The position numbers and the translations under genes were made by a program. From the NCBI RefSeq assembly GCF_000423705.1, contig NZ_AUIM01000004.1, forward strand, positions 1-64,000: a DNA stretch of 64,000 bases. Direction: 5' to 3'. The first letter of the stretch is position 1. Each line of letters opens with the position of its first letter. Below, one piece after another: positions 1-64,000 of this stretch. The DNA comes from Stappia stellulata DSM 5886. Lineage in GTDB: Bacteria; Pseudomonadota; Alphaproteobacteria; Rhizobiales; Stappiaceae. Below the pieces are notes generated by a model that saw only the letters and a program-made list of their open reading frames with translations, made no database searches and was not told the DNA's origin.

Positions 1-229
1 CAGCAAGCCTGCGCTTGCCGGCTTCCACGAACTCCTTGGACCAGGTGTAATACAGGCTCTGTGCGATCCCTTCACGGCGGCACAACTCGGCAACGGAGTC
101 ATCACCGCGCAGCCCGTCGAGCACGATCCTGATCTTGTCTTCAGCGGAAAAATGCCGACGGGTCTTGCGGCGGATGTCCTTTACCACCCGCTCGGCAGGT
201 GATTTTGCGTTGGAGGATTTGGGCTTCAT
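1..229 (-). CDS. IS3-family transposase OrfA, N-terminal part (cut by window edge)
   Basis: The first OrfA of an IS3-family insertion sequence, a helix-turn-helix DNA-binding protein normally joined to the DDE-domain OrfB by programmed frameshifting. Seventy-six codons are visible, from ATG at 229 to the window edge; the rest is outside. The sequence has the typical run FSAEDKIRIVLDGLRG followed by VAELCRREGI and YYTWSKEF, the HTH core. It points away from trkH. The family call is from motif recognition; the exact IS name cannot be given without a database. Confidence 0.85.
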   Translation of the reverse strand, partial: MKPKSSNAKSPAERVVKDIRRKTRRHFSAEDKIRIVLDGLRGDDSVAELCRREGIAQSLYYTWSKEFVEAGKRRLA

Positions 230-295
230 CTTCGTTCCTTCGTCACTACGACGAAGCCCAAACCCTCCTTAAATCACAACCTCAAATCTGTGCCA
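1..295 (-). mobile_element. End of an IS3-type insertion sequence
   Basis: The orfA fragment is followed by about 65 bases of IS-like leader. Read on the minus strand, a TGGCACAGATTTGAGG sequence starts at about 295; this is a plausible terminal inverted repeat beginning with TG, as in IS3 elements. The opposite end and the target duplication lie outside the window, so the boundary is tentative. Confidence 0.55.
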
Positions 296-448
296 TAGGC
301 GCTGACGGGGAACACGTGATCGCACGGGCGATCAGGACTGTCGGGAGAGTGTCCAGGGGGCGACGGTTTCTTCCTTGAGGCATCTGAACGATTGCATCAG
401 GGGCAGGCCGGCATTTCCGGGTGTCTTCGGACCGGCGTGTCGGTTACG

Positions 449-474
449 GGAACAATCGATCCCTGTTGCCGGTT
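449..474 (+). promoter_or_regulatory. EcfG-type promoter candidate for trkH-trkA
   Basis: GGAAC at 449-453, an 18-nt spacer and GTT at 472-474, ending 36 nt before the trkH ATG. It has the same architecture and start-codon distance as the elements before six other stress-region genes in this window. It is a single-gene match with 18-nt spacing, so it is less secure than the cluster at 15-22 kb. Confidence 0.5.
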
Positions 475-510
475 TATGGCGAATGACATCCCGTCCGGCA
501 TCCTAGGCCC

Positions 511-1968
511 ATGTCCCGAGCAACTGGTCAAAGCAGTGTCGTCTGGCGCGCGCGTCCGGGGCATGTTCTGCGGGCCGTCGCGGTTCACGGACTGGTCCTT
601 GCCGGACTGACCGCTCCGCCCGCCGTTGCCGCCGCTGTCGAGCGCCATTGGGAACTGGTCTTCGCGCTTGGCGCGCCCACGCTGGTTTTCACCGCGGTCG
701 GCGGGGTGTCGCTGCGCAAGTGGCAGCTTCGGGATCTGCGGGGGATCGAAGCCATCGTCACACTTGTCATGTTGTTCGCGCTTGGCGCCGTGCTTGCCGT
801 TCCGGCCTTCATGGTGCTCGGGCTTTCCGCAAGCGATGCCCTGTTCGAATCCGTCTCGGCGATCACCTCGACCGGGCTCTCCGTCGCAACCGGGACAATG
901 GACTGGTCCTTGAGCGGGCATCTCCTGCGCGCCTGGTTGCAATGGTCGGGCGGCTTCGCGATCGCGGTCGCCGGGGTTGCGGTCATCGTCGGGCCGGGGG
1001 TGACCGCGCAGACCCTCGGCGATGTGGGGATCGGCCAGCGCGATTTGCTGCAGTCGACCCGCACCCAGGCGCGTCAGTTGCTGATCGTTTATGGCGCGAT
1101 TACCGGTGTGGGCATTCTGCTGCTGCTGCAGCTCATGCCCAGTTGGTGGGAAGCCGTTGTCGTGGGGCTGGCTGCGGTTTCAACCGGGGGCTTCACGCCA
1201 AGACCGGACAGTCTGGCCAGCTACAGTCGCGTCGCGCAGGCGGTGATCATGCTTCTGTGTTTGTCCACCTGCATTTCCCTGATGTTCTACGTTCTTTGCT
1301 GGCGGTCCGGCCTTTCTTCGGCATTGAGGGCAACGAACGCCAGGGGCGTGCTGGCGCTGACCCTTTCAGGTCTCCTCGCGCTCTGCGCGCTGGTGGTGCT
1401 GAGTTCGCAATTGCCCGCGAGCGCTCTTGCCGATGTCCTTCTGAACTACATCAGCGCGCTGACCACCGCGGGTTTCTCAGTCGCTGTTGTCACGGACGTT
1501 CCGCCTGCCGTTGCCTTTCTCCTGACCGCCATGATCGTCGGTGGCGGGGTGGGATCGACCGCCGGGGGGATCAAGATCGACCGCGCCATGAGCGCGCTTC
1601 GCATGATCGGGCTCACCCTCTTGCGCATGCGCACCCCGCCGCGCGCCGTCACGCATTTCAAGGAGGACGGCGCGCCGGTGAAATCCGAGCGCGTGGTCTC
1701 CCTGGTCGCTGTCGTCAGCTGCTACGCGATCACCGCCCTGGTGGCCTGGATCGTCTTCTTGATGTCGGGCCAGCCGGCGCTTGGATCGCTGTTCGATATC
1801 GTTTCGGCGCTGTCGACCGTGGGGCTTTCGTCGGGCGTGACCGGCCCCGATCTCGCGCCGCACCTGAAATTCGTTCTGGTGGCGGCAATGTTTCTTGGGC
1901 GGCTGGAGTTTCTTGCCGTTCTTGTTGCGTTGTCGCCGTCCACCTGGAGTCCATGGAGAAGCAAATGA
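511..1968 (+). CDS. trkH: TrkH/KtrB-family potassium uptake channel subunit
   Basis: Inner-membrane K+ translocation subunit (485 aa). The four pore-loop repeats of the TrkH/HKT fold are visible, each with its filter glycine: ITSTGLS near residue 121, VSTGGFT near 225, LTTAGFS near 321 and LSTVGLS near 438. The GSTAGGIKI loop near 349 is the gating-loop motif of the family. The last codons overlap the next gene as ATGA, so it is translationally coupled to a TrkA-type regulatory subunit, the usual partner. An EcfG-like promoter lies just upstream. The start is the ATG at 511; the N-terminus before the first helix is rather basic and short. Confidence 0.9.
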   Translation: MSRATGQSSVVWRARPGHVLRAVAVHGLVLAGLTAPPAVAAAVERHWELVFALGAPTLVFTAVGGVSLRKWQLRDLRGIEAIVTLVMLFALGAVLAVPAFMVLGLSASDALFESVSAITSTGLSVATGTMDWSLSGHLLRAWLQWSGGFAIAVAGVAVIVGPGVTAQTLGDVGIGQRDLLQSTRTQARQLLIVYGAITGVGILLLLQLMPSWWEAVVVGLAAVSTGGFTPRPDSLASYSRVAQAVIMLLCLSTCISLMFYVLCWRSGLSSALRATNARGVLALTLSGLLALCALVVLSSQLPASALADVLLNYISALTTAGFSVAVVTDVPPAVAFLLTAMIVGGGVGSTAGGIKIDRAMSALRMIGLTLLRMRTPPRAVTHFKEDGAPVKSERVVSLVAVVSCYAITALVAWIVFLMSGQPALGSLFDIVSALSTVGLSSGVTGPDLAPHLKFVLVAAMFLGRLEFLAVLVALSPSTWSPWRSK

Positions 1969-2648
1969 AGATCGTCATCGTGGGCGCGTCCCGTTTCGGC
2001 GTGGCGACCACCGACCAGCTGATGCAAACCGGTCACCAGGTGGTCCTTGTCGACAGGAACCGCGAAACGCTCGACGAGGTCGCGGAGGATCTGGATTGCG
2101 GCATGCTGCATGGCGACGGGACGTTGCCGACAATCCAGCGCGAAGCGTTCGGCGACCATGCGGATGCGCTGATCCTTCTGACCAACACGGACGACGTGAA
2201 CATCATGGCGGCGCTGGTTGGACGCTCTGTCGGATTCGAGCGTGTCATACCGCAGATCGTGCGTTCGGAGCTTGTATCCGTCTGTGAGGAACTGGGCCTC
2301 GAGGATCTCGTCACGCCGCACCAGACCCTCGCGCGCTCCTTGCTGCGGATGATCGAGGATCACTCCGATGCCGCGCTTGAGATGCGGTTTCGCAAGGGGC
2401 TGACAATACGCGGATACCCTGTCGGGCCGGAACTGGACGGCAAGAAGATCCGCGATCTCAATCTGCCGCGCCAATGCCGGGTTATCGGGATTGCCTGCGA
2501 CGAGACGGAGTGGCTCGGCGACGACGAGACAAGGCTCGAGGAGGGCTACCGTCTGATCATGGTCGCGGAAGACAGCATCGTCGATGACCTGGACGCTTCT
2601 TTCGAAGCCGAGGGAGCAGGGGACATGCCCAAAAACCGGAAGGGCTGA
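1965..2648 (+). CDS. trkA: TrkA-type NAD-binding regulatory subunit of K+ uptake
   Basis: Cytoplasmic RCK/TrkA protein (227 aa) that gates the TrkH channel in response to nucleotides. The N-terminus MKIVIVGASRFG is the Rossmann beta-alpha-beta turn (G-A-S-R-F-G), followed by an acidic residue at the end of beta 2 (VLVDRN). A TrkA-C domain fills roughly residues 135-215. It has one RCK unit, as in KtrA/CglK-like proteins, rather than the two of E. coli TrkA. The start overlaps the trkH stop by 4 nt. Confidence 0.88.
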   Translation: MKIVIVGASRFGVATTDQLMQTGHQVVLVDRNRETLDEVAEDLDCGMLHGDGTLPTIQREAFGDHADALILLTNTDDVNIMAALVGRSVGFERVIPQIVRSELVSVCEELGLEDLVTPHQTLARSLLRMIEDHSDAALEMRFRKGLTIRGYPVGPELDGKKIRDLNLPRQCRVIGIACDETEWLGDDETRLEEGYRLIMVAEDSIVDDLDASFEAEGAGDMPKNRKG

Positions 2649-2656
2649 GAAATTTC

Positions 2657-2681
2657 GGAACAAGTGGTCATTTGCCCTGTT
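2657..2681 (+). promoter_or_regulatory. EcfG-type promoter candidate for the dehydrogenase-oxidase operon
   Basis: GGAAC at 2657-2661, a 17-nt spacer and GTT at 2679-2681. The GTT ends 34 nt before the ATG of the first operon gene at 2716. Spacing, flanking CT before GTT and distance match the other EcfG-like elements here. This suggests that the whole 2716-11076 operon is a general-stress target. Confidence 0.62.
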
Positions 2682-2715
2682 TGAGCCTCGACCGCGTCAA
2701 TTATCGGGGGATCAC

Positions 2716-3453
2716 ATGGCAGTTTTTTCGAGAAGGGCGGTGCTGCTCCAGCTGGGAGCGGCGGGGGTGGCCGCCATCACGCCGGGTGCATCGCTCGCCC
2801 AAAACCCTTTTGCCGCCCTTGATGGAAAACCCTGGGCATTTCTCACCGGGGATGAAGCGCGCTTTCTTGCCGCCCTGGCCGACGTCCTGATTCCGGAAGA
2901 CGCGTTTCCAAGCGCAAGTCAGGCGGGTGTCGTCGATTACATCGACCTGCAACTGGCCGGACCTTACGGGTCGGGCGCGGGTCTCTACCTGAAGGGCCCC
3001 TTCGGCGATGCCGCGCCCGAGCAGGGCTGGCAGGTGGATCGCACACCGGCGTCGTTGATCCGCGACGGGATCGCACGCCTCGAAAAGAACGGCCCCCGCC
3101 TGGTCGACCTCAACGAACCGCAGCGGCAGGACTTCGTCACACGCCTGTCCGAAGGGAAGGGGAGCGATCTCGGTGACATGCCCGCATCCACGTTCTTCGA
3201 CGAGCTCTGGTCCCTGGTGAAGGAAGGCTATTTCGCCGATCCGATCTATGGCGGCAACAAGGATTATGCCGGTTGGCGGATGGTCGGTTTTCCCGGGGCT
3301 CATGCCTATTACACCGATTTTGTCGACAAGAACGCTCCTTTCGCGGCGCCGCCGCGCGGCATCGCCCATGTGCCGGGACGTGCGCGCTCCGCAACTCCGG
3401 GCCGGGCCGCCGGAGTCCGGGGGCGGCAGGAACCGGCGAGAAAGGAGGGCTGA
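2716..3453 (+). CDS. Gluconate 2-dehydrogenase subunit 3-like protein (TAT exported)
   Basis: Small subunit (245 aa) of a three-component membrane dehydrogenase of the gluconate 2-dehydrogenase/fructose dehydrogenase type. It carries the export signal and is thought to carry the signal-less flavoprotein across the membrane. The twin-arginine signal SRRAVLLQLGAAG is at residues 5-17 with a cleavage-like ASLAQ near 28. The body contains the family pattern LADVLIPEDAFPSA and the C-terminal GGNKDYAGWRMVGFPG. ATG 2716 was chosen because it places the TAT motif at the N-terminus; an in-frame upstream start would give an implausible leader. The GMC flavoprotein starts 4 nt downstream. Confidence 0.88.
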   Translation: MAVFSRRAVLLQLGAAGVAAITPGASLAQNPFAALDGKPWAFLTGDEARFLAALADVLIPEDAFPSASQAGVVDYIDLQLAGPYGSGAGLYLKGPFGDAAPEQGWQVDRTPASLIRDGIARLEKNGPRLVDLNEPQRQDFVTRLSEGKGSDLGDMPASTFFDELWSLVKEGYFADPIYGGNKDYAGWRMVGFPGAHAYYTDFVDKNAPFAAPPRGIAHVPGRARSATPGRAAGVRGRQEPARKEG

Positions 3454-3456
3454 ATC

Positions 3457-5235
3457 GTGGTCAAGGAACTTCCCAGGACGGATGTCGTGATCGTTGGGGC
3501 CGGGTGGACGGGTCTGGCCGCCGCCAAGGAACTGGCGGATGCGGGTCAGCGGTGCGTGGTGTTAGAGCGCGGCGACTGGCGGCACGATACGGTGAGCTTC
3601 GGGGCTCCGGAGGAACATGACGAGCTCAAATATGCCCGTCGCAAGGGGCATATGCTCGATACGCAGGTAAAAACCCTGTCTTTCCGCAACAACAGCTCAC
3701 AGACGGCCCGGCCAATGCGGCGCCTCGGGTCGTTCCTGCCGGGAAAGGGGCTCGGCGGTGCCGGCATTCACTGGAACGGTCAGCTGTGGCGTCCCCTGCC
3801 GTCGGACCTGAACATGCGCAGCCACTATGCGGAGCGCTATGGCGAAAGCATGCTCGACGGCCTCAGCATCCAGGACTGGGGCGTGTCGTATGACGAACTC
3901 GAGCCCCACCTCGACTTTTTCGATCGCGTCTGCGGCACGGCTGGCGTCGCAGGAAATCTCGATGGCGAAATCCGCGAAGGCGGCAATCCCTTTGAAGGAC
4001 CGCGTTCGGCGGAATATCCCAATCCGCCGATGAAGGCCTCTCCGCCGCTGCGGCGTTTCCGCGAGTCTGCAAAGGCGCTCGGCTATCATCCGTTTCAGAT
4101 GCCTTCGGCCAACGTCACCAGGGCTTACGAGAACGCCTATGGAGCCCAGTTGCATCCTTGCACCTATTGCGGGTTCTGCGAGCGCTTCGGCTGCGGATAT
4201 CTCGCAAAGGCAGACCCCATTGTCTGCATCTACGACATCCTGAAGGATCACGAGAATTTCGAGTTGCGGATGAACGCCCACGTTCTCAGGGTCGAGAAAT
4301 CCGGCGACGGGAAGACCGCAACCGGCGTGACCTATGTCGATGAAGACGGACAGGAGGTGTTTCAGCCGGCCGATACCGTCTGTCTCAACGCCTATGCCCT
4401 GTGGAACGTGCACCTGATGTTGGTCAGCGGTTTGGGCACGCCCTACGACCCGGAGACCGGCAAAGGCACCGTCGGACGAAACTATGCCTACCAGACCCTC
4501 GCCGCGGCGGGCGCATTCTTCGACGACGAGGTCTGGTCCAACCCCTTCATGGGGGCCGGCGCTCTGGGAATGACGATCGACGATTTCAACGGCGACAACT
4601 TCGATCACAGCGAGCTCGGATTTGTCGGGGGCGGCTATATCAGCGCGAACCAGACGAACGGACGGCCGATCAATTACCAGCCGACGCCACCGGGCACCCC
4701 GCCATGGGGCGCAAAGTGGAAGCGGGCGGTGCGCGACAGCTATCTTCACCACGTGGGGATCGTCTGCCACGGCAGCTCGGTCGCGGTTCCCCGGAATTAC
4801 CTCGATCTCGATCCGACCTATGTCGACGATTTCGGGCAACCACTGCTGCGGATGACCTTCGATTTTCCCGACAATGACCGCAAGATGAGCGCCTATGTGC
4901 TTTCGAAGGCGGAAGAAATCGCCCGCAACATGGACAATGTCCGGGCCGTCAGCACGAGCAATCAGGCATCCGAAGGCAAGAGTTATTCCGTCGTTCCCTA
5001 CCAGACCACCCACAACACCGGTGGGGCGGTGATCGGCACCGACCCGGCGACCAGCGTGGTGAACCGCTACGGCCAGATGTGGGACCACCACAATGTCTTC
5101 GTTTTCGGTGCCTGCCTGTTCCCGCAAAACCTTGGATACAACCCGACCGGGGCTTTGATGGGGCTGGCCTACTGGACGCTCGATCACATGAAGAACGACT
5201 ACCTGGGCAATCCGCGCCCGCTGATGGACGCCTGA
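3457..5235 (+). CDS. GMC-family FAD dehydrogenase, large subunit (gluconate 2-DH type)
   Basis: Catalytic flavoprotein (592 aa, GTG start) of the membrane-bound sugar/sugar-acid dehydrogenase. The FAD-binding Rossmann motif VIVGAGWTGLAAAKEL is at residues 10-25. A Cys-rich stretch PCTYCGFCERFGCGY near 232-246 probably holds a 3Fe-4S cluster, as known for related fructose and glucose dehydrogenases. The GMC C-terminal motif HNTGGAVIGTDP with a following NPTGALMGLAYW is intact, with the catalytic His expected near the end. It has no signal peptide of its own, so export would depend on the upstream TAT subunit. The substrate (gluconate, keto-gluconate or a polyol) cannot be read from sequence. 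Confidence 0.88.
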   Translation: MVKELPRTDVVIVGAGWTGLAAAKELADAGQRCVVLERGDWRHDTVSFGAPEEHDELKYARRKGHMLDTQVKTLSFRNNSSQTARPMRRLGSFLPGKGLGGAGIHWNGQLWRPLPSDLNMRSHYAERYGESMLDGLSIQDWGVSYDELEPHLDFFDRVCGTAGVAGNLDGEIREGGNPFEGPRSAEYPNPPMKASPPLRRFRESAKALGYHPFQMPSANVTRAYENAYGAQLHPCTYCGFCERFGCGYLAKADPIVCIYDILKDHENFELRMNAHVLRVEKSGDGKTATGVTYVDEDGQEVFQPADTVCLNAYALWNVHLMLVSGLGTPYDPETGKGTVGRNYAYQTLAAAGAFFDDEVWSNPFMGAGALGMTIDDFNGDNFDHSELGFVGGGYISANQTNGRPINYQPTPPGTPPWGAKWKRAVRDSYLHHVGIVCHGSSVAVPRNYLDLDPTYVDDFGQPLLRMTFDFPDNDRKMSAYVLSKAEEIARNMDNVRAVSTSNQASEGKSYSVVPYQTTHNTGGAVIGTDPATSVVNRYGQMWDHHNVFVFGACLFPQNLGYNPTGALMGLAYWTLDHMKNDYLGNPRPLMDA

Positions 5236-5247
5236 GGGAGGCTCGAC

Positions 5248-6060
5248 ATGAAACTGGTCAGACGAACAGCAATCGTCCTTGTCGCCCTGAGCGTCGGATC
5301 CAGCGTCGCATTGCAGGCGCAGGATTACTCCCAGGGCCCGGCCAAGTCGGAACTCGAGCGCCGACTGAAGGTCGACGGCGTCCTGTTCAACGCCACGATA
5401 AGCCGGGCGCCCGACGACGACCTGCTGGAGGCGGGACGTCTCGTGGCCATGGGCGGTGCGGAAAAAGGCGGATCCGGCATGGCCTGCATCACCTGTCACG
5501 GCGTCGACGGACAAGGCGACGGGACGGGGGCGTTTCCGCGTCTCGACGGGCAGGCGGGCTGGTATCTCTACAAACAGCTTCAGGACTATGCCAGCGGCGC
5601 GCGCCCCAACCGGGTCATGAGCGGCATTGCCAACCGTTTGACGGACCGCGAGCGCGAAGCCGTCTCGGTCTATTACGCGGCGATGGGCGCGGGCACGCTC
5701 GACAGGCCGCGCAGCGCCTTCGACGGGACGTTGCTTCAGTGGGGTGGCCAGCTCGCGGCCGTCGGGTCGGCGGAAAAGGGCATTCCGGCCTGTGTCAACT
5801 GTCATGGCGCGGGCGGCACCGGCCTGCCGCCGTCGGTTCCCTATCTCGCCGGGCAATATGCGGAATACATGGAGCTTCAGTTGCACCTGTGGAAGGAGGG
5901 CACGCGCGACAATGACGCGATGAACGTGATGTCTGCCATCGCCGACAAGATGAGCGCCGAGGATATGCGTGCGGTGTCCGAATATTATGCCCGCGCCGCC
6001 AATCCCGCGACGGCCGAAACGGTTCCCGTGCAGGACCGTGTAACACGCGCGTCGGACTGA
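5248..6060 (+). CDS. Di-haem cytochrome c, dehydrogenase electron acceptor (c4-like)
   Basis: Exported di-haem cytochrome c (270 aa) with two CxxCH sites, CITCHG near residue 82 and CVNCHG near 184, each followed by a class I cytochrome domain of similar layout, as in cytochrome c4/c553 proteins. A Sec signal peptide covers about residues 1-25 (ending LQAQ). Its place directly behind the GMC flavoprotein, 12 nt away, makes it the likely cytochrome subunit of the dehydrogenase. It would pass electrons to the downstream cytochrome c and oxidase. Known three-subunit dehydrogenases usually have a tri-haem subunit; two haems here is a difference. Confidence 0.87.
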   Translation: MKLVRRTAIVLVALSVGSSVALQAQDYSQGPAKSELERRLKVDGVLFNATISRAPDDDLLEAGRLVAMGGAEKGGSGMACITCHGVDGQGDGTGAFPRLDGQAGWYLYKQLQDYASGARPNRVMSGIANRLTDREREAVSVYYAAMGAGTLDRPRSAFDGTLLQWGGQLAAVGSAEKGIPACVNCHGAGGTGLPPSVPYLAGQYAEYMELQLHLWKEGTRDNDAMNVMSAIADKMSAEDMRAVSEYYARAANPATAETVPVQDRVTRASD

Positions 6061-6066
6061 GCGACA

Positions 6067-6594
6067 ATGGTGCTGTCCACTGTATTTCAACGCCTCCGAC
6101 GCGTGTTTTTGCCGCTTGTCGGCGCGGTCGTTCTGACCGCCTGCGTGGTGGGCGTTTCGGTCTGGGCGCTTGCGCGACCCGAAGCCGATCCGATCGGCGC
6201 CTGGTTTCGGGCGCTCGGCGCACGCACCGCCTCCTACGCCGACAGCCTTCAGACACCAACGGGCGCCGGCCGGACGGACTGGACGGACCAGGCTTTGCGT
6301 GTCGTGGACGGCGATCCGGCCCGAGGGGCGGATCTCATAGCCGATTTCGGCTGCGGCGCCTGCCATGCGATCCCCGGGGTCGTGCGGGCCCGGGGAACCG
6401 TGGGGCCGGACCTGCGAGGGTTTCGCGACCGTTCCTACATCGCCGGCATTCTCCCGAACCGGCCCGGAAACCTGGTCGACTGGCTGCAGTCTCCCCCTCG
6501 CCATTCCCCCAAAACGGTGATGCCGGACATGGGCGTGAGCGAGAACGAGGCAAGGCATATGGCCGCTTATCTCTACATGATGGAGTCGCGCTGA
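6067..6594 (+). CDS. Membrane-anchored mono-haem cytochrome c
   Basis: A 175-aa protein with an N-terminal membrane anchor (about residues 15-38) and one class I haem site, CGACHAI near residue 97. It is followed by the GPDLRGF and late VMPDMGVSE motif that provides the axial Met. It lies 6 nt after the di-haem cytochrome and 1 nt before coxB, so it probably shuttles electrons between the dehydrogenase and the CuA/haem c subunit of the oxidase. It resembles the cytochromes built into cbb3/caa3 gene clusters but no closer name is justified. Confidence 0.85.
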   Translation: MVLSTVFQRLRRVFLPLVGAVVLTACVVGVSVWALARPEADPIGAWFRALGARTASYADSLQTPTGAGRTDWTDQALRVVDGDPARGADLIADFGCGACHAIPGVVRARGTVGPDLRGFRDRSYIAGILPNRPGNLVDWLQSPPRHSPKTVMPDMGVSENEARHMAAYLYMMESR

Positions 6595-6595
6595 G

Positions 6596-7522
6596 ATGGA
6601 AGCTGCTCTGGATATCTTCGACGCACAATGGGCGTTGAACGGCGCAGGGGTCGGGGCCTCCAGAACCCTGTGGCTGACGGGTATCATGACCGTGGCAGGC
6701 ATTGCGATCTTCGCTCTCGTGATGGTTTTCGTGGCGCTCGCGTGGAAGGCGCGCGGCGAGGCTCGCACGTGGTGGGTCGTCGGCGGCGGGATCGTTTTTC
6801 CCGCGGTGGTGCTCTTTTCCCTTTTCGTCGGCTCGACGCTGGTCCTGCGGGCGATCGCGGGCGGTGCGGAGGCCGCTCATGTCATCGAGGTGACCGGCAA
6901 GCAGTTCTGGTGGGACGTGGTCTACGATCCCGACGGCCGCGCGATCCGGGATGCCAACGAGATCGTCCTGCCGGTGGGCGAGACGGTGGAGTTCCGTCTG
7001 AAGAGCGCCGACGTGATCCATTCCTTCTGGGTTCCCTCGATCTCCGGAAAGATGGACATGATCCCGGGACGGGTGAACCGGCTGACCGTCACAGCCACTG
7101 AGGAGGGCCGGTTTCGCGGTCAATGCGCGGAGTTCTGCGGTCTCGCCCATCCCCTGATGGCATTCGAGGTCGTGGCCCTTCCTCAAGACGAATTCGACGC
7201 GTTTCTGGACGGCCTCGAGGGCGAGGCACGCGATGCGGTCACACCGCAGGAGCGGCGCGGGGCCGAGGTGTTCCAGACAGCGGGCTGCATCGCCTGTCAT
7301 AGGGTTGGCGGCATATCCGACGCCCGGATCGGTCCCGATCTGACCCGTGTCGGTGCCCGGGCGTCGCTGGGCGCGGGAATGTGGAAGATGAACACCGGCA
7401 ACCTGGCCGGCTGGATCGCCGATGTCCGGGACATGAAGCCCGGCGCGGACATGCCGTCCTACAACCACCTGTCAGGGCCTGAGCTGCGGGCGCTGGTGGC
7501 ATGGCTGGAGAGCCTGGAATGA
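6596..7522 (+). CDS. coxB: Cytochrome c oxidase subunit II with fused C-terminal cytochrome c (caa3 type)
   Basis: Subunit II (308 aa) of a caa3-type oxidase. Two N-terminal transmembrane helices are followed by the cupredoxin domain with the CuA ligands in QCAEFCGLAHPLM (about residues 178-190). A fused haem c domain follows, CIACHRVGG near residue 230, with MPSYNHLS holding the distal Met. The fusion lets it take electrons from the small cytochromes upstream. Its stop overlaps the subunit I start as ATGA. Confidence 0.93.
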   Translation: MEAALDIFDAQWALNGAGVGASRTLWLTGIMTVAGIAIFALVMVFVALAWKARGEARTWWVVGGGIVFPAVVLFSLFVGSTLVLRAIAGGAEAAHVIEVTGKQFWWDVVYDPDGRAIRDANEIVLPVGETVEFRLKSADVIHSFWVPSISGKMDMIPGRVNRLTVTATEEGRFRGQCAEFCGLAHPLMAFEVVALPQDEFDAFLDGLEGEARDAVTPQERRGAEVFQTAGCIACHRVGGISDARIGPDLTRVGARASLGAGMWKMNTGNLAGWIADVRDMKPGADMPSYNHLSGPELRALVAWLESLE

Positions 7523-10038
7523 GCGTAGTGGAGAACCCGAGCGACTATTCGGGAACCCGAAAAGGGGAAGACAAGTCCTTCGAGGGCGTGTGGGACACGC
7601 CGAAAGGCATCCGGCGCCTGTCGTCGGTCAGCCACCGGGTGGTGGGTCGCCGTTTCATCTACACCGGATTTGTTTTCTTTCTGATTGCGGGTTTCCTGGC
7701 CCTTCTCGTCAGAACGCAGCTGATTGTGCCCGGGAACACCTTCCTGGATCTGGAGACCTATAATCAGGTCTTCACGATGCACGGCACCTTGATGATGTTC
7801 CTTTTTGCGATCCCTATCCTGGAGGGGTTTGCGGTCTATCTGATCCCGTTGATGCTGGGTGCGCGGGATCTGATTTTCCCTCGTCTGGGCCAGTTCGGCT
7901 ATTACTGCTATCTGTTTGGCGGGATCATTGTCCTCTCGTCGTTCCTGTTCGACGCCGCGCCCGATGGCGGCTGGTTCATGTATGTGCCGCTGTCGACCAG
8001 CGCCTTTACGCCGGACGTGTCGGCCGACTTCTGGCTGATCGGCATCACCTTTGCCGAGATCGCCTCGGTCACGGCCGCCGTCGAGTTGATCACCGCCATA
8101 CTCTGTGCCCGCGCGCCGGGCATGAGCCTGGCGAAGATGCCGGTCTTTGCCTGGTACATCCTGATTACTGCGTTCATGATCGCGATCGGTTTCCCGCCCC
8201 TGATCATCGGGTCGATCCTGCTGGAATCGGAACGCCTTCTCGATCTGCCGTTCTTCGATCCGGCGCTGGGGGGCGACCCGCTGCTCTGGCAGCACCTGTT
8301 CTGGCTGTTCGGCCATCCCGAGGTCTACATCATCTTCCTCCCGGCGGCGGGCATGGTGGCGACCATGCTGCCGACCTTTGTCGGCAAGCCCCTGTTCGGA
8401 TACGGCTTCACGGTCGCGGCCGTGGTCTCCATGGGGTTCATCAGCTTCGGCCTCTGGGCGCACCACATGTTCACCACGGGCCTGCCCATCCTGTCGCTGT
8501 CACTGTTTTCGGCTGCCTCGACCATGGTGACGATCCCCACGGGCGTCCAGATATTCTGTTTCATCGCGACGCTGGCTTCCGGCAGGCCGAGGCTGACCAC
8601 CCCGATGCTGTTCATCCTCGGTTTTCTCGCGATCTTCGTGCTCGGTGGGCTGACGGGCGTGATGCTCGCGAGCGTTCCCTTCAACTGGCAGGCGCACGAC
8701 AGTTACTTCGTCGTCGCGCATCTCCACTACGTGCTGATCGGCGGGATGGTCTTTCCGCTGTTCGGCGCATTCTATTACTGGGCGCCGCATTTCACGGGAC
8801 GCATGATGTCGGAACGCCTTGGCCGATGGGTTTTCTGGCTGATGTTCATCGGCTTCAACACGACCTTTCTGCTGATGCATGTCACCGGTCTGCGCGGGAT
8901 GCCGCGGCGTGTGGCGACCTATCCCGAGGGTCTCGGCTGGGACCGGTTGAACATGCTCAGTTCCATCGGCAGCTATATTCTGGCAGCCGGCATTGCGCTC
9001 TTCGTCTTCGATTTTCTCCGGCACAAGCGCAAAGGGGCGGTCGCGCCGCGTGATCCCTGGGGGGCGGGGACGCTGGAGTGGCTCTATCCGCCGGTGACGC
9101 CGGGGTTCAATTTCCACGCCATTCCGCCCGTGAAGAGCCGCGAACCGCTGTGGGACCAGCCGGAGTTGCTGGACAACGAGGCGCATCGGGTCGAGGGCGT
9201 GATGCGCGGCATACGCGACGGGCGGCGCGAGACGATGGGGTGCGATCCGGTCAGCGGCGAGCCGCTTTACATCCTGCGGCTTCCCCATCCGACATGGATC
9301 CCGATGCTTGCCGCCTTCGGCCTTGCGGTGCTTTTCGGGGCGACGATCGCCTCCTTCTACTGGGTCAGCGCCGTCGGCGGCGCCATTGCATTGGTCGCGT
9401 TCACGTTGTGGGGCTGGGAGCCGTCCGACAGTGGCGTCGCGCGCGACGCCGGGATGGGGCACCGGCTTCCGGTCAATGTCGTGGATCGGCGCAGCCACAC
9501 GCATGTCGGGGTGGTGGGAACCGTTCTGGTGCTGATGGCCCTGTTCGCCTCATTGGTCTTCGGTGTGCTCTATCTGTGGAACGTCGCGCCCGGGATGGCC
9601 GGAGCTGCGCGTCTGCCGTCGGTTCTGCCGGTTGTCGGCGCCGCGCTGGCGGGACTTGCCGTGGCCGGCTTCGGCCAGCTTGGACGCCATGCCGGGCTGA
9701 AAGACCGGTTTGCCGGTGCCGCGCTGTTCGCCCTGCTTACAGCCATTTCCGCCGGCCTGGCGCTCTGGGCCCTTTGGGCGGCGCTCAAGCCGATCGACCC
9801 CTGGGCAACCGCGCTCGGTGCAACGTTGTGGGCCATGGCGGCTTTTGTCGCAGTGAACCTTTTCGTGACGGCTTACTGTGCGCTTTTCAATGCGGTGCGA
9901 AGGCTCTCCGGCCAGGTGGAGGCGGGGCAGTGTCTGCCGGACTTCAATCTTGCAACCTACGCCAAGGGCACCGGCCTGATGGTCGTCGCCACGGCGGCGA
10001 TCTATCTGGCGGGCGCGCTGCAGGGAGGGGCGGGATGA
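7519..10038 (+). CDS. Cytochrome c oxidase subunit I fused to a subunit III-like domain
   Basis: Catalytic haem-copper subunit (839 aa). It shows all redox-centre motifs: TMHGTLMMF (haem a His), HPEVYIIFLP (CuB His with the cross-linked Tyr), WAHHMFTTGLP (CuB His pair) and AHLHYVLIGG (haem a/a3 His). After about residue 560 a polar linker leads to a second membrane block of about six helices (residues 590-839), matching the subunit I+III fusions of caa3 oxidases. No separate coxC is present. ATG 7519 is preferred over an in-frame ATG at 7501 because it forms the ATGA coupling with coxB and omits a leader internal to coxB. Confidence 0.92.
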   Translation: MSVVENPSDYSGTRKGEDKSFEGVWDTPKGIRRLSSVSHRVVGRRFIYTGFVFFLIAGFLALLVRTQLIVPGNTFLDLETYNQVFTMHGTLMMFLFAIPILEGFAVYLIPLMLGARDLIFPRLGQFGYYCYLFGGIIVLSSFLFDAAPDGGWFMYVPLSTSAFTPDVSADFWLIGITFAEIASVTAAVELITAILCARAPGMSLAKMPVFAWYILITAFMIAIGFPPLIIGSILLESERLLDLPFFDPALGGDPLLWQHLFWLFGHPEVYIIFLPAAGMVATMLPTFVGKPLFGYGFTVAAVVSMGFISFGLWAHHMFTTGLPILSLSLFSAASTMVTIPTGVQIFCFIATLASGRPRLTTPMLFILGFLAIFVLGGLTGVMLASVPFNWQAHDSYFVVAHLHYVLIGGMVFPLFGAFYYWAPHFTGRMMSERLGRWVFWLMFIGFNTTFLLMHVTGLRGMPRRVATYPEGLGWDRLNMLSSIGSYILAAGIALFVFDFLRHKRKGAVAPRDPWGAGTLEWLYPPVTPGFNFHAIPPVKSREPLWDQPELLDNEAHRVEGVMRGIRDGRRETMGCDPVSGEPLYILRLPHPTWIPMLAAFGLAVLFGATIASFYWVSAVGGAIALVAFTLWGWEPSDSGVARDAGMGHRLPVNVVDRRSHTHVGVVGTVLVLMALFASLVFGVLYLWNVAPGMAGAARLPSVLPVVGAALAGLAVAGFGQLGRHAGLKDRFAGAALFALLTAISAGLALWALWAALKPIDPWATALGATLWAMAAFVAVNLFVTAYCALFNAVRRLSGQVEAGQCLPDFNLATYAKGTGLMVVATAAIYLAGALQGGAG

Positions 10039-10349
10039 CGAACATGGCACGCAGGGTCACGGCAATCGTTGTCCCCGGTCTCGCCTGGGCAACCCACTTT
10101 ATCGCCGTTTACGCACTGATCTCCGCCGCCTGTCCGCCGCGCGCCATGATCGGGTATTCCCACCTGGTCGCCACGGTCGCGGCGGTGACGCTCGCGGCGC
10201 TGGCCGCCTGTTTGTGGTCGGTCGTGTCGGGATGGGGCAAGACCGACAACGATCTTGGCGGCGCGGCGTTCTGGAGCGGCCTGATCTTCGCGCTGGCGAT
10301 CTTCGCCGATGCCGCGATCCTGTTTTTCTTTCAAGGATGTGGAGGTTGA
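10035..10349 (+). CDS. Small membrane protein of the oxidase operon
   Basis: A 104-aa protein with three predicted transmembrane helices (about residues 6-28, 38-60 and 75-97), coupled to the oxidase gene by an ATGA overlap. Its length and place between the I+III fusion and ctaG suggest an accessory or subunit IV-like oxidase component. No family motif was recognised, so function is by context only. Confidence 0.8.
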   Translation: MTNMARRVTAIVVPGLAWATHFIAVYALISAACPPRAMIGYSHLVATVAAVTLAALAACLWSVVSGWGKTDNDLGGAAFWSGLIFALAIFADAAILFFFQGCGG

Positions 10350-10350
10350 C

Positions 10351-11076
10351 ATGGAAACCCATGTGCCATTTTGCGGTCCCCCGCCCGCGCCGGCGGACCT
10401 GTGGACCCGCTGGACCCTGGATCCGGTCCTCCTGACCGCTCTCGCGGTCACGCTGGCCCTCATTCTGTGGCGCGTCGGCAACGGCGACCGGACACGGCCG
10501 GTGCTCGGCTGGATCCTGGTTGGCGTCATGTTCGTCTCTCCGATCTGCGCGGCGTCCATGTCCCTGTTTTCCGCGCGCGTCGCCCAGCATCTCGTGCTTG
10601 TGCTCATCGCGGCCCCGCTCCTGGCGTCCCTGCTACGGGGCAGGGGCGTCGGGCCCGGCCTTGCCGCGGCGGTCTTCGCCGCACTCTTTTGGCTGTGGCA
10701 TGTTCCCGGGCCCTATGCACTGACCTTGCAGTCGGATCTGGTCTATTGGGCGATGCACCTCAGCCTGCTCGGGTCGGCGGTCGTGCTGTGGGCCTCGTTC
10801 CGGACGCACGTGGGGACGGCTCCCTTCGCCACCGCACTGGCGGCGGCGGGCACGGCCGCCCAGATGACGCTCCTCTCGGTGCTGCTGATCTTCTCGGACC
10901 GGCTGTGGCATCCGTGGCATTTGGCGACAACCGCGCCTTACGGCCTGGGCGCCCTCGATGACCAGGTTCTGGCCGGCGCATTCATGTGGATTGCGGGCGG
11001 GTTGCTGTTTGCGGGTCTTGTCGCCTCGCTCGCCCTTCGGTTTCTGGGATCGCACCGGGCGGTGGAGGAACGCTGA
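10351..11076 (+). CDS. ctaG: CtaG-like (caa3-type) cytochrome c oxidase assembly protein
   Basis: Polytopic membrane protein (241 aa) of the caa3_CtaG family, which helps load copper/haem into caa3 oxidases; it is distinct from the single-span CtaG/Cox11. Conserved features are the AQHLVLVLIAAPLLA helix, FWLWHVPGPY near residue 111, YWAMHLSLLGSA, and late DQVLAGAFMW with an aspartate in the membrane. It starts 1 nt after the small membrane protein and ends the operon that begins at 2716. Confidence 0.88.
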   Translation: METHVPFCGPPPAPADLWTRWTLDPVLLTALAVTLALILWRVGNGDRTRPVLGWILVGVMFVSPICAASMSLFSARVAQHLVLVLIAAPLLASLLRGRGVGPGLAAAVFAALFWLWHVPGPYALTLQSDLVYWAMHLSLLGSAVVLWASFRTHVGTAPFATALAAAGTAAQMTLLSVLLIFSDRLWHPWHLATTAPYGLGALDDQVLAGAFMWIAGGLLFAGLVASLALRFLGSHRAVEER

Positions 11077-11080
11077 AGGC

Positions 11081-11103
11081 CATCGCGGGAGCGGCCCGCG
11101 ATG
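11081..11103 (+). terminator. Hairpin after the oxidase operon
   Basis: A 9-bp perfect stem, CATCGCGGG with CCCGCGATG, and a 5-nt loop, starting 5 nt after the ctaG stop. There is no T run, so a rho-independent role is uncertain. The remaining 165 bases to the convergent exoD gene hold nothing I recognise. Confidence 0.4.
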
Positions 11104-11269
11104 AAACTGCGGGGCGCCCGTTTCGACTGGCTGCGCAACGAGCGCGGCGCCACGGCGGATGCTCCCTGTTCGCTGCGGGTAGACACTAACACCACCATTG
11201 CCGTCCCTGTTGCGTGGGAAGAGCTGGAAGCGCTCGAACGCTGGTCGAAAGGGTGAGGCCGCTCCGATC

Positions 11270-11884
11270 TTACGTTTGCCACAGGTAGATCGAGACTGGC
11301 ACCAGGGAAAGCAGCACGAACGACGCCAGGGCCAGCAACCCGTCCCGGGTAAGAAGGCTGGCCGCGAACAAGGCGATGACGGCCGAGGCAATGGACCCGG
11401 AGGTCGGCACCAGCTCCATGAACGGCATGAACAGCGTGAGACCCATGATCAGGCTCATGGGTAGCCACAGCCAGGGGCGGTGAAACAGCCAGGTCAGGCG
11501 CGGTTTCAGGAAACGCTCCACAAATCGCACCGGCCTTCGGAGCCAGCGGATACCCCGGCAGAGTGTCTCGGACGACATCCGCCTCCTGGTGAGAAGCCGG
11601 GGAAGCCAGACACTTTCCCGGCCTCCCATCATTTGCGCCACCAGAATGAAGACCAGTATGGCGACCATGGTCGTGATGCCGGGCAGGGTGCTCGCCGGGG
11701 AGGTGGAAATCAGCGAAAACACCAGCATCAGGGATGCAAAGGACGACCGGCCGAGCTTGTCGACGACAACGTCCACGGTGACCTCTTCGTCGGTCACCGC
11801 GGATTCCAGTTCGTCCAGGATTTCGCTCAACGCATAGGTTCCGCTGTCCGACACGATGGTGTGCTCTCCCAAGGTTTCCGTCAT
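11270..11884 (-). CDS. exoD: ExoD-family membrane protein
   Basis: A 204-aa membrane protein of the ExoD family (exopolysaccharide synthesis and alkali tolerance in rhizobia; biochemical role unknown). The body has the family feature LSEILDELE at the N-terminus, several hydrophobic spans after residue 60, and a PGITTMVAILVF segment. The start overlaps the stop of the molybdenum aldehyde oxidoreductase gene (ATGA at 11881-11884), so it is translated as the fourth gene of that operon. An in-frame longer N-terminus exists but would lie inside the upstream gene. Confidence 0.85.
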   Translation of the reverse strand: MTETLGEHTIVSDSGTYALSEILDELESAVTDEEVTVDVVVDKLGRSSFASLMLVFSLISTSPASTLPGITTMVAILVFILVAQMMGGRESVWLPRLLTRRRMSSETLCRGIRWLRRPVRFVERFLKPRLTWLFHRPWLWLPMSLIMGLTLFMPFMELVPTSGSIASAVIALFAASLLTRDGLLALASFVLLSLVPVSIYLWQT

Positions 11885-14067
11885 ACGAGTGCGGCAAGGA
11901 CCCGGTCGGGCGTGGCCGGGAAATCGCGCAAGCGCGCCCCGCAGGCGTGATGAACCGCATTCAGGATCGCCGCGCCGGCGCCGCAAATACCCAGTTCGCC
12001 GATCCCCTTCGCCTGCAGCGGTCCGGCCCAGGGATCGCGTTCCTCTATGAAGTGCACATCGAGCGGCGGAACATCCGCATTGACCGGCAGGTGGTATTCC
12101 GCGAAATCGCGGTTGACCATGTGTCCGTCGCGGCGGTCATGGGTCACCGCCTCCGTCAAGGCCATGCCGATCCCCCAGATCATGCCGCCGTGGCATTGCG
12201 AGCGTGCGGTGCGCGGATTGAGGATACGCCCGGCTGCAAAGCTTCCGTGCATCCGGCGCATGCGTATCTCGCCGGTAACGTCGCTGACCGCGACCTCAGC
12301 GAAATGGGCGCCGAAAGTGGCCTGGCGGACCTTTTGCTGCGCGTCGCCAGGCTGTACATGGCCATCGCCTGTCAGCACCGTGCCGTCAAACGCCTCGGCC
12401 AGGCTGCGGCGCGTGTTGCCGCGGATGATTGTGCCGTCCTTCAGCGTGAGGTCGGCCTCGTCACAAGCAAGCGCCCGCGCAATCTGCCTGCGCAGGTCCA
12501 TTCCGGCCATCCAGACGGCGGTGCCGGTGGAGGCTGCGCCGAAGGACCCGCCGGACCCCGAGCCGGGCGGCAGTTCGGTGTCTCCCAGCCTGACCTTCAC
12601 ACGCTCGAGCGGCAGGCCCAGCAATTCCGCCGCGATCTGCTGGAAAATCGCATAGCTTCCGGTGCCGATATCGGTCATGTCCGTCTCGACAACGGCCCTG
12701 TCGCCGGTCAGGAGGATGCGGGCTTGCGCCTCCATGATCGCATTGACGCGGAAGGCCGCGGCCATGCCGGTGCCGATCCACCACTCACCTTCGCGCCGCT
12801 GGCGCGGGGGCGAGGGCCGGTCGGCCCATCCGAACCGTCGTGCCCCTTCGCTCAGCGCGGCCTTCAGCCGATGGGAAGAAAAGGGAATGCCGGCTTCGGG
12901 GTCCTTGTCGGGGATGTTTCGCAACCGCAACTCGACCGGATCGATGCCGGTGGCCACGGCGAGTTCGTCCATCGCGACCTCGAACGCGGTGACACCGACG
13001 GCCTCGCCCGGGGCACGTACCGATCCGGCCGCGGGCCGGTGTATCCGCGCGACATGCATCCGCAAGGCCCTGTTCGGTGCCGCATAGGCGAAATGACTGC
13101 CCTGAAGCACCGGTTCCGCGAAGGTTTCGTCGGGCAGATTTGAGACCAGCGCCTCGTGCTCCAGCGCCGTCAGCCGGCCCTGGCGGTCTGCGGCGAGCCG
13201 AATGCGCTGTCGGGTTTCGGAGCGGCGTGTGTTCATCTCGAACACCTGTCGGCGGTGCTGAACCACGCGGATGGGCCGGCCCAGTTCGATCGCGGCGAGG
13301 GCCGCTGCCACGCACTCGGCCGAAATGCCGAGCTTGGAACCGAACCCTCCGCCGACATAGGGAGCCAGGATCCGCACGTTCTCCGGGGCAATGCCAAGGC
13401 TGTCGGCCAGTTCGTTGCGGTTGTATTTCAGCATCTGCAGGCTGCCGCGCAGGACAAGTCGCGTGCCGTCCCATTCGGCGGTGGCCGCATGCGGCTCCAT
13501 GGCCGCCGACACCATAGAGGACGTTGTGTATGTCCGGTCCAGTACATGCGCCGCGTCGCGACGGGCCGCGTCCAGGTCGCCCTGCGCGGTCTGTCGGCCG
13601 TCCGGTTTCTCGGCCGTGACCGCCTCGGGGTCGACCGGGGCATCGTCCGTTTCGACTTCGACCTCAAGGGCCTGTGCGGCGTGGCGTGCCTGTTCGAAAC
13701 TGTCAGCCACCACCAGGGCGACCGGCTGGCCGACGTATTCGGCCCTGTCGACGCCCTGGACCGGAGCTTCGTTGGCGGCGCCCTGCGCGGCGTTGCGGAT
13801 CATGCGGGGATCGCGCAGAACCAGGCGCACCCCCTCCATCTCGCGCACGCTATTCGCATTGGAACAGGAGACGGCGCCTATTCCCGGGGCACGCACGAGA
13901 AAGCCATGCAGGAGGCCATCGGGCCGCGGTTCGGCCGCATAGGTCGCGGCACCGATGGCCTTGGACAACCCGTCCGGCCGCTCGTTTTCGTGTCCAAGGA
14001 CGCCTTGAACAAGGTCATCGGCCCGGTTGGCCTCGTCGGGTGCGTCGAGTTTCAGGTCCAGGGTCAT
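11881..14067 (-). CDS. Molybdenum-binding subunit of a PaoABC/xanthine-dehydrogenase-family aldehyde oxidoreductase
   Basis: Large catalytic subunit (728 aa) that binds molybdopterin. Its size and the 174/323/728-residue three-gene set match PaoABC (YagTSR) rather than classical xanthine dehydrogenase. The N-terminal hammerhead domain (residues 40-150) precedes the Mo domains. [13 protein letters not shown] near 505-517 and the C-terminal [13 protein letters not shown] carry cofactor contacts and the catalytic Glu. It probably oxidises aldehydes, but the substrate is unknown. The start at 14067 overlaps the upstream FAD-subunit stop by 4 nt. Confidence 0.88.
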
Positions 14068-15035
14068 TGTGTCGCCTCCGTCAATACCGCTTTCAAGACG
14101 CGTTTGGTCAGCGGCAGTTTGAATGCCGCGCCAGGTGGCGGATCGGCCTTGGCAAGCAGCACCTCGCCGGCTTTTTCGAACAATGCGTCGGACGGAGTTT
14201 CCGCCGTGAGCAGGGCTTCGACTTCCCGGTCGCGCCACGGCTGCGGTGCGAGCCCGCCGAAAGCCAGCGCTGCCTGTGCGATGCGGCCGTTTTCCATGCG
14301 CAGCACGGCGCCGACCGACAGCAGCGCGAAGGCATAGGACGCGCGGTCGCGGACCTTGCGATAGACCTGCCGGTCGCCGGACGGCGCGGGCAGGCGGACC
14401 GCGGTGATCAGGTCGCCCGGCGCCAGCGATGTCTCGATATGCGGTGTGGCACCGGGCAGACGGTAGAGATCGGGCAGCGCAATCTCGCGTGGCGCGCCAT
14501 CCGGGCCTTCCACCTCGACCGTGGCATCCAGCGCGCGCAAGGCGACCGCCATGTCGGAAGGATGCAATGCGATACAGTGCTCGGAAGCGCCCAGTACCGC
14601 GTGATTGCGCGTTTCGCCGCCGATGGCGGCACAACCGGATCCGGGCGTGCGCTTGTTGCAGTTCGTGTCGGTATCGTAGAAATAGGGACAGCGCGTGCGC
14701 TGAAGCAGGTTGCCGCCGGTTGTCGCCTTGTTGCGCAATTGCCCGGACGCGCCCGCCAGCAGGGCGCGGGCAAGCACGGGGTAGTCGCGCCGCACCCGGG
14801 GGTCTGCGGCAAGGTCGGAATTGGTGAGCGTGGCTCCGATGCGAAGCCCGCCGTCCACCGTTTCGATACCGTCTAGGTCGAGGCGGGAGATGTCGACCAA
14901 CGTGTCTGGCGTCATCACCTCCAGTTTCATCAGGTCGATCAGGTTCGTGCCGCCGGCGACATATCTTCCGCCGTCGCGTGCCGCCTCGTGTGCGCTGGAG
15001 CGCTCGCCGGGTCTGACGTAGTCGAACGGTTTCAA
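14064..15035 (-). CDS. FAD/[4Fe-4S] subunit of the aldehyde oxidoreductase
   Basis: Middle subunit (323 aa) with an FAD-binding PCMH domain. [16 protein letters not shown] near residues 25-41 is the pyrophosphate-binding loop, and [16 protein letters not shown] near 105-120 is typical. Cysteines in RTRCPYF, TNCNKR, GSGCAA and SEHCIA match the extra 4Fe-4S cluster known from PaoB and absent from most xanthine dehydrogenases, which supports the PaoABC assignment. The start overlaps the 2Fe-2S subunit by 4 nt. Confidence 0.88.
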
Positions 15036-15556
15036 TCTGCCGTCTCCTCTTCAGCGGGCACCTCGGTCGCAACCTGGCCGATCGCGGCATTGATGCCGGG
15101 GTAGCAGGAACAGCGGCAGAGATTGCCGCTCATCCGTTCGCGCAATTCGTCCTGCGTCAGCTCCACCTTCGATGTGAGGTCGGCGCTGACATGGCTGGGC
15201 CAACCCGCGGCGACTTCCTCAAGCATCGCCGTCGCTGAACAGATCTGCCCGGGCGTGCAATAGCCGCATTGCATTCCGTCGTGTTCGACGAAGGCGGCCT
15301 GCAGTGCTGACGGACCGTCCCGCGCCAGCCCTTCGACGGTGGTGACCTCGTCGCCTTCATGCATGACCGCGAGGCTGAGACAGGCGTTGATGCGGCGTCC
15401 GTTGACCAGCACCGTGCAGGCTCCGCACTGTCCGTGGTCGCAACCTTTCTTGCTCCCGCTCAGGCCGACATGGTCGCGAAGGGCGTCGAGAAGCGTGACC
15501 CGCGGGTCGAGATCGAGCGACTGCTTCCGGCCGTTCACTGCGAAACTGAGTTTCAT
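15032..15556 (-). CDS. 2Fe-2S subunit of the aldehyde oxidoreductase
   Basis: Small subunit (174 aa) with two 2Fe-2S clusters. The plant-type site is [15 protein letters not shown] with a later NACL; the second, helical site is CGYCTPG with [12 protein letters not shown]. coli PaoA has a TAT leader for periplasmic export, but here the protein starts right at the ferredoxin fold ([11 protein letters not shown]), so the enzyme should be cytoplasmic. An in-frame extension adds no TAT motif. First gene of the pao-like/exoD operon, 28 nt downstream of an EcfG-type promoter. Confidence 0.9.
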
Positions 15557-15583
15557 GGCGCTCTCCTTGGGCAACATGAAAAC

Positions 15584-15608
15584 AACCAGGCGTGGTGGTT
15601 CATGTTCC
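15584..15608 (-). promoter_or_regulatory. EcfG-type promoter for the aldehyde oxidoreductase-exoD operon
   Basis: Read on the minus strand: GGAAC at 15608-15604, a 17-nt spacer and GTT at 15586-15584. The start codon of the 2Fe-2S subunit (15556) is about 28 nt downstream. Confidence 0.68.
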
Positions 15609-15647
15609 CTCTGTTTTCGGTCTTCGGACACTCAGGTCCTTCGTGTG

Positions 15648-15830
15648 TCACGACGCATGGCCGGGCTTGCCCTTGCGCTTGCCCTCGGCAAATGCCTCCA
15701 GCTGCGTCTCGGTCATCGTCTCGTGCATTTCTCGTGCGGCACCGGTCAGATCGGAGGGATCCATTTCGCCGCGTTTTGCGGACAGGGCGGCGCCGGCAGC
15801 CTTTTGTTGCGCTTGCGATTTGGCGGGCAT
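15648..15830 (-). CDS. DUF3008-family small stress-associated protein
   Basis: A 60-residue, lysine- and alanine-rich soluble protein starting MPAKSQAQQKAAGAALSAKR and ending GKRKGKPGHAS, typical of the DUF3008 family. The biochemical function is unknown; family members are usually small conserved hypothetical or stress-induced proteins. It has its own EcfG-type promoter 34 nt upstream, which agrees with a stress role. The ATG at 15830 follows directly after that promoter and matches the family length. Confidence 0.82.
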   Translation of the reverse strand: MPAKSQAQQKAAGAALSAKRGEMDPSDLTGAAREMHETMTETQLEAFAEGKRKGKPGHAS

Positions 15831-15863
15831 GACTGGATCTCCGTGGATAAGGCGTTGCACGAA

Positions 15864-15888
15864 AACTGGCGGAAGCCCGACAGGTTCC
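15864..15888 (-). promoter_or_regulatory. EcfG-type promoter for the DUF3008 gene
   Basis: Minus strand: GGAAC at 15888-15884, a 17-nt spacer, then GTTTTC from 15866. It lies 34 nt upstream of the start codon at 15830. Confidence 0.68.
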
Positions 15889-15973
15889 GGACGGCCGTGG
15901 AGCAGGGCCGGCGGGGAAGGGACGCAATGTCGCGATGACGCACGAAACGTTTCGCCAAAACGTCGCAGGGAGG

Positions 15974-16019
15974 GGCGTCGCGACGGCAGCCGGGGAGGAC
16001 TCACTGCCGTCGCGACGCC
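15974..16019 (-). terminator. 15-bp perfect hairpin behind katE
   Basis: Arms GGCGTCGCGACGGCA (15974-15988) and TGCCGTCGCGACGCC (16005-16019) pair perfectly around a 16-nt loop, 16 nt past the katE stop. No T run follows at once on the minus strand. It is probably a transcription terminator or an RNA-stabilising end of the katE message. Confidence 0.55.
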
Positions 16020-16034
16020 AGGGCATCCGTATCG

Positions 16035-18095
16035 CTACGGGGCCCTGTTCCAGACCCGAAGCGCGGAGGCTTCCTTCAGGAAATCATCGGCCGACAGGAC
16101 GTCCGTGGACACCACGCCGTCGCCAGGGGTGTCCGGGAGGCCCGCCGCGCTGAGCAACGGCCCCGCGTCGGCGCTGTGGAAAATGTATTTTCCATGCGCC
16201 CAGGCGTCGGCGACCCAGCTTCGGGCCGCGTGCAGTCCACCAAGCTGAGCAGCGCCCTCGGCGCTGACCAGCACGGCGGTCGCGTCGAAGATTACCGACG
16301 GACCGCCGTCGATTTTCTCGTCCGTTGCGGTGGTGGACCCGTCGGAAAGACTGACCGACCCGACGCGTGGGCCGACGAGCATTGGCGTCGCGCCTGCCGC
16401 CTTTGCCGCATCGCTCAGCGTCTTGAGTTCGCCGGCATCTGTTCCATCCGCGATCAGGATGCCCAGCCTGCGACCGGCGAGGCTCTTCGGCCCGTTCTTC
16501 AGGATCGAGAGGGCGGGAGAGGCAGACAAATCCTGACGTGTCGGGATTGCCGGTTCGGCCGGCTCCGGCACGGACATGCCCAGACCGTCGGCGACGGCGT
16601 TGGCAAGATCGTCGTGGATGTTGCAAAGCTGCGACAGGACGCGTGTGCGGATCGCCGGGGTCTCCACCTTCGACAACTCGAAGACCAGGGCGTCGGCCAT
16701 GTGACGTTGTTCGACGTCGGTCTGGCTGATGTAGAACTGTCTCGCCTGGCTGTAGTGATCGGCGAATGTCTCGGAACGCTCGCGAACCTTCGGCCCCGGG
16801 TTTTCCTCCGGAACCGAACGGAATCCACCGTCGGGATCCTCGCGCGGCCCGCCTTCGGCATCGCCCCAGCTGTTCGGTTCGTAGTTGGCGCGGGTCGTCG
16901 GATTGGTCATAGCCATATGCCCGTCCTGCTGCAGCGAGTGCATCGGGCATTTCGGGGCGTTGACCGGAATGTGTGTGAAGTTCGGGCTGCCGAGACGCTT
17001 CAATTGCGTGTCGAGGTAGCTGAAATTGCGGCCCTGCAGCAGTGGGTCGTTGGTGAAGTCGACGCCCGGCACGACGTTGCCGGTGTGGAAGGCGACCTGT
17101 TCTGTCTCGGCGAAGAAATTGTCGACCATCCGGTCGAGCACCAGCCGGCCGACCTTTCGCACCGGCACGTCCTCCTCGGGGATAAGCTTGGTCGCGTCGA
17201 GGATGTCGAAGTCGAACCGGTCCGCGAAATCATCGTCGAACACCTGCAGGCCGAGTTCCCATTCTGGATAATTGCCGGACTGGATGGCGTCCCACAGATC
17301 GCGGCGGTGGAAATCCGGATCGGCGCCGTTGATCGCAAGCGCCTCGGGCCATGTCACGGATTGCAGGCCCTGTTTCGGCTTCCAGTGGAACTTCACGTAA
17401 TGCGATTTGCCCTCGGCATTCACGAAACGGAACGTGTGGACGCCGAAGCCTTCCATGAACCGGAAGGATCGCGGGATGGCCCGGTCGGACATGATCCACA
17501 TCATCATGTGCGCGGCCTCGGGCATCAGCGAGATGAAGTCCCAGAAATTGTCATGGGCGGTCTGTGCTTGCGGAAAGCCGCGATCCGGCTCCTGCTTGGC
17601 GGCGTGGATCAGGTCGGGGAACTTGATCGCGTCCTGGATGAAGAAGACGGGAATGTTGTTGCCGACGATGTCCCAGTTGCCTTCCCGCGTGTAGAGCTTG
17701 ACCGCGAAACCGCGCACGTCGCGGGCAAGGTCTGCCGACCCCTTGTTGCCGGCCACAGTCGAGAAACGGACAAAGGCGGGGGTTTTCTCGCCCTTGCGCT
17801 GAAACAGGTCGGCGCGCGTCAGCTCCGGGATCGGGTCATACGTCTCGAAGTAGCCATGGGCGCCGTAACCGCGAGCATGAACCACGCGTTCGGGAATGCG
17901 TTCATGATCGAAATGGAAAATCTTCTCGCGAAAATGGAAGTCTTCCATGAGCGTGGGGCCGCGTGTGCCCTGTTTCAGGGAATTCTGGTCGTCGGAGACA
18001 GGGATCCCCTGCTGGGTGGTCATCCGTTCCACACCCTCCGAGGCCGTCTGGTGATATTCGCCCCCGCGTCCGGAAGATGTCGTGTCTTTCTGCAT
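16035..18095 (-). CDS. katE: Large-subunit (clade 2) catalase, HPII/KatE type
   Basis: Haem catalase (686 aa) that removes H2O2. The catalase core carries the distal His in [12 protein letters not shown] (His about 73), [11 protein letters not shown] and the proximal-side motif [13 protein letters not shown] with the haem-ligand Tyr. An extra C-terminal flavodoxin/DJ-1-like domain (from about residue 550, [15 protein letters not shown]) identifies the large-subunit clade. ATG 18095 follows GAGGAG and fits the family start; an upstream in-frame extension is unlikely. It lies 149 nt behind the CBS gene, with a strong hairpin between them, so it may have its own promoter. No GGAAC-GTT element was found before it. 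Confidence 0.93.
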
Positions 18096-18187
18096 CTGGG
18101 TGGTGCTCCTCGTTTTCGGTGTCGCCTGGCCGACCCGGGGTCTGTGCAGTGACAGGCCGGCAGCAACCGCTCCGGTGTGTCTCGTGC

Positions 18188-18218
18188 CCCGATGCCGGCT
18201 ACCGCTTCCGGCATCGGG
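18188..18218 (-). terminator. 11-bp perfect hairpin between the CBS gene and katE
   Basis: CCCGATGCCGG (18188-18198) pairs perfectly with CCGGCATCGGG (18208-18218) around a 9-nt loop, 27 nt past the CBS-gene stop. It lacks a T tract. It could end the CBS transcript or separate it from katE. Confidence 0.5.
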
Positions 18219-18244
18219 CGCGCTCATGCGTCACGCGATGACGG

Positions 18245-18652
18245 TCAGACTGAGATTTGCTCGAGGGCGGCGCCTGCTGCGGAGGGATCGCCATGACGCG
18301 ACAGGTCGCCGAGCGAAACGATGCCGACGAGGCGCTTGTCGCGGTTGACGACGGGCAGGCGGCGGACCTGTTGCGCGCCCATGTTCCTTGCGACCTCGGC
18401 CACGGCCTGATCCTCAAAACAATACAGGACCTCCGTCGTCATCGCGTCGCTCACGGGGCTCTCCGCGGATTTTTGCTGCGCCAGTGCGTTGATCACGATG
18501 TCGCGATCCGTAAGGGTGCCGACGAGCCGGCCGCCGTCTCCCACGGGAACGAAACCGCTGTCGATCCGTCGCATCACCCGGGCCGCCTCGCGCAGCGTCT
18601 GTTCGGGAGTGAGTGTCAATGGCCTGGGACTCATGATCTCGTTGACCTGCAT
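18245..18652 (-). CDS. Two-CBS-domain protein
   Basis: A stand-alone CBS pair (135 aa), a cytoplasmic adenosine-nucleotide sensor fold. The first CBS motif starts at VNEIMSPRPLTLTPEQ and contains GRLVGTLTDRDI; the second contains VRRLPVVNRDKRLVGIVSLGDL. No other domain is fused. Such proteins are common in EcfG regulons, and an EcfG-type promoter lies 55 nt upstream. The partner protein is unknown. Confidence 0.88.
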   Translation of the reverse strand: MQVNEIMSPRPLTLTPEQTLREAARVMRRIDSGFVPVGDGGRLVGTLTDRDIVINALAQQKSAESPVSDAMTTEVLYCFEDQAVAEVARNMGAQQVRRLPVVNRDKRLVGIVSLGDLSRHGDPSAAGAALEQISV

Positions 18653-18706
18653 GGAGATCTCCTTCGGTTTCGCGGCGGCAAAAGGCCTTCCGCATCTGTC
18701 CCGTCG

Positions 18707-18731
18707 AACAGCGACAAACCAAAAAGGTTCC
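18707..18731 (-). promoter_or_regulatory. EcfG-type promoter for the CBS gene
   Basis: Minus strand: GGAAC at 18731-18727, a 17-nt spacer and GTT at 18709-18707; the start codon is at 18652. It shares the 188-bp divergent region with the sigma-factor promoter. Confidence 0.66.
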
Positions 18732-18786
18732 CTGTGTCTTCACCGAGATTCCCGGTGCCCGCGGAACTCTCGCGCGACTTGTGCAT

Positions 18787-18812
18787 TGAACAAGCAGGGG
18801 TTTCACCTCGTT
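18787..18812 (+). promoter_or_regulatory. Possible autoregulatory promoter of the ecfG-like gene
   Basis: TGAAC at 18787-18791, a 17-nt spacer and CGTT at 18809-18812. It is one mismatch from the EcfG consensus and lies 28 nt before the GTG start. A second near-match, GGAAC at 18763-18767 with ATT after 17 nt, lies just upstream. Autoregulation is usual for EcfG sigma factors, but both sites are imperfect. Confidence 0.42.
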
Positions 18813-18840
18813 TGCGGGGCAAAAAAAGGAGTGACACGGC

Positions 18841-19380
18841 GTGACCGTAAGGAACGACATCGTCGATCTCATACCGTCCTTGCGCGTTTATGCGTGGGCG
18901 CTCACCCGCCGGCATGAGGATGTCGACGACCTCGTTCAGGCAACGCTCGTGAAGGCGATCGACAAGATCGACAGTTTTCAGCCCGGCAGCAATCTTCGGG
19001 CATGGCTGAAGACGATCATGCGCAACACGTTTCTCAACGATATCGCGAAGATGAAACGGGTCTCGACGGGGTCAGAAGACTGTGTCTCCACGACGCTTTC
19101 CGAGCCCGCGACGCAGGAATGGACCATGCGCGGAGGCGAGTTGATGGAGGCCGTGGCGAAATTGCCGCTGCCCTATCGCGAAACACTCGTGGTTGTCGTG
19201 ATGCTGGGAGAAAGCTACGAGACGGCGGCGGAAATGTTCGGTGTCCAGATCGGCACCATCAAGAGCCGGGTAAACCGGTCGCGGGCCATGGTCGCGCGTG
19301 AACTGGAGGGAGGAAGGGTCACGGAAGAACTGCGCCGGGACGAGCCTTTGCACGGCACGGGCGACATTCGGCCGGTCTGA
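18841..19380 (+). CDS. ecfG: EcfG-like ECF sigma factor of the general stress response
   Basis: RNA polymerase sigma factor (179 aa) with region 2 (DDLVQATLVKAIDKIDSFQPG, about residues 30-50, then LRAWLKTIMRNTFLND) and region 4 (LPLPYRETLVVVVMLGESYETAAEMFGVQIGTIKSRVNRSR). This sequence style is EcfG, the sigma factor released from NepR by phosphorylated PhyR in alphaproteobacteria. The start is GTG 18841, 8 nt after AAGGAG; no ATG fits. A NepR-like gene converges on it, with stop codons 9 nt apart. No PhyR or HWE kinase gene is present in the window. Confidence 0.88.
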   Translation: MTVRNDIVDLIPSLRVYAWALTRRHEDVDDLVQATLVKAIDKIDSFQPGSNLRAWLKTIMRNTFLNDIAKMKRVSTGSEDCVSTTLSEPATQEWTMRGGELMEAVAKLPLPYRETLVVVVMLGESYETAAEMFGVQIGTIKSRVNRSRAMVARELEGGRVTEELRRDEPLHGTGDIRPV

Positions 19381-19389
19381 TCTGCGGGG

Positions 19390-19551
19390 TCAGCGCCGCC
19401 GCTTTTGGCGTTGCTGCAACAAGGTTTCCAGATGATGGGCCAGATCGAGCACGCGGTCGGGAATGTCTTCCTTTCCGATTTCGAAAAGTACCTGCTGAAG
19501 CTGCTCGTCCAGGACATCGTCCTTTCGGCTTGATCCGTTGCTGGATTTCAA
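19390..19551 (-). CDS. nepR: NepR-like anti-sigma factor (TTG start)
   Basis: A 53-residue protein easily missed because it is short and begins with TTG (CAA at 19549-19551), with AGAGGG about 9 nt upstream; a second TTG at 19557 would add two residues. The central part LQQVLFEIGKEDIPDRVLDL matches the NepR helix-1/linker signature (Leu-x-x-hydrophobic, then E-x-I-P-D-R and a Leu-rich second helix), followed by LETLLQQRQKRRR. NepR holds EcfG inactive until PhyR-P binds it. Usually nepR precedes ecfG in one operon; here the two genes converge, which would uncouple their expression. Family call from motif only; no ATG or GTG start is available upstream. Confidence 0.72.
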   Translation of the reverse strand: MKSSNGSSRKDDVLDEQLQQVLFEIGKEDIPDRVLDLAHHLETLLQQRQKRRR

Positions 19552-19557
19552 GGTCAA

Positions 19558-20029
19558 AGCCCTCTTTTTGCACTCTACGAGCGGGTTTCGGCAGTGGATC
19601 TGCGGGGGCTTGCCCCGGTTCGGTCCTGCGGTCTTGCAGGGGGCGTTCCCGGAAGTTCGAAGCGGTCAATTCGCCCGAAAGTGCCGTTCGCCCCGTTACA
19701 CCGCACGGGTTCCGTCTGCGCCTTTTTCTCGCGCGGCGCAACACCCCTTCTTCGGTGCCCGATCCCTTCAATGACTGCAACAGACGCGCGAAAGCTTTGT
19801 TCCAATTCCGCGGTCGCGGGGAGGGGAAGCTCTATCCGCTGCGGGGCTGATCGACGCCCTGGCGGTCGAGCTGGCGTCGCGCGGGGAAGGGCGTGCGACC
19901 GTCGTCCGTCCGCCAACTGCCCGCTCCGACACAAGCCCAAAGGGCGAGGCGAAGCCGGGCAGCCCGCGCGCGTGAGCGGAGAAGGCGACGCCCAGCGCCG
20001 ATGGTTTGCCTGTCTATGTTATCGGCGAT
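19558..20029. other. Intergenic region between nepR and the SDR gene, no convincing gene
   Basis: About 470 bases. It holds an EcfG-like element on the minus strand (19779-19803) that points toward nepR. On the plus strand a stretch at about 19839-19974 reads AAGLIDALAVELASRGEGRA and ends in a stop. This has coding-like composition but no start codon, and may be the tail of a decayed gene. Nothing else is recognised. Confidence 0.4.
19779..19803 (-). promoter_or_regulatory. EcfG-type promoter candidate upstream of nepR
   Basis: Minus strand: GGAAC at 19803-19799, a 17-nt spacer and GTT at 19781-19779. The nearest sensible gene downstream is nepR, with a 5' leader of about 220 nt, longer than for the other elements. 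EcfG control of nepR would give negative feedback. Confidence 0.5.
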
Positions 20030-20884
20030 CTACATCATCGGCATTGCGCCGGCGACCGCGACGGTGGCACCCGATGTGTAGCTCGACAGCGGATCGGCCA
20101 GCATCACATAGGCGGTCGCCAGTTCCGCCGGCTGGGCGGGACGGCCCATCGGCTTGTTCTCGCCGAAATGCGCCACGGAGTCTGCGGGCAGGGTCGCGGG
20201 GATCAGCGGGGTCCAGACAGGTCCCGGGGCGACGCAGTTCACCCGCAGTCCGCGCTCGGCGAGCATTTGCGCCAGTCCCACCGTGAAATTCTGGATGGCG
20301 CCCTTGGTCGTTGCATAGGCGAGCAGGCCGGGATTGGGCTTGTCGGAATTGATCGACGCGGTGTTGATGATCGCGCCGTTTCTTTCCATCAGCGGCGCGG
20401 CGGCCTTGCACAGGTAGAACATCGAATGGAGGTTGGTGCGGAATGTCATTTCCCACTCCTCGTCATCGATGTCTTCCAGCTCCTGGAAATACATCTGGTG
20501 GGCCGCATTGTTGACCAGGAGGTCCAGCCGGCCGAACGCCTCATGCGTGTTGCGCACCAACGCGCGGCAGTGGTCGGCGTCCTGGATGTCGCCCGGCATG
20601 ACGCAGGCGCGTTGTCCCGCCTCTTCCACGAGGGCCCGGGTCACATCCGCTTCCTTGTCTTCTTCAAGATAGGAGATCATCACGTCGGCGCCCTCGCGGG
20701 CATAGGCAAGCGCGACGGCACGGCCGATCCCGCTATCGGCGCCGGTGACGAGAGCCGCCATGCCCTTCAGCTTTCCGGACCCTTTGTAGCTTCGTTCGCC
20801 GTGGTCCGGGCGCGGTTCCATCCTGCCGGTCTCGCCGGGCAACGTCTGCGGCTGTTCGGGGAACGGGGGGCTTGGATAGTGCAT
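20030..20884 (-). CDS. YghA-like short-chain dehydrogenase/reductase
   Basis: An NAD(P)-dependent SDR (284 aa) of the extended YghA type. A 40-residue N-terminal tail (PFPEQPQTLPG) precedes the Rossmann motif TGADSGIGRAVAL. NNAAHQ and the catalytic Ser/Tyr/Lys set (INTAS, YATTKGA) are present. Related genes are recurrent members of stress regulons; the substrate is unknown. ATG 20884 was chosen for the conserved N-terminus, and the EcfG promoter lies 34 nt upstream. Confidence 0.9.
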   Translation of the reverse strand: MHYPSPPFPEQPQTLPGETGRMEPRPDHGERSYKGSGKLKGMAALVTGADSGIGRAVALAYAREGADVMISYLEEDKEADVTRALVEEAGQRACVMPGDIQDADHCRALVRNTHEAFGRLDLLVNNAAHQMYFQELEDIDDEEWEMTFRTNLHSMFYLCKAAAPLMERNGAIINTASINSDKPNPGLLAYATTKGAIQNFTVGLAQMLAERGLRVNCVAPGPVWTPLIPATLPADSVAHFGENKPMGRPAQPAELATAYVMLADPLSSYTSGATVAVAGAMPMM

Positions 20885-20917
20885 TCTTGCGCTCCTTCTG
20901 CATTGCTCGCTCGCGGG

Positions 20918-20942
20918 AACAGCCGGCGCCGACCGATGTTCC
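20918..20942 (-). promoter_or_regulatory. EcfG-type promoter for the SDR gene
   Basis: Minus strand: GGAAC at 20942-20938, a 17-nt spacer and GTT at 20920-20918, 34 nt before the start codon at 20884. One of the cleanest elements in the set. Confidence 0.7.
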
Positions 20943-20977
20943 CGCAAGGGGGAACCGGGCGGGGTGCCCGGTCCCGC

Positions 20978-22351
20978 TCACGCCATGTAGAGGGATTTCA
21001 CATTCACGAATTCCTTCATGCCAAAGCCGCCATGCTCGCGTCCGTAGCCGGAGTTCTTGACCCCGCCGAAGGGCATGTTCGGGAGGGCGAGCTTGTAGGT
21101 GTTGATCGAAACCATCCCGGTGTCGAAATGCTTGGATGCCAGGTCGCGGGCGCGCTGCGTATCCTTGGAAAAAATGCCGCCGCCGAGGCCGTAGTGGCTG
21201 TCGTTGGCGGTCCGCATCGCGTCGTCGTCGTCGCGGGCCCTGATAACCGATGCAACCGGCCCGAACAGCTCGTCGTCATAGGCCGGCTGGCCCGGTTTCA
21301 CGTCGACAAGCACGGTTGGGGTGTAGAAGGCGCCTGTCGCTTCAGGCACCGTTCCGCCGCACAAGGCCCGCGCGCCCTTGGCAATGCTGTCCTCGACCTG
21401 TCCGGCCAGCGTTTCGCGCAGGTCCTTGCGCGCCAACGGGCCGAGGCCGGTGGCCTCATCCGTCGGATCGCCGATTTCGAATGACTTCATGCGCTCGGTA
21501 AAACGCTCCACGAACGCATCGTAATTCGCGTCGGTCACGACGAAGCGCTTGGCATTCACGCATGTCTGGCCGTTGTTGTAGATCCTGCCCGTCGCGCAGC
21601 TCTCGACCGCCACGTCGAGATCGGCATCGTCGAGGATGACGTAGGCATCGTTCGATCCGAGTTCGAGAACCGTCTTCTTCAGGTGCCGTGCGGCCTGTTT
21701 CGCCACAATGCGTCCGGCGGTATCGCTGCCGGTCAGCGTCACGCCGCGCACGCGGGCGCTGGCGATGACCTCAGCCGACTGGTCGTGGTCGATGACCAGA
21801 ACCGTGAAAAGGTTTTTGGGCAGGCCCGCCGCCTCGATCAGATCGCGCAGGTAAAGTCCGCTGCCGGTGCAGTTGGCGGCGTGTTTCAACAAGACACCGT
21901 TTCCCGCCATCAGATTGGCGACCGAATAACGGATCGCCTGATAGCAGGGAAAATTCCAGGGCTGGATGCCGTAAATGACACCGGTCGGAGCATGGGTGAC
22001 GATGCCGGTGCCGCCGGGAATTGCGCGCTCTTCGTCGGCAAGTTCTGCCGGCCCGTTTTCTGCGGTGTAGTCGCAGATCGCGGCGCACAGGTCGATCTCG
22101 TCGCGGCTGTCGCCGATCAGCTTGCCCACCTCCTTGGTCATGAGCGCGGCGAAGTCCTCGCGGTTGTCGCGCAGCGCGCGGCCGATGGCGCTGATTTTCG
22201 CCGCGCGGTCTTCCAGCGAAACGAGGCGCCACGCCTCGAATGCGGCATGACAGTCATCGACGGCCGTCGCGACCTCCTGGTCGCTCATCAACCGGTAGGT
22301 CCCGATCACCTCTTCGGTGGCCGGATTGACTGTGTCGATCTGTCTGGCCAT
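20978..22351 (-). CDS. NAD(P)-dependent aldehyde dehydrogenase (succinate-semialdehyde DH-like)
   Basis: A class 3-like ALDH (457 aa) related to succinate-semialdehyde dehydrogenases such as Sad/GabD. It has PWNFPCYQ (about 141), LTGSDTAGR, the general-base Glu in VLELGSND (about 230), the catalytic Cys in GQTCVNAKRF (Cys 264) and the C-terminal PFGGVKNSGYGRE. ATG 22351 is preceded by GGAGG 5 nt away; an in-frame ATG 12 nt upstream lies inside that ribosome site and is less likely. Its own EcfG-type promoter is 37 nt upstream. Confidence 0.92.
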   Translation of the reverse strand: MARQIDTVNPATEEVIGTYRLMSDQEVATAVDDCHAAFEAWRLVSLEDRAAKISAIGRALRDNREDFAALMTKEVGKLIGDSRDEIDLCAAICDYTAENGPAELADEERAIPGGTGIVTHAPTGVIYGIQPWNFPCYQAIRYSVANLMAGNGVLLKHAANCTGSGLYLRDLIEAAGLPKNLFTVLVIDHDQSAEVIASARVRGVTLTGSDTAGRIVAKQAARHLKKTVLELGSNDAYVILDDADLDVAVESCATGRIYNNGQTCVNAKRFVVTDANYDAFVERFTERMKSFEIGDPTDEATGLGPLARKDLRETLAGQVEDSIAKGARALCGGTVPEATGAFYTPTVLVDVKPGQPAYDDELFGPVASVIRARDDDDAMRTANDSHYGLGGGIFSKDTQRARDLASKHFDTGMVSINTYKLALPNMPFGGVKNSGYGREHGGFGMKEFVNVKSLYMA

Positions 22352-22387
22352 GAATGCCTCCATTGGGTTTTCTGGCGTCACGATCCC

Positions 22388-22413
22388 AACAGTCGGGGCC
22401 GGCACATGGTTCC
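22388..22413 (-). promoter_or_regulatory. EcfG-type promoter for the aldehyde dehydrogenase gene
   Basis: Minus strand: GGAAC at 22413-22409, an 18-nt spacer and GTT at 22390-22388; the start codon is at 22351. Confidence 0.62.
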
Positions 22414-22645
22414 GAATTTCGGCGGCCGTGTTTCTCATCGGTCCGGGAGCGCAGGGCCTCGCCTTGCAGCCGCGCCGGTCATCGGGATCGCTCGCCAGCA
22501 AGACAGTGAGACCCGTGCTGGCCGTCGTTGTCCTGCACAAGGAGAACCGCCCGTTCGCGGACCTCAGGGGAGAACCTGTTCGTCGGTTTGCACATGATGC
22601 TCTATCCTGCTCAGCCGTTGGAGCTTTCGGCAAACCCGGCGCGGT

Positions 22646-22858
22646 TCAGTCTGCTCCGGGAGGATCGGTGAGAACGTCGGATGTCTTGGCCGGGGCGGCG
22701 CCAGCATGTATAGGGTCGCCCTTATCGACCTTGCCCACAATGGTCCGTGCCCAAGGCTCCGCGTTGCCGCGACGCCGGACGGGGTTGTTGATCCGGTGTC
22801 CTTTGCGTCTGACCTGGCCCCGCCAGGAGCCCGAAGGAAGCTTTGATATGGTCGCCGT
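22646..22858 (-). pseudogene. Truncated dusA-type tyrosine integrase (N-terminal arm only, start codon lost)
   Basis: Seventy codons on the minus strand read ATISKLPSGSWRGQVRRKG, then NAEPWARTIVGKVDKGD and a stop. This is the N-terminal arm-binding domain of site-specific tyrosine recombinases (SGSWxxQVRRKG, then an AExWAR-type helix). Integrases of this look begin MATISKLPSG; here the ATG position is ACG (22856-22858). The core-binding and catalytic domains are absent. It sits 130 bp upstream of dusA, the known insertion site of a family of such integrases, and points away from it, so it is probably the scar of a lost or decayed genomic island. Confidence 0.7.
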
Positions 22859-22889
22859 TTCGTGTGATCTAGCCGTTTCGTGTGATCTA
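22854..22889 (+). repeat. Perfect 18-bp tandem direct repeat
   Basis: GCCGTTTCGTGTGATCTA occurs twice without a spacer at 22854-22871 and 22872-22889. It covers the lost start codon of the integrase fragment. It may be an att-site or integrase arm-site remnant, or a replication slip. The rest of the 637-bp gap (22352-22988) holds only the ALDH promoter and the integrase fragment. Confidence 0.85.
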
Positions 22890-22988
22890 TATGTGCAGTG
22901 CGCCATCGGGACGTGGCGAAACGAGGCCTGTCGGGTGGTGAACTGGAGTGCACACGCCATTGCGCCATGAAGTGATGCTGTTGGAAAA

Positions 22989-24023
22989 ATGACGAAATAT
23001 CAGGCACATAAAATCGCCGTTGCCCCGATGATGGAATGGACCGACCCCTATTGCCGGGCGTTCCACCGTGTGCTTACGCGCCATGCGCTTCTCTACACGG
23101 AGATGGTCGCATCGGCGGCCGTCGTGCATGGAGACCGGCAGCGCCTCTTGGGGTTTCGCGATCTGGAGCATCCGGTGGCCTGTCAGCTTGGCGGATCTGA
23201 TCCGCGGCAGCTCGCCGAGGCCGCGCGGATCGTCGAGGATTTCGGGTATGACGAGGTCAATCTCAATGTCGGATGCCCCTCCGACCGCGTTCAGTCGGGT
23301 CGCTTCGGTGCGTGTTTGATGCGCGAGCCGGATCTGGTCGCCGAGAGCGTGGCGGCAATGAAGGCGGTCGTCCGGATCCCGGTGACGGTCAAATGCCGGA
23401 TCGGTGTGGACGACCAGGATCCGGAGGTCGCCCTCGACGCCCTTGCGGATGCGGTGGCAGCCGTAAAGGTCGACGGCCTTTGGGTGCATGCCCGCAAGGC
23501 CTGGCTCAAGGGGCTGTCGCCGAAGGAAAACCGCGACATTCCCCCGCTCGACTACGACCGGGTCCATCGGTTGAAGCAGAGGTTTCCGGATCTCTTCATC
23601 GGGATCAACGGCGGCATCGGATCGCTTGACGAGGCGTCCGCGCAGATGTCGCATGTCGACGGCGTCATGCTCGGTCGCGCCGCCTACCACGACCCATGGC
23701 TGCTTGCCGGCGTCGACAGCCGGTTCCATGGCGCGGTCGACCCCGTCGAAAGCCGTGCCGAGGCGGTTGCCCGCTTCCGGTCGTTCCTCATCGAGCGGCT
23801 GCAGGACGGCGCGCGGGCGAACCAGCTTCTCCGGCATGTGCTCGGGCTTTATCATGGTGTCCCCGGCGCGCGTGCCTGGCGGCGCCGGTTGACGGTCGAT
23901 GCGGTCCGTCCGGGGGCGGGGGTTGAGGTTCTCGATGCGGCCCTGGCGGAGATCGACCAGCTCGGGCTGGACAATTCCCTCGGGCTGGGTCAGTTAGAAC
24001 TCGCAGGGGCGGGCGGTCGCTGA
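22989..24023 (+). CDS. dusA: tRNA-dihydrouridine(20/20a) synthase DusA
   Basis: FMN enzyme (344 aa) that reduces uridine in the tRNA D-loop with NADPH. It has VAPMMEWTDPYCRAFHR at the N-terminus, the catalytic-Cys region GCPSDRVQSGRFGACLM (Cys about 107) and the DusA-specific HARKAWLKGLSPKENRDIPPLDY. INGGIGSLDEA and MLGRAAYHDPWLL close the barrel. Intact and full length, so any past integration at its 5' end has been repaired or has restored the frame. Confidence 0.96.
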   Translation: MTKYQAHKIAVAPMMEWTDPYCRAFHRVLTRHALLYTEMVASAAVVHGDRQRLLGFRDLEHPVACQLGGSDPRQLAEAARIVEDFGYDEVNLNVGCPSDRVQSGRFGACLMREPDLVAESVAAMKAVVRIPVTVKCRIGVDDQDPEVALDALADAVAAVKVDGLWVHARKAWLKGLSPKENRDIPPLDYDRVHRLKQRFPDLFIGINGGIGSLDEASAQMSHVDGVMLGRAAYHDPWLLAGVDSRFHGAVDPVESRAEAVARFRSFLIERLQDGARANQLLRHVLGLYHGVPGARAWRRRLTVDAVRPGAGVEVLDAALAEIDQLGLDNSLGLGQLELAGAGGR

Positions 24024-24069
24024 GCCATATTCCCTTGTCAATTTTCCATCCGCACCTTTGGGGGCTTCC

Positions 24070-24900
24070 ATGGATTTTTCGTCGATCAACGGCGACACAA
24101 TCGGTCTCGTCGTCGCTCTGGTCGCCTCCGGTGCCATAGCCGGATTGCTCGCGGGCGTCTTCGGCATCGGCGGCGGTGCGGTTCTTGTCCCGGTCCTGTT
24201 TCAGTTTCTGACGTGGTTGGGCGTCGACGAGTCCGTCCGCATGCATGTGTCGGTCGCCACGTCTCTCGGCATTATCGTGCCGACGTCGCTGCGCTCGTTT
24301 TCCGCCCACAAGAAACGGGGCGCGGCGGATCTCGAACTGTTGAAGAGCTGGCTGATCCCGGTTCCCGCCGGCGTCGTCGTGGCCAGCCTTGTCGCAGCCT
24401 ATGTTTCCGGCGACGGCCTGAAGGCGATCTTCGCCGGCATTGCCGTCGTCGTCGGCCTGCGGATGCTGTTCAACCGGGAAAGCTGGCGTCTTGGAGCCGA
24501 CATTCCCGGCAATCCGCTGCGCGCGGTCTGCGGCGCGCTGATCGGCTTTTTCTCCACGCTGATGGGGATTGGCGGCGGGGTGATGAACAACACCTTCATG
24601 ACGCTCTACGGCCGCCCGATTCATCAGGCCGTTGCCACGTCCGCGGGGACGGGCGTGCTGATTTCCATTCCCGGAGTGATCGGCATGATCTGGGCCGGGT
24701 GGGGCAATCCCCATTTGCCGGCCTTTTCGCTCGGATACGTCAATCTTTTGGGTGTCGCGCTGATCATTCCGATCACCACTTTCGCAGCCCCCTTCGGTGT
24801 CAGGATCGCGCATGCGCTGCCCAGGCGACAGCTCGAGGTCTTCTTCGGCCTGTTCCTGCTTCTGGTGGCGGCGCGTTTCGCCTGGAGTCTGTGGGGCTGA
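24070..24900 (+). CDS. TauE/SafE-family sulfite/anion exporter
   Basis: Inner-membrane transporter (276 aa) with two similar halves of about four helices each. The family repeat is visible twice: AGVFGIGGGAVLVPVL near residue 29 and TLMGIGGGVMNNTFM near 167. These proteins move sulfite, sulfoacetate or other C2/S anions. ATG 24070 follows a short 46-bp gap after dusA; an in-frame TTG 12 nt upstream is a weaker choice. The substrate cannot be read from context. Confidence 0.88.
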   Translation: MDFSSINGDTIGLVVALVASGAIAGLLAGVFGIGGGAVLVPVLFQFLTWLGVDESVRMHVSVATSLGIIVPTSLRSFSAHKKRGAADLELLKSWLIPVPAGVVVASLVAAYVSGDGLKAIFAGIAVVVGLRMLFNRESWRLGADIPGNPLRAVCGALIGFFSTLMGIGGGVMNNTFMTLYGRPIHQAVATSAGTGVLISIPGVIGMIWAGWGNPHLPAFSLGYVNLLGVALIIPITTFAAPFGVRIAHALPRRQLEVFFGLFLLLVAARFAWSLWG

Positions 24901-24921
24901 GCGGATCGGGAGGCGGGCGCG

Positions 24922-25635
24922 TCAGGGGTCGAGAATGAGCCTGTCGCCCTCCACCCGCCAGCCTTTCAGCCGGTCGAGCGCGGACAGGCCCAAAAGGCTG
25001 GTTTCCAGCACGTCCGGACGCGCGACGAAGGCGCGGACGTTGTCCAGCCGCAAGCTCCCGATCCGAAGGATGTCGAGCGTCGTCACGGCGAAGGTCGACT
25101 TGCCGTTCGCGGTCGAGACCGGGACGGTATAGCTCAGGGACGACGGGTCGATCCCGGCCGCGCGCGCATCCGTCTGTGTCAGGGTGACGGCCGATGCGCC
25201 GGTGTCGAACACGAAATCGACCGGAGCATCGTTCACCTCGGCCTTGATGCGGTACTGTCGGCTGCGGTCGCGCACCACGGTGATCGTCTCGGCGCGATCC
25301 TCGATGGCCGTTCCCGGCCACAGCGTTCCCATGATCCGCCGCCCGACGTCCTCAAGCTCGGCCCGATAGGCATAGCCACCGACGAGGACGAGACCCAACA
25401 GCGTCCAGACAACAAGGCCGCGCAGCAGGGCCGGGATCTGGCGCGGGGCGGCCAGCATCGGACCGCCGATCACGATCAGCAGCGCGACGAGCGCGACGAT
25501 CCGCGGGCCGGCCGTCGAAAACATGGAGTCATCGCCCGGCATGTCGATGCCGGTGAGGAAGGCCAGAATGGCCGCGAAGATGACGAGACCGAGAACCACC
25601 AGAACCAGCGTTCCCGCGAAGCCGCCGCGAAACAT
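24922..25635 (-). CDS. Membrane-anchored retropepsin-like aspartic protease (TIGR02281 family)
   Basis: A 237-aa protein with three N-terminal hydrophobic segments (about 5-28, 45-65 and 72-92) followed by a single retroviral-type aspartic protease domain (about 115-237). The active site is FVFDTGASAVTLT (Asp about 145), and the late hydrophobic LLGLSALDRL closes the fold. As with retropepsins it would act as a dimer, here on the periplasmic side. The start overlaps the DUF1289 stop by one base, so the two are coupled. Confidence 0.87.
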   Translation of the reverse strand: MFRGGFAGTLVLVVLGLVIFAAILAFLTGIDMPGDDSMFSTAGPRIVALVALLIVIGGPMLAAPRQIPALLRGLVVWTLLGLVLVGGYAYRAELEDVGRRIMGTLWPGTAIEDRAETITVVRDRSRQYRIKAEVNDAPVDFVFDTGASAVTLTQTDARAAGIDPSSLSYTVPVSTANGKSTFAVTTLDILRIGSLRLDNVRAFVARPDVLETSLLGLSALDRLKGWRVEGDRLILDP

Positions 25636-25820
25636 CAGCCCGCCTCCGTCAGGAGGGATTTGCGCCCCGCCAGGGCGGACATGATTTGGCGCCTTTCCTC
25701 GGAAGACAGTTTGCCCCAGCCGGCGATTTCGTCGAGCGTGCGCAGGCAGCCCGCGCACAGACGAGACGCCGGATCGATGCGGCAAAGCTTGATGCAGGGG
25801 GTGTCGATGGCAGGTGTCAT
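25635..25820 (-). CDS. DUF1289-family small Cys-rich protein
   Basis: A 61-residue protein with the family pattern [19 protein letters not shown], a four-cysteine probable metal site, then [18 protein letters not shown]. Function is unknown. It is followed by the aspartic protease with a TGATG overlap. The ATG at 25820 gives the usual DUF1289 length; an in-frame ATG 45 nt upstream is possible. Confidence 0.87.
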
Positions 25821-25928
25821 GCGGTGCCGGCGTCCAGGGTGTTTGCGCTGCGGATCATGCGTCAATATCCGGACCGGTCCGGTCCCGCGTCATGGTGGAA
25901 TGTGTTCCTGACATCGATGTGGGGCGTT

Positions 25929-27107
25929 TCACTGATTGGACAAGGCCGTCAGCGGTGCGGTGAGGATCTTCAACGGGAAAGTGATGGCCGCCTTCGCGGT
26001 GTCGCCAACTGCATTGACCGTCGTTTCGGTCGTCGACACCCGGGGCCGCAACTCCAGTGACTGCAGCGCCGATCGCAGTTCCGGCGCGGCTTGTGCGATT
26101 TCCGCGAATTTGCCGTGATTTGCCGTGTCCGATCCCTTGATGGCGGTCAGGTCGATCACGATCGCGCCGAGTTCGGCCAGTTCGGCTTCATCCTCATAAG
26201 CCCCGAGCCGCTCCTTTCCGCCGGCAAGCAGACTTGAGGCGCGAAGCGCGCGATCATCACGCGAAACAAGGATGATATAGGGCTTTTTCGGCTTTCCGGC
26301 CCGGCGCATCTGCGCCTTGAATACGTCGACGTCGAGGTCGGGAGCCGCCATTGCGACCACGCCGAGCTTGCTTTCCGGCAAGGGGCGGTCGGAAATCCGG
26401 ATTTGCCGGATGGTCTCTGTCAGCACCCAGTTGCCCATCGAATGGGCGAGGATGTTCACCTTTTCGGCGCCGGAGTCGACAAGGGTGCGCAGCGTGCGTT
26501 CAAAGCCGTCGCGCGCGATTGTGGCGCTGTTGGAATCGTAGAGATAGTCGGTGACATTGCCGCCCGAGGCCCATGTGAACAGGACCGCGACATGCGGCAG
26601 TCCGGAATCGTTCTTCAGCTGAACCATGCGATACAGCGCTTCGGGAAACCGCGTGTTGTAGCCGTGGATGAACACGAAGACCTCACGCTTGCCTTTGGGC
26701 CGTTTGGCGAGTTCCTTATTCAGGGCCGCGCGGAAGCCGGCGTCGTCCAGGCGGCTTGCGGCCCGGACCGTGAAGTCCGTTTCCGGGTTGCCGGGCGGCG
26801 TTGCCGGCCATTCGATCTTGCCGGGCTCATGGGTGGGGGGAACGGACACGGTGGCGCTGGCGAAATTCAGACCCGTTGCGCGGTCGCGACCGTAAAGCGT
26901 TCCGGGGCGCTTGTCTGCCTCGCGGGTGGTTGCCACGAGAATCGTGTGCTGCGTCGTCTTGGGCGCGGGTTCGTGCGAAACCTCCAGGATGCCGGCGCCG
27001 GGCCTTGCTCCACAGCCGGCAAGCGCGAAAAGAGCAAGCAGCAAAACCGTGCGGGCCGTGGCGGTAAGCGTCGATCGGGATCCGGTCATTGAGGGTCGTT
27101 TCTTCAT
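25929..27107 (-). CDS. Alpha/beta-hydrolase lipoprotein (DUF900 family)
   Basis: A 392-aa predicted lipoprotein: signal helix with lipobox LAGC (Cys about 32), then a DUF900-type alpha/beta hydrolase. The oxyanion-region FVFIHGYNTRFPEALYR is near residue 145 and the nucleophile elbow HSMGN near 220 (Ser in NILAHSMGNWVL). It is probably an envelope esterase/lipase; the substrate is unknown. The start may be 27107 or the in-frame ATG at 27089; both keep the signal peptide. It is a single gene, separated from cobS by 67 bp. Confidence 0.85.
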   Translation of the reverse strand: MKKRPSMTGSRSTLTATARTVLLLALFALAGCGARPGAGILEVSHEPAPKTTQHTILVATTREADKRPGTLYGRDRATGLNFASATVSVPPTHEPGKIEWPATPPGNPETDFTVRAASRLDDAGFRAALNKELAKRPKGKREVFVFIHGYNTRFPEALYRMVQLKNDSGLPHVAVLFTWASGGNVTDYLYDSNSATIARDGFERTLRTLVDSGAEKVNILAHSMGNWVLTETIRQIRISDRPLPESKLGVVAMAAPDLDVDVFKAQMRRAGKPKKPYIILVSRDDRALRASSLLAGGKERLGAYEDEAELAELGAIVIDLTAIKGSDTANHGKFAEIAQAAPELRSALQSLELRPRVSTTETTVNAVGDTAKAAITFPLKILTAPLTALSNQ

Positions 27108-27174
27108 CCGGGCGGGTGGAAGGCGGGGCGGGAGCGCCCGCGCTCGTGTATTGGCGCAGTGTTGCGTTCTCCAG

Positions 27175-28002
27175 TCAAACGAGGATGCAAAGCCCCGTCA
27201 ATCCGGCAAGGCAGGACGCTTGTTGTGTTGCGCCGAGAACGTCTCCCGTCTGACCGCCGATCTTCGCGATTGCAAGCCGGGCCACCGCGACGCCCGCCGC
27301 CGCTTGCGCCACGATCGCGAGGGTGACGGCGGCCGGCCCGTAGACCGACAGGGCCGCGGCAAAAGGCAGGAGCGCCAGGGCGGCCGCGAAATCGACGGCG
27401 CGGCGCGTCGGCGTTCCGCATTTGGCCGCCAGGCCGTCGGGGCGGGCCGGAGGGAGCGCTTTCCAGACCGCGACGAATGCGGCGCGCGAGCCGCTTTCCG
27501 CAGCAAGCCAGCCGAGTGCCGCGCCGCCGCCGCCGTAGCGCAGGGCAAGCGTTGCGACCAGCAATGTCTTGAGGCCGAGCGCTGAAATCAGCGCAAGTGT
27601 TCCGAAGGCGCCGATCCGGCTGTCCTTCATGATCTCCAGCCGCCGTTCCGGCCTGCCCGCACCGAAGAACCCGTCGGCAACATCGGCCAGGCCGTCTTCG
27701 TGAAGCGCGCCGGTCAGGGCGATGCCCACAGCGAGGCCGAAAAGCGCGGCGACGCTGGCCGGCAGCGCGGTCTGCAGGGCCAGCCAGAAAACCGTGATTC
27801 CCGGAAGCGCGATCACGATTGCGCTCACCGGCGCGACGGCGGCGGCGCGCCGGAAGTCGGGGAGGCGGGCCGGATCGTCGTGGCGGTTCACCGCCGGGAC
27901 AGCAATGCGCGAGAAAAACCGCAAGGTCGCGGCGACATCCGCCAACAGCCGGCCGGGCGTCCAGATCGCAGTGAGGGCAGGGCGGTCGTCAGCGCTTGGC
28001 AT
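27175..28002 (-). CDS. cobS: Adenosylcobinamide-GDP ribazoletransferase (cobalamin synthase)
   Basis: Integral membrane enzyme (275 aa, CobS/CobV) that joins adenosylcobinamide-GDP to alpha-ribazole, the last assembly step of B12. It has the hallmark metal-binding loop LHEDGLADVADGFFGAG near residue 100, then MKDSRIGAFG, and many hydrophobic helices. It is divergent from cobT, which supplies the alpha-ribazole phosphate; the two share a 103-bp intergenic region. No B12 riboswitch is visible there. Confidence 0.93.
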   Translation of the reverse strand: MPSADDRPALTAIWTPGRLLADVAATLRFFSRIAVPAVNRHDDPARLPDFRRAAAVAPVSAIVIALPGITVFWLALQTALPASVAALFGLAVGIALTGALHEDGLADVADGFFGAGRPERRLEIMKDSRIGAFGTLALISALGLKTLLVATLALRYGGGGAALGWLAAESGSRAAFVAVWKALPPARPDGLAAKCGTPTRRAVDFAAALALLPFAAALSVYGPAAVTLAIVAQAAAGVAVARLAIAKIGGQTGDVLGATQQASCLAGLTGLCILV

Positions 28003-28105
28003 GAGGTCCTTCGATCCGGCTTTGCGGCACATCGCTTGAGGGTTTATAGATCGGCGCCCGCCCGGCGCCAAGGCGGGTTCGTGAGCCCCATCCGGAGACC
28101 TTCGC

Positions 28106-29134
28106 ATGACTTCATCCGCATCCGCATTGCCCTTTGACGATATCCGAAATCTGGTCGCCCAGATGCCTGGTCCCGACGCGGAGGCGGTCGCGGATGTCCG
28201 TGCGCGCGAGGCCAATCTGACCAAGCCGGCCGGCTCGCTCGGCCGCATGGAAGAGATCGTCGAGTGGCTTGCGGGCTGGAGCGGCAAGTCCCGGCCGAAG
28301 ATCACCCGGCCGATGGTCGCGATCTTTGCGGCGAACCATGGCGTTGCGGAAAAGGGGGTTTCGGCCTATCCGCCGGCGGTCACGCGTCAGATGGTGGAGA
28401 ACTTCGCAGCCGGCGGGGCGGCGATCAACCAGATCTGCATCGCGCATGACCTGGGTCTGAAGGTGTTCGACCTCGCCCTCGACATGCCGACGCCGGATAT
28501 CACCGAGGAAGACGCATTCGACGAGGCGAATTGCGCGGCGACGATGGCCTTCGGCATGGAGGCGGTTGCCGGCGGTGCGGATCTTCTGTGCCTGGGCGAA
28601 ATGGGCATCGCCAACACGACGGTCGCCGCCGCTGTTCTGGCGGCGCTGTTTGGTGGCGATCCGCGAGAGTGGGTCGGTCCGGGCACCGGGGTCGACAGCG
28701 ACGGCATGGAGCGCAAGCGCGCGGCCGCTGCAGCCGCTGTCGAGCGCATCGGCCACGTGACGGATCCGCTTGAAGTGTTGCGCCGGGTCGGCGGACGCGA
28801 GATCGCCGCGATGGCGGGCGCGGTGGTCGCCGCGCGTCTGCAGCGCATTCCGGTGATTGTCGACGGCTTCGTCGCGACCGCGGCGGTCGCCGTGCTTTAC
28901 AAGATGCGGCCCGACGCACTCGACCATTGCCTGTTCGGGCATGTTTCGGCGGAGCCGGCGCATCCGCGTGCGCTCGGGGAGATGGGCAAGACGCCGTTGC
29001 TCGACATGGGCATGCGGTTGGGAGAGGGCACCGGGGCGGCCCTTGCGGCCGGTATCGTCAAGGCCGCCGCCCAGGTTCACGACGGCATGGCCACCTTTGC
29101 GGACGCCGGCGTGTCGGGAAAAGGCGACGAATAA
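28106..29134 (+). CDS. cobT: Nicotinate-nucleotide--dimethylbenzimidazole phosphoribosyltransferase
   Basis: Cytosolic CobT (342 aa), which makes alpha-ribazole 5'-phosphate from NaMN and DMB. Recognised by LTKPAGSLGRMEEI near residue 38, FAANHGVAEKGVSAYP, GEMGIANTT near 168, and the late catalytic-Glu motif LGEGTGAALA near 311. Full length. Divergent from cobS; no other cob gene is adjacent, so the rest of the pathway is encoded elsewhere. Confidence 0.95.
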   Translation: MTSSASALPFDDIRNLVAQMPGPDAEAVADVRAREANLTKPAGSLGRMEEIVEWLAGWSGKSRPKITRPMVAIFAANHGVAEKGVSAYPPAVTRQMVENFAAGGAAINQICIAHDLGLKVFDLALDMPTPDITEEDAFDEANCAATMAFGMEAVAGGADLLCLGEMGIANTTVAAAVLAALFGGDPREWVGPGTGVDSDGMERKRAAAAAAVERIGHVTDPLEVLRRVGGREIAAMAGAVVAARLQRIPVIVDGFVATAAVAVLYKMRPDALDHCLFGHVSAEPAHPRALGEMGKTPLLDMGMRLGEGTGAALAAGIVKAAAQVHDGMATFADAGVSGKGDE

Positions 29135-29166
29135 CGCGCAAGCGCTCCGCCGCGCAGCGGATTGCC

Positions 29167-30732
29167 TCAGGAGGCCTTGCGTACAATCTTGCGGCTCGAA
29201 GGGCGGCGCGGCGCGGAGACCGGAATGCCGGTCTCCGCGAAGGCGGGCATTGCTTCCAGAACCCGGCTTGAGGGGAACGTGACCAGCGCTTCGGTGCCTT
29301 CGCGCAATTTCGACTTCAGCTCGAACTTGCCGCCGTGCATCTGCACGAGGGCCTGGACGATCGGCAAACCGAGGCCCGTGCCGTCTTCCGCGCTCTTGAT
29401 CGCGATCGCGCCCTGGCCGAAGGCCTGCATCACGACGGGTATTTCCTCTTCGGCAATGCCCGGGCCGTTGTCGCGGATGGAGATGTATTGACCGCCGCCG
29501 GCGGTCCAGCCGGCCTTGATCGTGACATCGCCGCCCATGGGAGTGAACTTGACCGCGTTCGAAACCAGATTGAGCACGACCTGGCGCACGGCGCGCTCGT
29601 CGACCCATAGTTTCGGCAGATTGTCCTCAAGGATCTCGGTGATGGTGATGTTCTTCTTGCGAGCGCGGATCCCCATCATGTTCTTGCATTCGTCGATCAG
29701 GGTTGCGAGCGGAACGGCCTCTTCCGTGAGCTCGTAGCGTCCGGCCTCGATGCGCGACAGATCGAGGATCTCGTTGATCAGGTTGAGAAGGTGCTGACCG
29801 GAGCTGTGAATGTCGCCGGCGTACTCGCAATAGGTCTGGTTCTCGATCGGACCGAGCAACTGGCTTTTCATCACTTCCGAAAAACCGAGAATGGCATTGA
29901 GTGGCGTGCGCAGCTCGTGGCTCATCGTTGCGAGAAAGCGCGACTTTGCGAGGTTCGCCTCCTCGGCGCGCCGACGGGCTTCGTCGGAGATCGCCTTTGC
30001 CTGCTCCAGCTCGGAGATCAGGTGATCCTTTTCGGCGCGAAAGGCCAGCATCGTTACCGTGGAAACGTGAAGCTGGTTGCCGAGCATGACGAAGAAGCAC
30101 TGCGCGCCGACGGCCATGGCCATCATGGCGTAGTGGATCGCGCTTTGCTCGTTCAAGAAGGACACGACGATGGCGATCGTGATCGGCATCGTGCCCGCAA
30201 GCAGGGCGCGCGGGATGCTCGCGGAGAGCATCGTCAGCATGGCGATCACGATCAGCATCGTGGCGAATTGGAAAATTTCCGAACCGTCGTGTCCCGGCGC
30301 GGTCGACTGCAACACGAAGAACCCGGCCCAGCACAGGCCGTAAAGGAGATCGCCGAGGATCATCTGGCGACGCCAGCCGGCAAGGTCGGTCTCTGCCGTT
30401 GCCTCGCGTTCGAACCTGCGGCACGCCATCAGCAGCAGGATATGCGCGAACAGCGTGAAGGCGAGCCAGCCGCCGATGACGCCGGGCTGCATCCAGAGAA
30501 GCGATATCGCGCCGACGATGAGGGCGAAAAGCGGCAGGGCGAAAGCCGCGCTCAGCCGGTTCTTGGCGAAAGTGAGCAGCAGCTCGTAATCGAAATTGGG
30601 GGGCGCTCCGTCGGCCGACGACAGGCGTTCGCGGACGCTGCGCACGGTGCGTGCGACATCGCGCCGGCGTTGCGCCCGCTGGCTGTTTTGCGCGGTCTTG
30701 GCCTCGCTTGAAGTGCTGTCTTGCGCCGCCAT
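29167..30732 (-). CDS. Membrane sensor histidine kinase, PdhS/PleC/DivJ type
   Basis: A 521-aa kinase with five to six membrane helices (about residues 60-215), a short coiled coil, then HisKA (SHELRTPLNAILGFSEVM, phospho-His about 272) and HATPase_c (N box NLVSNAVKFTP, G1 DNGPGI, G2 GTGLGLP). The HisKA sequence is of the PleC/DivJ/PdhS class, which phosphorylates DivK-like regulators in alphaproteobacteria. No response regulator is adjacent. The start is uncertain: ATG 30732 is chosen, but an in-frame start at 30786 would add 18 residues. Confidence 0.88.
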   Translation of the reverse strand: MAAQDSTSSEAKTAQNSQRAQRRRDVARTVRSVRERLSSADGAPPNFDYELLLTFAKNRLSAAFALPLFALIVGAISLLWMQPGVIGGWLAFTLFAHILLLMACRRFEREATAETDLAGWRRQMILGDLLYGLCWAGFFVLQSTAPGHDGSEIFQFATMLIVIAMLTMLSASIPRALLAGTMPITIAIVVSFLNEQSAIHYAMMAMAVGAQCFFVMLGNQLHVSTVTMLAFRAEKDHLISELEQAKAISDEARRRAEEANLAKSRFLATMSHELRTPLNAILGFSEVMKSQLLGPIENQTYCEYAGDIHSSGQHLLNLINEILDLSRIEAGRYELTEEAVPLATLIDECKNMMGIRARKKNITITEILEDNLPKLWVDERAVRQVVLNLVSNAVKFTPMGGDVTIKAGWTAGGGQYISIRDNGPGIAEEEIPVVMQAFGQGAIAIKSAEDGTGLGLPIVQALVQMHGGKFELKSKLREGTEALVTFPSSRVLEAMPAFAETGIPVSAPRRPSSRKIVRKAS

Positions 30733-30911
30733 TCGTGCCTGGACAAGGGTTATCGGGAGTTTTCCCGAACGGTTGGAAGTCTCCACATCATGGTCACGAA
30801 CCCTTAATAGACACCTCAGGGAGATGGTTAATAAATCGTTTCAACGCGTGGTGCCGGACGAAATGCCGAGAAAATTGCCCGATCCGAAAGGAGGGCTGCC
30901 GGGGAGCGAAG

Positions 30912-31547
30912 ATGCAGGATCAGCCAAGCATGGGAACCGAAGAGCTGGCGCGGGAAATCGCCGGCTGCAGGCTGTGCGTGGAAGCGCCGTTTCGTCGCCC
31001 GCTTCCGCACGAGCCGCGCCCGGTGTGCGTCTTGTCGTCGAGCGCGCGAATTGCAATTTGCGGACAGGCGCCGGGAACCCGGGTGCACGCAAGCGGCCGG
31101 CCGTTCACCGACCCGAGCGGGGAGCGTCTTCGCGACTGGATGGGGATCGGTGAGGACGTCTTTTATGATCCGTCCCGGGTCGCGATCGTGCCGATGGGCT
31201 TTTGTTTTCCCGGCCTCGATGCGAAGGGGGGAGACCTGCCGCCGCGCAGGGAATGCCGCCTGCACTGGCATGATCGCGTTTTCCGCGCAATGCCGCAGCT
31301 GCGCCTCAAGATCGTGATCGGCGCCTATGCGCAGGACTATCATTTGGGCGCGCATCATCGCGGTTCCGTGCGCGAGACCGTGGCCGCCTGGCGCGAGATC
31401 CTCGACGAGACCAGGGCCGAGGGGGTTGCGGCGATCTGTCTGCCTCACCCCTCCTGGCGTAACAACGCCTGGCTTCGCAAGAACCCGTGGTTCGAGCGCG
31501 ACTGCCTGCCGGTTCTCAAGCGCGAGGTTGCCGCCTTGCTGACGTAG
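30912..31547 (+). CDS. Uracil-DNA glycosylase-family protein
   Basis: A 211-aa protein with the UDG-superfamily nucleotide-binding loop GQAPGTRVHASGRPFTDPSG (about 54-73) and the late LPHPSWRNN motif (about 178) that contributes the second active-site residue. A Cys pair near the N-terminus (GCRLC) resembles the start of Fe-S-containing family 4/5 enzymes, but the full four-Cys set is not evident, so the exact family is uncertain. Monocistronic; it converges with the sulfurtransferase across a shared terminator. Confidence 0.82.
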   Translation: MQDQPSMGTEELAREIAGCRLCVEAPFRRPLPHEPRPVCVLSSSARIAICGQAPGTRVHASGRPFTDPSGERLRDWMGIGEDVFYDPSRVAIVPMGFCFPGLDAKGGDLPPRRECRLHWHDRVFRAMPQLRLKIVIGAYAQDYHLGAHHRGSVRETVAAWREILDETRAEGVAAICLPHPSWRNNAWLRKNPWFERDCLPVLKREVAALLT

Positions 31548-31548
31548 A

Positions 31549-31576
31549 AACGCCGGCGGAACGGGCCGCCGGCGTT
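31549..31576. terminator. Bidirectional hairpin between convergent genes
   Basis: A perfect 11-bp stem, AACGCCGGCGG (31549-31559) with CCGCCGGCGTT (31566-31576), and a 6-nt loop between the UDG-family gene and the sulfurtransferase gene. The T run is short on the plus strand. Confidence 0.6.
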
Positions 31577-31603
31577 GTCCTGTCTTCAAATTTCAGGACC
31601 GGT

Positions 31604-32578
31604 TCAGCCCAGAATGCCGGAGAAGAAGGCCTTGATGTCGTCGAATGTCGTGCGTTCGGAGGCCATCGGCAGGCTTTCGTCCTGCGACCACCCGACCATG
31701 CTCTCGTCGTAGAGCGAGACGTTCTCGTAACCCAGTATCTCGTGCAGCACGAACCAGTTGGTGGCGGCCCAGTGACCGGTGTTGCAGTAGGAGACGACTT
31801 CGACGCTCTTGTCGGCGAGTTCGGGCGACACAAGGCCGGCGATTTCGCTGCGGTCCTTAAGGCGCCCCTTTTCCTCGTCATAAAACACCGCCTGGTCCAG
31901 GCCGACCGCATCGGGAATGCGTCCGAAGCGGGTCGCCTTGGAGTGCTTGTCCTTGCCGGTGAACTGGGAGGCCGGCCGGCCGTCGACCAGAACGGCGGGC
32001 GAGTTGAGCTTGCCCGCCACATCCGACGTCTGCACCAGATAGGAAGCGCGGGGGTCTGCGATGAACATGTCGCCGGTCGGGACCACATTGCCGCTTTCCA
32101 CGGGGCGGTTCTCCGCGACCCAGGCCGCATGGCCGCCGTCGAGGATCGCGACCGCATCGTGCCCCAGATACTTCAGCGTCCAGTAGATGCGTGCCGCTGC
32201 CCCGAATTCCGAACTGGTCGTTCCGGCGGGCACGATCACCACGGTCTTGGTGTCGGAAACGCCGAGTTCCGAAAGCGCGGCCTCAAGCTTTTCCACCGAC
32301 GGCAGGACGCCGACGATGCTGTCGCGATCGGTGCGCCAGTATCCCGGGTATTCGCTCCACACCGCGCCGGGAACATGGGCCTTGAGGTAGGCGTCTCGGC
32401 CGGACTTGGCGAAGGGCGAACGAATGTCGACCACAAGGACATCGTCGCGGTCCAGGTTGTCGGCGAGCCACTGCGTGGAGACCAGCGGCGTGACCTCCGG
32501 CGCGGCGGTGGCGACCGGTGCGACCCCGAGGGAGACGGCAAGCCCGATCAGGGCGGCGATGCGATTGAGACGAAGCAT
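31604..32578 (-). CDS. Periplasmic thiosulfate sulfurtransferase (two rhodanese domains)
   Basis: An exported 324-aa rhodanese with a Sec signal (residues 1-25, ending VATAAP). It has an inactive N-terminal rhodanese domain (about 30-165) and an active C-terminal one (about 180-320). The persulfide Cys is in VVSYCNTGHWAATNW, near residue 270. Likely reaction: sulfur transfer from thiosulfate to cyanide or another thiol acceptor. ATG 32578 puts the signal peptide at the N-terminus. An Lrp-type regulator is divergent and may control it. Confidence 0.9.
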   Translation of the reverse strand: MLRLNRIAALIGLAVSLGVAPVATAAPEVTPLVSTQWLADNLDRDDVLVVDIRSPFAKSGRDAYLKAHVPGAVWSEYPGYWRTDRDSIVGVLPSVEKLEAALSELGVSDTKTVVIVPAGTTSSEFGAAARIYWTLKYLGHDAVAILDGGHAAWVAENRPVESGNVVPTGDMFIADPRASYLVQTSDVAGKLNSPAVLVDGRPASQFTGKDKHSKATRFGRIPDAVGLDQAVFYDEEKGRLKDRSEIAGLVSPELADKSVEVVSYCNTGHWAATNWFVLHEILGYENVSLYDESMVGWSQDESLPMASERTTFDDIKAFFSGILG

Positions 32579-32775
32579 GATGTCTGCTCCCCTTGCTAGT
32601 CGGGACGTCGATCCGTCCGAAAATTCGTTTCCTGAGGGAGTGAGTTGACATCGCAAACAAAACGCGGCAAGCGGAAACAGGCATGATTTTGGAAGAAAAA
32701 TCTAACTTTCTCCGTCATGCGGGAGTCAGAAGAAAATCCGTATTGCGTCACGGTCATTTATTAGAAAATGAATCC

Positions 32776-33303
32776 ATGGCGCGGGCGGTCCAACCGAGCC
32801 GTGAAACCATGATCGATCGCATCGACAGACGAATTCTCTCCATCCTTCAGGAGGATTGCACCATTCCCGTTGCCGAGATCGGACGGCGGGTCGGACTGTC
32901 CACCACGCCATGCTGGCGCCGGATCCAGAAACTTGAAGAAGACGGGGTGATCCAGCGCCGCGTCGCCATTCTCGACCCCAGGAAGGTGAACGTGAAGGTC
33001 ACGGCCTTCGTCTCCATCACCACGTCCCAGCACAATGACGACTGGTTGCGCAAGTTCGCCGACGTGATCTCGGAGTTTCCGGAGGTTGTCGAGTTCTACC
33101 GGATGGCGGGGCAGGTGGATTATCTGCTGCGGGTCGCCGTGCCCGACATCGAGGCCTATGACGCCTTCTACAAGCGCCTGATCGCGCGCATAGAGATCTC
33201 CGACGTGTCGACCTCTTTTGCGATGGAGCAGATCAAGAGCACCAGTGAATTGCCGCTGGCCTATGTGCCGACGGAGAAATCGCGGTCCGACCGCGAGGGG
33301 TGA
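32776..33303 (+). CDS. Lrp/AsnC-family transcriptional regulator
   Basis: A 175-aa regulator with an N-terminal winged HTH (DRIDRRILSILQEDC, then IGRRVGLSTTPCWRRIQKLEEDGVI) and a C-terminal AsnC ligand-binding/RAM domain. The start is 32776 or the internal ATG 32809, which sits right before the conserved IDRRIL; no strong ribosome site separates them. The 197-bp divergent region to the sulfurtransferase is AT-rich for this genome and is the likely operator. Confidence 0.9.
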   Translation: MARAVQPSRETMIDRIDRRILSILQEDCTIPVAEIGRRVGLSTTPCWRRIQKLEEDGVIQRRVAILDPRKVNVKVTAFVSITTSQHNDDWLRKFADVISEFPEVVEFYRMAGQVDYLLRVAVPDIEAYDAFYKRLIARIEISDVSTSFAMEQIKSTSELPLAYVPTEKSRSDREG

Positions 33304-33468
33304 GACACCGGCCGTTTGCAGGGTTCCGGCCTTTCATATTCGCGTTTTGAGATATGTCATGGTTTCCGGGACCGTGCTGCGGTACGCTTTGCCCGAAAGA
33401 GCACGCGGTTTCGGGGTCTTGTGCCGTCCCGGGATGCAAGCTTCAAACAAGCCGGAGGAGACCCAAAG

Positions 33469-33969
33469 ATGGGCAAACGCATGACGTTCACTCGCATCGC
33501 AGCAGTCGCACTCCTGAGCGCGGCCGCCGCCGTCGGCCCGACTCGGGCGCAATCGGGGCTTCCCGAGACGGCGAGCGGTGCGACCGTCGAGGCGGCTTAC
33601 GATGATGTGCGCTTCGATCTGGAAAGCGCCATCGTCAATCGCGGGTTGGTTATCGATTACGTCTCGCAGATCGGCGAGATGCTGGCCCGTACCGGAGCCG
33701 ATGTCGGGTCCGATGCGACGGTCTTCACCAAGGCGGAATCGATGCTGTTTTGTTCCGCGCGCCTGTCCCGCGCCGCGATGGAGGCCGCACCCGGGAACAT
33801 CGCGTTTTGCCCCTATGCGGTGTTTCTCTACGAAACCCCGGATCAGCCCGGCAAGGTGACCGTCGGCTACCGCCGTCTTGACGAAACCGGGTCGGACGCA
33901 TCCAAAAAGGCATTGGCGAATGTGAACGCCCTTCTCGCCGAAATCGTTGCCGAGGCAACGGGCGAATAG
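33469..33969 (+). CDS. Exported DUF302-family protein
   Basis: A 166-aa periplasmic protein: Sec signal (residues 1-27, ending TRAQS), then a DUF302 fold with FDLESAIVNRGLVIDYVSQI and FCPYAVFLYETPDQPGKVTV. Function is unknown. ATG 33469 follows GGAGGAGACCC. It is monocistronic and is followed by a strong terminator. Confidence 0.87.
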   Translation: MGKRMTFTRIAAVALLSAAAAVGPTRAQSGLPETASGATVEAAYDDVRFDLESAIVNRGLVIDYVSQIGEMLARTGADVGSDATVFTKAESMLFCSARLSRAAMEAAPGNIAFCPYAVFLYETPDQPGKVTVGYRRLDETGSDASKKALANVNALLAEIVAEATGE

Positions 33970-34004
33970 GCCCGGCGCGTTTTCTGCAGGACATCCCCCA
34001 AAGC

Positions 34005-34041
34005 AAAAGCCCCGGATGCAGCGCGCACCGGGGCTTTTTTT
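34005..34041 (+). terminator. Rho-independent terminator, bidirectional
   Basis: AAAGCCCCGG pairs with CCGGGGCTTT (34006-34015 with 34028-34037) and is followed by a T run to 34041. The upstream A run serves the converging gene on the minus strand in the same way. Confidence 0.9.
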
Positions 34042-34065
34042 CATGTTTCGTCCTGGCGAGACCGT

Positions 34066-34950
34066 TCAGCCCTTGCGGTCGGCGTTTTCAAGGCGGGCGA
34101 TCAGGCTGGAGGTGTCCCAGCGGTTGCCGCCCATGCCCTGAACCTCGGCATAGAACTGGTCGACGAGTGCGGTCACCGGCAGGCGCGCGCCGGTCTCATT
34201 CGCGGTCTTCAGGCAGATGCCGAGATCCTTGCGCATCCAGTCGACGGCGAAGCCGAACTCGAATTTGCTGTCGCGCATGGTCTCCCAGCGGTTTTCCATC
34301 TGCCAGGACTGCGCCGCGCCCTTGGAGATCACGTCGATCACCTTGGCGACATCGAGATCGGCGGATTTCGCGAAATGGATCGCTTCCGACAGGCCCTGAA
34401 CGAGACCGGCGATGCAGATCTGGTTGACCATCTTGGTAAGCTGGCCGGCGCCCGACGGCCCCATCAGGCCGACCATCTTGGAGAAACACGCGATGGCCGG
34501 ACGGGCGGCGTCGTAGTGGGCCTGGTCGCCGCCGACCATGACGGTGAGCGCGCCGTTTTCCGCGCCCGCCTGGCCGCCCGACACCGGCGCATCGAGGAAG
34601 CCGAAGCCGCGTTCGGCCGCCGCCGCGTGCAGTTCGCGCGCGACCTCGGCCGACGCCGTCGTGTTGTCGATGAAGATCGCGCCCGGTTTCATGCCGTGGA
34701 AAGCGCCGCCTTCGCCGGTCGTGACAGCGCGCAGGTCGTCGTCATTGCCGACGCAGGCAAAGACGAAATCGCGGTCGCGGGCGGCCTCTTCCGGCGTCGC
34801 AGCCTGTTTGCCGCCGAACTCCGAGACCCATTTTTCCGCCTTGGCGGGCGTGCGGTTGTAGACCGTGACCTCGTGTCCGCCCTTCGTGGCGAGATAGCCG
34901 GCCATGGGGTAGCCCATGACGCCAAGGCCGATGAATGCTGCTTTTGCCAT
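34066..34950 (-). CDS. 3-hydroxyisobutyrate dehydrogenase-family NAD(P) oxidoreductase
   Basis: A beta-hydroxyacid dehydrogenase (294 aa). The Rossmann motif FIGLGVMGYPMAGYL is at residues 5-19, with TVYNRTPAKAEKW, the substrate loop DAPVSGGQAGAENGAL near 121, the catalytic Lys in GAGQLTKMVNQ (about 171) and KDLGICLKTANETG near 238. The substrate could be 3-hydroxyisobutyrate, tartronate semialdehyde or a related acid. ATG 34950 follows GGAGGCG. No neighbour clarifies the pathway. Confidence 0.9.
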   Translation of the reverse strand: MAKAAFIGLGVMGYPMAGYLATKGGHEVTVYNRTPAKAEKWVSEFGGKQAATPEEAARDRDFVFACVGNDDDLRAVTTGEGGAFHGMKPGAIFIDNTTASAEVARELHAAAAERGFGFLDAPVSGGQAGAENGALTVMVGGDQAHYDAARPAIACFSKMVGLMGPSGAGQLTKMVNQICIAGLVQGLSEAIHFAKSADLDVAKVIDVISKGAAQSWQMENRWETMRDSKFEFGFAVDWMRKDLGICLKTANETGARLPVTALVDQFYAEVQGMGGNRWDTSSLIARLENADRKG

Positions 34951-35094
34951 GTGGAGCGCCTCCCTGCGTGTCGAAAAAGCGGCCGCAGTGAAAACTGGCG
35001 GCCGCAAGTGTCGCTAGGGTTTTAGCGCAATCGTCGCTGTGTGTCAGCGTGGCGGCCCACCGCAAGGCTTAGGGGGCTTTTGGCGGGCCGCCGC

Positions 35095-35250
35095 TCACCG
35101 ACGCCCTCGCATGAGCGAACGGCGCCAGCTGTCCATGGTTCGGGTGAAGCCCGTCGTCGGGCCGTAAGGGTCGACATAGCGGTCGGGGAGCTGGTCGTCG
35201 GTCCTGGAGCGGGTTGCGGTCATCATCGTGTTGGCGAAGATATCAAACAT
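35095..35250 (-). CDS. Small hypothetical protein
   Basis: Fifty-one residues starting MFDIFANTMMTATRSR and rich in Arg at the C-terminus (SWRRSLMRGRR). There is a good ribosome site (GAGGACA) 7 nt upstream. No known family is recognised; the function is unknown. It is divergent from the LysR gene, a typical place for a regulator target. Confidence 0.6.
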   Translation of the reverse strand: MFDIFANTMMTATRSRTDDQLPDRYVDPYGPTTGFTRTMDSWRRSLMRGRR

Positions 35251-35330
35251 TGGCTTGTCCTCGTAGACGCCGTGTGGTGCTATCCATACTGCCGCAAACG
35301 GGCGAAAATGCCACTCAGGAAAACATTCGA

Positions 35331-35351
35331 TATGTAAGGGGAGGTTACATA
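35331..35351 (+). promoter_or_regulatory. Inverted repeat around the ribosome site of the LysR gene
   Basis: TATGTAA (35331-35337) and TTACATA (35345-35351) are perfect inverted arms with a 7-nt loop, GGGGAGG, which is the Shine-Dalgarno sequence; the right arm ends on the A of the ATG. It may be an autorepression operator or a small RNA hairpin that exposes the ribosome site. Confidence 0.5.
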
Positions 35352-36265
35352 TGGATTGGCGCGACATGCCCTCGCTCAGCAGTCTGCGCGCGTTTTCCGC
35401 GGTGGCGGAATGCCTTAGCTATTCGGCTGCGGGGCGGTCTTTGAATGTCAGTCACGCGGCCATGAGCCAGCAGGTGCGCACGCTTGAGGCGTTTTTCGGC
35501 GTTCGCCTCGTGGTGCGGGAAGGGCGCGGCGTGGCGCTGACGATGGAGGGGCGGGAGCTGGCCCGCAGCCTCAACGACGGGTTTTCCACCATTCGCCGGG
35601 CGGTCGATGCGCTGTCGCGCGCGGATGCGACCCGCGCGGTTCACGTCACGATGACCCCGGCGTTCGCGGTGAGCTGGCTGATGCCGCGGATCGCGGAGTT
35701 CCGGCATCGCCACCCGGATGTGGAGTTGATGCTCAACCCGACGGCCGAGCTCGTGGAGTTCGCACCGGGCGGGGTCGACATCGCGATACGCTTCGGCGAC
35801 GGCCACTGGCCGGGGCTGGAGTCCGAACCGCTGCTTTTGACCAATTTCGTCATCGTCGCCGCGACTGCGCTGGTCGGAACCGAGCCTTTTCCCGATCCAG
35901 CGCGGATCTACGAATTTCCCTGGCTCCAGGAATACGGCACCAACGAGCTCGCGCTCTGGCTCGACCGTCAGGGGGTCGTCTCCAAGCGCAACCTCAATGT
36001 CCTGCATCTTCCCGGGCACATGATGCTCGACGGCCTGAGGCGGGGCGAGGGCGTGACGGCGACCGCGCGGGCCTTCATCGAGCCGGAGATCCAGAGCGGG
36101 CTGCTCCGGGTGCTCTTCGAGGACGTGCGCGACGGCTCCGGCTATCACATCGTCACCCAGCCCGGCGTGCAGCGCGCCTCGGTCAAGGCGTTCGTCGCTT
36201 GGCTGCGCAGCCACAAGGAGACGATGGCCATCCCGGCGAAAGCGACGGACGGTTTGCCGTCCTGA
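35351..36265 (+). CDS. LysR-family transcriptional regulator (GcvA-like)
   Basis: A 304-aa LTTR with an N-terminal HTH (SLRAFSAVAECLSYSAAGRSLNVSHAAMSQQV) and a GcvA-type ligand domain (VDIAIRFGDGHWPGLESEPLL near 140, LRRGEGVTATARAF near 225). It ends 13 nt before the convergent cystathionine gamma-synthase-like gene, and the divergent small gene is 100 bp away. Its target and ligand are unknown; amino-acid metabolism is a guess from the neighbouring genes. Confidence 0.92.
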   Translation: MDWRDMPSLSSLRAFSAVAECLSYSAAGRSLNVSHAAMSQQVRTLEAFFGVRLVVREGRGVALTMEGRELARSLNDGFSTIRRAVDALSRADATRAVHVTMTPAFAVSWLMPRIAEFRHRHPDVELMLNPTAELVEFAPGGVDIAIRFGDGHWPGLESEPLLLTNFVIVAATALVGTEPFPDPARIYEFPWLQEYGTNELALWLDRQGVVSKRNLNVLHLPGHMMLDGLRRGEGVTATARAFIEPEIQSGLLRVLFEDVRDGSGYHIVTQPGVQRASVKAFVAWLRSHKETMAIPAKATDGLPS

Positions 36266-36278
36266 ACAGGGAACGACG

Positions 36279-37445
36279 TCAGCGCCGGTCGGGGCCAAGC
36301 GCCTCGGTGAGATCGGCGAGGAGATCGTCCGCGGCCTCGATCCCGATGGAAAGCCGCAGCATGTTTTCCGGAACGCCCGTGGCGTCGCCCTCGATGGTGT
36401 GCCGGTGTTCGACGAGGCTCTCCACGCCGCCGAGCGAGGTCGCGCGCTTGATGAGCGCAAGCCGTCCGGCAACCGCGAGGGCGTTCGCGCCGTCCCCCGT
36501 GACCAGCACCGACATGAGAAAACCGTAACCGCCGTGCATCTGGGCCTTTGCCCGTTCGTGGCTCGGATGTTCGGGCAAACCCGGATAGAGCACGCTGTCG
36601 ACCGCCGGATGCGCAGCCAGTGCCTCGGCAATCGTCTGCGCGTTCGCGCACATGCGTTCCATCCGCAAGGCGAGCGTCCGAAGCCCGCGCAATAGCAGAT
36701 AGGCATCGAAGGAGGACAGAATCGCGCCCGCGTCATGGCGCTCGGTGCGAATGAAGGTCCAGGCGCTGCTGTCGGCCTCCCGGCAGGACACGACGCCGGC
36801 CAGGACATCCGAATGTCCGTTGAGTGCCTTCGTGGCGGAGTGAATGACCAGATCCGCGCCGAGCGAAAGCGGGCGCATCAGCAGCGGGGTGGCTGCCGTG
36901 GCATCGACGGCGACGGTTGCGCCGGCTGCGTGAGCGGCCTCGCAGATCGGCGCGATGTCGGCGACGGTCAGCCAGGGGTTGGACGGCGCTTCCAGCAGGA
37001 CGAGCGACGGGCCGCTCTCGGCGAGCGTTTCGCAAAAGCGCGCGGTGTCGGCGGCATCTGCCTCGATCAGCGCGATGCCGGCGTGATCGCAATGCTTGCG
37101 CAGCCACGAGGTGGTGCCCCAATAGATCCCGGATTGCGCAAGGATCGTGCCGCCGGGCTTGACGGTGCGCACCGTGGCCGCGATCGCCGCCATGCCGGAG
37201 GCGAAGAGCCGTGCGTCGGCGGCCCCTTCGAGATCGGCGATCAGGCTCTCGATCTGGCGGACGAGATCGTTGTCGTCGCGGGCGTAGAGATGGGTATCGC
37301 TGACGAGGCGGTAGTTCGCATTGCGGGCGAAGGTCGTTGCCGGCTGGATCGGCGGCACCACGGCGCCGGTTGCCGGGTCCACGCCGCCGCCGCCGTGGGC
37401 GAGCAGCGACGCCGGATGGAGAGCGGATTTCGGTGTCTCGGACAT
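36279..37445 (-). CDS. Cystathionine gamma-synthase-like PLP enzyme
   Basis: A Cys/Met-metabolism PLP enzyme (388 aa). The PLP-phosphate contact ASGMAAIAATV is near residue 83, VAVDATAATPLLMRP near 178, and the Schiff-base Lys in VIHSATKALNGHSD is Lys 206. SLGGVESLVEHR near the end binds substrate carboxylate. The exact reaction (gamma-synthase, gamma-lyase or beta-lyase) cannot be decided. It lies downstream of the ABC transporter genes on the same strand, 176 bp away, so substrate uptake by that transporter is possible. Confidence 0.88.
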   Translation of the reverse strand: MSETPKSALHPASLLAHGGGGVDPATGAVVPPIQPATTFARNANYRLVSDTHLYARDDNDLVRQIESLIADLEGAADARLFASGMAAIAATVRTVKPGGTILAQSGIYWGTTSWLRKHCDHAGIALIEADAADTARFCETLAESGPSLVLLEAPSNPWLTVADIAPICEAAHAAGATVAVDATAATPLLMRPLSLGADLVIHSATKALNGHSDVLAGVVSCREADSSAWTFIRTERHDAGAILSSFDAYLLLRGLRTLALRMERMCANAQTIAEALAAHPAVDSVLYPGLPEHPSHERAKAQMHGGYGFLMSVLVTGDGANALAVAGRLALIKRATSLGGVESLVEHRHTIEGDATGVPENMLRLSIGIEAADDLLADLTEALGPDRR

Positions 37446-37621
37446 GGTGCCTCCAGCGCAGGGGAATGGTGCCGCATCCTGCGGCCAGGGATGGTGGCGT
37501 GCCGGTGTCGGCAGCTCGCCCGCTTCGCTCTAGACCGCAGCGCCGCCCTTGGCAAGCATAGGGGAACGCCGCGGAGTCTCGCAAATCCGGAAGCGGGCGA
37601 AAGCCCCTTTACGTCAAGCTT

Positions 37622-38452
37622 CTATCCATTCCTCTTGAGGTGACGCGTGAGTCTGATCTCGAGTTTCTCCCAGATCCGGCGCAGCGTTTCCACCACCATC
37701 AGATAAAGCACCGCCGCCCAGATATAGGCCTGGAAGTCGTAGGAGCGGGAATAGGCGCGCCGCGTTTCGCCCATCAGGTCGTAGATCGTGATGATCGAGG
37801 CGATGGCGGAGCCCTTGATCAGAAGGATCAGCTCGTTGCCATAGGGGCGCAGTGCCACGATCAGGGCTTGCGGCAGGATCACTTTCCAGAAGGTGACGCC
37901 CTTGCGGATGCCAAGCGCGGAGGCCGCTTCCCATTGGCCCCTGTCGACATTCTGCACCGAACCCCGCAGGATTTCCGCCTGATAGGCGGAGGTGTTGAGC
38001 GTGAAGGCGAAGACCGCGCAATACCAGGCGTCGCGAAAGAACCACCAGATCCCCAGATCGCTGAACAATGGCTGGAAACTGCCGGCGCCATAATAAATCA
38101 GGAAGGTCTGCGCAAGCAGCGGCGTGCCGCGGAAGAAATAGACATAGGTGTAGGCGATACTCGACAGCACGATGTTTCGCGACGACCGGGCAAGCGCGAT
38201 CGGCAGCGACAGCACGGCGCCCAGCAAGATCGACATGACGACAAGCTGGATCGTGATGACAACCCCCTCGAGGTAATCGTCCCAATAGTTGGCGACGAAG
38301 CTCGAAAGCAGGTTGCTTGCCAGGTAGTAGAGCAGATAGGCCCCGGCGACCGCCCACAGGGCGACAAGCACATGACCGGTCACCCGCGATCCCGTCCAGC
38401 GGCGTCGAAGCGGCGGAGGCGGAAGCTGGGGGGCGTTGATGGGCTGGTTCAT
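37622..38452 (-). CDS. Amino-acid ABC transporter permease (HisM/GlnP type)
   Basis: A 276-aa inner-membrane permease with a proline-rich cytoplasmic N-terminus (residues 1-22), five or more helices and the EAA loop region RGQWEAASALGIRKGVTFWKVILPQAL (about 182). It forms a heterodimer with the permease encoded just upstream (4-nt overlap). No ATPase gene follows; the next gene is the PLP enzyme. Confidence 0.9.
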   Translation of the reverse strand: MNQPINAPQLPPPPLRRRWTGSRVTGHVLVALWAVAGAYLLYYLASNLLSSFVANYWDDYLEGVVITIQLVVMSILLGAVLSLPIALARSSRNIVLSSIAYTYVYFFRGTPLLAQTFLIYYGAGSFQPLFSDLGIWWFFRDAWYCAVFAFTLNTSAYQAEILRGSVQNVDRGQWEAASALGIRKGVTFWKVILPQALIVALRPYGNELILLIKGSAIASIITIYDLMGETRRAYSRSYDFQAYIWAAVLYLMVVETLRRIWEKLEIRLTRHLKRNG

Positions 38453-39162
38453 CGCAGACCCTCGCCGCGTTGTGCCCAGGTCCTGATCCACGTCAGGCCG
38501 ATGGAGGAAATCATGGCAAGCAGCAGATAGATCAGGCACGCGACACCGAAGAACAGGAACGGTTCCTTCGTTACCCGGGCCGCAATACCCGACCAACGCA
38601 GGAGATCGTCGAGCCCGATCACGGAGATCAGCGCCGTTTCTTTCAACAGGATGAGCCAGAGATTGCCGAGGGCGGGAAGGGCGAGGCGGATCAGCTGCGG
38701 AAAGACGATGAGCCGCAGCGTCTGGCCGCGCCTGAGGCCAAGCGCATAGCCGCCCTCGTACTGGCCTTGCTTGATGCCGCGAAAGGCCGACAGGAAGGCT
38801 TCGGACGCATAGGCGGAAAACACCATCGACAGCGCAACCATGCCGGCAACAAAGGCATTTACATCGACGAAGCTGCCCGGAACGAAGAGCTGGTAGACCT
38901 TGTTCAGCAGGATCTGGACGCCGTAATAAACCAGAAACAGCGTCAAGAGTTCGGGAAGGCCGCGAAAAATCGTGGTGTAGATGTTCGCCGCCGTGCGAAG
39001 CGACGGTTCGTCCGACTTCTTGCCGAGCGCCACGACAAAGCCGATGACAAGGCCGAATGGCAGGGAGGCAAGGGCGAGGCTCACCGTGATCAGCGTGCCG
39101 CGTGCGATTTCATCCCCCCAGCCGTCGGAGCCGAAGGAGAGAAGCGTGAAGGCGTCGGTCAT
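38449..39162 (-). CDS. Amino-acid ABC transporter permease (HisQ type)
   Basis: A 237-aa permease with the polar-amino-acid family features GTLITVSLALASLPFGLVIG and FRGLPELLTLFLVYYG, and the EAA loop GQYEGGYALGLRRGQTLRLIVFPQ. Second gene of the SBP-HisQ-HisM operon; its stop overlaps the start of the HisM-type gene. Confidence 0.92.
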   Translation of the reverse strand: MTDAFTLLSFGSDGWGDEIARGTLITVSLALASLPFGLVIGFVVALGKKSDEPSLRTAANIYTTIFRGLPELLTLFLVYYGVQILLNKVYQLFVPGSFVDVNAFVAGMVALSMVFSAYASEAFLSAFRGIKQGQYEGGYALGLRRGQTLRLIVFPQLIRLALPALGNLWLILLKETALISVIGLDDLLRWSGIAARVTKEPFLFFGVACLIYLLLAMISSIGLTWIRTWAQRGEGLR

Positions 39163-39237
39163 GCCGTGAACCCGCGTGCGGGCATGACACGGCCCGTGAA
39201 GGCCATGTCATGCGTTTCGTCAGGTTTGCGGATCGGA

Positions 39238-40014
39238 TCAGCCGCCGTAGACGTCGAAGTCGAAGTACTTCGACTGGATCTTCTCGTAGGTGCCATCGGC
39301 ACGGATCGCGGCGATGGCGTCGTTGAACATCGCCTTCAGTTCGGGCTCGTTCTTGCGAATGGCGATGCCGGCGCCCTGGCCGTTGATCACCGGGTCCGGC
39401 ACCAGGGTGCCGAGCAGCTTGCAGCACGCGCCGTCGTCGCTGTCGAGCCAGTCGGAGAGGACCACGACATCGTCGATGGCCCCGTCGATGCGACCCGATC
39501 CAAGGTCGAGCTTGTACTCGTCAGGCGTCGGATAGAGCTTCAGTTCGGCCGAGGGGAGCTTGGCTTCGGCATAGTTGGAGTGCGTGGTGGACGACTGCGC
39601 GCCCAGGAGCTTGCCATCGAGTGCGGCATCGCTCGCTTCGGCGATCGTGCTGTCCTTGGGCACGGCGATGGCCGGCGGCGTGTTGTAGTACTTGTTGGTG
39701 AAGTCGACCTTCTGGAGGCGCTCCTCGGTGATCGACATGGAAGCGATCACGGCGTCGAACTTGCCGGACTGCAGGGCCGGGATCATGCCGTCCCAGTCCT
39801 GGGTGATGAATTCGCACTCGACCTTCATCTGCGCGCAGAGCGCATTGGCGATGTCGATGTCGAAGCCGACCAGCTGGCCGTCGGCGGTCAGATTGTTGAA
39901 CGGAGGGTAGGCGCCCTCGGTGCCGATCCGGACCTTGGACCAGTCCTTGGCCTCGGCGCCGCCGATGGCCGCGAGAAAAATGGCGGCTGCGGCCGCGACT
40001 TTCATGAAACGCAT
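39238..40014 (-). CDS. Amino-acid ABC transporter substrate-binding protein (ArgT/HisJ-like)
   Basis: Periplasmic binding protein (258 aa): signal peptide 1-23 (ending AEAKD), then the cluster-3 SBP fold with VRIGTEGAYPPFNNL, GFDIDIANALCAQM and ITEERLQKVDFTNKYYNTPP. The sequence is of the lysine/arginine/ornithine type, so a basic amino acid is the likely ligand. Two cysteines (ACCKLL) near the C-terminal half are unusual. First gene of the operon. Confidence 0.92.
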   Translation of the reverse strand: MRFMKVAAAAAIFLAAIGGAEAKDWSKVRIGTEGAYPPFNNLTADGQLVGFDIDIANALCAQMKVECEFITQDWDGMIPALQSGKFDAVIASMSITEERLQKVDFTNKYYNTPPAIAVPKDSTIAEASDAALDGKLLGAQSSTTHSNYAEAKLPSAELKLYPTPDEYKLDLGSGRIDGAIDDVVVLSDWLDSDDGACCKLLGTLVPDPVINGQGAGIAIRKNEPELKAMFNDAIAAIRADGTYEKIQSKYFDFDVYGG

Positions 40015-40150
40015 GGTGGGATTCCCCTGTTGCCTGGTTTTTATTTCAAGACGACTGCGCGCCCTTGATTACCAGTGGCCATACTCCCACCAAATTCGTC
40101 CGGATTTCAACAGGTTTACGTCGCGATTTCCCCAGCCCCGCCGAGCCGCC

Positions 40151-41437
40151 TCAACGCGGGCTCAGGCCGAATTCGGCAAAGGGAAGAAAATCCACAAGCT
40201 GACCCTCGGTCACCTCGGTCGCAGCCTCGGGGATCTCGATCAGGCCATCGGCCTCGCGAAGCCCGGTGATGAGGCCCGAGCCGTCCCGGTCGAACTTGCG
40301 AACGACGGTGCGTCCGTCGGAATCGCGCTCGAGAATGCCCCGGTAGAATTCCCGCCGGTCAGGTTTCTTGGCGGCCACCGCGAAATTCGCCGGGATCTGG
40401 AAGCGACGCGGCTCGAGAAAGGCGCCGCCGCCGAGAACCGACAGGACCGGCCGCACATAGAGGAGAAAACAGATCATCGCGGCCACCGGATTGCCGGGAA
40501 GCCCGAGCGTCACGCAGTCGCCGATCTGGCCGAAGCTCATCGGACGGCCGGGCTTGATCGCCAATTGCCACATGTGCCGGCTGCCGAGCGTGTCGAGGGC
40601 CGTGACCATGTGGTCCTCCTCGCCCCGTGACGCGCCGCCCGTCGTAAGGATCGCGTCATGCGACGCCGCCGCCTGCGACAGGGTGGCCTGCAGGGTGTCG
40701 GCGTCATCCGCCAGAACGCCGTAATCGGTGACGGATGCACCGATTTCTTCCAGCAAGGCGCGCAGGAGAAAGTGGTTGCTGTCGTAGACCCCGCCGGGGG
40801 GAAGGCTCTCCCCGGGTCTGCGGATCTCGTCGCCGGTCGACATCAGCGCGACGCGAACGGGCATATGGACCGGCACTTGCGCCATCCCGGTTGAGGCGAT
40901 GGCGGCAAGGTCCTGCGGACGCAGCCGCGTGCCCGGGACGACGATCTCGGTGCCGGCCGTGAGGTCTTCGCCGGCCCGGCGCCGGTTTGCACCCGGCTTG
41001 AGCCCCTGCGGCACGATCACGAAGGACTGGCCGTCCTGCGCGTGCGTTTCGCAGTCCTCCTGCATGGCGACGGTGTCCGCGCCCGGCGGGATCAGCGCTC
41101 CGGTGAAGATGCGCGCCGCCGCGCCGGGGCGCAGCGGCGTCTCGACCGGATGGCCGGCGGCGATGCGGGTCTGAAGCAGGAAGAAGCCGCCCGTTTCCGC
41201 ATGATCCGCGTGGCAAAAGACGTAGCCGTCCACGGCGGCGTTGTCCGCGCCCGGCACATCGTGTGGCGCGACGACCGCTTCGGCCAGAATGCGGCCGGCA
41301 GCCTGCGCGAGTGGCACGGTTTCTTTCCCCGACACCGGTGATACCCGCGATTTGAGGATCTCCAGCGCCTCTTGGTGGCGCAGCCGGTCCTTGTCGTGCA
41401 GAAAACAGTCGTCGATCAGGCGCCTAGAGGACGGCAT
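40151..41437 (-). CDS. moeA: Molybdopterin molybdotransferase
   Basis: MoeA (428 aa) inserts molybdate into adenylated molybdopterin. Key parts: DNAAVDGYVF near residue 62, IFTGALIPPGADTVAMQEDC near 106, RVALMSTGDEI near 185, GGVYDSNHFLLRALLEE, ILTTGGASRGEEDH near 245 and LGLPGNPVAAMICF near 310. Last gene of the fdhD-mobA-mobB-moeA operon; its start lies inside the end of mobB (14-nt overlap). It supports both Mo enzymes in the window. Confidence 0.94.
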   Translation of the reverse strand: MPSSRRLIDDCFLHDKDRLRHQEALEILKSRVSPVSGKETVPLAQAAGRILAEAVVAPHDVPGADNAAVDGYVFCHADHAETGGFFLLQTRIAAGHPVETPLRPGAAARIFTGALIPPGADTVAMQEDCETHAQDGQSFVIVPQGLKPGANRRRAGEDLTAGTEIVVPGTRLRPQDLAAIASTGMAQVPVHMPVRVALMSTGDEIRRPGESLPPGGVYDSNHFLLRALLEEIGASVTDYGVLADDADTLQATLSQAAASHDAILTTGGASRGEEDHMVTALDTLGSRHMWQLAIKPGRPMSFGQIGDCVTLGLPGNPVAAMICFLLYVRPVLSVLGGGAFLEPRRFQIPANFAVAAKKPDRREFYRGILERDSDGRTVVRKFDRDGSGLITGLREADGLIEIPEAATEVTEGQLVDFLPFAEFGLSPR

Positions 41438-41969
41438 CGCGGGCTTTCCCTGGCTGTTTGAGACTGCAATGCGCGGCGATGAAATCCGCGATTGCCGGAA
41501 TGTCGTCGAGATCGAAAATCGGCAATCCGCCGGCCGGGAGGGCGCCGTCGGTCGCAATGGCGAGGATCTGCGGGTCTTCAGGCGCCAGCGGCGTCTGCTG
41601 GCGGGCATCGGCCCGGCGGGCCTCGATCTTGGGATGGGCCTCGCGCTTGTATCCCTCGATCAGGACGAGATCGCAGGGCGAGAGCCTGGCGAGAATGTCC
41701 GGGAGTGGGGGCTCGTCGTCGTCGCGCAATTCGTGCATCAGCGCCCACCGGCGCCCCGAGACCAGGGCGACCTCGCTTGCGCCCGCCGTGCGGTGACGAT
41801 GGCTGTCGGTTCCCTCGCGGTCGACATCGAAAGCGTGATGGGCGTGCTTGACGGTGGAGACACGGAAGCCGCGCGCGGTGAATTCCGCAACGAGGCGTAC
41901 GACCAGCGTGGTCTTGCCGGAGTTCTTCCAGCCGGTGATGCCGAAAACCGGTGTGTCCAGACCGCTCAT
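41424..41969 (-). CDS. mobB: Molybdopterin-guanine dinucleotide biosynthesis adaptor protein
   Basis: GTP-binding MobB (181 aa) with Walker A GWKNSGKTTLVVRL (about 12-25), VSTVKHAHHAFDVDREGTDS near 36, and LVLIEGYKREAHPKIE near 101. It assists MobA in attaching GMP to molybdopterin. It overlaps both neighbours (4 nt with mobA, 14 nt with moeA). Confidence 0.94.
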   Translation of the reverse strand: MSGLDTPVFGITGWKNSGKTTLVVRLVAEFTARGFRVSTVKHAHHAFDVDREGTDSHRHRTAGASEVALVSGRRWALMHELRDDDEPPLPDILARLSPCDLVLIEGYKREAHPKIEARRADARQQTPLAPEDPQILAIATDGALPAGGLPIFDLDDIPAIADFIAAHCSLKQPGKARDAVL

Positions 41970-42589
41970 CGCAGGGCTTCCGCCTTTTCCGCCGCACGCA
42001 GGTCGTCCGGCGTGTTGATGTTGAAGAAGGGATCGCGCCCGTCCGGGCCGGTGTCGAACTCCGCCGCCGCATTCGGGTGCCGGTCGACGAAGGCCAGCAC
42101 CTTGCGTGTGGTGCCTTCCGTCAGGAATGCGTCGAGATCCTCCGCGCAGGACAGCGGCCAGTAGCCGAAGACGGGATGCATGTGGCCGCCCGACCGCGCC
42201 AGCACGATCGTGTCCGGATCGCTGCCGCGCGCAGCCAGCAGGGTGGCGACGAGGTCGCGCGGGAAGAAGGGCGTGTCTCCCGCGACAGTGACGATTCCCT
42301 CGGCCTGCGGGGCGTGTGCCCGCGCCCAGGTCAGGCCCGCGAGCACGCCGGCAAGCGGGCCGGCGAACCCCTCGATCGGGTCGGGCGCGACGGGAAGCCC
42401 GAACGTCTGAAAACGGGCCGGGTCGCCATTGGCGTTCAGCATCATCGCCTCGACCTGCGGCGCAAGTCGGGCGATGACATGCGACAGCATCGGTTGACCG
42501 TCCAGGGTCAGCAGCGGCTTGTCGCCGCCGCCCATCCGGCGTGCGAGACCTCCGGCAAGAATGCATCCAACGAGAGCGGGGACCGTCAT
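41966..42589 (-). CDS. mobA: Molybdenum cofactor guanylyltransferase
   Basis: MobA (207 aa) forms the MGD cofactor needed by formate dehydrogenase. The GTP-binding N-terminus LVGCILAGGLARRMGGGDKP is at residues 6-25. LNANGDPARFQTFGLPVAPD and VAGDTPFFPRDLV carry the nucleotide and Mg2+ contacts. Overlaps fdhD and mobB by 4 nt each. Confidence 0.94.
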   Translation of the reverse strand: MTVPALVGCILAGGLARRMGGGDKPLLTLDGQPMLSHVIARLAPQVEAMMLNANGDPARFQTFGLPVAPDPIEGFAGPLAGVLAGLTWARAHAPQAEGIVTVAGDTPFFPRDLVATLLAARGSDPDTIVLARSGGHMHPVFGYWPLSCAEDLDAFLTEGTTRKVLAFVDRHPNAAAEFDTGPDGRDPFFNINTPDDLRAAEKAEALR

Positions 42590-43500
42590 GCGTTGCTTTC
42601 CATGGCCTTGGAACCCTTGCGGCGGTGCTTCGATTCCTCTGGCTCTGCGTCTTTCGCGTCCATGTCGAAGACGACACGCTCCGTGCCTGAGAGCACCACG
42701 AACCGCTGGCCGCGCGCGCGGCCGATCAGCGTCAGTCCGACCTTGCGGGCGAGCTCCACGCCCCAGGCGGTGAAACCGGAGCGCGACACCAGGATCGGAA
42801 TGCCCATCATCGCGGTCTTGATCACCATTTCGGACGTGAGACGGCCGGTCGTATAGAAGATCTTGTCGGCGGCCGGCACATTGTTGAGCCACATCCAGCC
42901 GGCGATCTTGTCGACCGCATTGTGGCGTCCGACGTCTTCCATGTAGGCAACGGCCCGGTCTTCCTGGCACAGCACGCAGCCGTGGATGGCGCCGGCGGTG
43001 AGATAGAGCGACGGCTGGGTGTTGATCTTCTTGGTCAGTGCGTAAAGCCAGGAGGTGTGGATCCGGGCGTCGGGGGCCAGTTCGATCTCGTCGAAGCGGT
43101 CCATCACGTCGCCGAAGACGGTGCCCTGCGCGCAGCCGGAGGTGCGCACCTTCTTTTTCATCTTCTCTTCGTAGTCGGTCGCCCGCTCGGTGCGCACGAC
43201 GACGATCTCCAGGTCCTCGTCGTGGTCGATCCCTGTGATGATGTCATCCGGACGCAGCATGTTCTGGTTGATGAGATAGCCCACCGCGAGCAGGTCCGGG
43301 CGGTCTCCGATCGTCATCATTGTGACGATCTCCTGCGCATTCAGGAAGAGCGTGAGCGCGCGCTCGCTCACGACTCTGAGGTCGACGCGCCTGCCGTCCT
43401 GGTCGGTGCCGGCAACGGCCTCCGACAGACGTGCGTCGTCGGGATCCGGCCGGATGTGAAAGTCGGGCAAACGGGGCGCGGGGGCATTCGATAGGGTCAA
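42586..43500 (-). CDS. fdhD: Formate dehydrogenase accessory sulfurtransferase FdhD
   Basis: FdhD (304 aa) moves sulfur from a cysteine desulfurase to the Mo centre of formate dehydrogenase. It has the Moco-binding GRHNAVDKIAGWM near residue 200 and GRLTSEMVIKTA. The conserved flexible loop reads RTSGCAQGTVFGD with one Cys instead of the CxxC of E. coli FdhD. The start is a TTG at 43500, 6 nt after GGAAGGA; an earlier TTG at 43545 is possible, and there is no ATG. First gene of the Mo-cofactor operon. Confidence 0.9.
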   Translation of the reverse strand: MTLSNAPAPRLPDFHIRPDPDDARLSEAVAGTDQDGRRVDLRVVSERALTLFLNAQEIVTMMTIGDRPDLLAVGYLINQNMLRPDDIITGIDHDEDLEIVVVRTERATDYEEKMKKKVRTSGCAQGTVFGDVMDRFDEIELAPDARIHTSWLYALTKKINTQPSLYLTAGAIHGCVLCQEDRAVAYMEDVGRHNAVDKIAGWMWLNNVPAADKIFYTTGRLTSEMVIKTAMMGIPILVSRSGFTAWGVELARKVGLTLIGRARGQRFVVLSGTERVVFDMDAKDAEPEESKHRRKGSKAMESNA

Positions 43501-43623
43501 GGCTGTGTCCTTCCGGCCAAGGCGTGAACGCCGCTGGTGCTTCAAACTATGGAAGGAGACGGAGGGCTGGCAAGGGGGAGCCTGCGAGACGCCGTGCGAC
43601 GTGCGGATTGCAGGGGGAAAGGA

Positions 43624-44082
43624 TCAGGCGCGCATGACGTCGCGCGTTTCGAAGCCGCGGTGGACCCGGGTTGCGCTGAACATCATCACCGAGACGAGAT
43701 CGTCGTATCCGACAAGATCGGGCGTGTTGGCAATCGGCAGGAAAAGACTTGCCAGAACACCGTCATAAGCATCCATCGTGTCGGTGAAGAACAGCCATTC
43801 GCCCGGCATCAGCCGTTCCGAATCGGAGCGCTCGTCGATTATCACCAGATCCTTGTGGCGATCATCCGCCCGGATCCGCGCGAAGGTTTCGCGTACGTCC
43901 ACATCCGCGCCTTCAAGGATCTGGAAGAACGTCGATCCGGCAAGCAGCAGGGCGCCCGTGATGCCCTGGCGGGAATTGTTCGCACGCGCATAAGCCAGCA
44001 GCCGGTCGATCTCGTCGTCCAGCGAAAGTGTCATTTTCGAAAAGTCGAGCGTGCTGCGATAGCAAAGCCGCGTTACGGTCAT
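43624..44082 (-). CDS. BLUF-domain blue-light photoreceptor, copy 1
   Basis: A 152-aa short BLUF protein that binds FAD and senses blue light. The photocycle residues are in place: Tyr 8 in RLCYRST, Asn 36 in NNSRQGITGALL and Gln 54 in FFQILEG. No output domain is fused beyond the short C-terminal cap, so it must signal through a partner. It lies next to an equally long BLUF paralogue (copy 2) in the same direction, 140 bp away. Confidence 0.93.
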   Translation of the reverse strand: MTVTRLCYRSTLDFSKMTLSLDDEIDRLLAYARANNSRQGITGALLLAGSTFFQILEGADVDVRETFARIRADDRHKDLVIIDERSDSERLMPGEWLFFTDTMDAYDGVLASLFLPIANTPDLVGYDDLVSVMMFSATRVHRGFETRDVMRA

Positions 44083-44222
44083 CTGAGCCTGTCCCGGTGT
44101 TCTAGGTTGTGGGACGACCCTACACGCCAGACGTTCGGTTTCCGTAATCAGCGGCGCGGATTATTGCGCAATTGCATTAACTTGCCAGCAAGCACCCGGT
44201 TGCGGGGAGGCGCGTTTCCAGC

Positions 44223-44681
44223 TCACACGAGCATGGCGGCATGCGTGTAGCGGGCCGGCTCGAGATGCGCTGCAACCGTGCGCAATTCACGTCGAAGCTC
44301 CCCGCAGGAGACCGTTGCCGTACCATGCCCAAGCGCGCCGAGAAGCCCGTCGGGGCGATCTGCGTCATTGCGATAGTCAGCGAAATACAGCCAGCATTGG
44401 CCGAACAGGCGGGTTTCGACATCCCCCTTGCACAGGATCTCGATCGGTCCGCGCAATCGCCGGTCGCGGCGGGCGCACTCCAGGCTGTCGGTGAGCCCGT
44501 TGGCGCTTCCCTCCAGCCATTGCACCAGACGGTCTGGGTAGAGGAGGATCGCGCCGGTGACGCCGTTGAGGCGATTGAGGCGGCGGGCGCGGGACAGGGC
44601 CCGTTCGATTTCCGCGTCGGCGGGGGTGCGGATCGCGGTCCAGTCGATCTCGCAGGTGTAGCAAAGCGCTTCGAGCGTCAT
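44223..44681 (-). CDS. BLUF-domain blue-light photoreceptor, copy 2
   Basis: Also 152 aa, aligned without gaps to copy 1 over the first 60 residues: Tyr 8 (ALCYTC), Asn 36 (LNRLNGVTGAIL) and Gln 54 (RLVQWLEG) are all kept. Elsewhere it has diverged strongly, so this is an old duplication and the two probably have separate partners. ATG 44681 was chosen by alignment to copy 1. It lies upstream of copy 1. Confidence 0.92.
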   Translation of the reverse strand: MTLEALCYTCEIDWTAIRTPADAEIERALSRARRLNRLNGVTGAILLYPDRLVQWLEGSANGLTDSLECARRDRRLRGPIEILCKGDVETRLFGQCWLYFADYRNDADRPDGLLGALGHGTATVSCGELRRELRTVAAHLEPARYTHAAMLV

Positions 44682-44957
44682 CGCCCTGACTCCGGTGGTT
44701 TTAGCATGCCCCTTGCCGCCCACTGTGGTCGCCGAGCACTGGCGATTTCGTTAATTCGACGCGCAATATCGACAAATTCTGCGAAAACTTGTCTCAAAAT
44801 TTGTGAAACTTGTGACAGGTTGCGTGAACGCGAACGGTCCGCTGCGACGGCCTCGGCCGGATTTGGCGATTGACCTTTACCCCGATCACCTTACGTTCCC
44901 GGCATCGGTTTCGGGTACGGGTTTGAAATGATGTTCTGGAAGAAAAAGGGAGATGCA

Positions 44958-46142
44958 ATGCCGACGCGTGAGGACGTCCTCGCCGAACTGGCGAAGGTCA
45001 AGGGGCCGGATCTGAAGGACGATATTGTATCGCTCGGACTTGTGTCGGATGTGTTCATCTCCGAGGGGCGGGTGATCTTTTCCATAACCGTTCCGGCGGA
45101 GCGCGCGGAAGAGCTGGAGCCATTGCGCCAGGCCGCCGAGAAGGTGGTGGCCAAGCTGCCCGGGGTCGACAAGGTTCTGGCGGCACTGACCTCGGAAAAG
45201 GGGCAGGGCACCGGCCCGGCGCCGACCCCGCCGCCCGTGCGCCCGGCGCCCAAGACCGGCGAGGCGGCCAGCGTTCCGCCGCCGATGCAGGGGCGGGCCA
45301 AGGCCGCCGCGGGCGGAGGAGGCGAGAAGCCCGGCGTTCCCGGCGTGAAGGCCATCATCGCGGTCGCCTCCGGCAAGGGCGGGGTCGGCAAGTCGACGAC
45401 GACCTGCAATCTGGCGCTGGCGCTGCAGGCGAACGGCCTGAAGGTCGGAGTGCTCGATGCCGACATCTACGGGCCGTCCATTCCGCGCCTGTTCCGCGTG
45501 ACCGGCCGCCCGGAACCCGTCTCGGGCCGCATCCTCAAACCGCTCGAAGGCTATGGCATCAAGGTGATGTCGATGGGCTTCCTGGTGGAAGAGGAAACCC
45601 CGATGATCTGGCGCGGTCCGATGGTAATTTCGGCCATCACCCAGATGCTGCGCGAGGTCGCCTGGGGCGATCTCGACGTTCTGGTCGTGGACATGCCGCC
45701 GGGAACCGGCGACGCGCAGCTGACGATGGCGCAGAATGTGCCGCTCGCCGGCGCGGTGATCGTGTCGACGCCGCAGGACCTCGCGCTGATCGACGCCCGC
45801 AAGGGGCTGAACATGTTCCGCCGGGTGGATGTGCCGCTGCTCGGGATCGTGGAGAACATGAGCTATTTCCTGTGTCCCGATTGTGGCGGGCGCCACGACA
45901 TCTTCGGACATGGCGGCGCCCGCGCGGAAGCCGAAAAGCTCGGCGTTCCCTTCCTCGGCGAGGTGCCGCTCGACATGGCGATCCGCGAGACGTCCGACGC
46001 CGGCACGCCCGTGACGGTGACCGACCCGGACGGACCTCACGCCCGCGTTTACAAGGACATCGCCGCAAAGGTCTGGGCCGAGGTCGAACGTCACAAGGAG
46101 GGCGGCGAGCGCGCCGCCCCGAAGATCGTCTTCGAGAGCTGA
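44958..46142 (+). CDS. mrp: Mrp/NBP35-family Fe-S cluster carrier ATPase (ApbC)
   Basis: P-loop ATPase (394 aa) that carries Fe-S clusters. An N-terminal DUF59/MIP18 domain (about 1-90), a Pro/Ala linker, then the deviant Walker A VASGKGGVGKSTTT (about 138), DADIYGPSIPRLF, PPGTGDAQL and the cluster-binding FLCPDCGGRH (CxxC near 312). ATG 44958 follows GGGAG and matches the usual N-terminus TREDVLAELAKVKGPDL; an upstream in-frame ATG at 44928 would add ten residues. Confidence 0.93.
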   Translation: MPTREDVLAELAKVKGPDLKDDIVSLGLVSDVFISEGRVIFSITVPAERAEELEPLRQAAEKVVAKLPGVDKVLAALTSEKGQGTGPAPTPPPVRPAPKTGEAASVPPPMQGRAKAAAGGGGEKPGVPGVKAIIAVASGKGGVGKSTTTCNLALALQANGLKVGVLDADIYGPSIPRLFRVTGRPEPVSGRILKPLEGYGIKVMSMGFLVEEETPMIWRGPMVISAITQMLREVAWGDLDVLVVDMPPGTGDAQLTMAQNVPLAGAVIVSTPQDLALIDARKGLNMFRRVDVPLLGIVENMSYFLCPDCGGRHDIFGHGGARAEAEKLGVPFLGEVPLDMAIRETSDAGTPVTVTDPDGPHARVYKDIAAKVWAEVERHKEGGERAAPKIVFES

Positions 46143-46162
46143 AGCCGGTCCGGGCCAGGGTT

Positions 46163-46198
46163 GAAAAGGGCGTCGCGCCGATTGCGGCGCCCGTTTTC
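46163..46198 (+). terminator. Terminator-like hairpin after mrp
   Basis: GAAAAGGGCG...GCGCCG pairs with CGGCGC...CCGTTTTC with one internal irregularity, and a T4 run follows the stem, about 20 nt after the mrp stop. The remaining 380 bases before the formate dehydrogenase operon are AT-rich and hold its promoter. Confidence 0.55.
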
Positions 46199-46530
46199 AT
46201 GCCCCGCGACAAACAACCCGCCGATCCGAATCGGTCCGCCCGGATACCCGCATCGAACGGCCCGCATCATAGACCAAAGTCTATGCCATTTGACGGCAAT
46301 AAGTTTCGGGGAAAAATCAGCTTTTTGCGGGCGGGCAAGATTGGCGTCGGGTTTCGTGGTTCGAGCGGGATCGCGGATGGGGTAAAACGCGCAATAAATG
46401 CTGCAACGCAGTATCCCTTGGGCGGTCATTTTATGTGATTTCATGTTTTTGGTGTTGTTTTGTGTATCGGTCGGGAAATTTATCCGAACTTTGTCCGATA
46501 TTGCAGTTGGCGACGCAAAACTGAATTCAT

Positions 46531-46559
46531 TTGCAACAGTTTGGCTCGCCCCGTTATCT
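46531..46559 (+). promoter_or_regulatory. Housekeeping-type promoter of the formate dehydrogenase operon
   Basis: TTGCAA (46531-46536), a 17-nt spacer and TTATCT (46554-46559), ending 23 nt before the ATG at 46583. AGGAGA 9 nt before that ATG is the ribosome site. The region upstream (46250-46530) is unusually AT-rich and may bind activators. Confidence 0.6.
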
Positions 46560-46582
46560 TCACCGCCTAGGAGAATGCCTGA

Positions 46583-47272
46583 ATGACGGCAGATAGAGTT
46601 TCGCTTGCTGGCAGGGACATGGCCGACAAAGCTCAAGATGACCGCATCGATGCGCGCGACCAGGGTCGCGACGCGGTCGTGTGCCCGGAAGACCGCGACC
46701 GGGTCGCGCTCTACGGCCTTTTGGCGAGCGGCCTTCAGGGGCCTGTCGGTCAGGACTGGCTCGATGTCGTCTCCGGTCTGAGCGGCGGCGGAGACGATCT
46801 TGCCGACGCGATTGCCGGTCTCGCGTCTGCCGCGGCGCAAGCCGACCCCGAGAGCCTCGGGCGCAATTATCACGATCTCTTCATCGGGGTGGGGCGCGGC
46901 GAGCTGGTTCCCTACGGATCCTATTATCTGACCGGGTTCTTGAACGAGAAGCCGCTTGCGCTGCTGCGGCAGGACATGCGCCGGCTCGGGATCGAGCGCG
47001 ATCCCGACGTCAAGGAACCCGAGGATCACATTGCCGCGCTTTGCCAGATGATGGCGGGCCTGATCGAGGGCGATTTCGGCGACGGGGTGCCGGCAACGTC
47101 GTCGCGTTTCTTCAGGGCTCATCTGGCGAGCTGGGCGCCGTATTTCTTCAAGGACCTTGCAGCAACCGGCGCGGGGGCGGTCTATCCGGCGCTCGGCCGG
47201 CTGGGGCAGGTGTTCATTGATCTGGAAGAACATGCGGATGCGCTGTTTGAGCAACGGCGCGGCGCGGTATGA
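46583..47272 (+). CDS. TorD/DmsD-family chaperone for formate dehydrogenase
   Basis: A cytoplasmic all-helical redox-enzyme chaperone (229 aa). The TorD family core LGRNYHDLFIGVGRGELVPYGSYYLTG is near residue 92-118, followed by EPEDHIAALCQMMAGLI near 143. It would hold the TAT-leader subunit until Mo-cofactor insertion is complete. First gene of the operon; the 25-residue polar N-terminus is not conserved in the family and may be partly over-called. Confidence 0.9.
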   Translation: MTADRVSLAGRDMADKAQDDRIDARDQGRDAVVCPEDRDRVALYGLLASGLQGPVGQDWLDVVSGLSGGGDDLADAIAGLASAAAQADPESLGRNYHDLFIGVGRGELVPYGSYYLTGFLNEKPLALLRQDMRRLGIERDPDVKEPEDHIAALCQMMAGLIEGDFGDGVPATSSRFFRAHLASWAPYFFKDLAATGAGAVYPALGRLGQVFIDLEEHADALFEQRRGAV

Positions 47273-47352
47273 CCGACGGTCGCGGGTCGCGGACCTGAAC
47301 GATCGAACGAAAGATGCGGACCCGGGTCCGGTTATGAACCTAGGAGAGTGAC

Positions 47353-47544
47353 ATGAGACGGAAAGATACAGCGGTGGAAGCGGATCGGCGCAGTTTCCTG
47401 AAGCTCGCGGGTCTGGGTGCGGTTGCCGGGTCGGCGACCCTCGTGGCCGGCGAAGCGGTTGCCGACGAGGCACTTCCCGAGACCGCGGCCGGTTATCGCG
47501 AAACCGAGCACGTGAAGACATTCTACAAGTCCGCGCGCTTCTGA
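47353..47544 (+). CDS. Small TAT-signal protein of the formate dehydrogenase operon
   Basis: A 63-aa protein that is mainly a twin-arginine signal (ADRRSFLKLAGLGAVAGSAT near residues 10-29) with a short mature tail ending TEHVKTFYKSARF. Such tiny TAT peptides precede the catalytic subunit in many formate dehydrogenase clusters. The role is unknown; it may be a periplasmic subunit or maturation factor. GTTATGA and AGGAGAG lie upstream of the ATG. Confidence 0.85.
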   Translation: MRRKDTAVEADRRSFLKLAGLGAVAGSATLVAGEAVADEALPETAAGYRETEHVKTFYKSARF

Positions 47545-47684
47545 CGACGGGACATGGACACGCCCGATCCCGCCCGCGAAATCGGACGAGACGGCGATTT
47601 TCGCAGACTTCGGATCGACACGGATACGAGGTCCCACGCGCAGGCACATCGCTGAATGCCGGGCGCGATTGAGGGAGAAACGAG

Positions 47685-50582
47685 ATGCTGAGGAAAAAGA
47701 CGAGCGCAATCGCCCGTCGCACCCGGTTGACATCCGCCGTGGAGGCCATGGGGGCCAGCGCGATGGATCGTCGGACGTTCTTGCGCCGATCCGGGCTTGC
47801 GGCTGGGGGCCTTGCGGCGGCCGGAGCGCTGACAGGTGGCATGGTTCGCAAGGCCGAGGCCGCAGGGCCGACGGCTGCTGCAGCCGAGATCAAGAAGACC
47901 GTCTGCACGCACTGCTCGGTGGGCTGCACGGTGCTTGCCGAGGTTCAGGACGGTGTGTGGACGGGGCAGGAACCCGGCTTCGACAGTCCGTTCAATCTCG
48001 GCGCACATTGCGCCAAGGGCGCGTCGGTGCGTGAGCACGCCCATGGCGAGCGCCGGCTGAAATATCCGACCAAGATGGTCGACGGCAAGTGGGAGCGGAT
48101 CTCCTGGGATCAGGCGATCGAGGAAGTCGGCGACCAGATGCTGCAGATCCGCGAGGAAAGCGGCCCCGACAGCGTTTACTGGCTGGGCTCTGCCAAGCAC
48201 AGCAACGAGCAGGCGTATCTGGTGCGCAAGTTCGCGGCCTTCTGGGGCACGAACAACGTCGACCACCAGGCTCGTATCTGTCACTCCACCACGGTCGCAG
48301 GTGTTGCAAACACCTGGGGCTACGGTGCGATGACGAACTCCTACAATGACATCCACAACAGCCGCGCGATCTTCATCATTGGCGGGAACCCGGCCGAGGC
48401 GCACCCCGTCTCGCTGCTGCATGTTCTCAAGGCCAAGGAAGAAAACGCCGCGCCGCTGATCGTCTGCGATCCGCGCTTCACGCGCACCGCGGCGCATGCC
48501 TCCGAGTATGTCCGCTTCCGTCCGGGATCGGACGTTGCGCTCGTGTGGGGCCTTCTCTGGCATATCTTCGAGAACGGCTGGGAAGACCGCGAGTACATTC
48601 GCCAGCGCGTCTGGGGCATGGACGAGATCCGCGCCGAGGTTGCCAAGTGGACGCCGGAAGAAACCGAGCGTGTCACGGGCGTGCCGGGGTCGCAGCTCAA
48701 GCGCGTCGCGCGCACGCTGGCCAACAACCGTCCGGGCACCGTGATCTGGTGCATGGGCGGAACGCAGCACACCAACGGCAACAACAACACCCGCGCCTAC
48801 TGCATCCTGCAGCTCGCGCTCGGCAACATGGGCAAGGAAGGCGGCGGGACGAATATCTTCCGCGGCCATGACAACGTCCAGGGTGCGACCGATCTGGGTG
48901 TGCTTGCCGACACGCTGCCGGGCTATTACGGCCTTGCGGAAGGCTCGTGGAAGCATTGGGCGCGCGTCTGGGACGTTCCGTTCGAGGACATTGCAGCGCG
49001 GTTCGCGACGATGAAGGGCCCCGACGGCAAGGACGTCGCGATGATGCACGAGACCGGTATTCCGGTTTCGCGCTGGATCGACGGCGTTCTTGAGGACAAG
49101 GCGAACCTGGAACAGCCGGACAACACCCGCGCGATGGTGTTCTGGGGCCATGCGCCGAACTCGCAGACCCGTCTGCCCGACATGAAGAAGGCGATGGAGA
49201 AGCTCGACCTTCTGGTCATCATCGATCCGTTCCCGACCATGTCGGCGGTGATGCATGACCGCAAGGACGGCGTCTATCTGCTGCCGGCGACGACCCAGTT
49301 CGAGACCTATGGCTCGGTCACGGCGTCCAACCGGTCGCTTCAGTGGCGCGAGAAGGTCGTCGAGCCGCTGTTCGAGAGCAAGACGGACCACGAGATCACC
49401 TACCTTCTGGCCAAGAAGTTCGGTTTCGCGGACGCGATGTTCAAGAACATCGAGGTCAATGGCAACGAGCCGCTGATCGAGGATGTGACGCGCGAGTTCA
49501 ACCGCGGCATGTGGACCATCGGCTACACCGGCCAGTCGCCGGAGCGGCTCAAGCTGCACATGGAAAACCAGCACACCTTCGACCGCACCACGTTGCGTGC
49601 GATCGGCGGCCCGGCCGATGGCGACTTCTACGGTCTGCCGTGGCCGTGCTGGGGCACGGCGGAGATGAACCATCCCGGGTCCGCCGTCCTCTACAACACA
49701 TCGCTTCCGGTTTCCGAAGGCGGCATGGGCTTCCGCGCCCGCTTCGGCGTGGAAAAGGACGGTGACAACCTGCTCGCCGAATCCTCCTGGCCGACCGGGT
49801 CGGAGATCGAGGACGGATATCCCGAGTTCACCATGGCCATGCTTCAGAAGCTCGGCTGGGACGGGGATCTGACCGACGAGGAACGCTCCGCCATCGACGC
49901 GGTCGCCGGCGAGAACACGAACTGGAAGACCGACCTTTCGGGCGGCATCCAGCGCGTGGCGATCAAGCACGGCTGCGCTCCTTATGGCAACGCCAAGGCC
50001 CGTGCGGTCGTGTGGACCTTCCCGGATCCGGTGCCGGTGCATCGCGAACCGCTCTACACCAACCGCCGCGACCTGCTCGACAAGTATGCGACCTATGAGG
50101 ACAAGACCTTCTGGCGCGTCCCCACCCGCTACAAGTCGATCCAGGAAAACGACTTCTCCAAGGACTTCCCGATCATTCTCACCTCGGGACGCCTGGTGGA
50201 GTACGAGGGCGGCGGCGACGAGACGCGGTCCAATCCGTGGCTGGCCGAACTGCAGCAGGACATGTTCGTCGAGATCAACACGCGTGACGCCAACAATCTC
50301 GGCGTTCGCGATGGCCAGATGGTCTGGGTGCACGGTCCGGAAGGCGGCAAGGTGAAGGTCATGGCTCTGGTGACCGAACGTGTCGGCTCCGGCGTTGCCT
50401 TCATGCCCTTCCACTTCGGCGGGCACTTCCAGGGTGAAGACCAGAGGCACAAATATCCGAAGGGTGCGGATCCGTACGTCCTGGGCGAGGCCACCAACAC
50501 GGCCCAGACCTATGGCTACGATTCGGTCACCCAGATGCAGGAAACCAAGGCCACGCTGTGCCGCATCGAGCGCGCGGCGTAA
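47685..50582 (+). CDS. fdhA: Formate dehydrogenase catalytic (alpha) subunit, Mo-bis-MGD, TAT exported
   Basis: A 965-aa molybdoenzyme that oxidises formate to CO2 on the periplasmic face. TAT motif DRRTFLRRSGLAAGG at 28-42. The N-terminal 4Fe-4S site is Cys 74, 77, 81 and 109 (CTHCSVGC). The metal ligand is Cys 199 in DHQARICHSTTVAG, followed by the catalytic His 200, so this is a Cys, not a selenocysteine, enzyme. C-terminal MopB domain with VRDGQMVWVHGPEGGKVKV. ATG 47685 places a 27-residue leader before the TAT motif. Confidence 0.95.
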   Translation: MLRKKTSAIARRTRLTSAVEAMGASAMDRRTFLRRSGLAAGGLAAAGALTGGMVRKAEAAGPTAAAAEIKKTVCTHCSVGCTVLAEVQDGVWTGQEPGFDSPFNLGAHCAKGASVREHAHGERRLKYPTKMVDGKWERISWDQAIEEVGDQMLQIREESGPDSVYWLGSAKHSNEQAYLVRKFAAFWGTNNVDHQARICHSTTVAGVANTWGYGAMTNSYNDIHNSRAIFIIGGNPAEAHPVSLLHVLKAKEENAAPLIVCDPRFTRTAAHASEYVRFRPGSDVALVWGLLWHIFENGWEDREYIRQRVWGMDEIRAEVAKWTPEETERVTGVPGSQLKRVARTLANNRPGTVIWCMGGTQHTNGNNNTRAYCILQLALGNMGKEGGGTNIFRGHDNVQGATDLGVLADTLPGYYGLAEGSWKHWARVWDVPFEDIAARFATMKGPDGKDVAMMHETGIPVSRWIDGVLEDKANLEQPDNTRAMVFWGHAPNSQTRLPDMKKAMEKLDLLVIIDPFPTMSAVMHDRKDGVYLLPATTQFETYGSVTASNRSLQWREKVVEPLFESKTDHEITYLLAKKFGFADAMFKNIEVNGNEPLIEDVTREFNRGMWTIGYTGQSPERLKLHMENQHTFDRTTLRAIGGPADGDFYGLPWPCWGTAEMNHPGSAVLYNTSLPVSEGGMGFRARFGVEKDGDNLLAESSWPTGSEIEDGYPEFTMAMLQKLGWDGDLTDEERSAIDAVAGENTNWKTDLSGGIQRVAIKHGCAPYGNAKARAVVWTFPDPVPVHREPLYTNRRDLLDKYATYEDKTFWRVPTRYKSIQENDFSKDFPIILTSGRLVEYEGGGDETRSNPWLAELQQDMFVEINTRDANNLGVRDGQMVWVHGPEGGKVKVMALVTERVGSGVAFMPFHFGGHFQGEDQRHKYPKGADPYVLGEATNTAQTYGYDSVTQMQETKATLCRIERAA

Positions 50583-50594
50583 GGGGGATAGATC

Positions 50595-51194
50595 ATGGCA
50601 CGGATGAAATTCCTCTGTGACGCCGAGCGCTGCATCGAATGCAATGCCTGCGTGACAGCTTGCAAGAACGAGCATGAGGTGCCGTGGGGCATCAATCGTC
50701 GCCGTGTGGTGACGATCCAGGACGGCAAGCCGGGCGAACGCTCGATCTCTGTCGCCTGCATGCACTGCTCGGATGCGCCCTGCATGGCGGTCTGCCCGGT
50801 CGACTGCTTCTACGAGTCGGCCGAGGGGGTGGTTCTCCACTCCAAGGACCTGTGCATCGGTTGCGGCTACTGCTTTTATGCGTGCCCCTTCGGCGCGCCG
50901 CAGTATCCGCAGGCCGGCAACTTCGGGTCGCGCGGCAAGATGGACAAGTGCACCTTCTGCGCCGGCGGTCCGGAAGCCAACAACTCCTCGGCCGAATACG
51001 CCAAATACGGGCGCAACCGCCTGGCAGAGGGCAAGCTGCCGCTCTGTGCGGAAATGTGTTCGACCAAGGCGCTGCTCGCAGGTGACGGCGATGTCGTCTC
51101 CGCGATCTACCGCGAGCGCGTCGTCGCCCGCGGCTTCGGCAGCGGCGCCTGGGGATGGGGCACGGCCTATGAGCAGAAGGCCGGCAGCCTCTGA
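50595..51194 (+). CDS. fdhB: Formate dehydrogenase iron-sulfur (beta) subunit
   Basis: A 199-aa four-cluster ferredoxin-type protein. Cys groups: CDAERCIECNACVTACKNE, CMHCSDAPCMAVCPVDC, CIGCGYCFYACPFG and the interrupted fourth set CTFC...CAEMC. It carries electrons from the Mo subunit to the membrane cytochrome b. It starts 12 nt after fdhA and is exported with it (no signal of its own). Confidence 0.94.
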   Translation: MARMKFLCDAERCIECNACVTACKNEHEVPWGINRRRVVTIQDGKPGERSISVACMHCSDAPCMAVCPVDCFYESAEGVVLHSKDLCIGCGYCFYACPFGAPQYPQAGNFGSRGKMDKCTFCAGGPEANNSSAEYAKYGRNRLAEGKLPLCAEMCSTKALLAGDGDVVSAIYRERVVARGFGSGAWGWGTAYEQKAGSL

Positions 51195-51220
51195 CGCTGG
51201 CCGCCTGAAACGAAACCGGC

Positions 51221-51243
51221 AAAGGCGGCCATCGGCCGCCTTT
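51221..51243 (+). terminator. Hairpin after the beta subunit gene
   Basis: A perfect 10-bp stem AAAGGCGGCC/GGCCGCCTTT with a 3-nt loop, 26 nt after the stop, followed by GTCGTCTG. It probably attenuates rather than fully separates the first half of the cluster from the genes beyond 51649. Confidence 0.65.
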
Positions 51244-51648
51244 GTCGTCTGTGATCCGGACGTCCGTGGCTTGGACGACAGTCCCGGCCAGTGATGGTGG
51301 TTCCTCGCGAAAGCACCCTCCCGCGTGACGCCATGCGGGCTGTGCGACCGCCGCGGAGCCCGCCGGGACGTCAAGCACGACACAGCGCAGGGTCTTGTGG
51401 CCGGAATTTCAGACCTTTGAGCGTCTGTCCGGTGGCAAAAGGTCTGGAATGCGATAAGACATACGGTGTTCTACGGATAGCGTCGGGTTCGCTCGGTATT
51501 CCGAAGGATTGGCCCGCGCCGTGGCGCCGGAGTTCGACCCGGCCGAAGACCCGGGCGGCGGCGGGTTCGGGCAGTGAGAAAGCTCGGTCAGTGGCACCGC
51601 ACGACGAGGCGTGCGGCCGGCATTGGCGTGAGGGCAAGGAGTTTGGAT
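51244..51648. other. 400-bp gap inside the formate dehydrogenase cluster
   Basis: No gene is recognised on either strand. The place of the gap after a terminator hairpin suggests a second promoter for the downstream half of the cluster, but I see no clean -35/-10 pair. Confidence 0.5.
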
Positions 51649-51846
51649 GTGAGATCGGGAAATCGGACGTTTGCGGTGGTCGCTTTTTCGGTGGTTGCGC
51701 TTTCGGCGCTGGCCGGATGTCGCGAAGACGAGCAGAACCGGCCGTTGACCCTTGAAAAAGGTGTCTATCGGGGTGCACCGGACCAGGTACTGAGCGAGGC
51801 GGACCGGCGCGCGTTGCGACAGCGCGCGGACCGGCAGCGCTTTTGA
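51649..51846 (+). CDS. Small lipoprotein of the formate dehydrogenase cluster
   Basis: A 65-aa predicted lipoprotein: signal helix, lipobox ALAGC (Cys 24), then a short charged tail ending QVLSEADRRALRQRADRQRF. GTG 51649 is chosen because AAGGAG is 7 nt upstream and the start then sits at the signal peptide; a longer in-frame start at 51574 has no signal logic. No family is recognised; the place before the cytochrome b gene suggests a complex-associated factor. Confidence 0.75.
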   Translation: MRSGNRTFAVVAFSVVALSALAGCREDEQNRPLTLEKGVYRGAPDQVLSEADRRALRQRADRQRF

Positions 51847-51935
51847 GTGCGGTCGCCGCTGATGGCGAGGCAAGACAGTCCTCGTATCGGATGAAGTCCA
51901 GTAAGTCCGGCGTCATGTCGGCGGGAGAGTGAACG

Positions 51936-53102
51936 ATGGTCATGATCGCGAATGAATTCCTGAGCCGCCTGGGGGCCCGCGCGCGCGGGGTCATGACCGG
52001 GGCCGGCGCGCTTTTGCTGGTTGCCGCGGTCGCCGTGACGCTGTCCGCTCCCGCCGGGGCCCAGCAGGGGACGGCGCCCCCGGTCGAAAGCGAGGTGCCC
52101 ATCGACGGACGGGTTCCCGGCAACACGCTTGGCGGATCCTCCGATTCGGATTTCTGGCGGGCCGTGCGGCAGGGCGATGCCGGCACCGTCGCTATTCAGG
52201 ATGAAAAATCCGCGACGCTGATCCAGTCGGAGGGCGAGCTTTGGCGCTCGCTTCGCAATGGGCCCATCGCGCTTTATGCCAGCTGGGCATTGCTGGGGAT
52301 TGTCGTTGTGCTGTGCCTGTTCTTCGCCATTCGCGGGCGGATCAGGATCGAGCACGGGCGCAGCGACAAGACCATCACCCGCTTTGCCGGGGTGGAGCGC
52401 TTCGGCCACTGGCTGCTGGCGTCGTCCTTCGTCATCCTTGCGCTGACGGGCCTCAACGTGATGTACGGCCGCTATGTGTTTTTGCCGGTGATCGGGGCGG
52501 ATGCGTTCGGCTGGCTCACGATGGTGGGCAAGTACCTGCACAATTATCTCGCCTTCGCCTTCATGGCGGGACTGGCGATGATCTTCATCATGTGGGTCCG
52601 TCACAACCTGCCGGATCGCACCGATATCAAGTGGATCTTTCAGGCCGGCGGCCTGTTCTCCAAAAACCTGCATCCGCCGGCGAAGAAGTTCAATGCCGGC
52701 CAGAAGATGATTTTCTGGCTGACGATCCTCGGCGGTCTTTCGGTGTCGGTTTCCGGCTGGTCGCTGCTGTTTCCCTATACGACGCATTTCTTCGGCGGCA
52801 CCTTCGAGGTCGTCAATTCCGTCTTCGGAACGAGCCTGCCCGCCGGCTTGTCGGTGCTGCAGGAGCAACAGCTCGCAACGCTCTGGCATTCGATCATGAG
52901 CGTGTTCCTGGTCTGCGTCATCATCGCCCATATCTACATCGGCTCGATCGGCATGGAGGGGGCTTTCGATGCCATGGGATCGGGTGAGGTCGACCTGAAC
53001 TGGGCCAAGGAGCACCATTCGCTCTGGGTCGAGGAGGTGCTTTCGCGTCAGGGCGGCACGGGCAAGTCCGATGCCGCTGCGACCCCTCAGCCTGCCGGGT
53101 AG
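51936..53102 (+). CDS. fdhC: Formate dehydrogenase cytochrome b556 (gamma) subunit
   Basis: Membrane anchor and quinone-reducing subunit (388 aa) with a signal peptide (1-42, ending AGAQQ), a periplasmic domain of about 70 residues, then helices carrying the haem ligands: RFGHWLLASSFVILALTGLN near 155, KYLHNYLAFAF near 200 and LWHSIMSVFLV with AHIYIGSIGMEGAF near 318-345. The N-terminal periplasmic extension is longer than in E. coli FdnI and is typical of the alphaproteobacterial type. It closes the electron path from formate to quinone. Confidence 0.93.
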   Translation: MVMIANEFLSRLGARARGVMTGAGALLLVAAVAVTLSAPAGAQQGTAPPVESEVPIDGRVPGNTLGGSSDSDFWRAVRQGDAGTVAIQDEKSATLIQSEGELWRSLRNGPIALYASWALLGIVVVLCLFFAIRGRIRIEHGRSDKTITRFAGVERFGHWLLASSFVILALTGLNVMYGRYVFLPVIGADAFGWLTMVGKYLHNYLAFAFMAGLAMIFIMWVRHNLPDRTDIKWIFQAGGLFSKNLHPPAKKFNAGQKMIFWLTILGGLSVSVSGWSLLFPYTTHFFGGTFEVVNSVFGTSLPAGLSVLQEQQLATLWHSIMSVFLVCVIIAHIYIGSIGMEGAFDAMGSGEVDLNWAKEHHSLWVEEVLSRQGGTGKSDAAATPQPAG

Positions 53103-53107
53103 GCACC

Positions 53108-54478
53108 GTGCTGCGGCGTCTCGCAGGTCTTGCCATCCTGGTTGCCGCCGCGCTCTGCGGTGCGGCGGCGGCCTCCGGCTGGCCCGAGCGGCTGGCCGGC
53201 CATGGCGGCCCGGTGAAATCCGTGACGCTCTCTGCGGACGAGCGGCAGGCCCTGACGGCATCCTTCGACTACTCCGTGATCCTCTGGGACCTGTCCAACG
53301 GACAGTCTCATCCCTCGAAGCGCCTGATCGGGCACGATGCTGCGGTGAACGACGCCCGCTTCCTGCCGGGGGACACCACCGCCGTCTCTGTCGGCGACGA
53401 CGGTGCGGTGCTGCTCTGGGATCTCGCTGACGGGGCGGTGCTGTCGCGTGTCGATACCGGCGACGACAAGATGCTCTCGCTCGCCGTGTCGGCCTCCGGG
53501 CGCCATGTGGCGGTGGCCTCATGGGATCGCAGCGCGCATCTCTTCGAGGTTCGCAATGGCGCACTCGTTCCGGCCGGACGATTGACCGGCCATCGCAACA
53601 ACGTCAACGCGGTGGCCTTCTCCCCCGATGCGGAAACGGTTTTCACCGGATCGTCCGACGGGGTCATCCGCTCGTTCGCCCGCCGTGACGGTGCGCTTCT
53701 CAGGGAGGTGCATGTTCACGGCTGGGGCATCAACGTTCTGAAACTCATGGCGGGCGGCAAGGAAATCGCCTTCGGCGCGACCGACGGAACGGTCGCGGTT
53801 GTCGACATCGCCAGCGGGGAGATCGCCAAGCAGCTTGCCCGTCACGAGCGTCCGGTTCTGGCGCTGGCGCTTTCCGGCGACGGCGGCCTGCTGGCCAGTG
53901 GCGGTGGCGACGGGCAGATCCGCGTCTATGATGCCAGGGCCTGGGAGCTTATCGAACGCTATGAAAACCCCTATGGCCCTGTCTGGGGCATGGCGCTGAC
54001 GGGTGACAGGGCGGTCGCCTTCTACGCCGGGCTCGACGATCATGTGAACGCGTGGCAGATCGCGCCGCGCAAGCCGTTCGAACCGGTGGAGAGTTCGTTT
54101 CCGCGCCGCTTCCAGGTCGCCGACACGGACGACCCGGGCGCGCTGCAATTCGCCCGAAAGTGCTCGGTCTGCCATACGCTGACCCCGGATGACGGCAACC
54201 GTGCGGGTCCAACGCTTTACGGCGTGTTCGGTCGCAAGGTCGGCAGCCTGCCGGGGTATCCCTACTCGCAGGCGCTTCTGGAGGCGGACTTCACCTGGAC
54301 GGAGAAGACGATCTCCGACCTCTTCGATCACGGCCCGGACGTTGTCACGCCGGGGACGAAAATGCCGATCCAGCGCCTCAAGAGCGTCGAGGAGCGCAAT
54401 GCGCTGGTGCGGTTTCTGAAACAGGCGACGGCGCCGCAAGGGGGGCCGTCGCAAGCCGAGAAGGAAAAGGCAAAATGA
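53108..54478 (+). CDS. WD40 beta-propeller fused to a cytochrome c domain
   Basis: A periplasmic 456-aa protein (GTG start): signal peptide 1-22, then about seven WD40 blades (residues 28-320; GHGGPVKSVT, DYSVILWDLSNG, GHRNNVNAVAFS, DGQIRVYDAR) and a C-terminal mono-haem class I cytochrome c (CSVCH at 352-356, distal Met in GTKMPIQ). The cytochrome domain has the mitochondrial-type layout GPTLYGVFGRKVG. It probably docks on the formate dehydrogenase or routes electrons to a terminal oxidase. The stop overlaps the next start (ATGA). Confidence 0.9.
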   Translation: MLRRLAGLAILVAAALCGAAAASGWPERLAGHGGPVKSVTLSADERQALTASFDYSVILWDLSNGQSHPSKRLIGHDAAVNDARFLPGDTTAVSVGDDGAVLLWDLADGAVLSRVDTGDDKMLSLAVSASGRHVAVASWDRSAHLFEVRNGALVPAGRLTGHRNNVNAVAFSPDAETVFTGSSDGVIRSFARRDGALLREVHVHGWGINVLKLMAGGKEIAFGATDGTVAVVDIASGEIAKQLARHERPVLALALSGDGGLLASGGGDGQIRVYDARAWELIERYENPYGPVWGMALTGDRAVAFYAGLDDHVNAWQIAPRKPFEPVESSFPRRFQVADTDDPGALQFARKCSVCHTLTPDDGNRAGPTLYGVFGRKVGSLPGYPYSQALLEADFTWTEKTISDLFDHGPDVVTPGTKMPIQRLKSVEERNALVRFLKQATAPQGGPSQAEKEKAK

Positions 54479-54627
54479 AGGCGTTCGTTGCAGCGGTCAT
54501 TGCGGTCGCGGTGATCGGGGTCGGGTCCTGGGCCGTGCTGACCCGCGGCCTGGATTACTCCGCCGCATCGGTCTACACGACCAGCACGCCGGGGGCCGTG
54601 CGCCTGTCGTCCGGCGAGAGGAATTGA
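54475..54627 (+). CDS. Small one-helix membrane protein
   Basis: Fifty residues: MKAFVAAVIAVAVIGVGSW is a membrane helix or uncleaved signal, followed by a short periplasmic tail. Coupled to the WD40-cytochrome gene by ATGA and to the protease gene behind it. No family is recognised; it may be an assembly peptide or small subunit of the formate dehydrogenase. Confidence 0.72.
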   Translation: MKAFVAAVIAVAVIGVGSWAVLTRGLDYSAASVYTTSTPGAVRLSSGERN

Positions 54628-54656
54628 TCGCGCCGTTGTCCGATTATGCCCGGCGG

Positions 54657-55637
54657 ATGAGGCCGGTCGGTTTCGGCCTGGCGATTGCCATGGGACTGGG
54701 CATGTCGGCGGTTGCGGGCGCGCGGGCGGCCGACGGTCTCGATGCGCCTGTCCGCCCAGCCGCCGCGCTTGAGAGCCTTTCCGCCGCGCGCGGCCAGGTC
54801 GTCGCCCTCTTGCCGGATTGGCCGGACGGGGCGGTCAATCCGGACGAGCCGGAGGGATCCGCCGTTCGCCTCGCGCCCGATGGGCTCTTGTTGACGGCCG
54901 ATCATGTGCTCGGGCGGGCGACGAGCGCGAGGTTGCGCCTTGAGGACGGGAGGGTCGTCGCGGCAAAAATCCTGTTTCGCGATCCCGAGACCGATCTGGC
55001 CGTTTTGAGCGCGTCGCTTGCCGGTTCGGTGTCGGGTGAGGGGCTCACCCTCGCCACGCGCGATCCCGAACCCGGCACGCGCGTCTGCGCCATCGGAAAT
55101 GCCTTCGGTCTCGGTGTTTCGGTCAGTTGCGGCGTGATCTCGGCGCAGGGACGCGGCGGCATCGGCTTCAACGCCATCGAGGACTTCCTGCAAACCGACG
55201 CGGCGGTCAATCCGGGCACCAGCGGCGGTGCCCTTGTCGATGGGCGCGGACGGCTGGTCGGTCTGTTGTCCGCGATCTACACGAAGTCCGGGGACGGCGA
55301 CATCGGGGTCAATTTTGCGGTCTCCGCCTCGCTGGCCCAACGGGTGGTGGCTGCCGCGCGGGCCGAGCGGTCCGCGCGCAGGTCGCTTGGCGCACGTCTG
55401 CGTGCTACCCCTCTTGGTCCGGAGCGTCCGGGCCTGGCAATCGTGGATGTGGTGGCCAACGGGCCGGCTGCGCGTGCGGGGCTGCGTGCGGGGGATGTGC
55501 TCCTTGCGATCGACGGCTGGCCCGTGCGCACGGTTGCCGCGCTGCGCGGGCGGATGGAGCGTGCGGATGCGCGGGGCCGGCTGACCCTTCGCCGCGACGG
55601 AAGGGAACTGCATGTCGAGCTTGTTCTGGTCGACTGA
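54657..55637 (+). CDS. Periplasmic HtrA/Deg-like serine protease with PDZ domain
   Basis: A trypsin-fold protease (326 aa) with a Sec signal (1-24, ending GARAADG). The triad is His 83 (TADHVLG), Asp 113 (TDLAVLS) and Ser 189 (NPGTSGGALV), followed by one PDZ domain (about 240-326, GPAARAGLRAGDVLLAIDGWPV). A TTG at 54624 overlapping the previous stop is an alternative start that would add 11 residues. It may process or quality-check exported formate dehydrogenase parts; that role is inference from place only. Confidence 0.87.
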   Translation: MRPVGFGLAIAMGLGMSAVAGARAADGLDAPVRPAAALESLSAARGQVVALLPDWPDGAVNPDEPEGSAVRLAPDGLLLTADHVLGRATSARLRLEDGRVVAAKILFRDPETDLAVLSASLAGSVSGEGLTLATRDPEPGTRVCAIGNAFGLGVSVSCGVISAQGRGGIGFNAIEDFLQTDAAVNPGTSGGALVDGRGRLVGLLSAIYTKSGDGDIGVNFAVSASLAQRVVAAARAERSARRSLGARLRATPLGPERPGLAIVDVVANGPAARAGLRAGDVLLAIDGWPVRTVAALRGRMERADARGRLTLRRDGRELHVELVLVD

Positions 55638-55741
55638 TCAGCAACTTGCAGCAAAAAGCGGAATCGGAATGACAACGGGTTGAATCATTTTGCGAAGCCA
55701 GACGGCTTCGCTCTTGGCCCGCCACACAAGGAAACGACCAG

Positions 55742-55939
55742 ATGGACAACGAAACCTTCAACATGTCCTTGCGCAAGTTCCTGAAGCAGGTCGGCGTGAC
55801 CTCGCAGCAGGCGCTGGAAGCGCATGTCCGCGATTCCGGCCTGACCAGCGGGACCTTGCCCGCGCGCGTGGTCCTGACGATCGACGGCCAAACGTTCGAA
55901 CATGTCGTGACCGGCGAGATCGAACTGGGCGACGGCTGA
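55742..55939 (+). CDS. DUF6494-family small protein
   Basis: A 65-aa cytoplasmic protein starting MDNETFNMSLRKFLKQVGVTS and ending in FEHVVTGEIELGDG. I recognise the N-terminal pattern ETFNMSxRKFLKxVGV as that of DUF6494, found near formate dehydrogenase genes in alphaproteobacteria. Function is unknown. Ribosome site AAGGAAA upstream of the ATG. Confidence 0.78.
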   Translation: MDNETFNMSLRKFLKQVGVTSQQALEAHVRDSGLTSGTLPARVVLTIDGQTFEHVVTGEIELGDG

Positions 55940-56071
55940 GCGGGTCCGGTTGATTCAGAAGGTGAATGCCTCCCGTCAATTCATTGACGGGACTCTCGTT
56001 CCGGCGTCTGCCGGGAAGGGCATTCCACCATTGCGCGAACCACGTGATTCAATCTGTGAAGGAGAGGGGCC

Positions 56072-56839
56072 GTGTTGACGCCCGACCCGACGTTTCCGCC
56101 CCTTTTGACGGGCCATGCCGTGCCCGCCAGCGAGGATGTCTTCCAAACCGCGTGCGACGGTGCGAGCGCGGGGCGTTTATCCGCCGGAGACCTCATCTGG
56201 TCCAGGCGCACGGATGTGGTGTCGCTCGCGGTGGTGCTCGAACCGGACGTGTCCCCGGAGCGGGGCGTTGAGATGCTCTTCCTGGCGATGGTGGCCGCAA
56301 ATGACGCGCTTGGCGCCATCACGCCGCCGGAGACGGCGCTGACCTTCCTCTGGCCCGATGTGTTCAAGGTCAATGGCGCGAAAGTCGGAACCGTGCGTCT
56401 GGCAATGAGCGACCAGCTCGATGGCGAGGGCGCGCCGCTCTGGCTGACGGTTGCACTCGACTTCCGGCTGGCGCCGCTCGACGGCCCGCTGGAGCCTGGC
56501 GAAACGCCGGATCGCACCAGTCTGATCGACGAGGGCGCCGTCGATCTCGACCGGACACAGGTGATAGAATCCCTGTCGCGTCACCTTCTGACGTGGATTC
56601 ACTCCTGGGGTGTCGACGGCTTCGCGCCGGTTCTGGAAAACTGGCTGTTTCGTGCGGAAGGCTATCGTGGTCCGCACGCCGTTGAAACACCAGGCGGCAC
56701 GGTCGCGGGCACCTTCCTCGGGCTCGACGAGGCGGGCAACCTTCTGCTCAAGCGCGACGCGTCGGCCGGTGGTGACTCTGTATCGCTGAAGCTGTACGAG
56801 CACCTGTCTTCCCACTCTCTCGAGGCCTCGGAGGCCTGA
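56072..56839 (+). CDS. Biotin/lipoate protein ligase-family protein
   Basis: A 255-aa protein (GTG start after AAGGAGAGG) with a degenerate biotin/lipoate A/B ligase fold. WSRRTDVVSLAVVLEPDVSPE near residue 43 aligns with the ligase core, FLWPDVFKVNGAKVGTVRLA near 91 has the conserved Lys region, and a C-terminal domain follows (GGTVAGTFLGLDEAGNLLLK). In these clusters it sits with DUF6505 and DUF6352. Whether it ligates anything or serves as a maturation factor is unknown. Confidence 0.8.
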   Translation: MLTPDPTFPPLLTGHAVPASEDVFQTACDGASAGRLSAGDLIWSRRTDVVSLAVVLEPDVSPERGVEMLFLAMVAANDALGAITPPETALTFLWPDVFKVNGAKVGTVRLAMSDQLDGEGAPLWLTVALDFRLAPLDGPLEPGETPDRTSLIDEGAVDLDRTQVIESLSRHLLTWIHSWGVDGFAPVLENWLFRAEGYRGPHAVETPGGTVAGTFLGLDEAGNLLLKRDASAGGDSVSLKLYEHLSSHSLEASEA

Positions 56840-56841
56840 TC

Positions 56842-57327
56842 ATGTCGAAACTTCTAAAAGCCATTCGTCTCGATGCATCGGACGCCCATGTGTTTCCCGT
56901 CGCCGCGGAGCCGGGCGACTGGGTGATTCCGGGCACCTTTGCCTTTCGCGCCTACACGCCGGAAGGTCTGGAAGGCAAGGTCCGCCAGGCCTTCGTGTCC
57001 GGTTTCCTGTCGCTTGAAACCTTTGGCTGGTCCACGCTGGCAACGCCTGCGGAGATTTCCGGGGAAGAGCAAGAACGGCTGGTGGACCGGCTGGCCCAGC
57101 ACTTCGTCGACGAACACGGCGCACCCTCTGTCGACGCCGCGCGCGGGGTCGCCGAAGCCGAGATCGCCGATGCGATGGAGCTTGCCGAGGAACTGGACCT
57201 CAATGCGCTGCTGGCCATCCAGCGCGAAATCGACGACGAGGGCGCGATCCACGAGCGGTTCCATCTGGTGACGCCGCCGGAAGATGCACCGCATGCGCGG
57301 ATCTGGGACGTGAGCGGAGACGCCTGA
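56842..57327 (+). CDS. DUF6505-family protein
   Basis: A 161-aa acidic cytoplasmic protein beginning MSKLLKAIRLDASDAHVFP with a central GTFAFRAYTPEGLEGKVRQAFVSGF and a C-terminal PHARIWDVS. It matches my recollection of DUF6505; function is unknown. It starts 2 nt after the ligase-like gene and overlaps DUF6352 by one base (TGATG), so the three are co-translated. Confidence 0.75.
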   Translation: MSKLLKAIRLDASDAHVFPVAAEPGDWVIPGTFAFRAYTPEGLEGKVRQAFVSGFLSLETFGWSTLATPAEISGEEQERLVDRLAQHFVDEHGAPSVDAARGVAEAEIADAMELAEELDLNALLAIQREIDDEGAIHERFHLVTPPEDAPHARIWDVSGDA

Positions 57328-58343
57328 TGCCAAGCTTCTGGAAATCCTCCGGCATGCATCTGGTGGAGCGCGAGAAAAACGGCTGGCTCACGGTCACGCC
57401 GGATATCCTGCGCGCCTATTTCACCCGGCCGGAAATTCACCCGGTGGAGGACTCCTGTCCGGCCGAGCATCGCCTGTTCGAGGCGCTGATGAACGATCCC
57501 TTCCGTGCCGTCGGGGCGGAGGAGATTGACGCAATCGCCGATGCGGATGCAGCCGACAACTACCGCATCATTCTCGCCTTCCGCGATCATCTGGCCCGTC
57601 ACGGCACCATCGAGGCGTCCTACGCCGCGCTGTTCGGGGAAGGGGCGACGGTCACCATCCCGCCGGTGTTCATCGACCAGATGGTGCATCTGATCACCCA
57701 CAACATCCTGCGCAAGGTGGCGGACCCGCTGCGTCTGCGCGCCGGCGAACTGCTGTTTCGCGAACAGTCGGTGACCACGACCGACGGCCAGCTCATGCTG
57801 GCCGATGCGGAGATCGTCGAGACCTATTCGAAGACCGGCGGATTTGGCGGGCTGGGGGCCTTGCTGGCGGAAGCCGGGACGCCGACACGCGACATTGCGC
57901 TCGATGTGCTGGGCGAGGAAAACAAGGACATCTATTGGGAGCGCTCCGACCGCTTCGACACGGCGATCGATTTCCGCTTCACGGAACCGGCGCTCGATGC
58001 CTTCGCGCGCGTGCTGGAGAGCTGGATCGGCCACTTCCATGGCGTCGGCGTGCGGATCCAGCCGCAGCAATCGATCCGCGACGAGCGCTGGTCGTGGCAT
58101 ATCGGCCTGGATTCCGAGGCGACCCGTCTGTTGAACGCGCTTTACGAGGGCACTCCGGTGGAGGAGAGCGACATGGCACGCATTGCCGCGCTGTTCCGGC
58201 TCGACTTTGACAACCGGAGCGATAGTATCGAGACGATGCGCGGCAAGCCCGTCTGGCTCGGACTGGCTGTGGGAAGCGACGGCATCATCCGTATGAAGCC
58301 GCAGAACCTGTTGACCAATCTTCCCGTGCGCCGCCGCAACTGA
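57327..58343 (+). CDS. DUF6352-family protein
   Basis: A 338-aa soluble protein: MPSFWKSSGMHLVEREKNGWL, then TPDILRAYFTRPEIHPVEDSC near 23 and LLTNLPVRRRN at the end. I recognise the start and the YFTRPEI motif as DUF6352, a family linked to formate dehydrogenase loci in Rhizobiales; the role is unknown. A His-rich stretch MVHLITHNILRKV near 115 could bind metal. Last gene of the formate dehydrogenase run; 46 bp to the DMT exporter. Confidence 0.75.
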   Translation: MPSFWKSSGMHLVEREKNGWLTVTPDILRAYFTRPEIHPVEDSCPAEHRLFEALMNDPFRAVGAEEIDAIADADAADNYRIILAFRDHLARHGTIEASYAALFGEGATVTIPPVFIDQMVHLITHNILRKVADPLRLRAGELLFREQSVTTTDGQLMLADAEIVETYSKTGGFGGLGALLAEAGTPTRDIALDVLGEENKDIYWERSDRFDTAIDFRFTEPALDAFARVLESWIGHFHGVGVRIQPQQSIRDERWSWHIGLDSEATRLLNALYEGTPVEESDMARIAALFRLDFDNRSDSIETMRGKPVWLGLAVGSDGIIRMKPQNLLTNLPVRRRN

Positions 58344-58389
58344 TTTCCTTCCGCTCCATTCGGACGCGGCGCAACCAGCAAGGCTTGAC

Positions 58390-59295
58390 ATGACCTCCCC
58401 CGACAACGGGCGCGCCGTCGCCATCATGATGCTCGCCATGATGGGCTTCATCTTCAACGACAGTTTCGTCAAGCTCGTGTCGGAGAACCTCCCGCTCGGG
58501 CAGATCATGTTCCTGCGCGGCGTCTTCGCGCTCGCGTTCCTTCTGGTGATCTGCGTCGCAAACGGTTCGATCCGGCGGTTTCCGCTGCTCTTGAACAAAT
58601 GGGTCGGCGTGCGCGTCTTCGCGGAGGTCGTCGCGACCATGTTCTACCTGACCGCCCTGTTTCACCTGCCGATCGCCAATGCGACCGCGATCCTTCAGGC
58701 GTTGCCGCTGCTGGTGACGGCGGGCGCGGCGCTCTTTCTCGGCGCGCCCGTCGGCTGGCGACGCTGGACGGCGATTGTCGTCGGGTTTTGCGGGGTGTTG
58801 CTCATCGTCCGTCCCGGCATGGCGGGCTTCGACGCCTGGGCGCTCGTCGCGCTGGCCGGCGTGATGTTCATGGTTCTGCGCGATCTCTCGACCAATGTCC
58901 TGCCGGCGCATATCCCCACTCTCGGCGTTTCCTTTGCCACCTTGTGCGGCGTATCGGCGATGGGGCTTGCGCTGTCCACGGCCGAGACATGGCCGATGCC
59001 GACGGCAAAGGAACTGATCTTCCTGGCAACTGCGGCCGGTTTCATTCTCGTCGGCTTCACATGTCTTATCAGCGCGATGCGGATGGGCGACATCTCGATG
59101 GTCGCGCCGTTTCGCTATTCCATCATCATGTGGGCGATCCTGATCGGTTATGTGGTCTGGGGCGATATTCCCGATCTTCCCACCCTTGCCGGCATCGCCA
59201 TTCTGGTGGCAACCGGTCTGTACAGTCTGATGCGCGAGCGCAAACGCCTGCGCACGGCCGGGCCGGCCGCGAAGACAGGCTTACGCGGCAGCTGA
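58390..59295 (+). CDS. DMT-superfamily (EamA) exporter
   Basis: A ten-helix transporter (301 aa) with two EamA repeats, the first beginning MMLAMMGFIFNDSFVKLVSE and the second GVMFMVLRDLSTNVLP. LPIANATAILQALPLLVTAGAALFLGAP is the typical helix 3-4 region. The substrate is unknown. Its 3' end overlaps the end of the decayed LysR gene on the other strand by 15 bases. Confidence 0.88.
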   Translation: MTSPDNGRAVAIMMLAMMGFIFNDSFVKLVSENLPLGQIMFLRGVFALAFLLVICVANGSIRRFPLLLNKWVGVRVFAEVVATMFYLTALFHLPIANATAILQALPLLVTAGAALFLGAPVGWRRWTAIVVGFCGVLLIVRPGMAGFDAWALVALAGVMFMVLRDLSTNVLPAHIPTLGVSFATLCGVSAMGLALSTAETWPMPTAKELIFLATAAGFILVGFTCLISAMRMGDISMVAPFRYSIIMWAILIGYVVWGDIPDLPTLAGIAILVATGLYSLMRERKRLRTAGPAAKTGLRGS

Positions 59296-59710
59296 CGTTT
59301 CGGTGATGTCCCGGCGCGCCCGGTCCCGGGAGGTCGCGGCCGCGGGTCGGCGGAAAGTTGTCGGCAGCCCGACGAGGTGAAACCTCGGCCGGATCGGCAA
59401 TCTCAGGGAAAACGGGGTGACCAGCCGGCCGATGCGAATGTCGCCGGCCGCGAGAGTTTGCCGCGCGAGCACCGCGCCCGCACCGGCCGCCGCCGCATCG
59501 AGCGCATGTTCGGCGTGGTTGAAGCGAAGGCTGCGGGCTGGAGCGACGGGCGCAGCTCCGGCCTCGGCAAGCCGGTGGCTCCAGCCTGCAACATCCGGCA
59601 GGTGGCGATGCTGTCATCGTGCAGCAGCGAGACCCCGGCAGGAGATTCCGGTGAGGGCAAGCGCGCGGCGGGTTCCGGCGTGCAGGCCCGTCCGTTCCCT
59701 GTTTTGACGT
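59281..59710 (-). pseudogene. Decayed LysR-family regulator (ligand-domain remnant, frameshifted)
   Basis: The minus strand keeps the C-terminal part of a GcvA-like LysR ligand domain: RFNHAEHALDAAAAGAGAVL then RQTLAAGDIRIGRLVTPFSL and a stop at 59281. The region just before it, SLLHDDSIAT, is in another frame, so there is a frameshift near 59600. The whole HTH domain is missing; the divergent MFS gene starts 134 bp away. A functional regulator in this place would have controlled either exporter. Confidence 0.75.
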
Positions 59711-59808
59711 GCATTCCGTAACGTAATGCCCGATCCGGGCGTTTGATTTCCGTCCCGGAAATTCAAAAAGAGGTGATAGGAACTTCCCCTGTGCGCCGGC
59801 CTTTGTTC

Positions 59809-59838
59809 TTGCCAATGTCGACGAACAGACCGTACTTA
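59809..59838 (+). promoter_or_regulatory. Possible promoter of the MFS exporter, giving a leaderless message
   Basis: TTGCCA (59809-59814), an 18-nt spacer and TACTTA (59833-59838). The ATG of the MFS gene is only 6 nt past the -10, and no Shine-Dalgarno sequence is seen, so the message may begin at or near the start codon. Confidence 0.4.
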
Positions 59839-59843
59839 ACCGT

Positions 59844-61082
59844 ATGACAAACAGCCTATCGACGGCTCTGCCGCAACGCCGCCCCTCGCTCCCTCTGCTT
59901 GTTGCCGTATCCTCCGTCAGCCCGCTCGCACTCAACATCTATCTCCCCTCGCTCCCGGTTCTCGTCGATGTTTTCGGCACCACGGCGGCGATGGTCCAGC
60001 TGTCGCTGTCGCTTTATCTTGCGGCGATTGCAATTGCCCAGATCGGCATCGGGCCGCTGTCCGACCGCTACGGACGGCGTCCGGTGCTGTTGTGGGGGCT
60101 TGGCGTTTTTCTTCTCGGCAGCGTGACCTGCGCGGCAGCGACCGACATCGAGGTGATGCTGGTAGGGCGCATGCTGCAAGCGTCGGGGGGATGCGCCGGC
60201 ATCGTGCTTGGACGCGCCATCGTGCGCGATCTCTTCGACCGCCGGCAGTCCGCCAGCATGATCGGCTATGTCACCATGGGCATGGCGGTCGCGCCGATGA
60301 TCGGGCCCGCCATCGGCGGCGTTCTCGACGAGACCTTCGGCTGGCGCTCGAGCTCCTATCTGATGATCGCCCTGGGCGCACTGGTGCTCGCATGGGCCTG
60401 GGCGGAATTGCACGAGACCCACCACACCCGCGCCTCCGGCGGGGGGATGCGCGGTCTGGTGCGCAGCTACGCGGCCCTGTCGCGCTCGAGACTTTTCTGG
60501 GCCTATACGCTGACCTCGGCCTTCACGTCGGCGGTCTTCTTCTCGTTCCTTGGCGGCGCGCCCTTTCTGGCCGCCCGCCTGTTCGACATGTCACCGTCGG
60601 CCTACGGGCTCTACTTCATCATGGTCGCGGCCGGCTACATGGTCGGGAACGGCCTCACGGGGCGGTTTTCGGAAAAGCTCGGGATATCGCGCATGATTCT
60701 CGGCGGAAACTGCGTTCTGGTGTGTGCCGTTTCGGCCATTGCCGCGTTCTTCGCGCTTGGCTTCGTGCATCCGCTTGCGCTGTTCGGCCCGATGTTCATT
60801 GTCGGGATCGGCAACGGCATGTCGCTTCCCAACGCCATTGCGGGATCGGTCAGCGTACGCCCGGATCTGGCCGGCGCGGCGTCTGGCCTGACCGGCAGTC
60901 TGCAGATCGGCGCGGGCGCTATTGCCTCCGCGCTTGCCGGCTGGCTGCTGTCGGGTGTCTTGTGGCCGGGCACTGTCTGGTCGCTCATTCTGGTGATGGC
61001 GCTTGCCTGCGCGGGGGCGGTAACCTTCGGAACGATCGCGCGTCGGCTGGAGCGTGGCGGCGAGGAAACCCGGACCGGGTAG
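59844..61082 (+). CDS. Bcr/CflA-family multidrug efflux MFS transporter
   Basis: A 12-helix drug:proton antiporter (412 aa). It has the Bcr/CflA start LNIYLPSLPVLVDVFGTTAAM, the MFS motif A GPLSDRYGRRPVLL (about 73), RDLFDRRQSASMIGYV and motif C-like GMAVAPMIGPAIGGVL near 148. It exports small toxic compounds in related proteins. A multicopper oxidase gene follows 115 bp downstream. A decayed LysR gene is divergent. Confidence 0.9.
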   Translation: MTNSLSTALPQRRPSLPLLVAVSSVSPLALNIYLPSLPVLVDVFGTTAAMVQLSLSLYLAAIAIAQIGIGPLSDRYGRRPVLLWGLGVFLLGSVTCAAATDIEVMLVGRMLQASGGCAGIVLGRAIVRDLFDRRQSASMIGYVTMGMAVAPMIGPAIGGVLDETFGWRSSSYLMIALGALVLAWAWAELHETHHTRASGGGMRGLVRSYAALSRSRLFWAYTLTSAFTSAVFFSFLGGAPFLAARLFDMSPSAYGLYFIMVAAGYMVGNGLTGRFSEKLGISRMILGGNCVLVCAVSAIAAFFALGFVHPLALFGPMFIVGIGNGMSLPNAIAGSVSVRPDLAGAASGLTGSLQIGAGAIASALAGWLLSGVLWPGTVWSLILVMALACAGAVTFGTIARRLERGGEETRTG

Positions 61083-61197
61083 GGAGACGCTGCGCGCCGC
61101 GGACATTTTGCCGCATCGCCGGCCTTGCGGCGCGGCCTGCCCAGTTTTCGCCCATGGCAGCTGGTATGAGCCAGTGTCGTATTTGGAAAGGGATGTC

Positions 61198-62625
61198 ATG
61201 ACAAGACGGGTCGGGATCACGCGCCGCGCCGCGCTGCTTGGCGCCACGGGCGCCGCAATGGGGAGCATGCTTCCCCGACTTGTCGACCGGGCAAGCGCTG
61301 CGACCCATGAGCCGCGCATGCTCATTGCCCGCAAGGGCCGCGCGGCGCTTTGGGAAAACGAAGGGCCGCTGGCCGATATCTGGGGCTACGAAGGGCGGGT
61401 TCCCGGTCCTTTGCTCAGGATGAAACAGGGCGAAACCCTCGACGTCCGCTTCAAGAACGAGCTGGAGCAGCCGTCGACGATCCACTGGCACGGCATCCGC
61501 ATCGAGAATGCCTATGACGGTGTCGCGGGCCTGACCCAGCCGGCGGTGGAACCGGGCGCGACATTCGACTACCGCGTCAAGGCGCCGGACGCCGGCACCT
61601 ATTGGTATCATCCGCATAACCGGTCCTGGGAACAGCTCGCGCGCGGGCTCTATGGCGTCCTGGTTGTCGAGGAACCCGGACCCAAGGCCTATGATCGCGA
61701 CGTCGTGCTCGCCTTCGACGACTGGCGTCTGGACGAGGCGCGGCAGATCGATGTCGCAAGCCTCGGTGCCATGCACGACTGGGCGCACGCGGGGCGTCTC
61801 GGCAATGTGCTGACGGTCAACGGACAGCCTTATCCGCGCTTTCCGGCGCGCCCGGGCGAGCGGTTGCGCCTGCGCGTGGTCAACACCGCCAATGCCCGTG
61901 TCCTGACCATCCGCTTTACCGGTCTTGCGCCGCATCTGATCGCGCTCGACGGACAGCCGGTCGCACCGGAGCTGCTTGCGGATGAGACGTTGCTGATCGC
62001 GCCGGCCCAGCGTGCCGATGTGATTGTCGATCTGCCCGCCGAGGCGAGAACCTTCACCGTCGAGGAAGCGTCGGGTCAGCCCTTCGCGGCGTGCGAATTC
62101 GTCCTCGACGGCGATCCCGTGACACGCGCGACGCCGCTCCCGCAGGACATCGCGCTTCCCGCCAATCCACTGCCGATGACCCTCGATATGGACGCGGCCC
62201 TGACACAGGACCTCCTGATGGAGGGTGGCGCGATGGGACGCATGAGCGGCGCCATGCTGAAGGGCGCGCAACGCGGCATGCGCGAGCTTGTCGACCAGGG
62301 CAAGGTCTGGTCCTTCAACGGGATCGCCGGCACGCATGGCGATCCGGCGATGTTCAAGGTCGCGCGCGGCCGGACGGTGCGCATGCCGATCGTCAACGAC
62401 ACGCGATGGCCCCACGCGATGCATGTTCATGGCCACCATTTCAAGGTGCTGTCGCGAAACGGAACGCCGGTACAGCGCGAGGAATGGCGCGACACCGTGC
62501 TGACCGATCCTGGCGAGCGCGTCGAGATCGCCTTCGTGGCCGACAATCCGGGAAAATGGATGGTTCATTGTCATATGCTGGAACATCAGGTCGCGGGCAT
62601 GATGTCATGGTTCGAGGTCGCCTGA
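61198..62625 (+). CDS. TAT-exported multicopper oxidase
   Basis: A three-cupredoxin-domain oxidase (475 aa). TAT signal GITRRAALLGATGAAMG near residues 6-22. Copper ligands: HWHG (about 98), WYHPHN (about 138), HAMHVHGHHF (about 402) and the T1/T3 motif HCHMLEHQVAGM (about 457), so the T1 Cys and the trinuclear site are complete. A Met-rich segment (MEGGAMGRMSGAML, about 340) resembles the CueO regulatory loop, which suggests Cu(I) oxidation and copper tolerance. Confidence 0.92.
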   Translation: MTRRVGITRRAALLGATGAAMGSMLPRLVDRASAATHEPRMLIARKGRAALWENEGPLADIWGYEGRVPGPLLRMKQGETLDVRFKNELEQPSTIHWHGIRIENAYDGVAGLTQPAVEPGATFDYRVKAPDAGTYWYHPHNRSWEQLARGLYGVLVVEEPGPKAYDRDVVLAFDDWRLDEARQIDVASLGAMHDWAHAGRLGNVLTVNGQPYPRFPARPGERLRLRVVNTANARVLTIRFTGLAPHLIALDGQPVAPELLADETLLIAPAQRADVIVDLPAEARTFTVEEASGQPFAACEFVLDGDPVTRATPLPQDIALPANPLPMTLDMDAALTQDLLMEGGAMGRMSGAMLKGAQRGMRELVDQGKVWSFNGIAGTHGDPAMFKVARGRTVRMPIVNDTRWPHAMHVHGHHFKVLSRNGTPVQREEWRDTVLTDPGERVEIAFVADNPGKWMVHCHMLEHQVAGMMSWFEVA

Positions 62626-62674
62626 CCGCCCGCGCGCACCACGGAAAACAAAACCAATCAAGGGAACGACACCG

Positions 62675-62977
62675 ATGAGCAATCGCCAGGAACGCCGCGC
62701 GGCACGGGCGCAAGGGGACCTCGACACCGCCGGTTTCCTGCAGGTCGCGGCTCGCTTCATCGAGGTGGCCAACCGGGAAAACCGAAAGATCCCGGCGACC
62801 GACCTGCATCTCGCCTTCCTGTGGGCGGCCTCGCGCTACAATGCCCATGTCGCCAAGGCGGTGCTCGAGGTCGACGACCATGAGGCCTTCGTGACCCATA
62901 TGGTCAAGCAATACACCGAGATGCTGCGCCAGAACCTCGCCGACCCGGAGCTCGATCCGCCGGCAGGGTCCGCCTAA
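62675..62977 (+). CDS. DUF5076-family protein
   Basis: A 100-aa soluble protein, mostly helical: MSNRQERRAARAQGDLDTAG then FLWAASRYNAHVAKAVLEV and AFVTHMVKQYTEMLRQNL. I recognise DUF5076; function is unknown. ATG follows AAGGGAACG. A very strong terminator lies between it and the convergent 4Fe-4S gene. Confidence 0.8.
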   Translation: MSNRQERRAARAQGDLDTAGFLQVAARFIEVANRENRKIPATDLHLAFLWAASRYNAHVAKAVLEVDDHEAFVTHMVKQYTEMLRQNLADPELDPPAGSA

Positions 62978-62990
62978 GTCGGCTGCACGC

Positions 62991-63032
62991 AACCAAAAGC
63001 GCCGCCGGACGACCCCGGCGGCGCTTTTGGTT
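62991..63032. terminator. Strong bidirectional terminator
   Basis: An 18-bp perfect stem: AACCAAAAGCGCCGCCGG (62991-63008) pairs with CCGGCGGCGCTTTTGGTT (63015-63032) around a 6-nt loop, with A and T runs built into the stem base, between convergent genes. Confidence 0.9.
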
Positions 63033-63046
63033 CGGCGAGCGGGCGT

Positions 63047-64000
63047 TCAGTCGTCCTTGAGAAAGTCATCGGCCGAAAGCGGCCCTTTCTCCAGCGCAAG
63101 ATAGTCGTCCGTGGTGGCGATCCTCGGCCGGGACCCGCCGCGCAGCGGTGTATCCGGCATTTCCCATTGCGCCGAGATGCGGCAGTCGTCGCACATCTCG
63201 ATCAGCCGGGTCTGGTCTTCGCGCTGGAACATCCAGTGCTTGCCCGAGAGCTTGTCCCGGATGCGCGCAATCGAGGACTTCGTCCCGAAAGCCTTGCCGC
63301 AAGACACGCAGGTCGCCGGCTCTTCCTCATGCAACACCACCGGGCGAATGGCCTCCGGCGCCGAATTGTAGCGCGGTTCCAGCGTGATCACGTTTTCCGG
63401 GCAGGTCGTCGCGCATAAACCGCATTGCACGCAGGCGGCTTCCGTCAGGCTGACCTGCGGTTTGTCCGGGTTGTCGGCCAGTGCATTTGCCGGGCAGGCG
63501 GAAACGCACGCCAGACACAGCGTGCAGCCATCCGCATCGATGGAGATGCGCCCGTAAGGAGCCGTCTCCGGCAAGCCGATGACCGTCGCCGGCTCCGGCG
63601 CCGACTTGAGGAGCCGTGAAATGGCGCTGCGCGCCACATCGCGCTTGCCGCCGACCGGATCGAAGAGTGCGGGGGCGGCCGGGAGCGGACCGGAGGGAAC
63701 GGTGAAACATCCCGTCAGCTTGTCCGGGTCGGCTTCAAGGGCAAGCGTAAACACGGTGTCGCCATGGTAGCCCATTCCCTCAAGAAGGGCCGTGGAAAGC
63801 GCGATCTCGCGTGAAAGGGCAAGTGTTTCGTCGGCCTGGGATGGCGGGCAGAGGAAGACCATGCGCTTTGCGCCCGCGAGCACCGCGGCGAGCATCGCGT
63901 CATGACCGAAGACCGTGACGGCATGCACGGCGATCGGCAGGACGTTCCCCGGCAGTCCGTCGGAAAACCGCGCCATCGCGTTGATCAGGTCGAGCCCGTG
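63047..64000 (-). CDS. 4Fe-4S dicluster protein, C-terminal part (cut by window edge)
   Basis: At least 317 residues; the frame is open to the window end. The N-terminal visible part resembles an FeS-oxidoreductase accessory domain (VTVFGHDAMLAAVLAGAKRMVFLCPP). Two ferredoxin clusters follow, CTLCLACVSACP and CVQCGLCATTCP, then a further zinc/FeS-like CVSCGKAF and CDDCRI. Such proteins sit next to formate dehydrogenase genes in Rhizobiales and may accept electrons or assist maturation. The start and full domain order are outside the window. Confidence 0.85.
   Translation of the reverse strand, partial: HGLDLINAMARFSDGLPGNVLPIAVHAVTVFGHDAMLAAVLAGAKRMVFLCPPSQADETLALSREIALSTALLEGMGYHGDTVFTLALEADPDKLTGCFTVPSGPLPAAPALFDPVGGKRDVARSAISRLLKSAPEPATVIGLPETAPYGRISIDADGCTLCLACVSACPANALADNPDKPQVSLTEAACVQCGLCATTCPENVITLEPRYNSAPEAIRPVVLHEEEPATCVSCGKAFGTKSSIARIRDKLSGKHWMFQREDQTRLIEMCDDCRISAQWEMPDTPLRGGSRPRIATTDDYLALEKGPLSADDFLKDD

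Follow-up and report, generated by a model that had tools for sequence, protein, structure and literature searches.

A cluster of EcfG-type promoters around a second, non-canonical EcfG sigma factor in Stappia stellulata and its possible place in a two-tier stress cascade

The start of a 1.07-Mb contig of Stappia stellulata DSM 5886, of which the first 64,000 nucleotides were analysed (the window), carries a series of GGAAC-N17/18-GTT elements around an ecfG-type gene. Do these elements make up the general stress (GSR) regulon, gathered around its own sigma factor, or do they belong to another regulator? We consider it rather likely that the stretch is an island around a second, non-canonical EcfG (EcfG2), placed in a two-tier cascade under the canonical EcfG (EcfG1).

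Promoter elements and gene content of the island

All eight elements listed by a first-pass annotation were found again between 449 and 22413, at the same places and on the same strands (Table 1). Seven of them lie 27-54 nt 5' of a start codon, in agreement with the promoter distance claimed for them, and the nepR element lies farther upstream. The matches at 20916 (+) and 20918 (-) are a single palindromic place. Further N16-18 matches in the window occur at 8229 (N16; within the COX1 reading frame), 38879 (N18) and 47969 (N16). In relatives of the same genus, homologues of several dehydrogenase-oxidase operon genes lie close to the gene for the EcfG2-type sigma. The catalase gene, downstream of the CBS gene, is an addition to the earlier gene list.

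Table 1. Features of the island, in window coordinates.
Feature	Position	Strand	Evidence
Promoter of trkH, GGAAC-N17-GGTT	449..474	+	Pattern match and start distance
TrkH, then TrkA-domain protein	511..2648	+	
Promoter of dehydrogenase-oxidase operon, GGAAC-N15-CTGTT	2657..2681	+	Pattern match and start distance
Gluconate-2-DH subunit 3 type, GMC oxidoreductase, cytochrome c, COX2, COX1, CtaG	2716..11076	+	
Fer2/Fer2_2, FAD-binding and molybdopterin-binding subunits, then ExoD	11270..15631	-	
Promoter of molybdenum aldehyde-oxidoreductase-type operon, GGAAC-N16-GGTT	15584..15608	-	Pattern match and start distance
DUF3008 protein, true start inside frame, 33 nt after promoter	15648..16004	-	Pfam DUF3008 1.3e-23
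Promoter of DUF3008 gene, GGAAC-N16-AGTT	15864..15888	-	Pattern match and start distance
Long catalase, true start probably internal	16035..18227	-	Pfam Catalase 1.4e-181 and Catalase_C
CBS-domain protein	18245..18652	-	Pfam CBS 4.7e-28
Promoter of CBS gene, possibly also of the catalase behind it, GGAAC-N15-CTGTT	18707..18731	-	Pattern match and start distance
Promoter of ecfG2, GGAAC-N16-CATT, 53 nt before GTG start	18763..18787	+	Start distance; kept in relatives
ecfG2, non-canonical EcfG (ECF15-type) sigma factor, 179 aa	18841..19380	+	Pfam and tree
nepR2, NepR-like anti-sigma candidate, 53 aa, TTG start, convergent with ecfG2	19393..19551	-	Weak Pfam match and phmmer
GGAAC-N15-CTGTT element, ~228 nt upstream of nepR2	19779..19803	-	Pattern match
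Short-chain dehydrogenase (SDR), true start inside frame	20030..20947	-	Pfam adh_short_C2 1.3e-59
Promoter of SDR gene, GGAAC-N15-CTGTT, palindromic, + strand match at 20916	20918..20942	-	Pattern match and start distance
Aldehyde dehydrogenase, true start inside frame	20978..22633	-	Pfam Aldedh 9.9e-132
Promoter of aldehyde dehydrogenase, GGAAC-N16-CTGTT (18 bases before GTT)	22388..22413	-	Pattern match and start distance

The elements are denser in this stretch than shuffles or the genome background predict, which bears out the clustering that had been noticed by eye. A number of nine N16/17 matches is seen in the window compared to 3.23 in its shuffles, and 2 of 100 shuffles reach nine. 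Seven N17 matches fall in the left 23 kb and none in the right 41 kb; with the span picked post hoc, six distinct places fall in 22 kb against 0.5 expected (Poisson P 1.4e-5). Genome-wide, there are 105 N17 matches, and 317 for N16-18 in 4.608 Mb (~4.4 per 64 kb) compared to 459 for a reversed-pattern control, so most matches are background. Spacers of 12-23 in a 380-kb sample of the genome give 3-14 matches each, none prominent; the N17 spacer accounts for eight, two of them adjoining the canonical locus. A start-codon filter with TTG starts left out is passed by 25 of the 104 distinct N17 sequences (105 matches): five in the window, seven at the canonical locus, three at the start of contig C3 and ten elsewhere. 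A genome scan, the check proposed with the first-pass annotation, finds the density of the window equalled or surpassed elsewhere, at the canonical locus (C2:678-692 kb; nine N17 matches in 14 kb). The clustering is not exceptional, as in relatives both the canonical loci and the surroundings of non-canonical ecfG genes are rich in the motif. Because the assembly breaks at base 1 of the window, further elements of the cluster may lie on another contig, at the start of C3. A join of contigs C1 and C3 via a common insertion element is suggestive only, since contig C10 has the same 300 bases.

A second EcfG and its NepR-like neighbour

The sigma factor of the window has the domain make-up of an EcfG (ECF15), with Sigma70_r2, PhyR_sigma2 and Sigma70_r4_2 all above the Pfam cut-off. 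It is 43% identical to the canonical EcfG of its own genome, which is encoded with phyR and nepR in a motif-rich locus on another contig (C2:681-684 kb). No PhyR match was found anywhere in the 64-kb window, and among 80 stretches around non-canonical ecfG genes of relatives, the best 80 of at least 541 confirmed and picked by sigma sequence rather than by motif, one has a PhyR match above 120 bits. The proposal of an EcfG regulon stands in that elements resembling EcfG-type promoters are clustered beyond chance around a gene of the ecfG type and a NepR-like reading frame, but the island is not the GSR core.

In a tree of 32 sequences, the window sigma falls inside a nine-row island clade (support 100/99). 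A larger quick tree, whose 37 'canonical' rows include one PhyR sequence, needs two label changes for the clade split; one 'canonical' row, namely the PhyR, joined an island row. Judged by its sequence, the window sigma belongs with R. etli EcfG2 and S. meliloti RpoE5 in the non-canonical EcfG clade. It sits on a long branch in the trees. Among the sigmas compared, that of Salipiger marinus comes nearest (63-67% identity), and identity to the island sigmas of its own genus is at most 44%.

The loop of region 2.3/2.4 in sigma factors has a finer role at the -10 box. Positions 63, 69, 78-80, 83 and 84 in this region separate canonical from non-canonical EcfGs, whereas region 4.2 hardly varies across the two clades at residues 141, 142, 144-146 and 149-151 (33 'canonical' rows, including one PhyR sequence). 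Region 2.4 is reported to meet the -10 box and region 4.2 the -35 box (PMC4814048). As the clades are also separated at positions 13, 30, 54 and several of 97-127, and nearly so at position 147 of region 4.2, the residue pattern is not specific.

The nepR2 ORF is arranged convergent to ecfG2 and not as an operon with it. It scores 12.8 bits against Pfam NepR, below the cut-off of 25.7, and in the whole genome the canonical locus alone gives a match that exceeds it. Short ORFs similar to nepR2 were found by phmmer near ecfG2 of relatives, and NepR2 presumably binds EcfG2.

The first base of the -10 box

The promoter class GGAAC-N16/17-CGTT is represented in the window by its -35 box and spacing; the C of the -10 box occurs in none of the eight island elements, yet it does at the promoter of ecfG2. 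CTGTT cannot be upheld as the variant of the lineage: C precedes GTT in six out of eight promoter elements at the canonical locus and in none out of ten in the island set (Fisher P 0.0015; the set joins the eight window elements with two at the start of C3, and matches lying within predicted genes, such as a CGTT at C3:17730, were omitted).

Relatives show the same difference. In the stretches around the 80 non-canonical ecfG genes (best 80 of at least 541), 440 N17 and 206 N18 matches are found against ~38 per other spacer. With promoters called by a loose filter (Shine-Dalgarno-like bases plus an ATG, GTG or TTG start no more than 80 nt away), the base before GTT is C in 84 of 103 canonical-locus promoters compared to 68 of 196 island promoters from the same set of 29 genomes (pooled), these genomes being related and not independent. 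Of the 20 genomes that offer two or more promoters per side, 19 have the higher C fraction at the canonical locus (Wilcoxon P 1e-4); the other nine have too few on one side. Enrichment over 12 other spacers amounts to 14.7x (A), 17.2x (C), 19.5x (G) and 10.9x (T) in the 80 islands (best 80 of at least 541; ecfG2's own promoter excluded), while it is 6.9x, 22.4x, 3.1x and 2.1x, respectively, in 45 canonical stretches. C still makes up about half in Neorhizobium and Pseudorhizobium islands, 3/5 in Amorphus and 1/1 in Phenylobacterium, which speaks against the two-tier reading. In the island elements of seven further loci, it stands in 3/24. The S. meliloti 4H41 homologue of RpoE5 is surrounded by eight N17/18 elements, six of them promoter-positioned, with C in two of these six.

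The sigma gene itself follows the canonical form. GGAAC-N17/18-[AG]TT occurs within 200 bp of ecfG2 at 72 of the 80 loci, with C in 68 of these 72, and control spacer pairs give 0, 2, 2 and 1 of 80 (best 80 of at least 541 throughout). The seven further loci have such a promoter in six cases, four with C. In R. etli CIAT 652, no GGAAC-N17/18-[AG]TT was found in the 300 bp before ecfG2, and none of four promoter-positioned N17 elements near the gene has the C. The ecfG2 promoter of the window, with its canonical-type -10 box and C kept, is absent from the first-pass annotation.

Some other marks were tried and rejected. A after GGAAC failed as a general sign of a second dialect (10 v 10 in a paired test); this base is frequent there in Mesorhizobium, Stappia and Chelatococcus, but not in Rhizobium. 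Counting CGTT and DGTT across 22 whole genomes gave too high a background to decide. T before GTT, predicted for sigmas resembling that of the window, held in 0/3 relatives at 52-55% identity; the Salipiger island, known before the prediction, fits partially (3/6).

A possible second tier of the stress response

General stress would free the canonical EcfG1, which would then drive transcription of ecfG2 through its C-keeping -10 box. The convergent NepR-like protein would probably restrain EcfG2, and EcfG2 would in turn switch on the genes around it (redox, catalase, aldehyde-handling, respiratory and potassium-transport functions), whose promoters have an unchanged GGAAC -35 box and a changed first base of the -10 box, here mostly CTGTT and in relatives often GGTT, AGTT or TGTT. 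We infer both that EcfG2 reads the island promoters and that EcfG1 acts on ecfG2 in S. stellulata. More generally, it seems an even bet that the non-canonical EcfGs of Rhizobiales and Rhodobacterales form a second GSR tier with its own dialect (GGAAC, free first base of the -10 box) and a regulon clustered around the sigma gene, which itself usually carries C[AG]TT. As this is the first-tier dialect, one base would part the promoters of the tiers.

Alternatively, there may be one regulon with a loose -10 box, in which EcfG1 reads the island too, the promoters are weaker under relaxed selection and EcfG2 adds little. Up to 14 putative -10 boxes are reported for the single GSR regulon of Sphingopyxis, so such looseness need not mean a second sigma. 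The reported consensus in M. extorquens, where paralogues are thought to recognise similar promoters, is C/GGTT, which was also used for promoter prediction in Rubellimicrobium, and overexpression of S. meliloti RpoE5 yielded a single putative target (Lang 2018, PMC6180224). We nonetheless find this reading unlikely, as the enrichment of non-C bases over control spacers is similar to that of C in the islands and far lower at canonical loci, the difference in C holds within genomes, and the ecfG2 promoter keeps its C within the island itself (68/72; best 80 of at least 541). That GGAAC and GTT co-occur by accident or composition is hardly credible: the genome-wide matches do not exceed those of the reversed pattern, but enrichment is confined to spacers 17 and 18 at the 80 loci (best 80 of at least 541) and to N17 in the clusters of the own genome (left part of the window, canonical locus). 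A GSR regulon clustered around its own ecfG and nepR, with CTGTT as lineage form, has real elements and real clustering in its favour; it is very improbable given that the canonical phyR-nepR-ecfG, with its own, mostly CGTT motif cluster, lies on another contig and the window sigma is a paralogue.

The cascade reading is compatible with horizontal gain of the island or its sigma gene from a Roseobacter-like donor, the CTGTT dialect being retained, a possibility that we entertain tentatively. The closeness to the Salipiger marinus sigma relative to those of the own genus, CTGTT among the Salipiger island promoters and transposase fragments at the contig edges speak for it, whereas the long branch, islands of overlapping gene content in the same genus and the canonical-type CATT promoter kept by ecfG2 speak against it.

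The island and the canonical locus of its genome share the -35 box, the spacer and the richness in motifs, but the latter has mostly CGTT, a phyR gene and a distant sigma. S. meliloti rpoE5 likewise has a mapped GGAAC-N16-CATT promoter, activated by RpoE2 (Lang 2018, PMC6180224), and an opposite-strand NepR-like ORF just downstream; it differs in its one target on overexpression and in that another, same-strand gene is held to be the likely anti-sigma factor (PMC6180224). R. etli EcfG2 (PF00052; PMC3892343) resembles the window sigma in the TQEW clade motif of its CIAT 652 plasmid relative, in having no phyR annotated alongside, and in its oxidative-stress targets, including catalase (katG is EcfG2-dependent). 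These targets mostly lack CGTT, which is reported for just one of 19 EcfG2-dependent units (Jans 2013, PMC3892343). It differs in its location on a plasmid, in that its regulon yielded no promoter motif and in that motif-rich surroundings go unmentioned in the accessible text of PMC3892343. R. etli EcfG2 is also described to read the phyR promoter and its own, and for CFN42, direct stimulation of ecfG2 by EcfG1 was, as reported, not seen in E. coli. Expression of ecfG2 reportedly halves without ecfG1, despite no C-type promoter being found in the CIAT 652 relative. Hierarchies of two EcfG copies are also reported for Caulobacter (SigT-SigU), Sphingomonas and Sphingopyxis (EcfG1-EcfG2), but SigU is reported to act on part of the SigT regulon, the two Sphingopyxis copies reportedly share targets, and the Caulobacter and Sphingomonas pairs are closer than R. 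etli EcfG1-EcfG2 (Jans 2013, PMC3892343).

A 2021 review calls the pattern of non-canonical EcfGs 'yet to be determined', and further EcfG literature was drawn on (PMC3188799, PMC3616915, PMC8103513, PMC12148442, PMC7083833). The pattern was not found reported in a search of titles, abstract openings and passages, with subscription journals mostly outside it, which is no proof of its being unpublished. If the two-tier cascade is true, a promoter difference of one base would let the island act as a plug-in unit and would provide a natural case of paralogous sigma factors distinguished by a single -10 base. A similar sigma-island arrangement recurs in many related bacteria, and the pattern is specific and cheaply testable, with candidate targets beside each sigma gene. 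Chelatococcus caeni has at least 13 distinct non-C places in the 41 kb around its ecfG2.

The window sigma factor and its neighbourhood

A NepR family search of the genome gave a sole match, at C2:682.6 kb on contig C2, where the canonical set of phyR, divergent nepR and ecfG (here ecfG1) is found. As the sigma factor of the window (EcfG2) is only 43% identical to this canonical EcfG, the window carries a second, non-canonical EcfG; the first-pass annotation had read the promoters around its ecfG and nepR as a clustered general stress regulon, but the canonical general stress locus is the one on C2. EcfG promoters also cluster at that locus, where six GGAAC-N17-GTT elements, four of them ending in CGTT, fall within 3.1 kb. 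Candidate genes for CsbD- and DUF1328-like small proteins, recognized by eye, also occur there.

In a tree of 32 sigma factors, the window protein falls within a nine-member clade (support 100/99) together with sigmas from islands of same-genus relatives, of Amorphus coralli and of others, an island being the motif-rich stretch around a non-canonical EcfG gene. A quick tree of 124 rows, which required two label changes and in which one row chosen as canonical was in fact PhyR, places it beside Salipiger marinus (97; 63–67% identity) inside a six-row set (99), with Salipiger, a Paracoccaceae MAG and two Falsirhodobacter as the nearest rows among those listed. The R. etli CIAT 652 member shares the TQEW motif. 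On pSymB of S. meliloti 1021, a gene has 95.4% DNA identity to the clade member of strain 4H41 (L206); we take it to be rpoE5; the promoter mapped for rpoE5 and the 4H41 promoter are identical.

The island in the window comprises TrkH/TrkA, a gluconate-type GMC dehydrogenase with cytochrome oxidase, a molybdenum oxidoreductase with ExoD, DUF3008, a long catalase, a CBS protein, an SDR and an aldehyde dehydrogenase. Same-genus stretches around an EcfG2-type gene contain homologues of the GMC dehydrogenase (56%) in two genomes, of COX1, CBS and SDR in four and of CtaG in three. A catalase also belongs to the R. etli EcfG2 regulon.

Directly downstream of ecfG2, on the opposite strand, lies a 53-aa NepR-like ORF (nepR2), which scores below the Pfam NepR cut-off. 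According to Lang 2018 (PMC6180224), rpoE5 of S. meliloti likewise has a NepR-like ORF downstream on the opposite strand. With nepR2 as phmmer query, short ORFs were found in 19 other stretches, almost all on the strand opposite ecfG2, and an iterated profile (E ≤ 0.01) detected a NepR-like ORF in 61 of 88 stretches, the positive control matching in 40/40 canonical stretches. Placement varies, as some ORFs are directly downstream of ecfG2 and others 1–5 kb upstream. From this we infer that nepR2 probably acts as an anti-sigma factor. A PhyR homologue (44%) near the non-canonical ecfG was seen only in Chthonobacter, considering the stretches around the gene in the best 80 of 541 islands.

Coordinates of features in the window and in comparison stretches
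Feature	Location	Sequence	Remark
ecfG2 promoter	window 18763	GGAACTCTCGCGCGACTTGTGCATT	53 nt upstream of GTG
ecfG2	window 18841..19380 (+)		
nepR2	window 19393..19551 (-)		
Transposase start of C1	window 1-300		
Transposase start of C3	L133 (G000:C3:1-20000) 1-260		
C3-start promoters	L133 8616 and 11969	GGAAC-N15-CTGTT	
Canonical locus (L050, L051)	G000:C2:678412-692445		phyR-nepR-ecfG
Chthonobacter PhyR homologue	L152 12310-13065		44%
Chelatococcus caeni stretch (L194)	G077:C1:1557609-1598001		41 kb

Promoter clustering in the genome and in relatives

All eight GGAAC-N17/18-GTT elements claimed previously are present as described in a pattern check; seven sit 27–54 nt upstream of a start codon and the nepR element about 228 nt upstream. 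Across the genome (4.608 Mb, 12 contigs), GGAAC-N17-GTT occurs 105 times; in the window, seven matches fall in the left 23 kb and none in the right 41 kb. Since no spacer from 12 to 23 showed excess matches in a 380-kb background sample of the same genome, the N17 excess on the left upholds the observed clustering.

Its supposed rarity did not hold. Named genome records were scanned with a seven-member clade alignment, and the best 80 of 541 loci (up to 10 kb per side, 1.54 Mb in total) contained 440 N17 and 206 N18 elements versus 24–56 for each other spacer (10–25); 325 and 162 of these, respectively, passed the start-codon filter. Thirty canonical stretches from 29 of these genomes (593 kb) held 125 N17 elements versus about 13 per other spacer. 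Motif clusters around ecfG genes are therefore usual among the sampled genomes. In the Chelatococcus caeni stretch, 13 distinct GGAAC-N16-nonC-GTT places were found among the matches listed, all beginning GGAACA except for one palindromic partner; the genome has 84 such matches in 5.4 Mb.

Six of the ten CTGTT N17 matches in the genome lie at the starts of contigs C1 (the window) and C3. Two promoters of this type at the C3 start precede a FAD sorbitol-dehydrogenase-type subunit gene and a gene without Pfam match, with genes for a HisKA_2 kinase and for a regulator of Crp type as neighbours. Both contigs open within transposase genes (HTH_Tnp_1 and rve_3), which is compatible with a single insertion element split by assembly; the 300 bases at the C1 start also occur on contig C10.

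The base before GTT and control of ecfG2

In these 29 genomes the base before GTT is C in 84/103 promoter-positioned elements at canonical loci versus 68/196 in islands. Twenty genomes have two or more such elements on each side, and in 19 of them the C fraction is higher on the canonical side. When 12 other spacers serve as controls, A, C, G and T before GTT each show 11–20 fold enrichment in islands (best 80 of 541), but in 45 canonical stretches only C is strongly enriched (22 fold), with A, G and T at 7, 3 and 2 fold. Excluding matches within predicted genes, the Stappia stellulata genome has C in 6/8 canonical elements versus 0/10 in the window and C3 start; seven loci added later have C in 3/24 island promoters. 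The base looks free rather than re-fixed in islands, barring lineages with a favoured one, such as T for the window and G for Stappia, Chelatococcus and several Rhodobacterales.

The promoter of ecfG2 itself mostly keeps the C. Within 200 bp upstream, GGAAC-N17/18-[AG]TT occurs in 72 of 80 loci (best of 541; CATT 39, CGTT 29, AGTT 3, GGTT 1), and control spacer pairs gave 0, 2, 2 and 1 in the same loci. According to Lang 2018 (PMC6180224), S. meliloti rpoE5 is induced by RpoE2; its promoter, tabulated there among those mapped by 5'-RACE or RNA-seq, is GGAACCAAAGGGCCGGAAAGGCATT, and L206 carries the same sequence. The motif was not found in the 300 bp upstream of ecfG2 in R. etli CIAT 652. For R. 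etli CFN42, published work reports halved ecfG2 expression without ecfG1 and no direct stimulation of ecfG2 by EcfG1 in E. coli. Both species broadly fit a C-type promoter as EcfG1 input. Two of three Stappia loci (L164, L172) have AGTT rather than a C-type promoter, so ecfG2 may be self-driven there.

We consider it somewhat probable that EcfG1 drives ecfG2 and that EcfG2 in turn reads the nearby nGTT promoters; judged from sequence, transcription of the island would then depend on EcfG2. Several points count against this. Overexpression of S. meliloti RpoE5 yielded one target in Lang 2018 (PMC6180224), some genera retain C in at least half of their island promoters, and -10 boxes are loose in Sphingopyxis. 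The prediction of T before GTT near window-like sigmas also failed at 52–55% identity.

Residues of 82 island proteins were compared with those of 33 canonical ones, among which a PhyR had been included by mistake. Region 4.2 (positions 141, 142, 144–146, 149–151) is nearly identical in both sets, and region 2.3/2.4 (63, 69, 78–80, 83, 84) differs consistently between them. This matches a common -35 and an altered -10 element, a pattern that is not specific, as positions 13, 30, 54 and several of 97–127 also split the clades.
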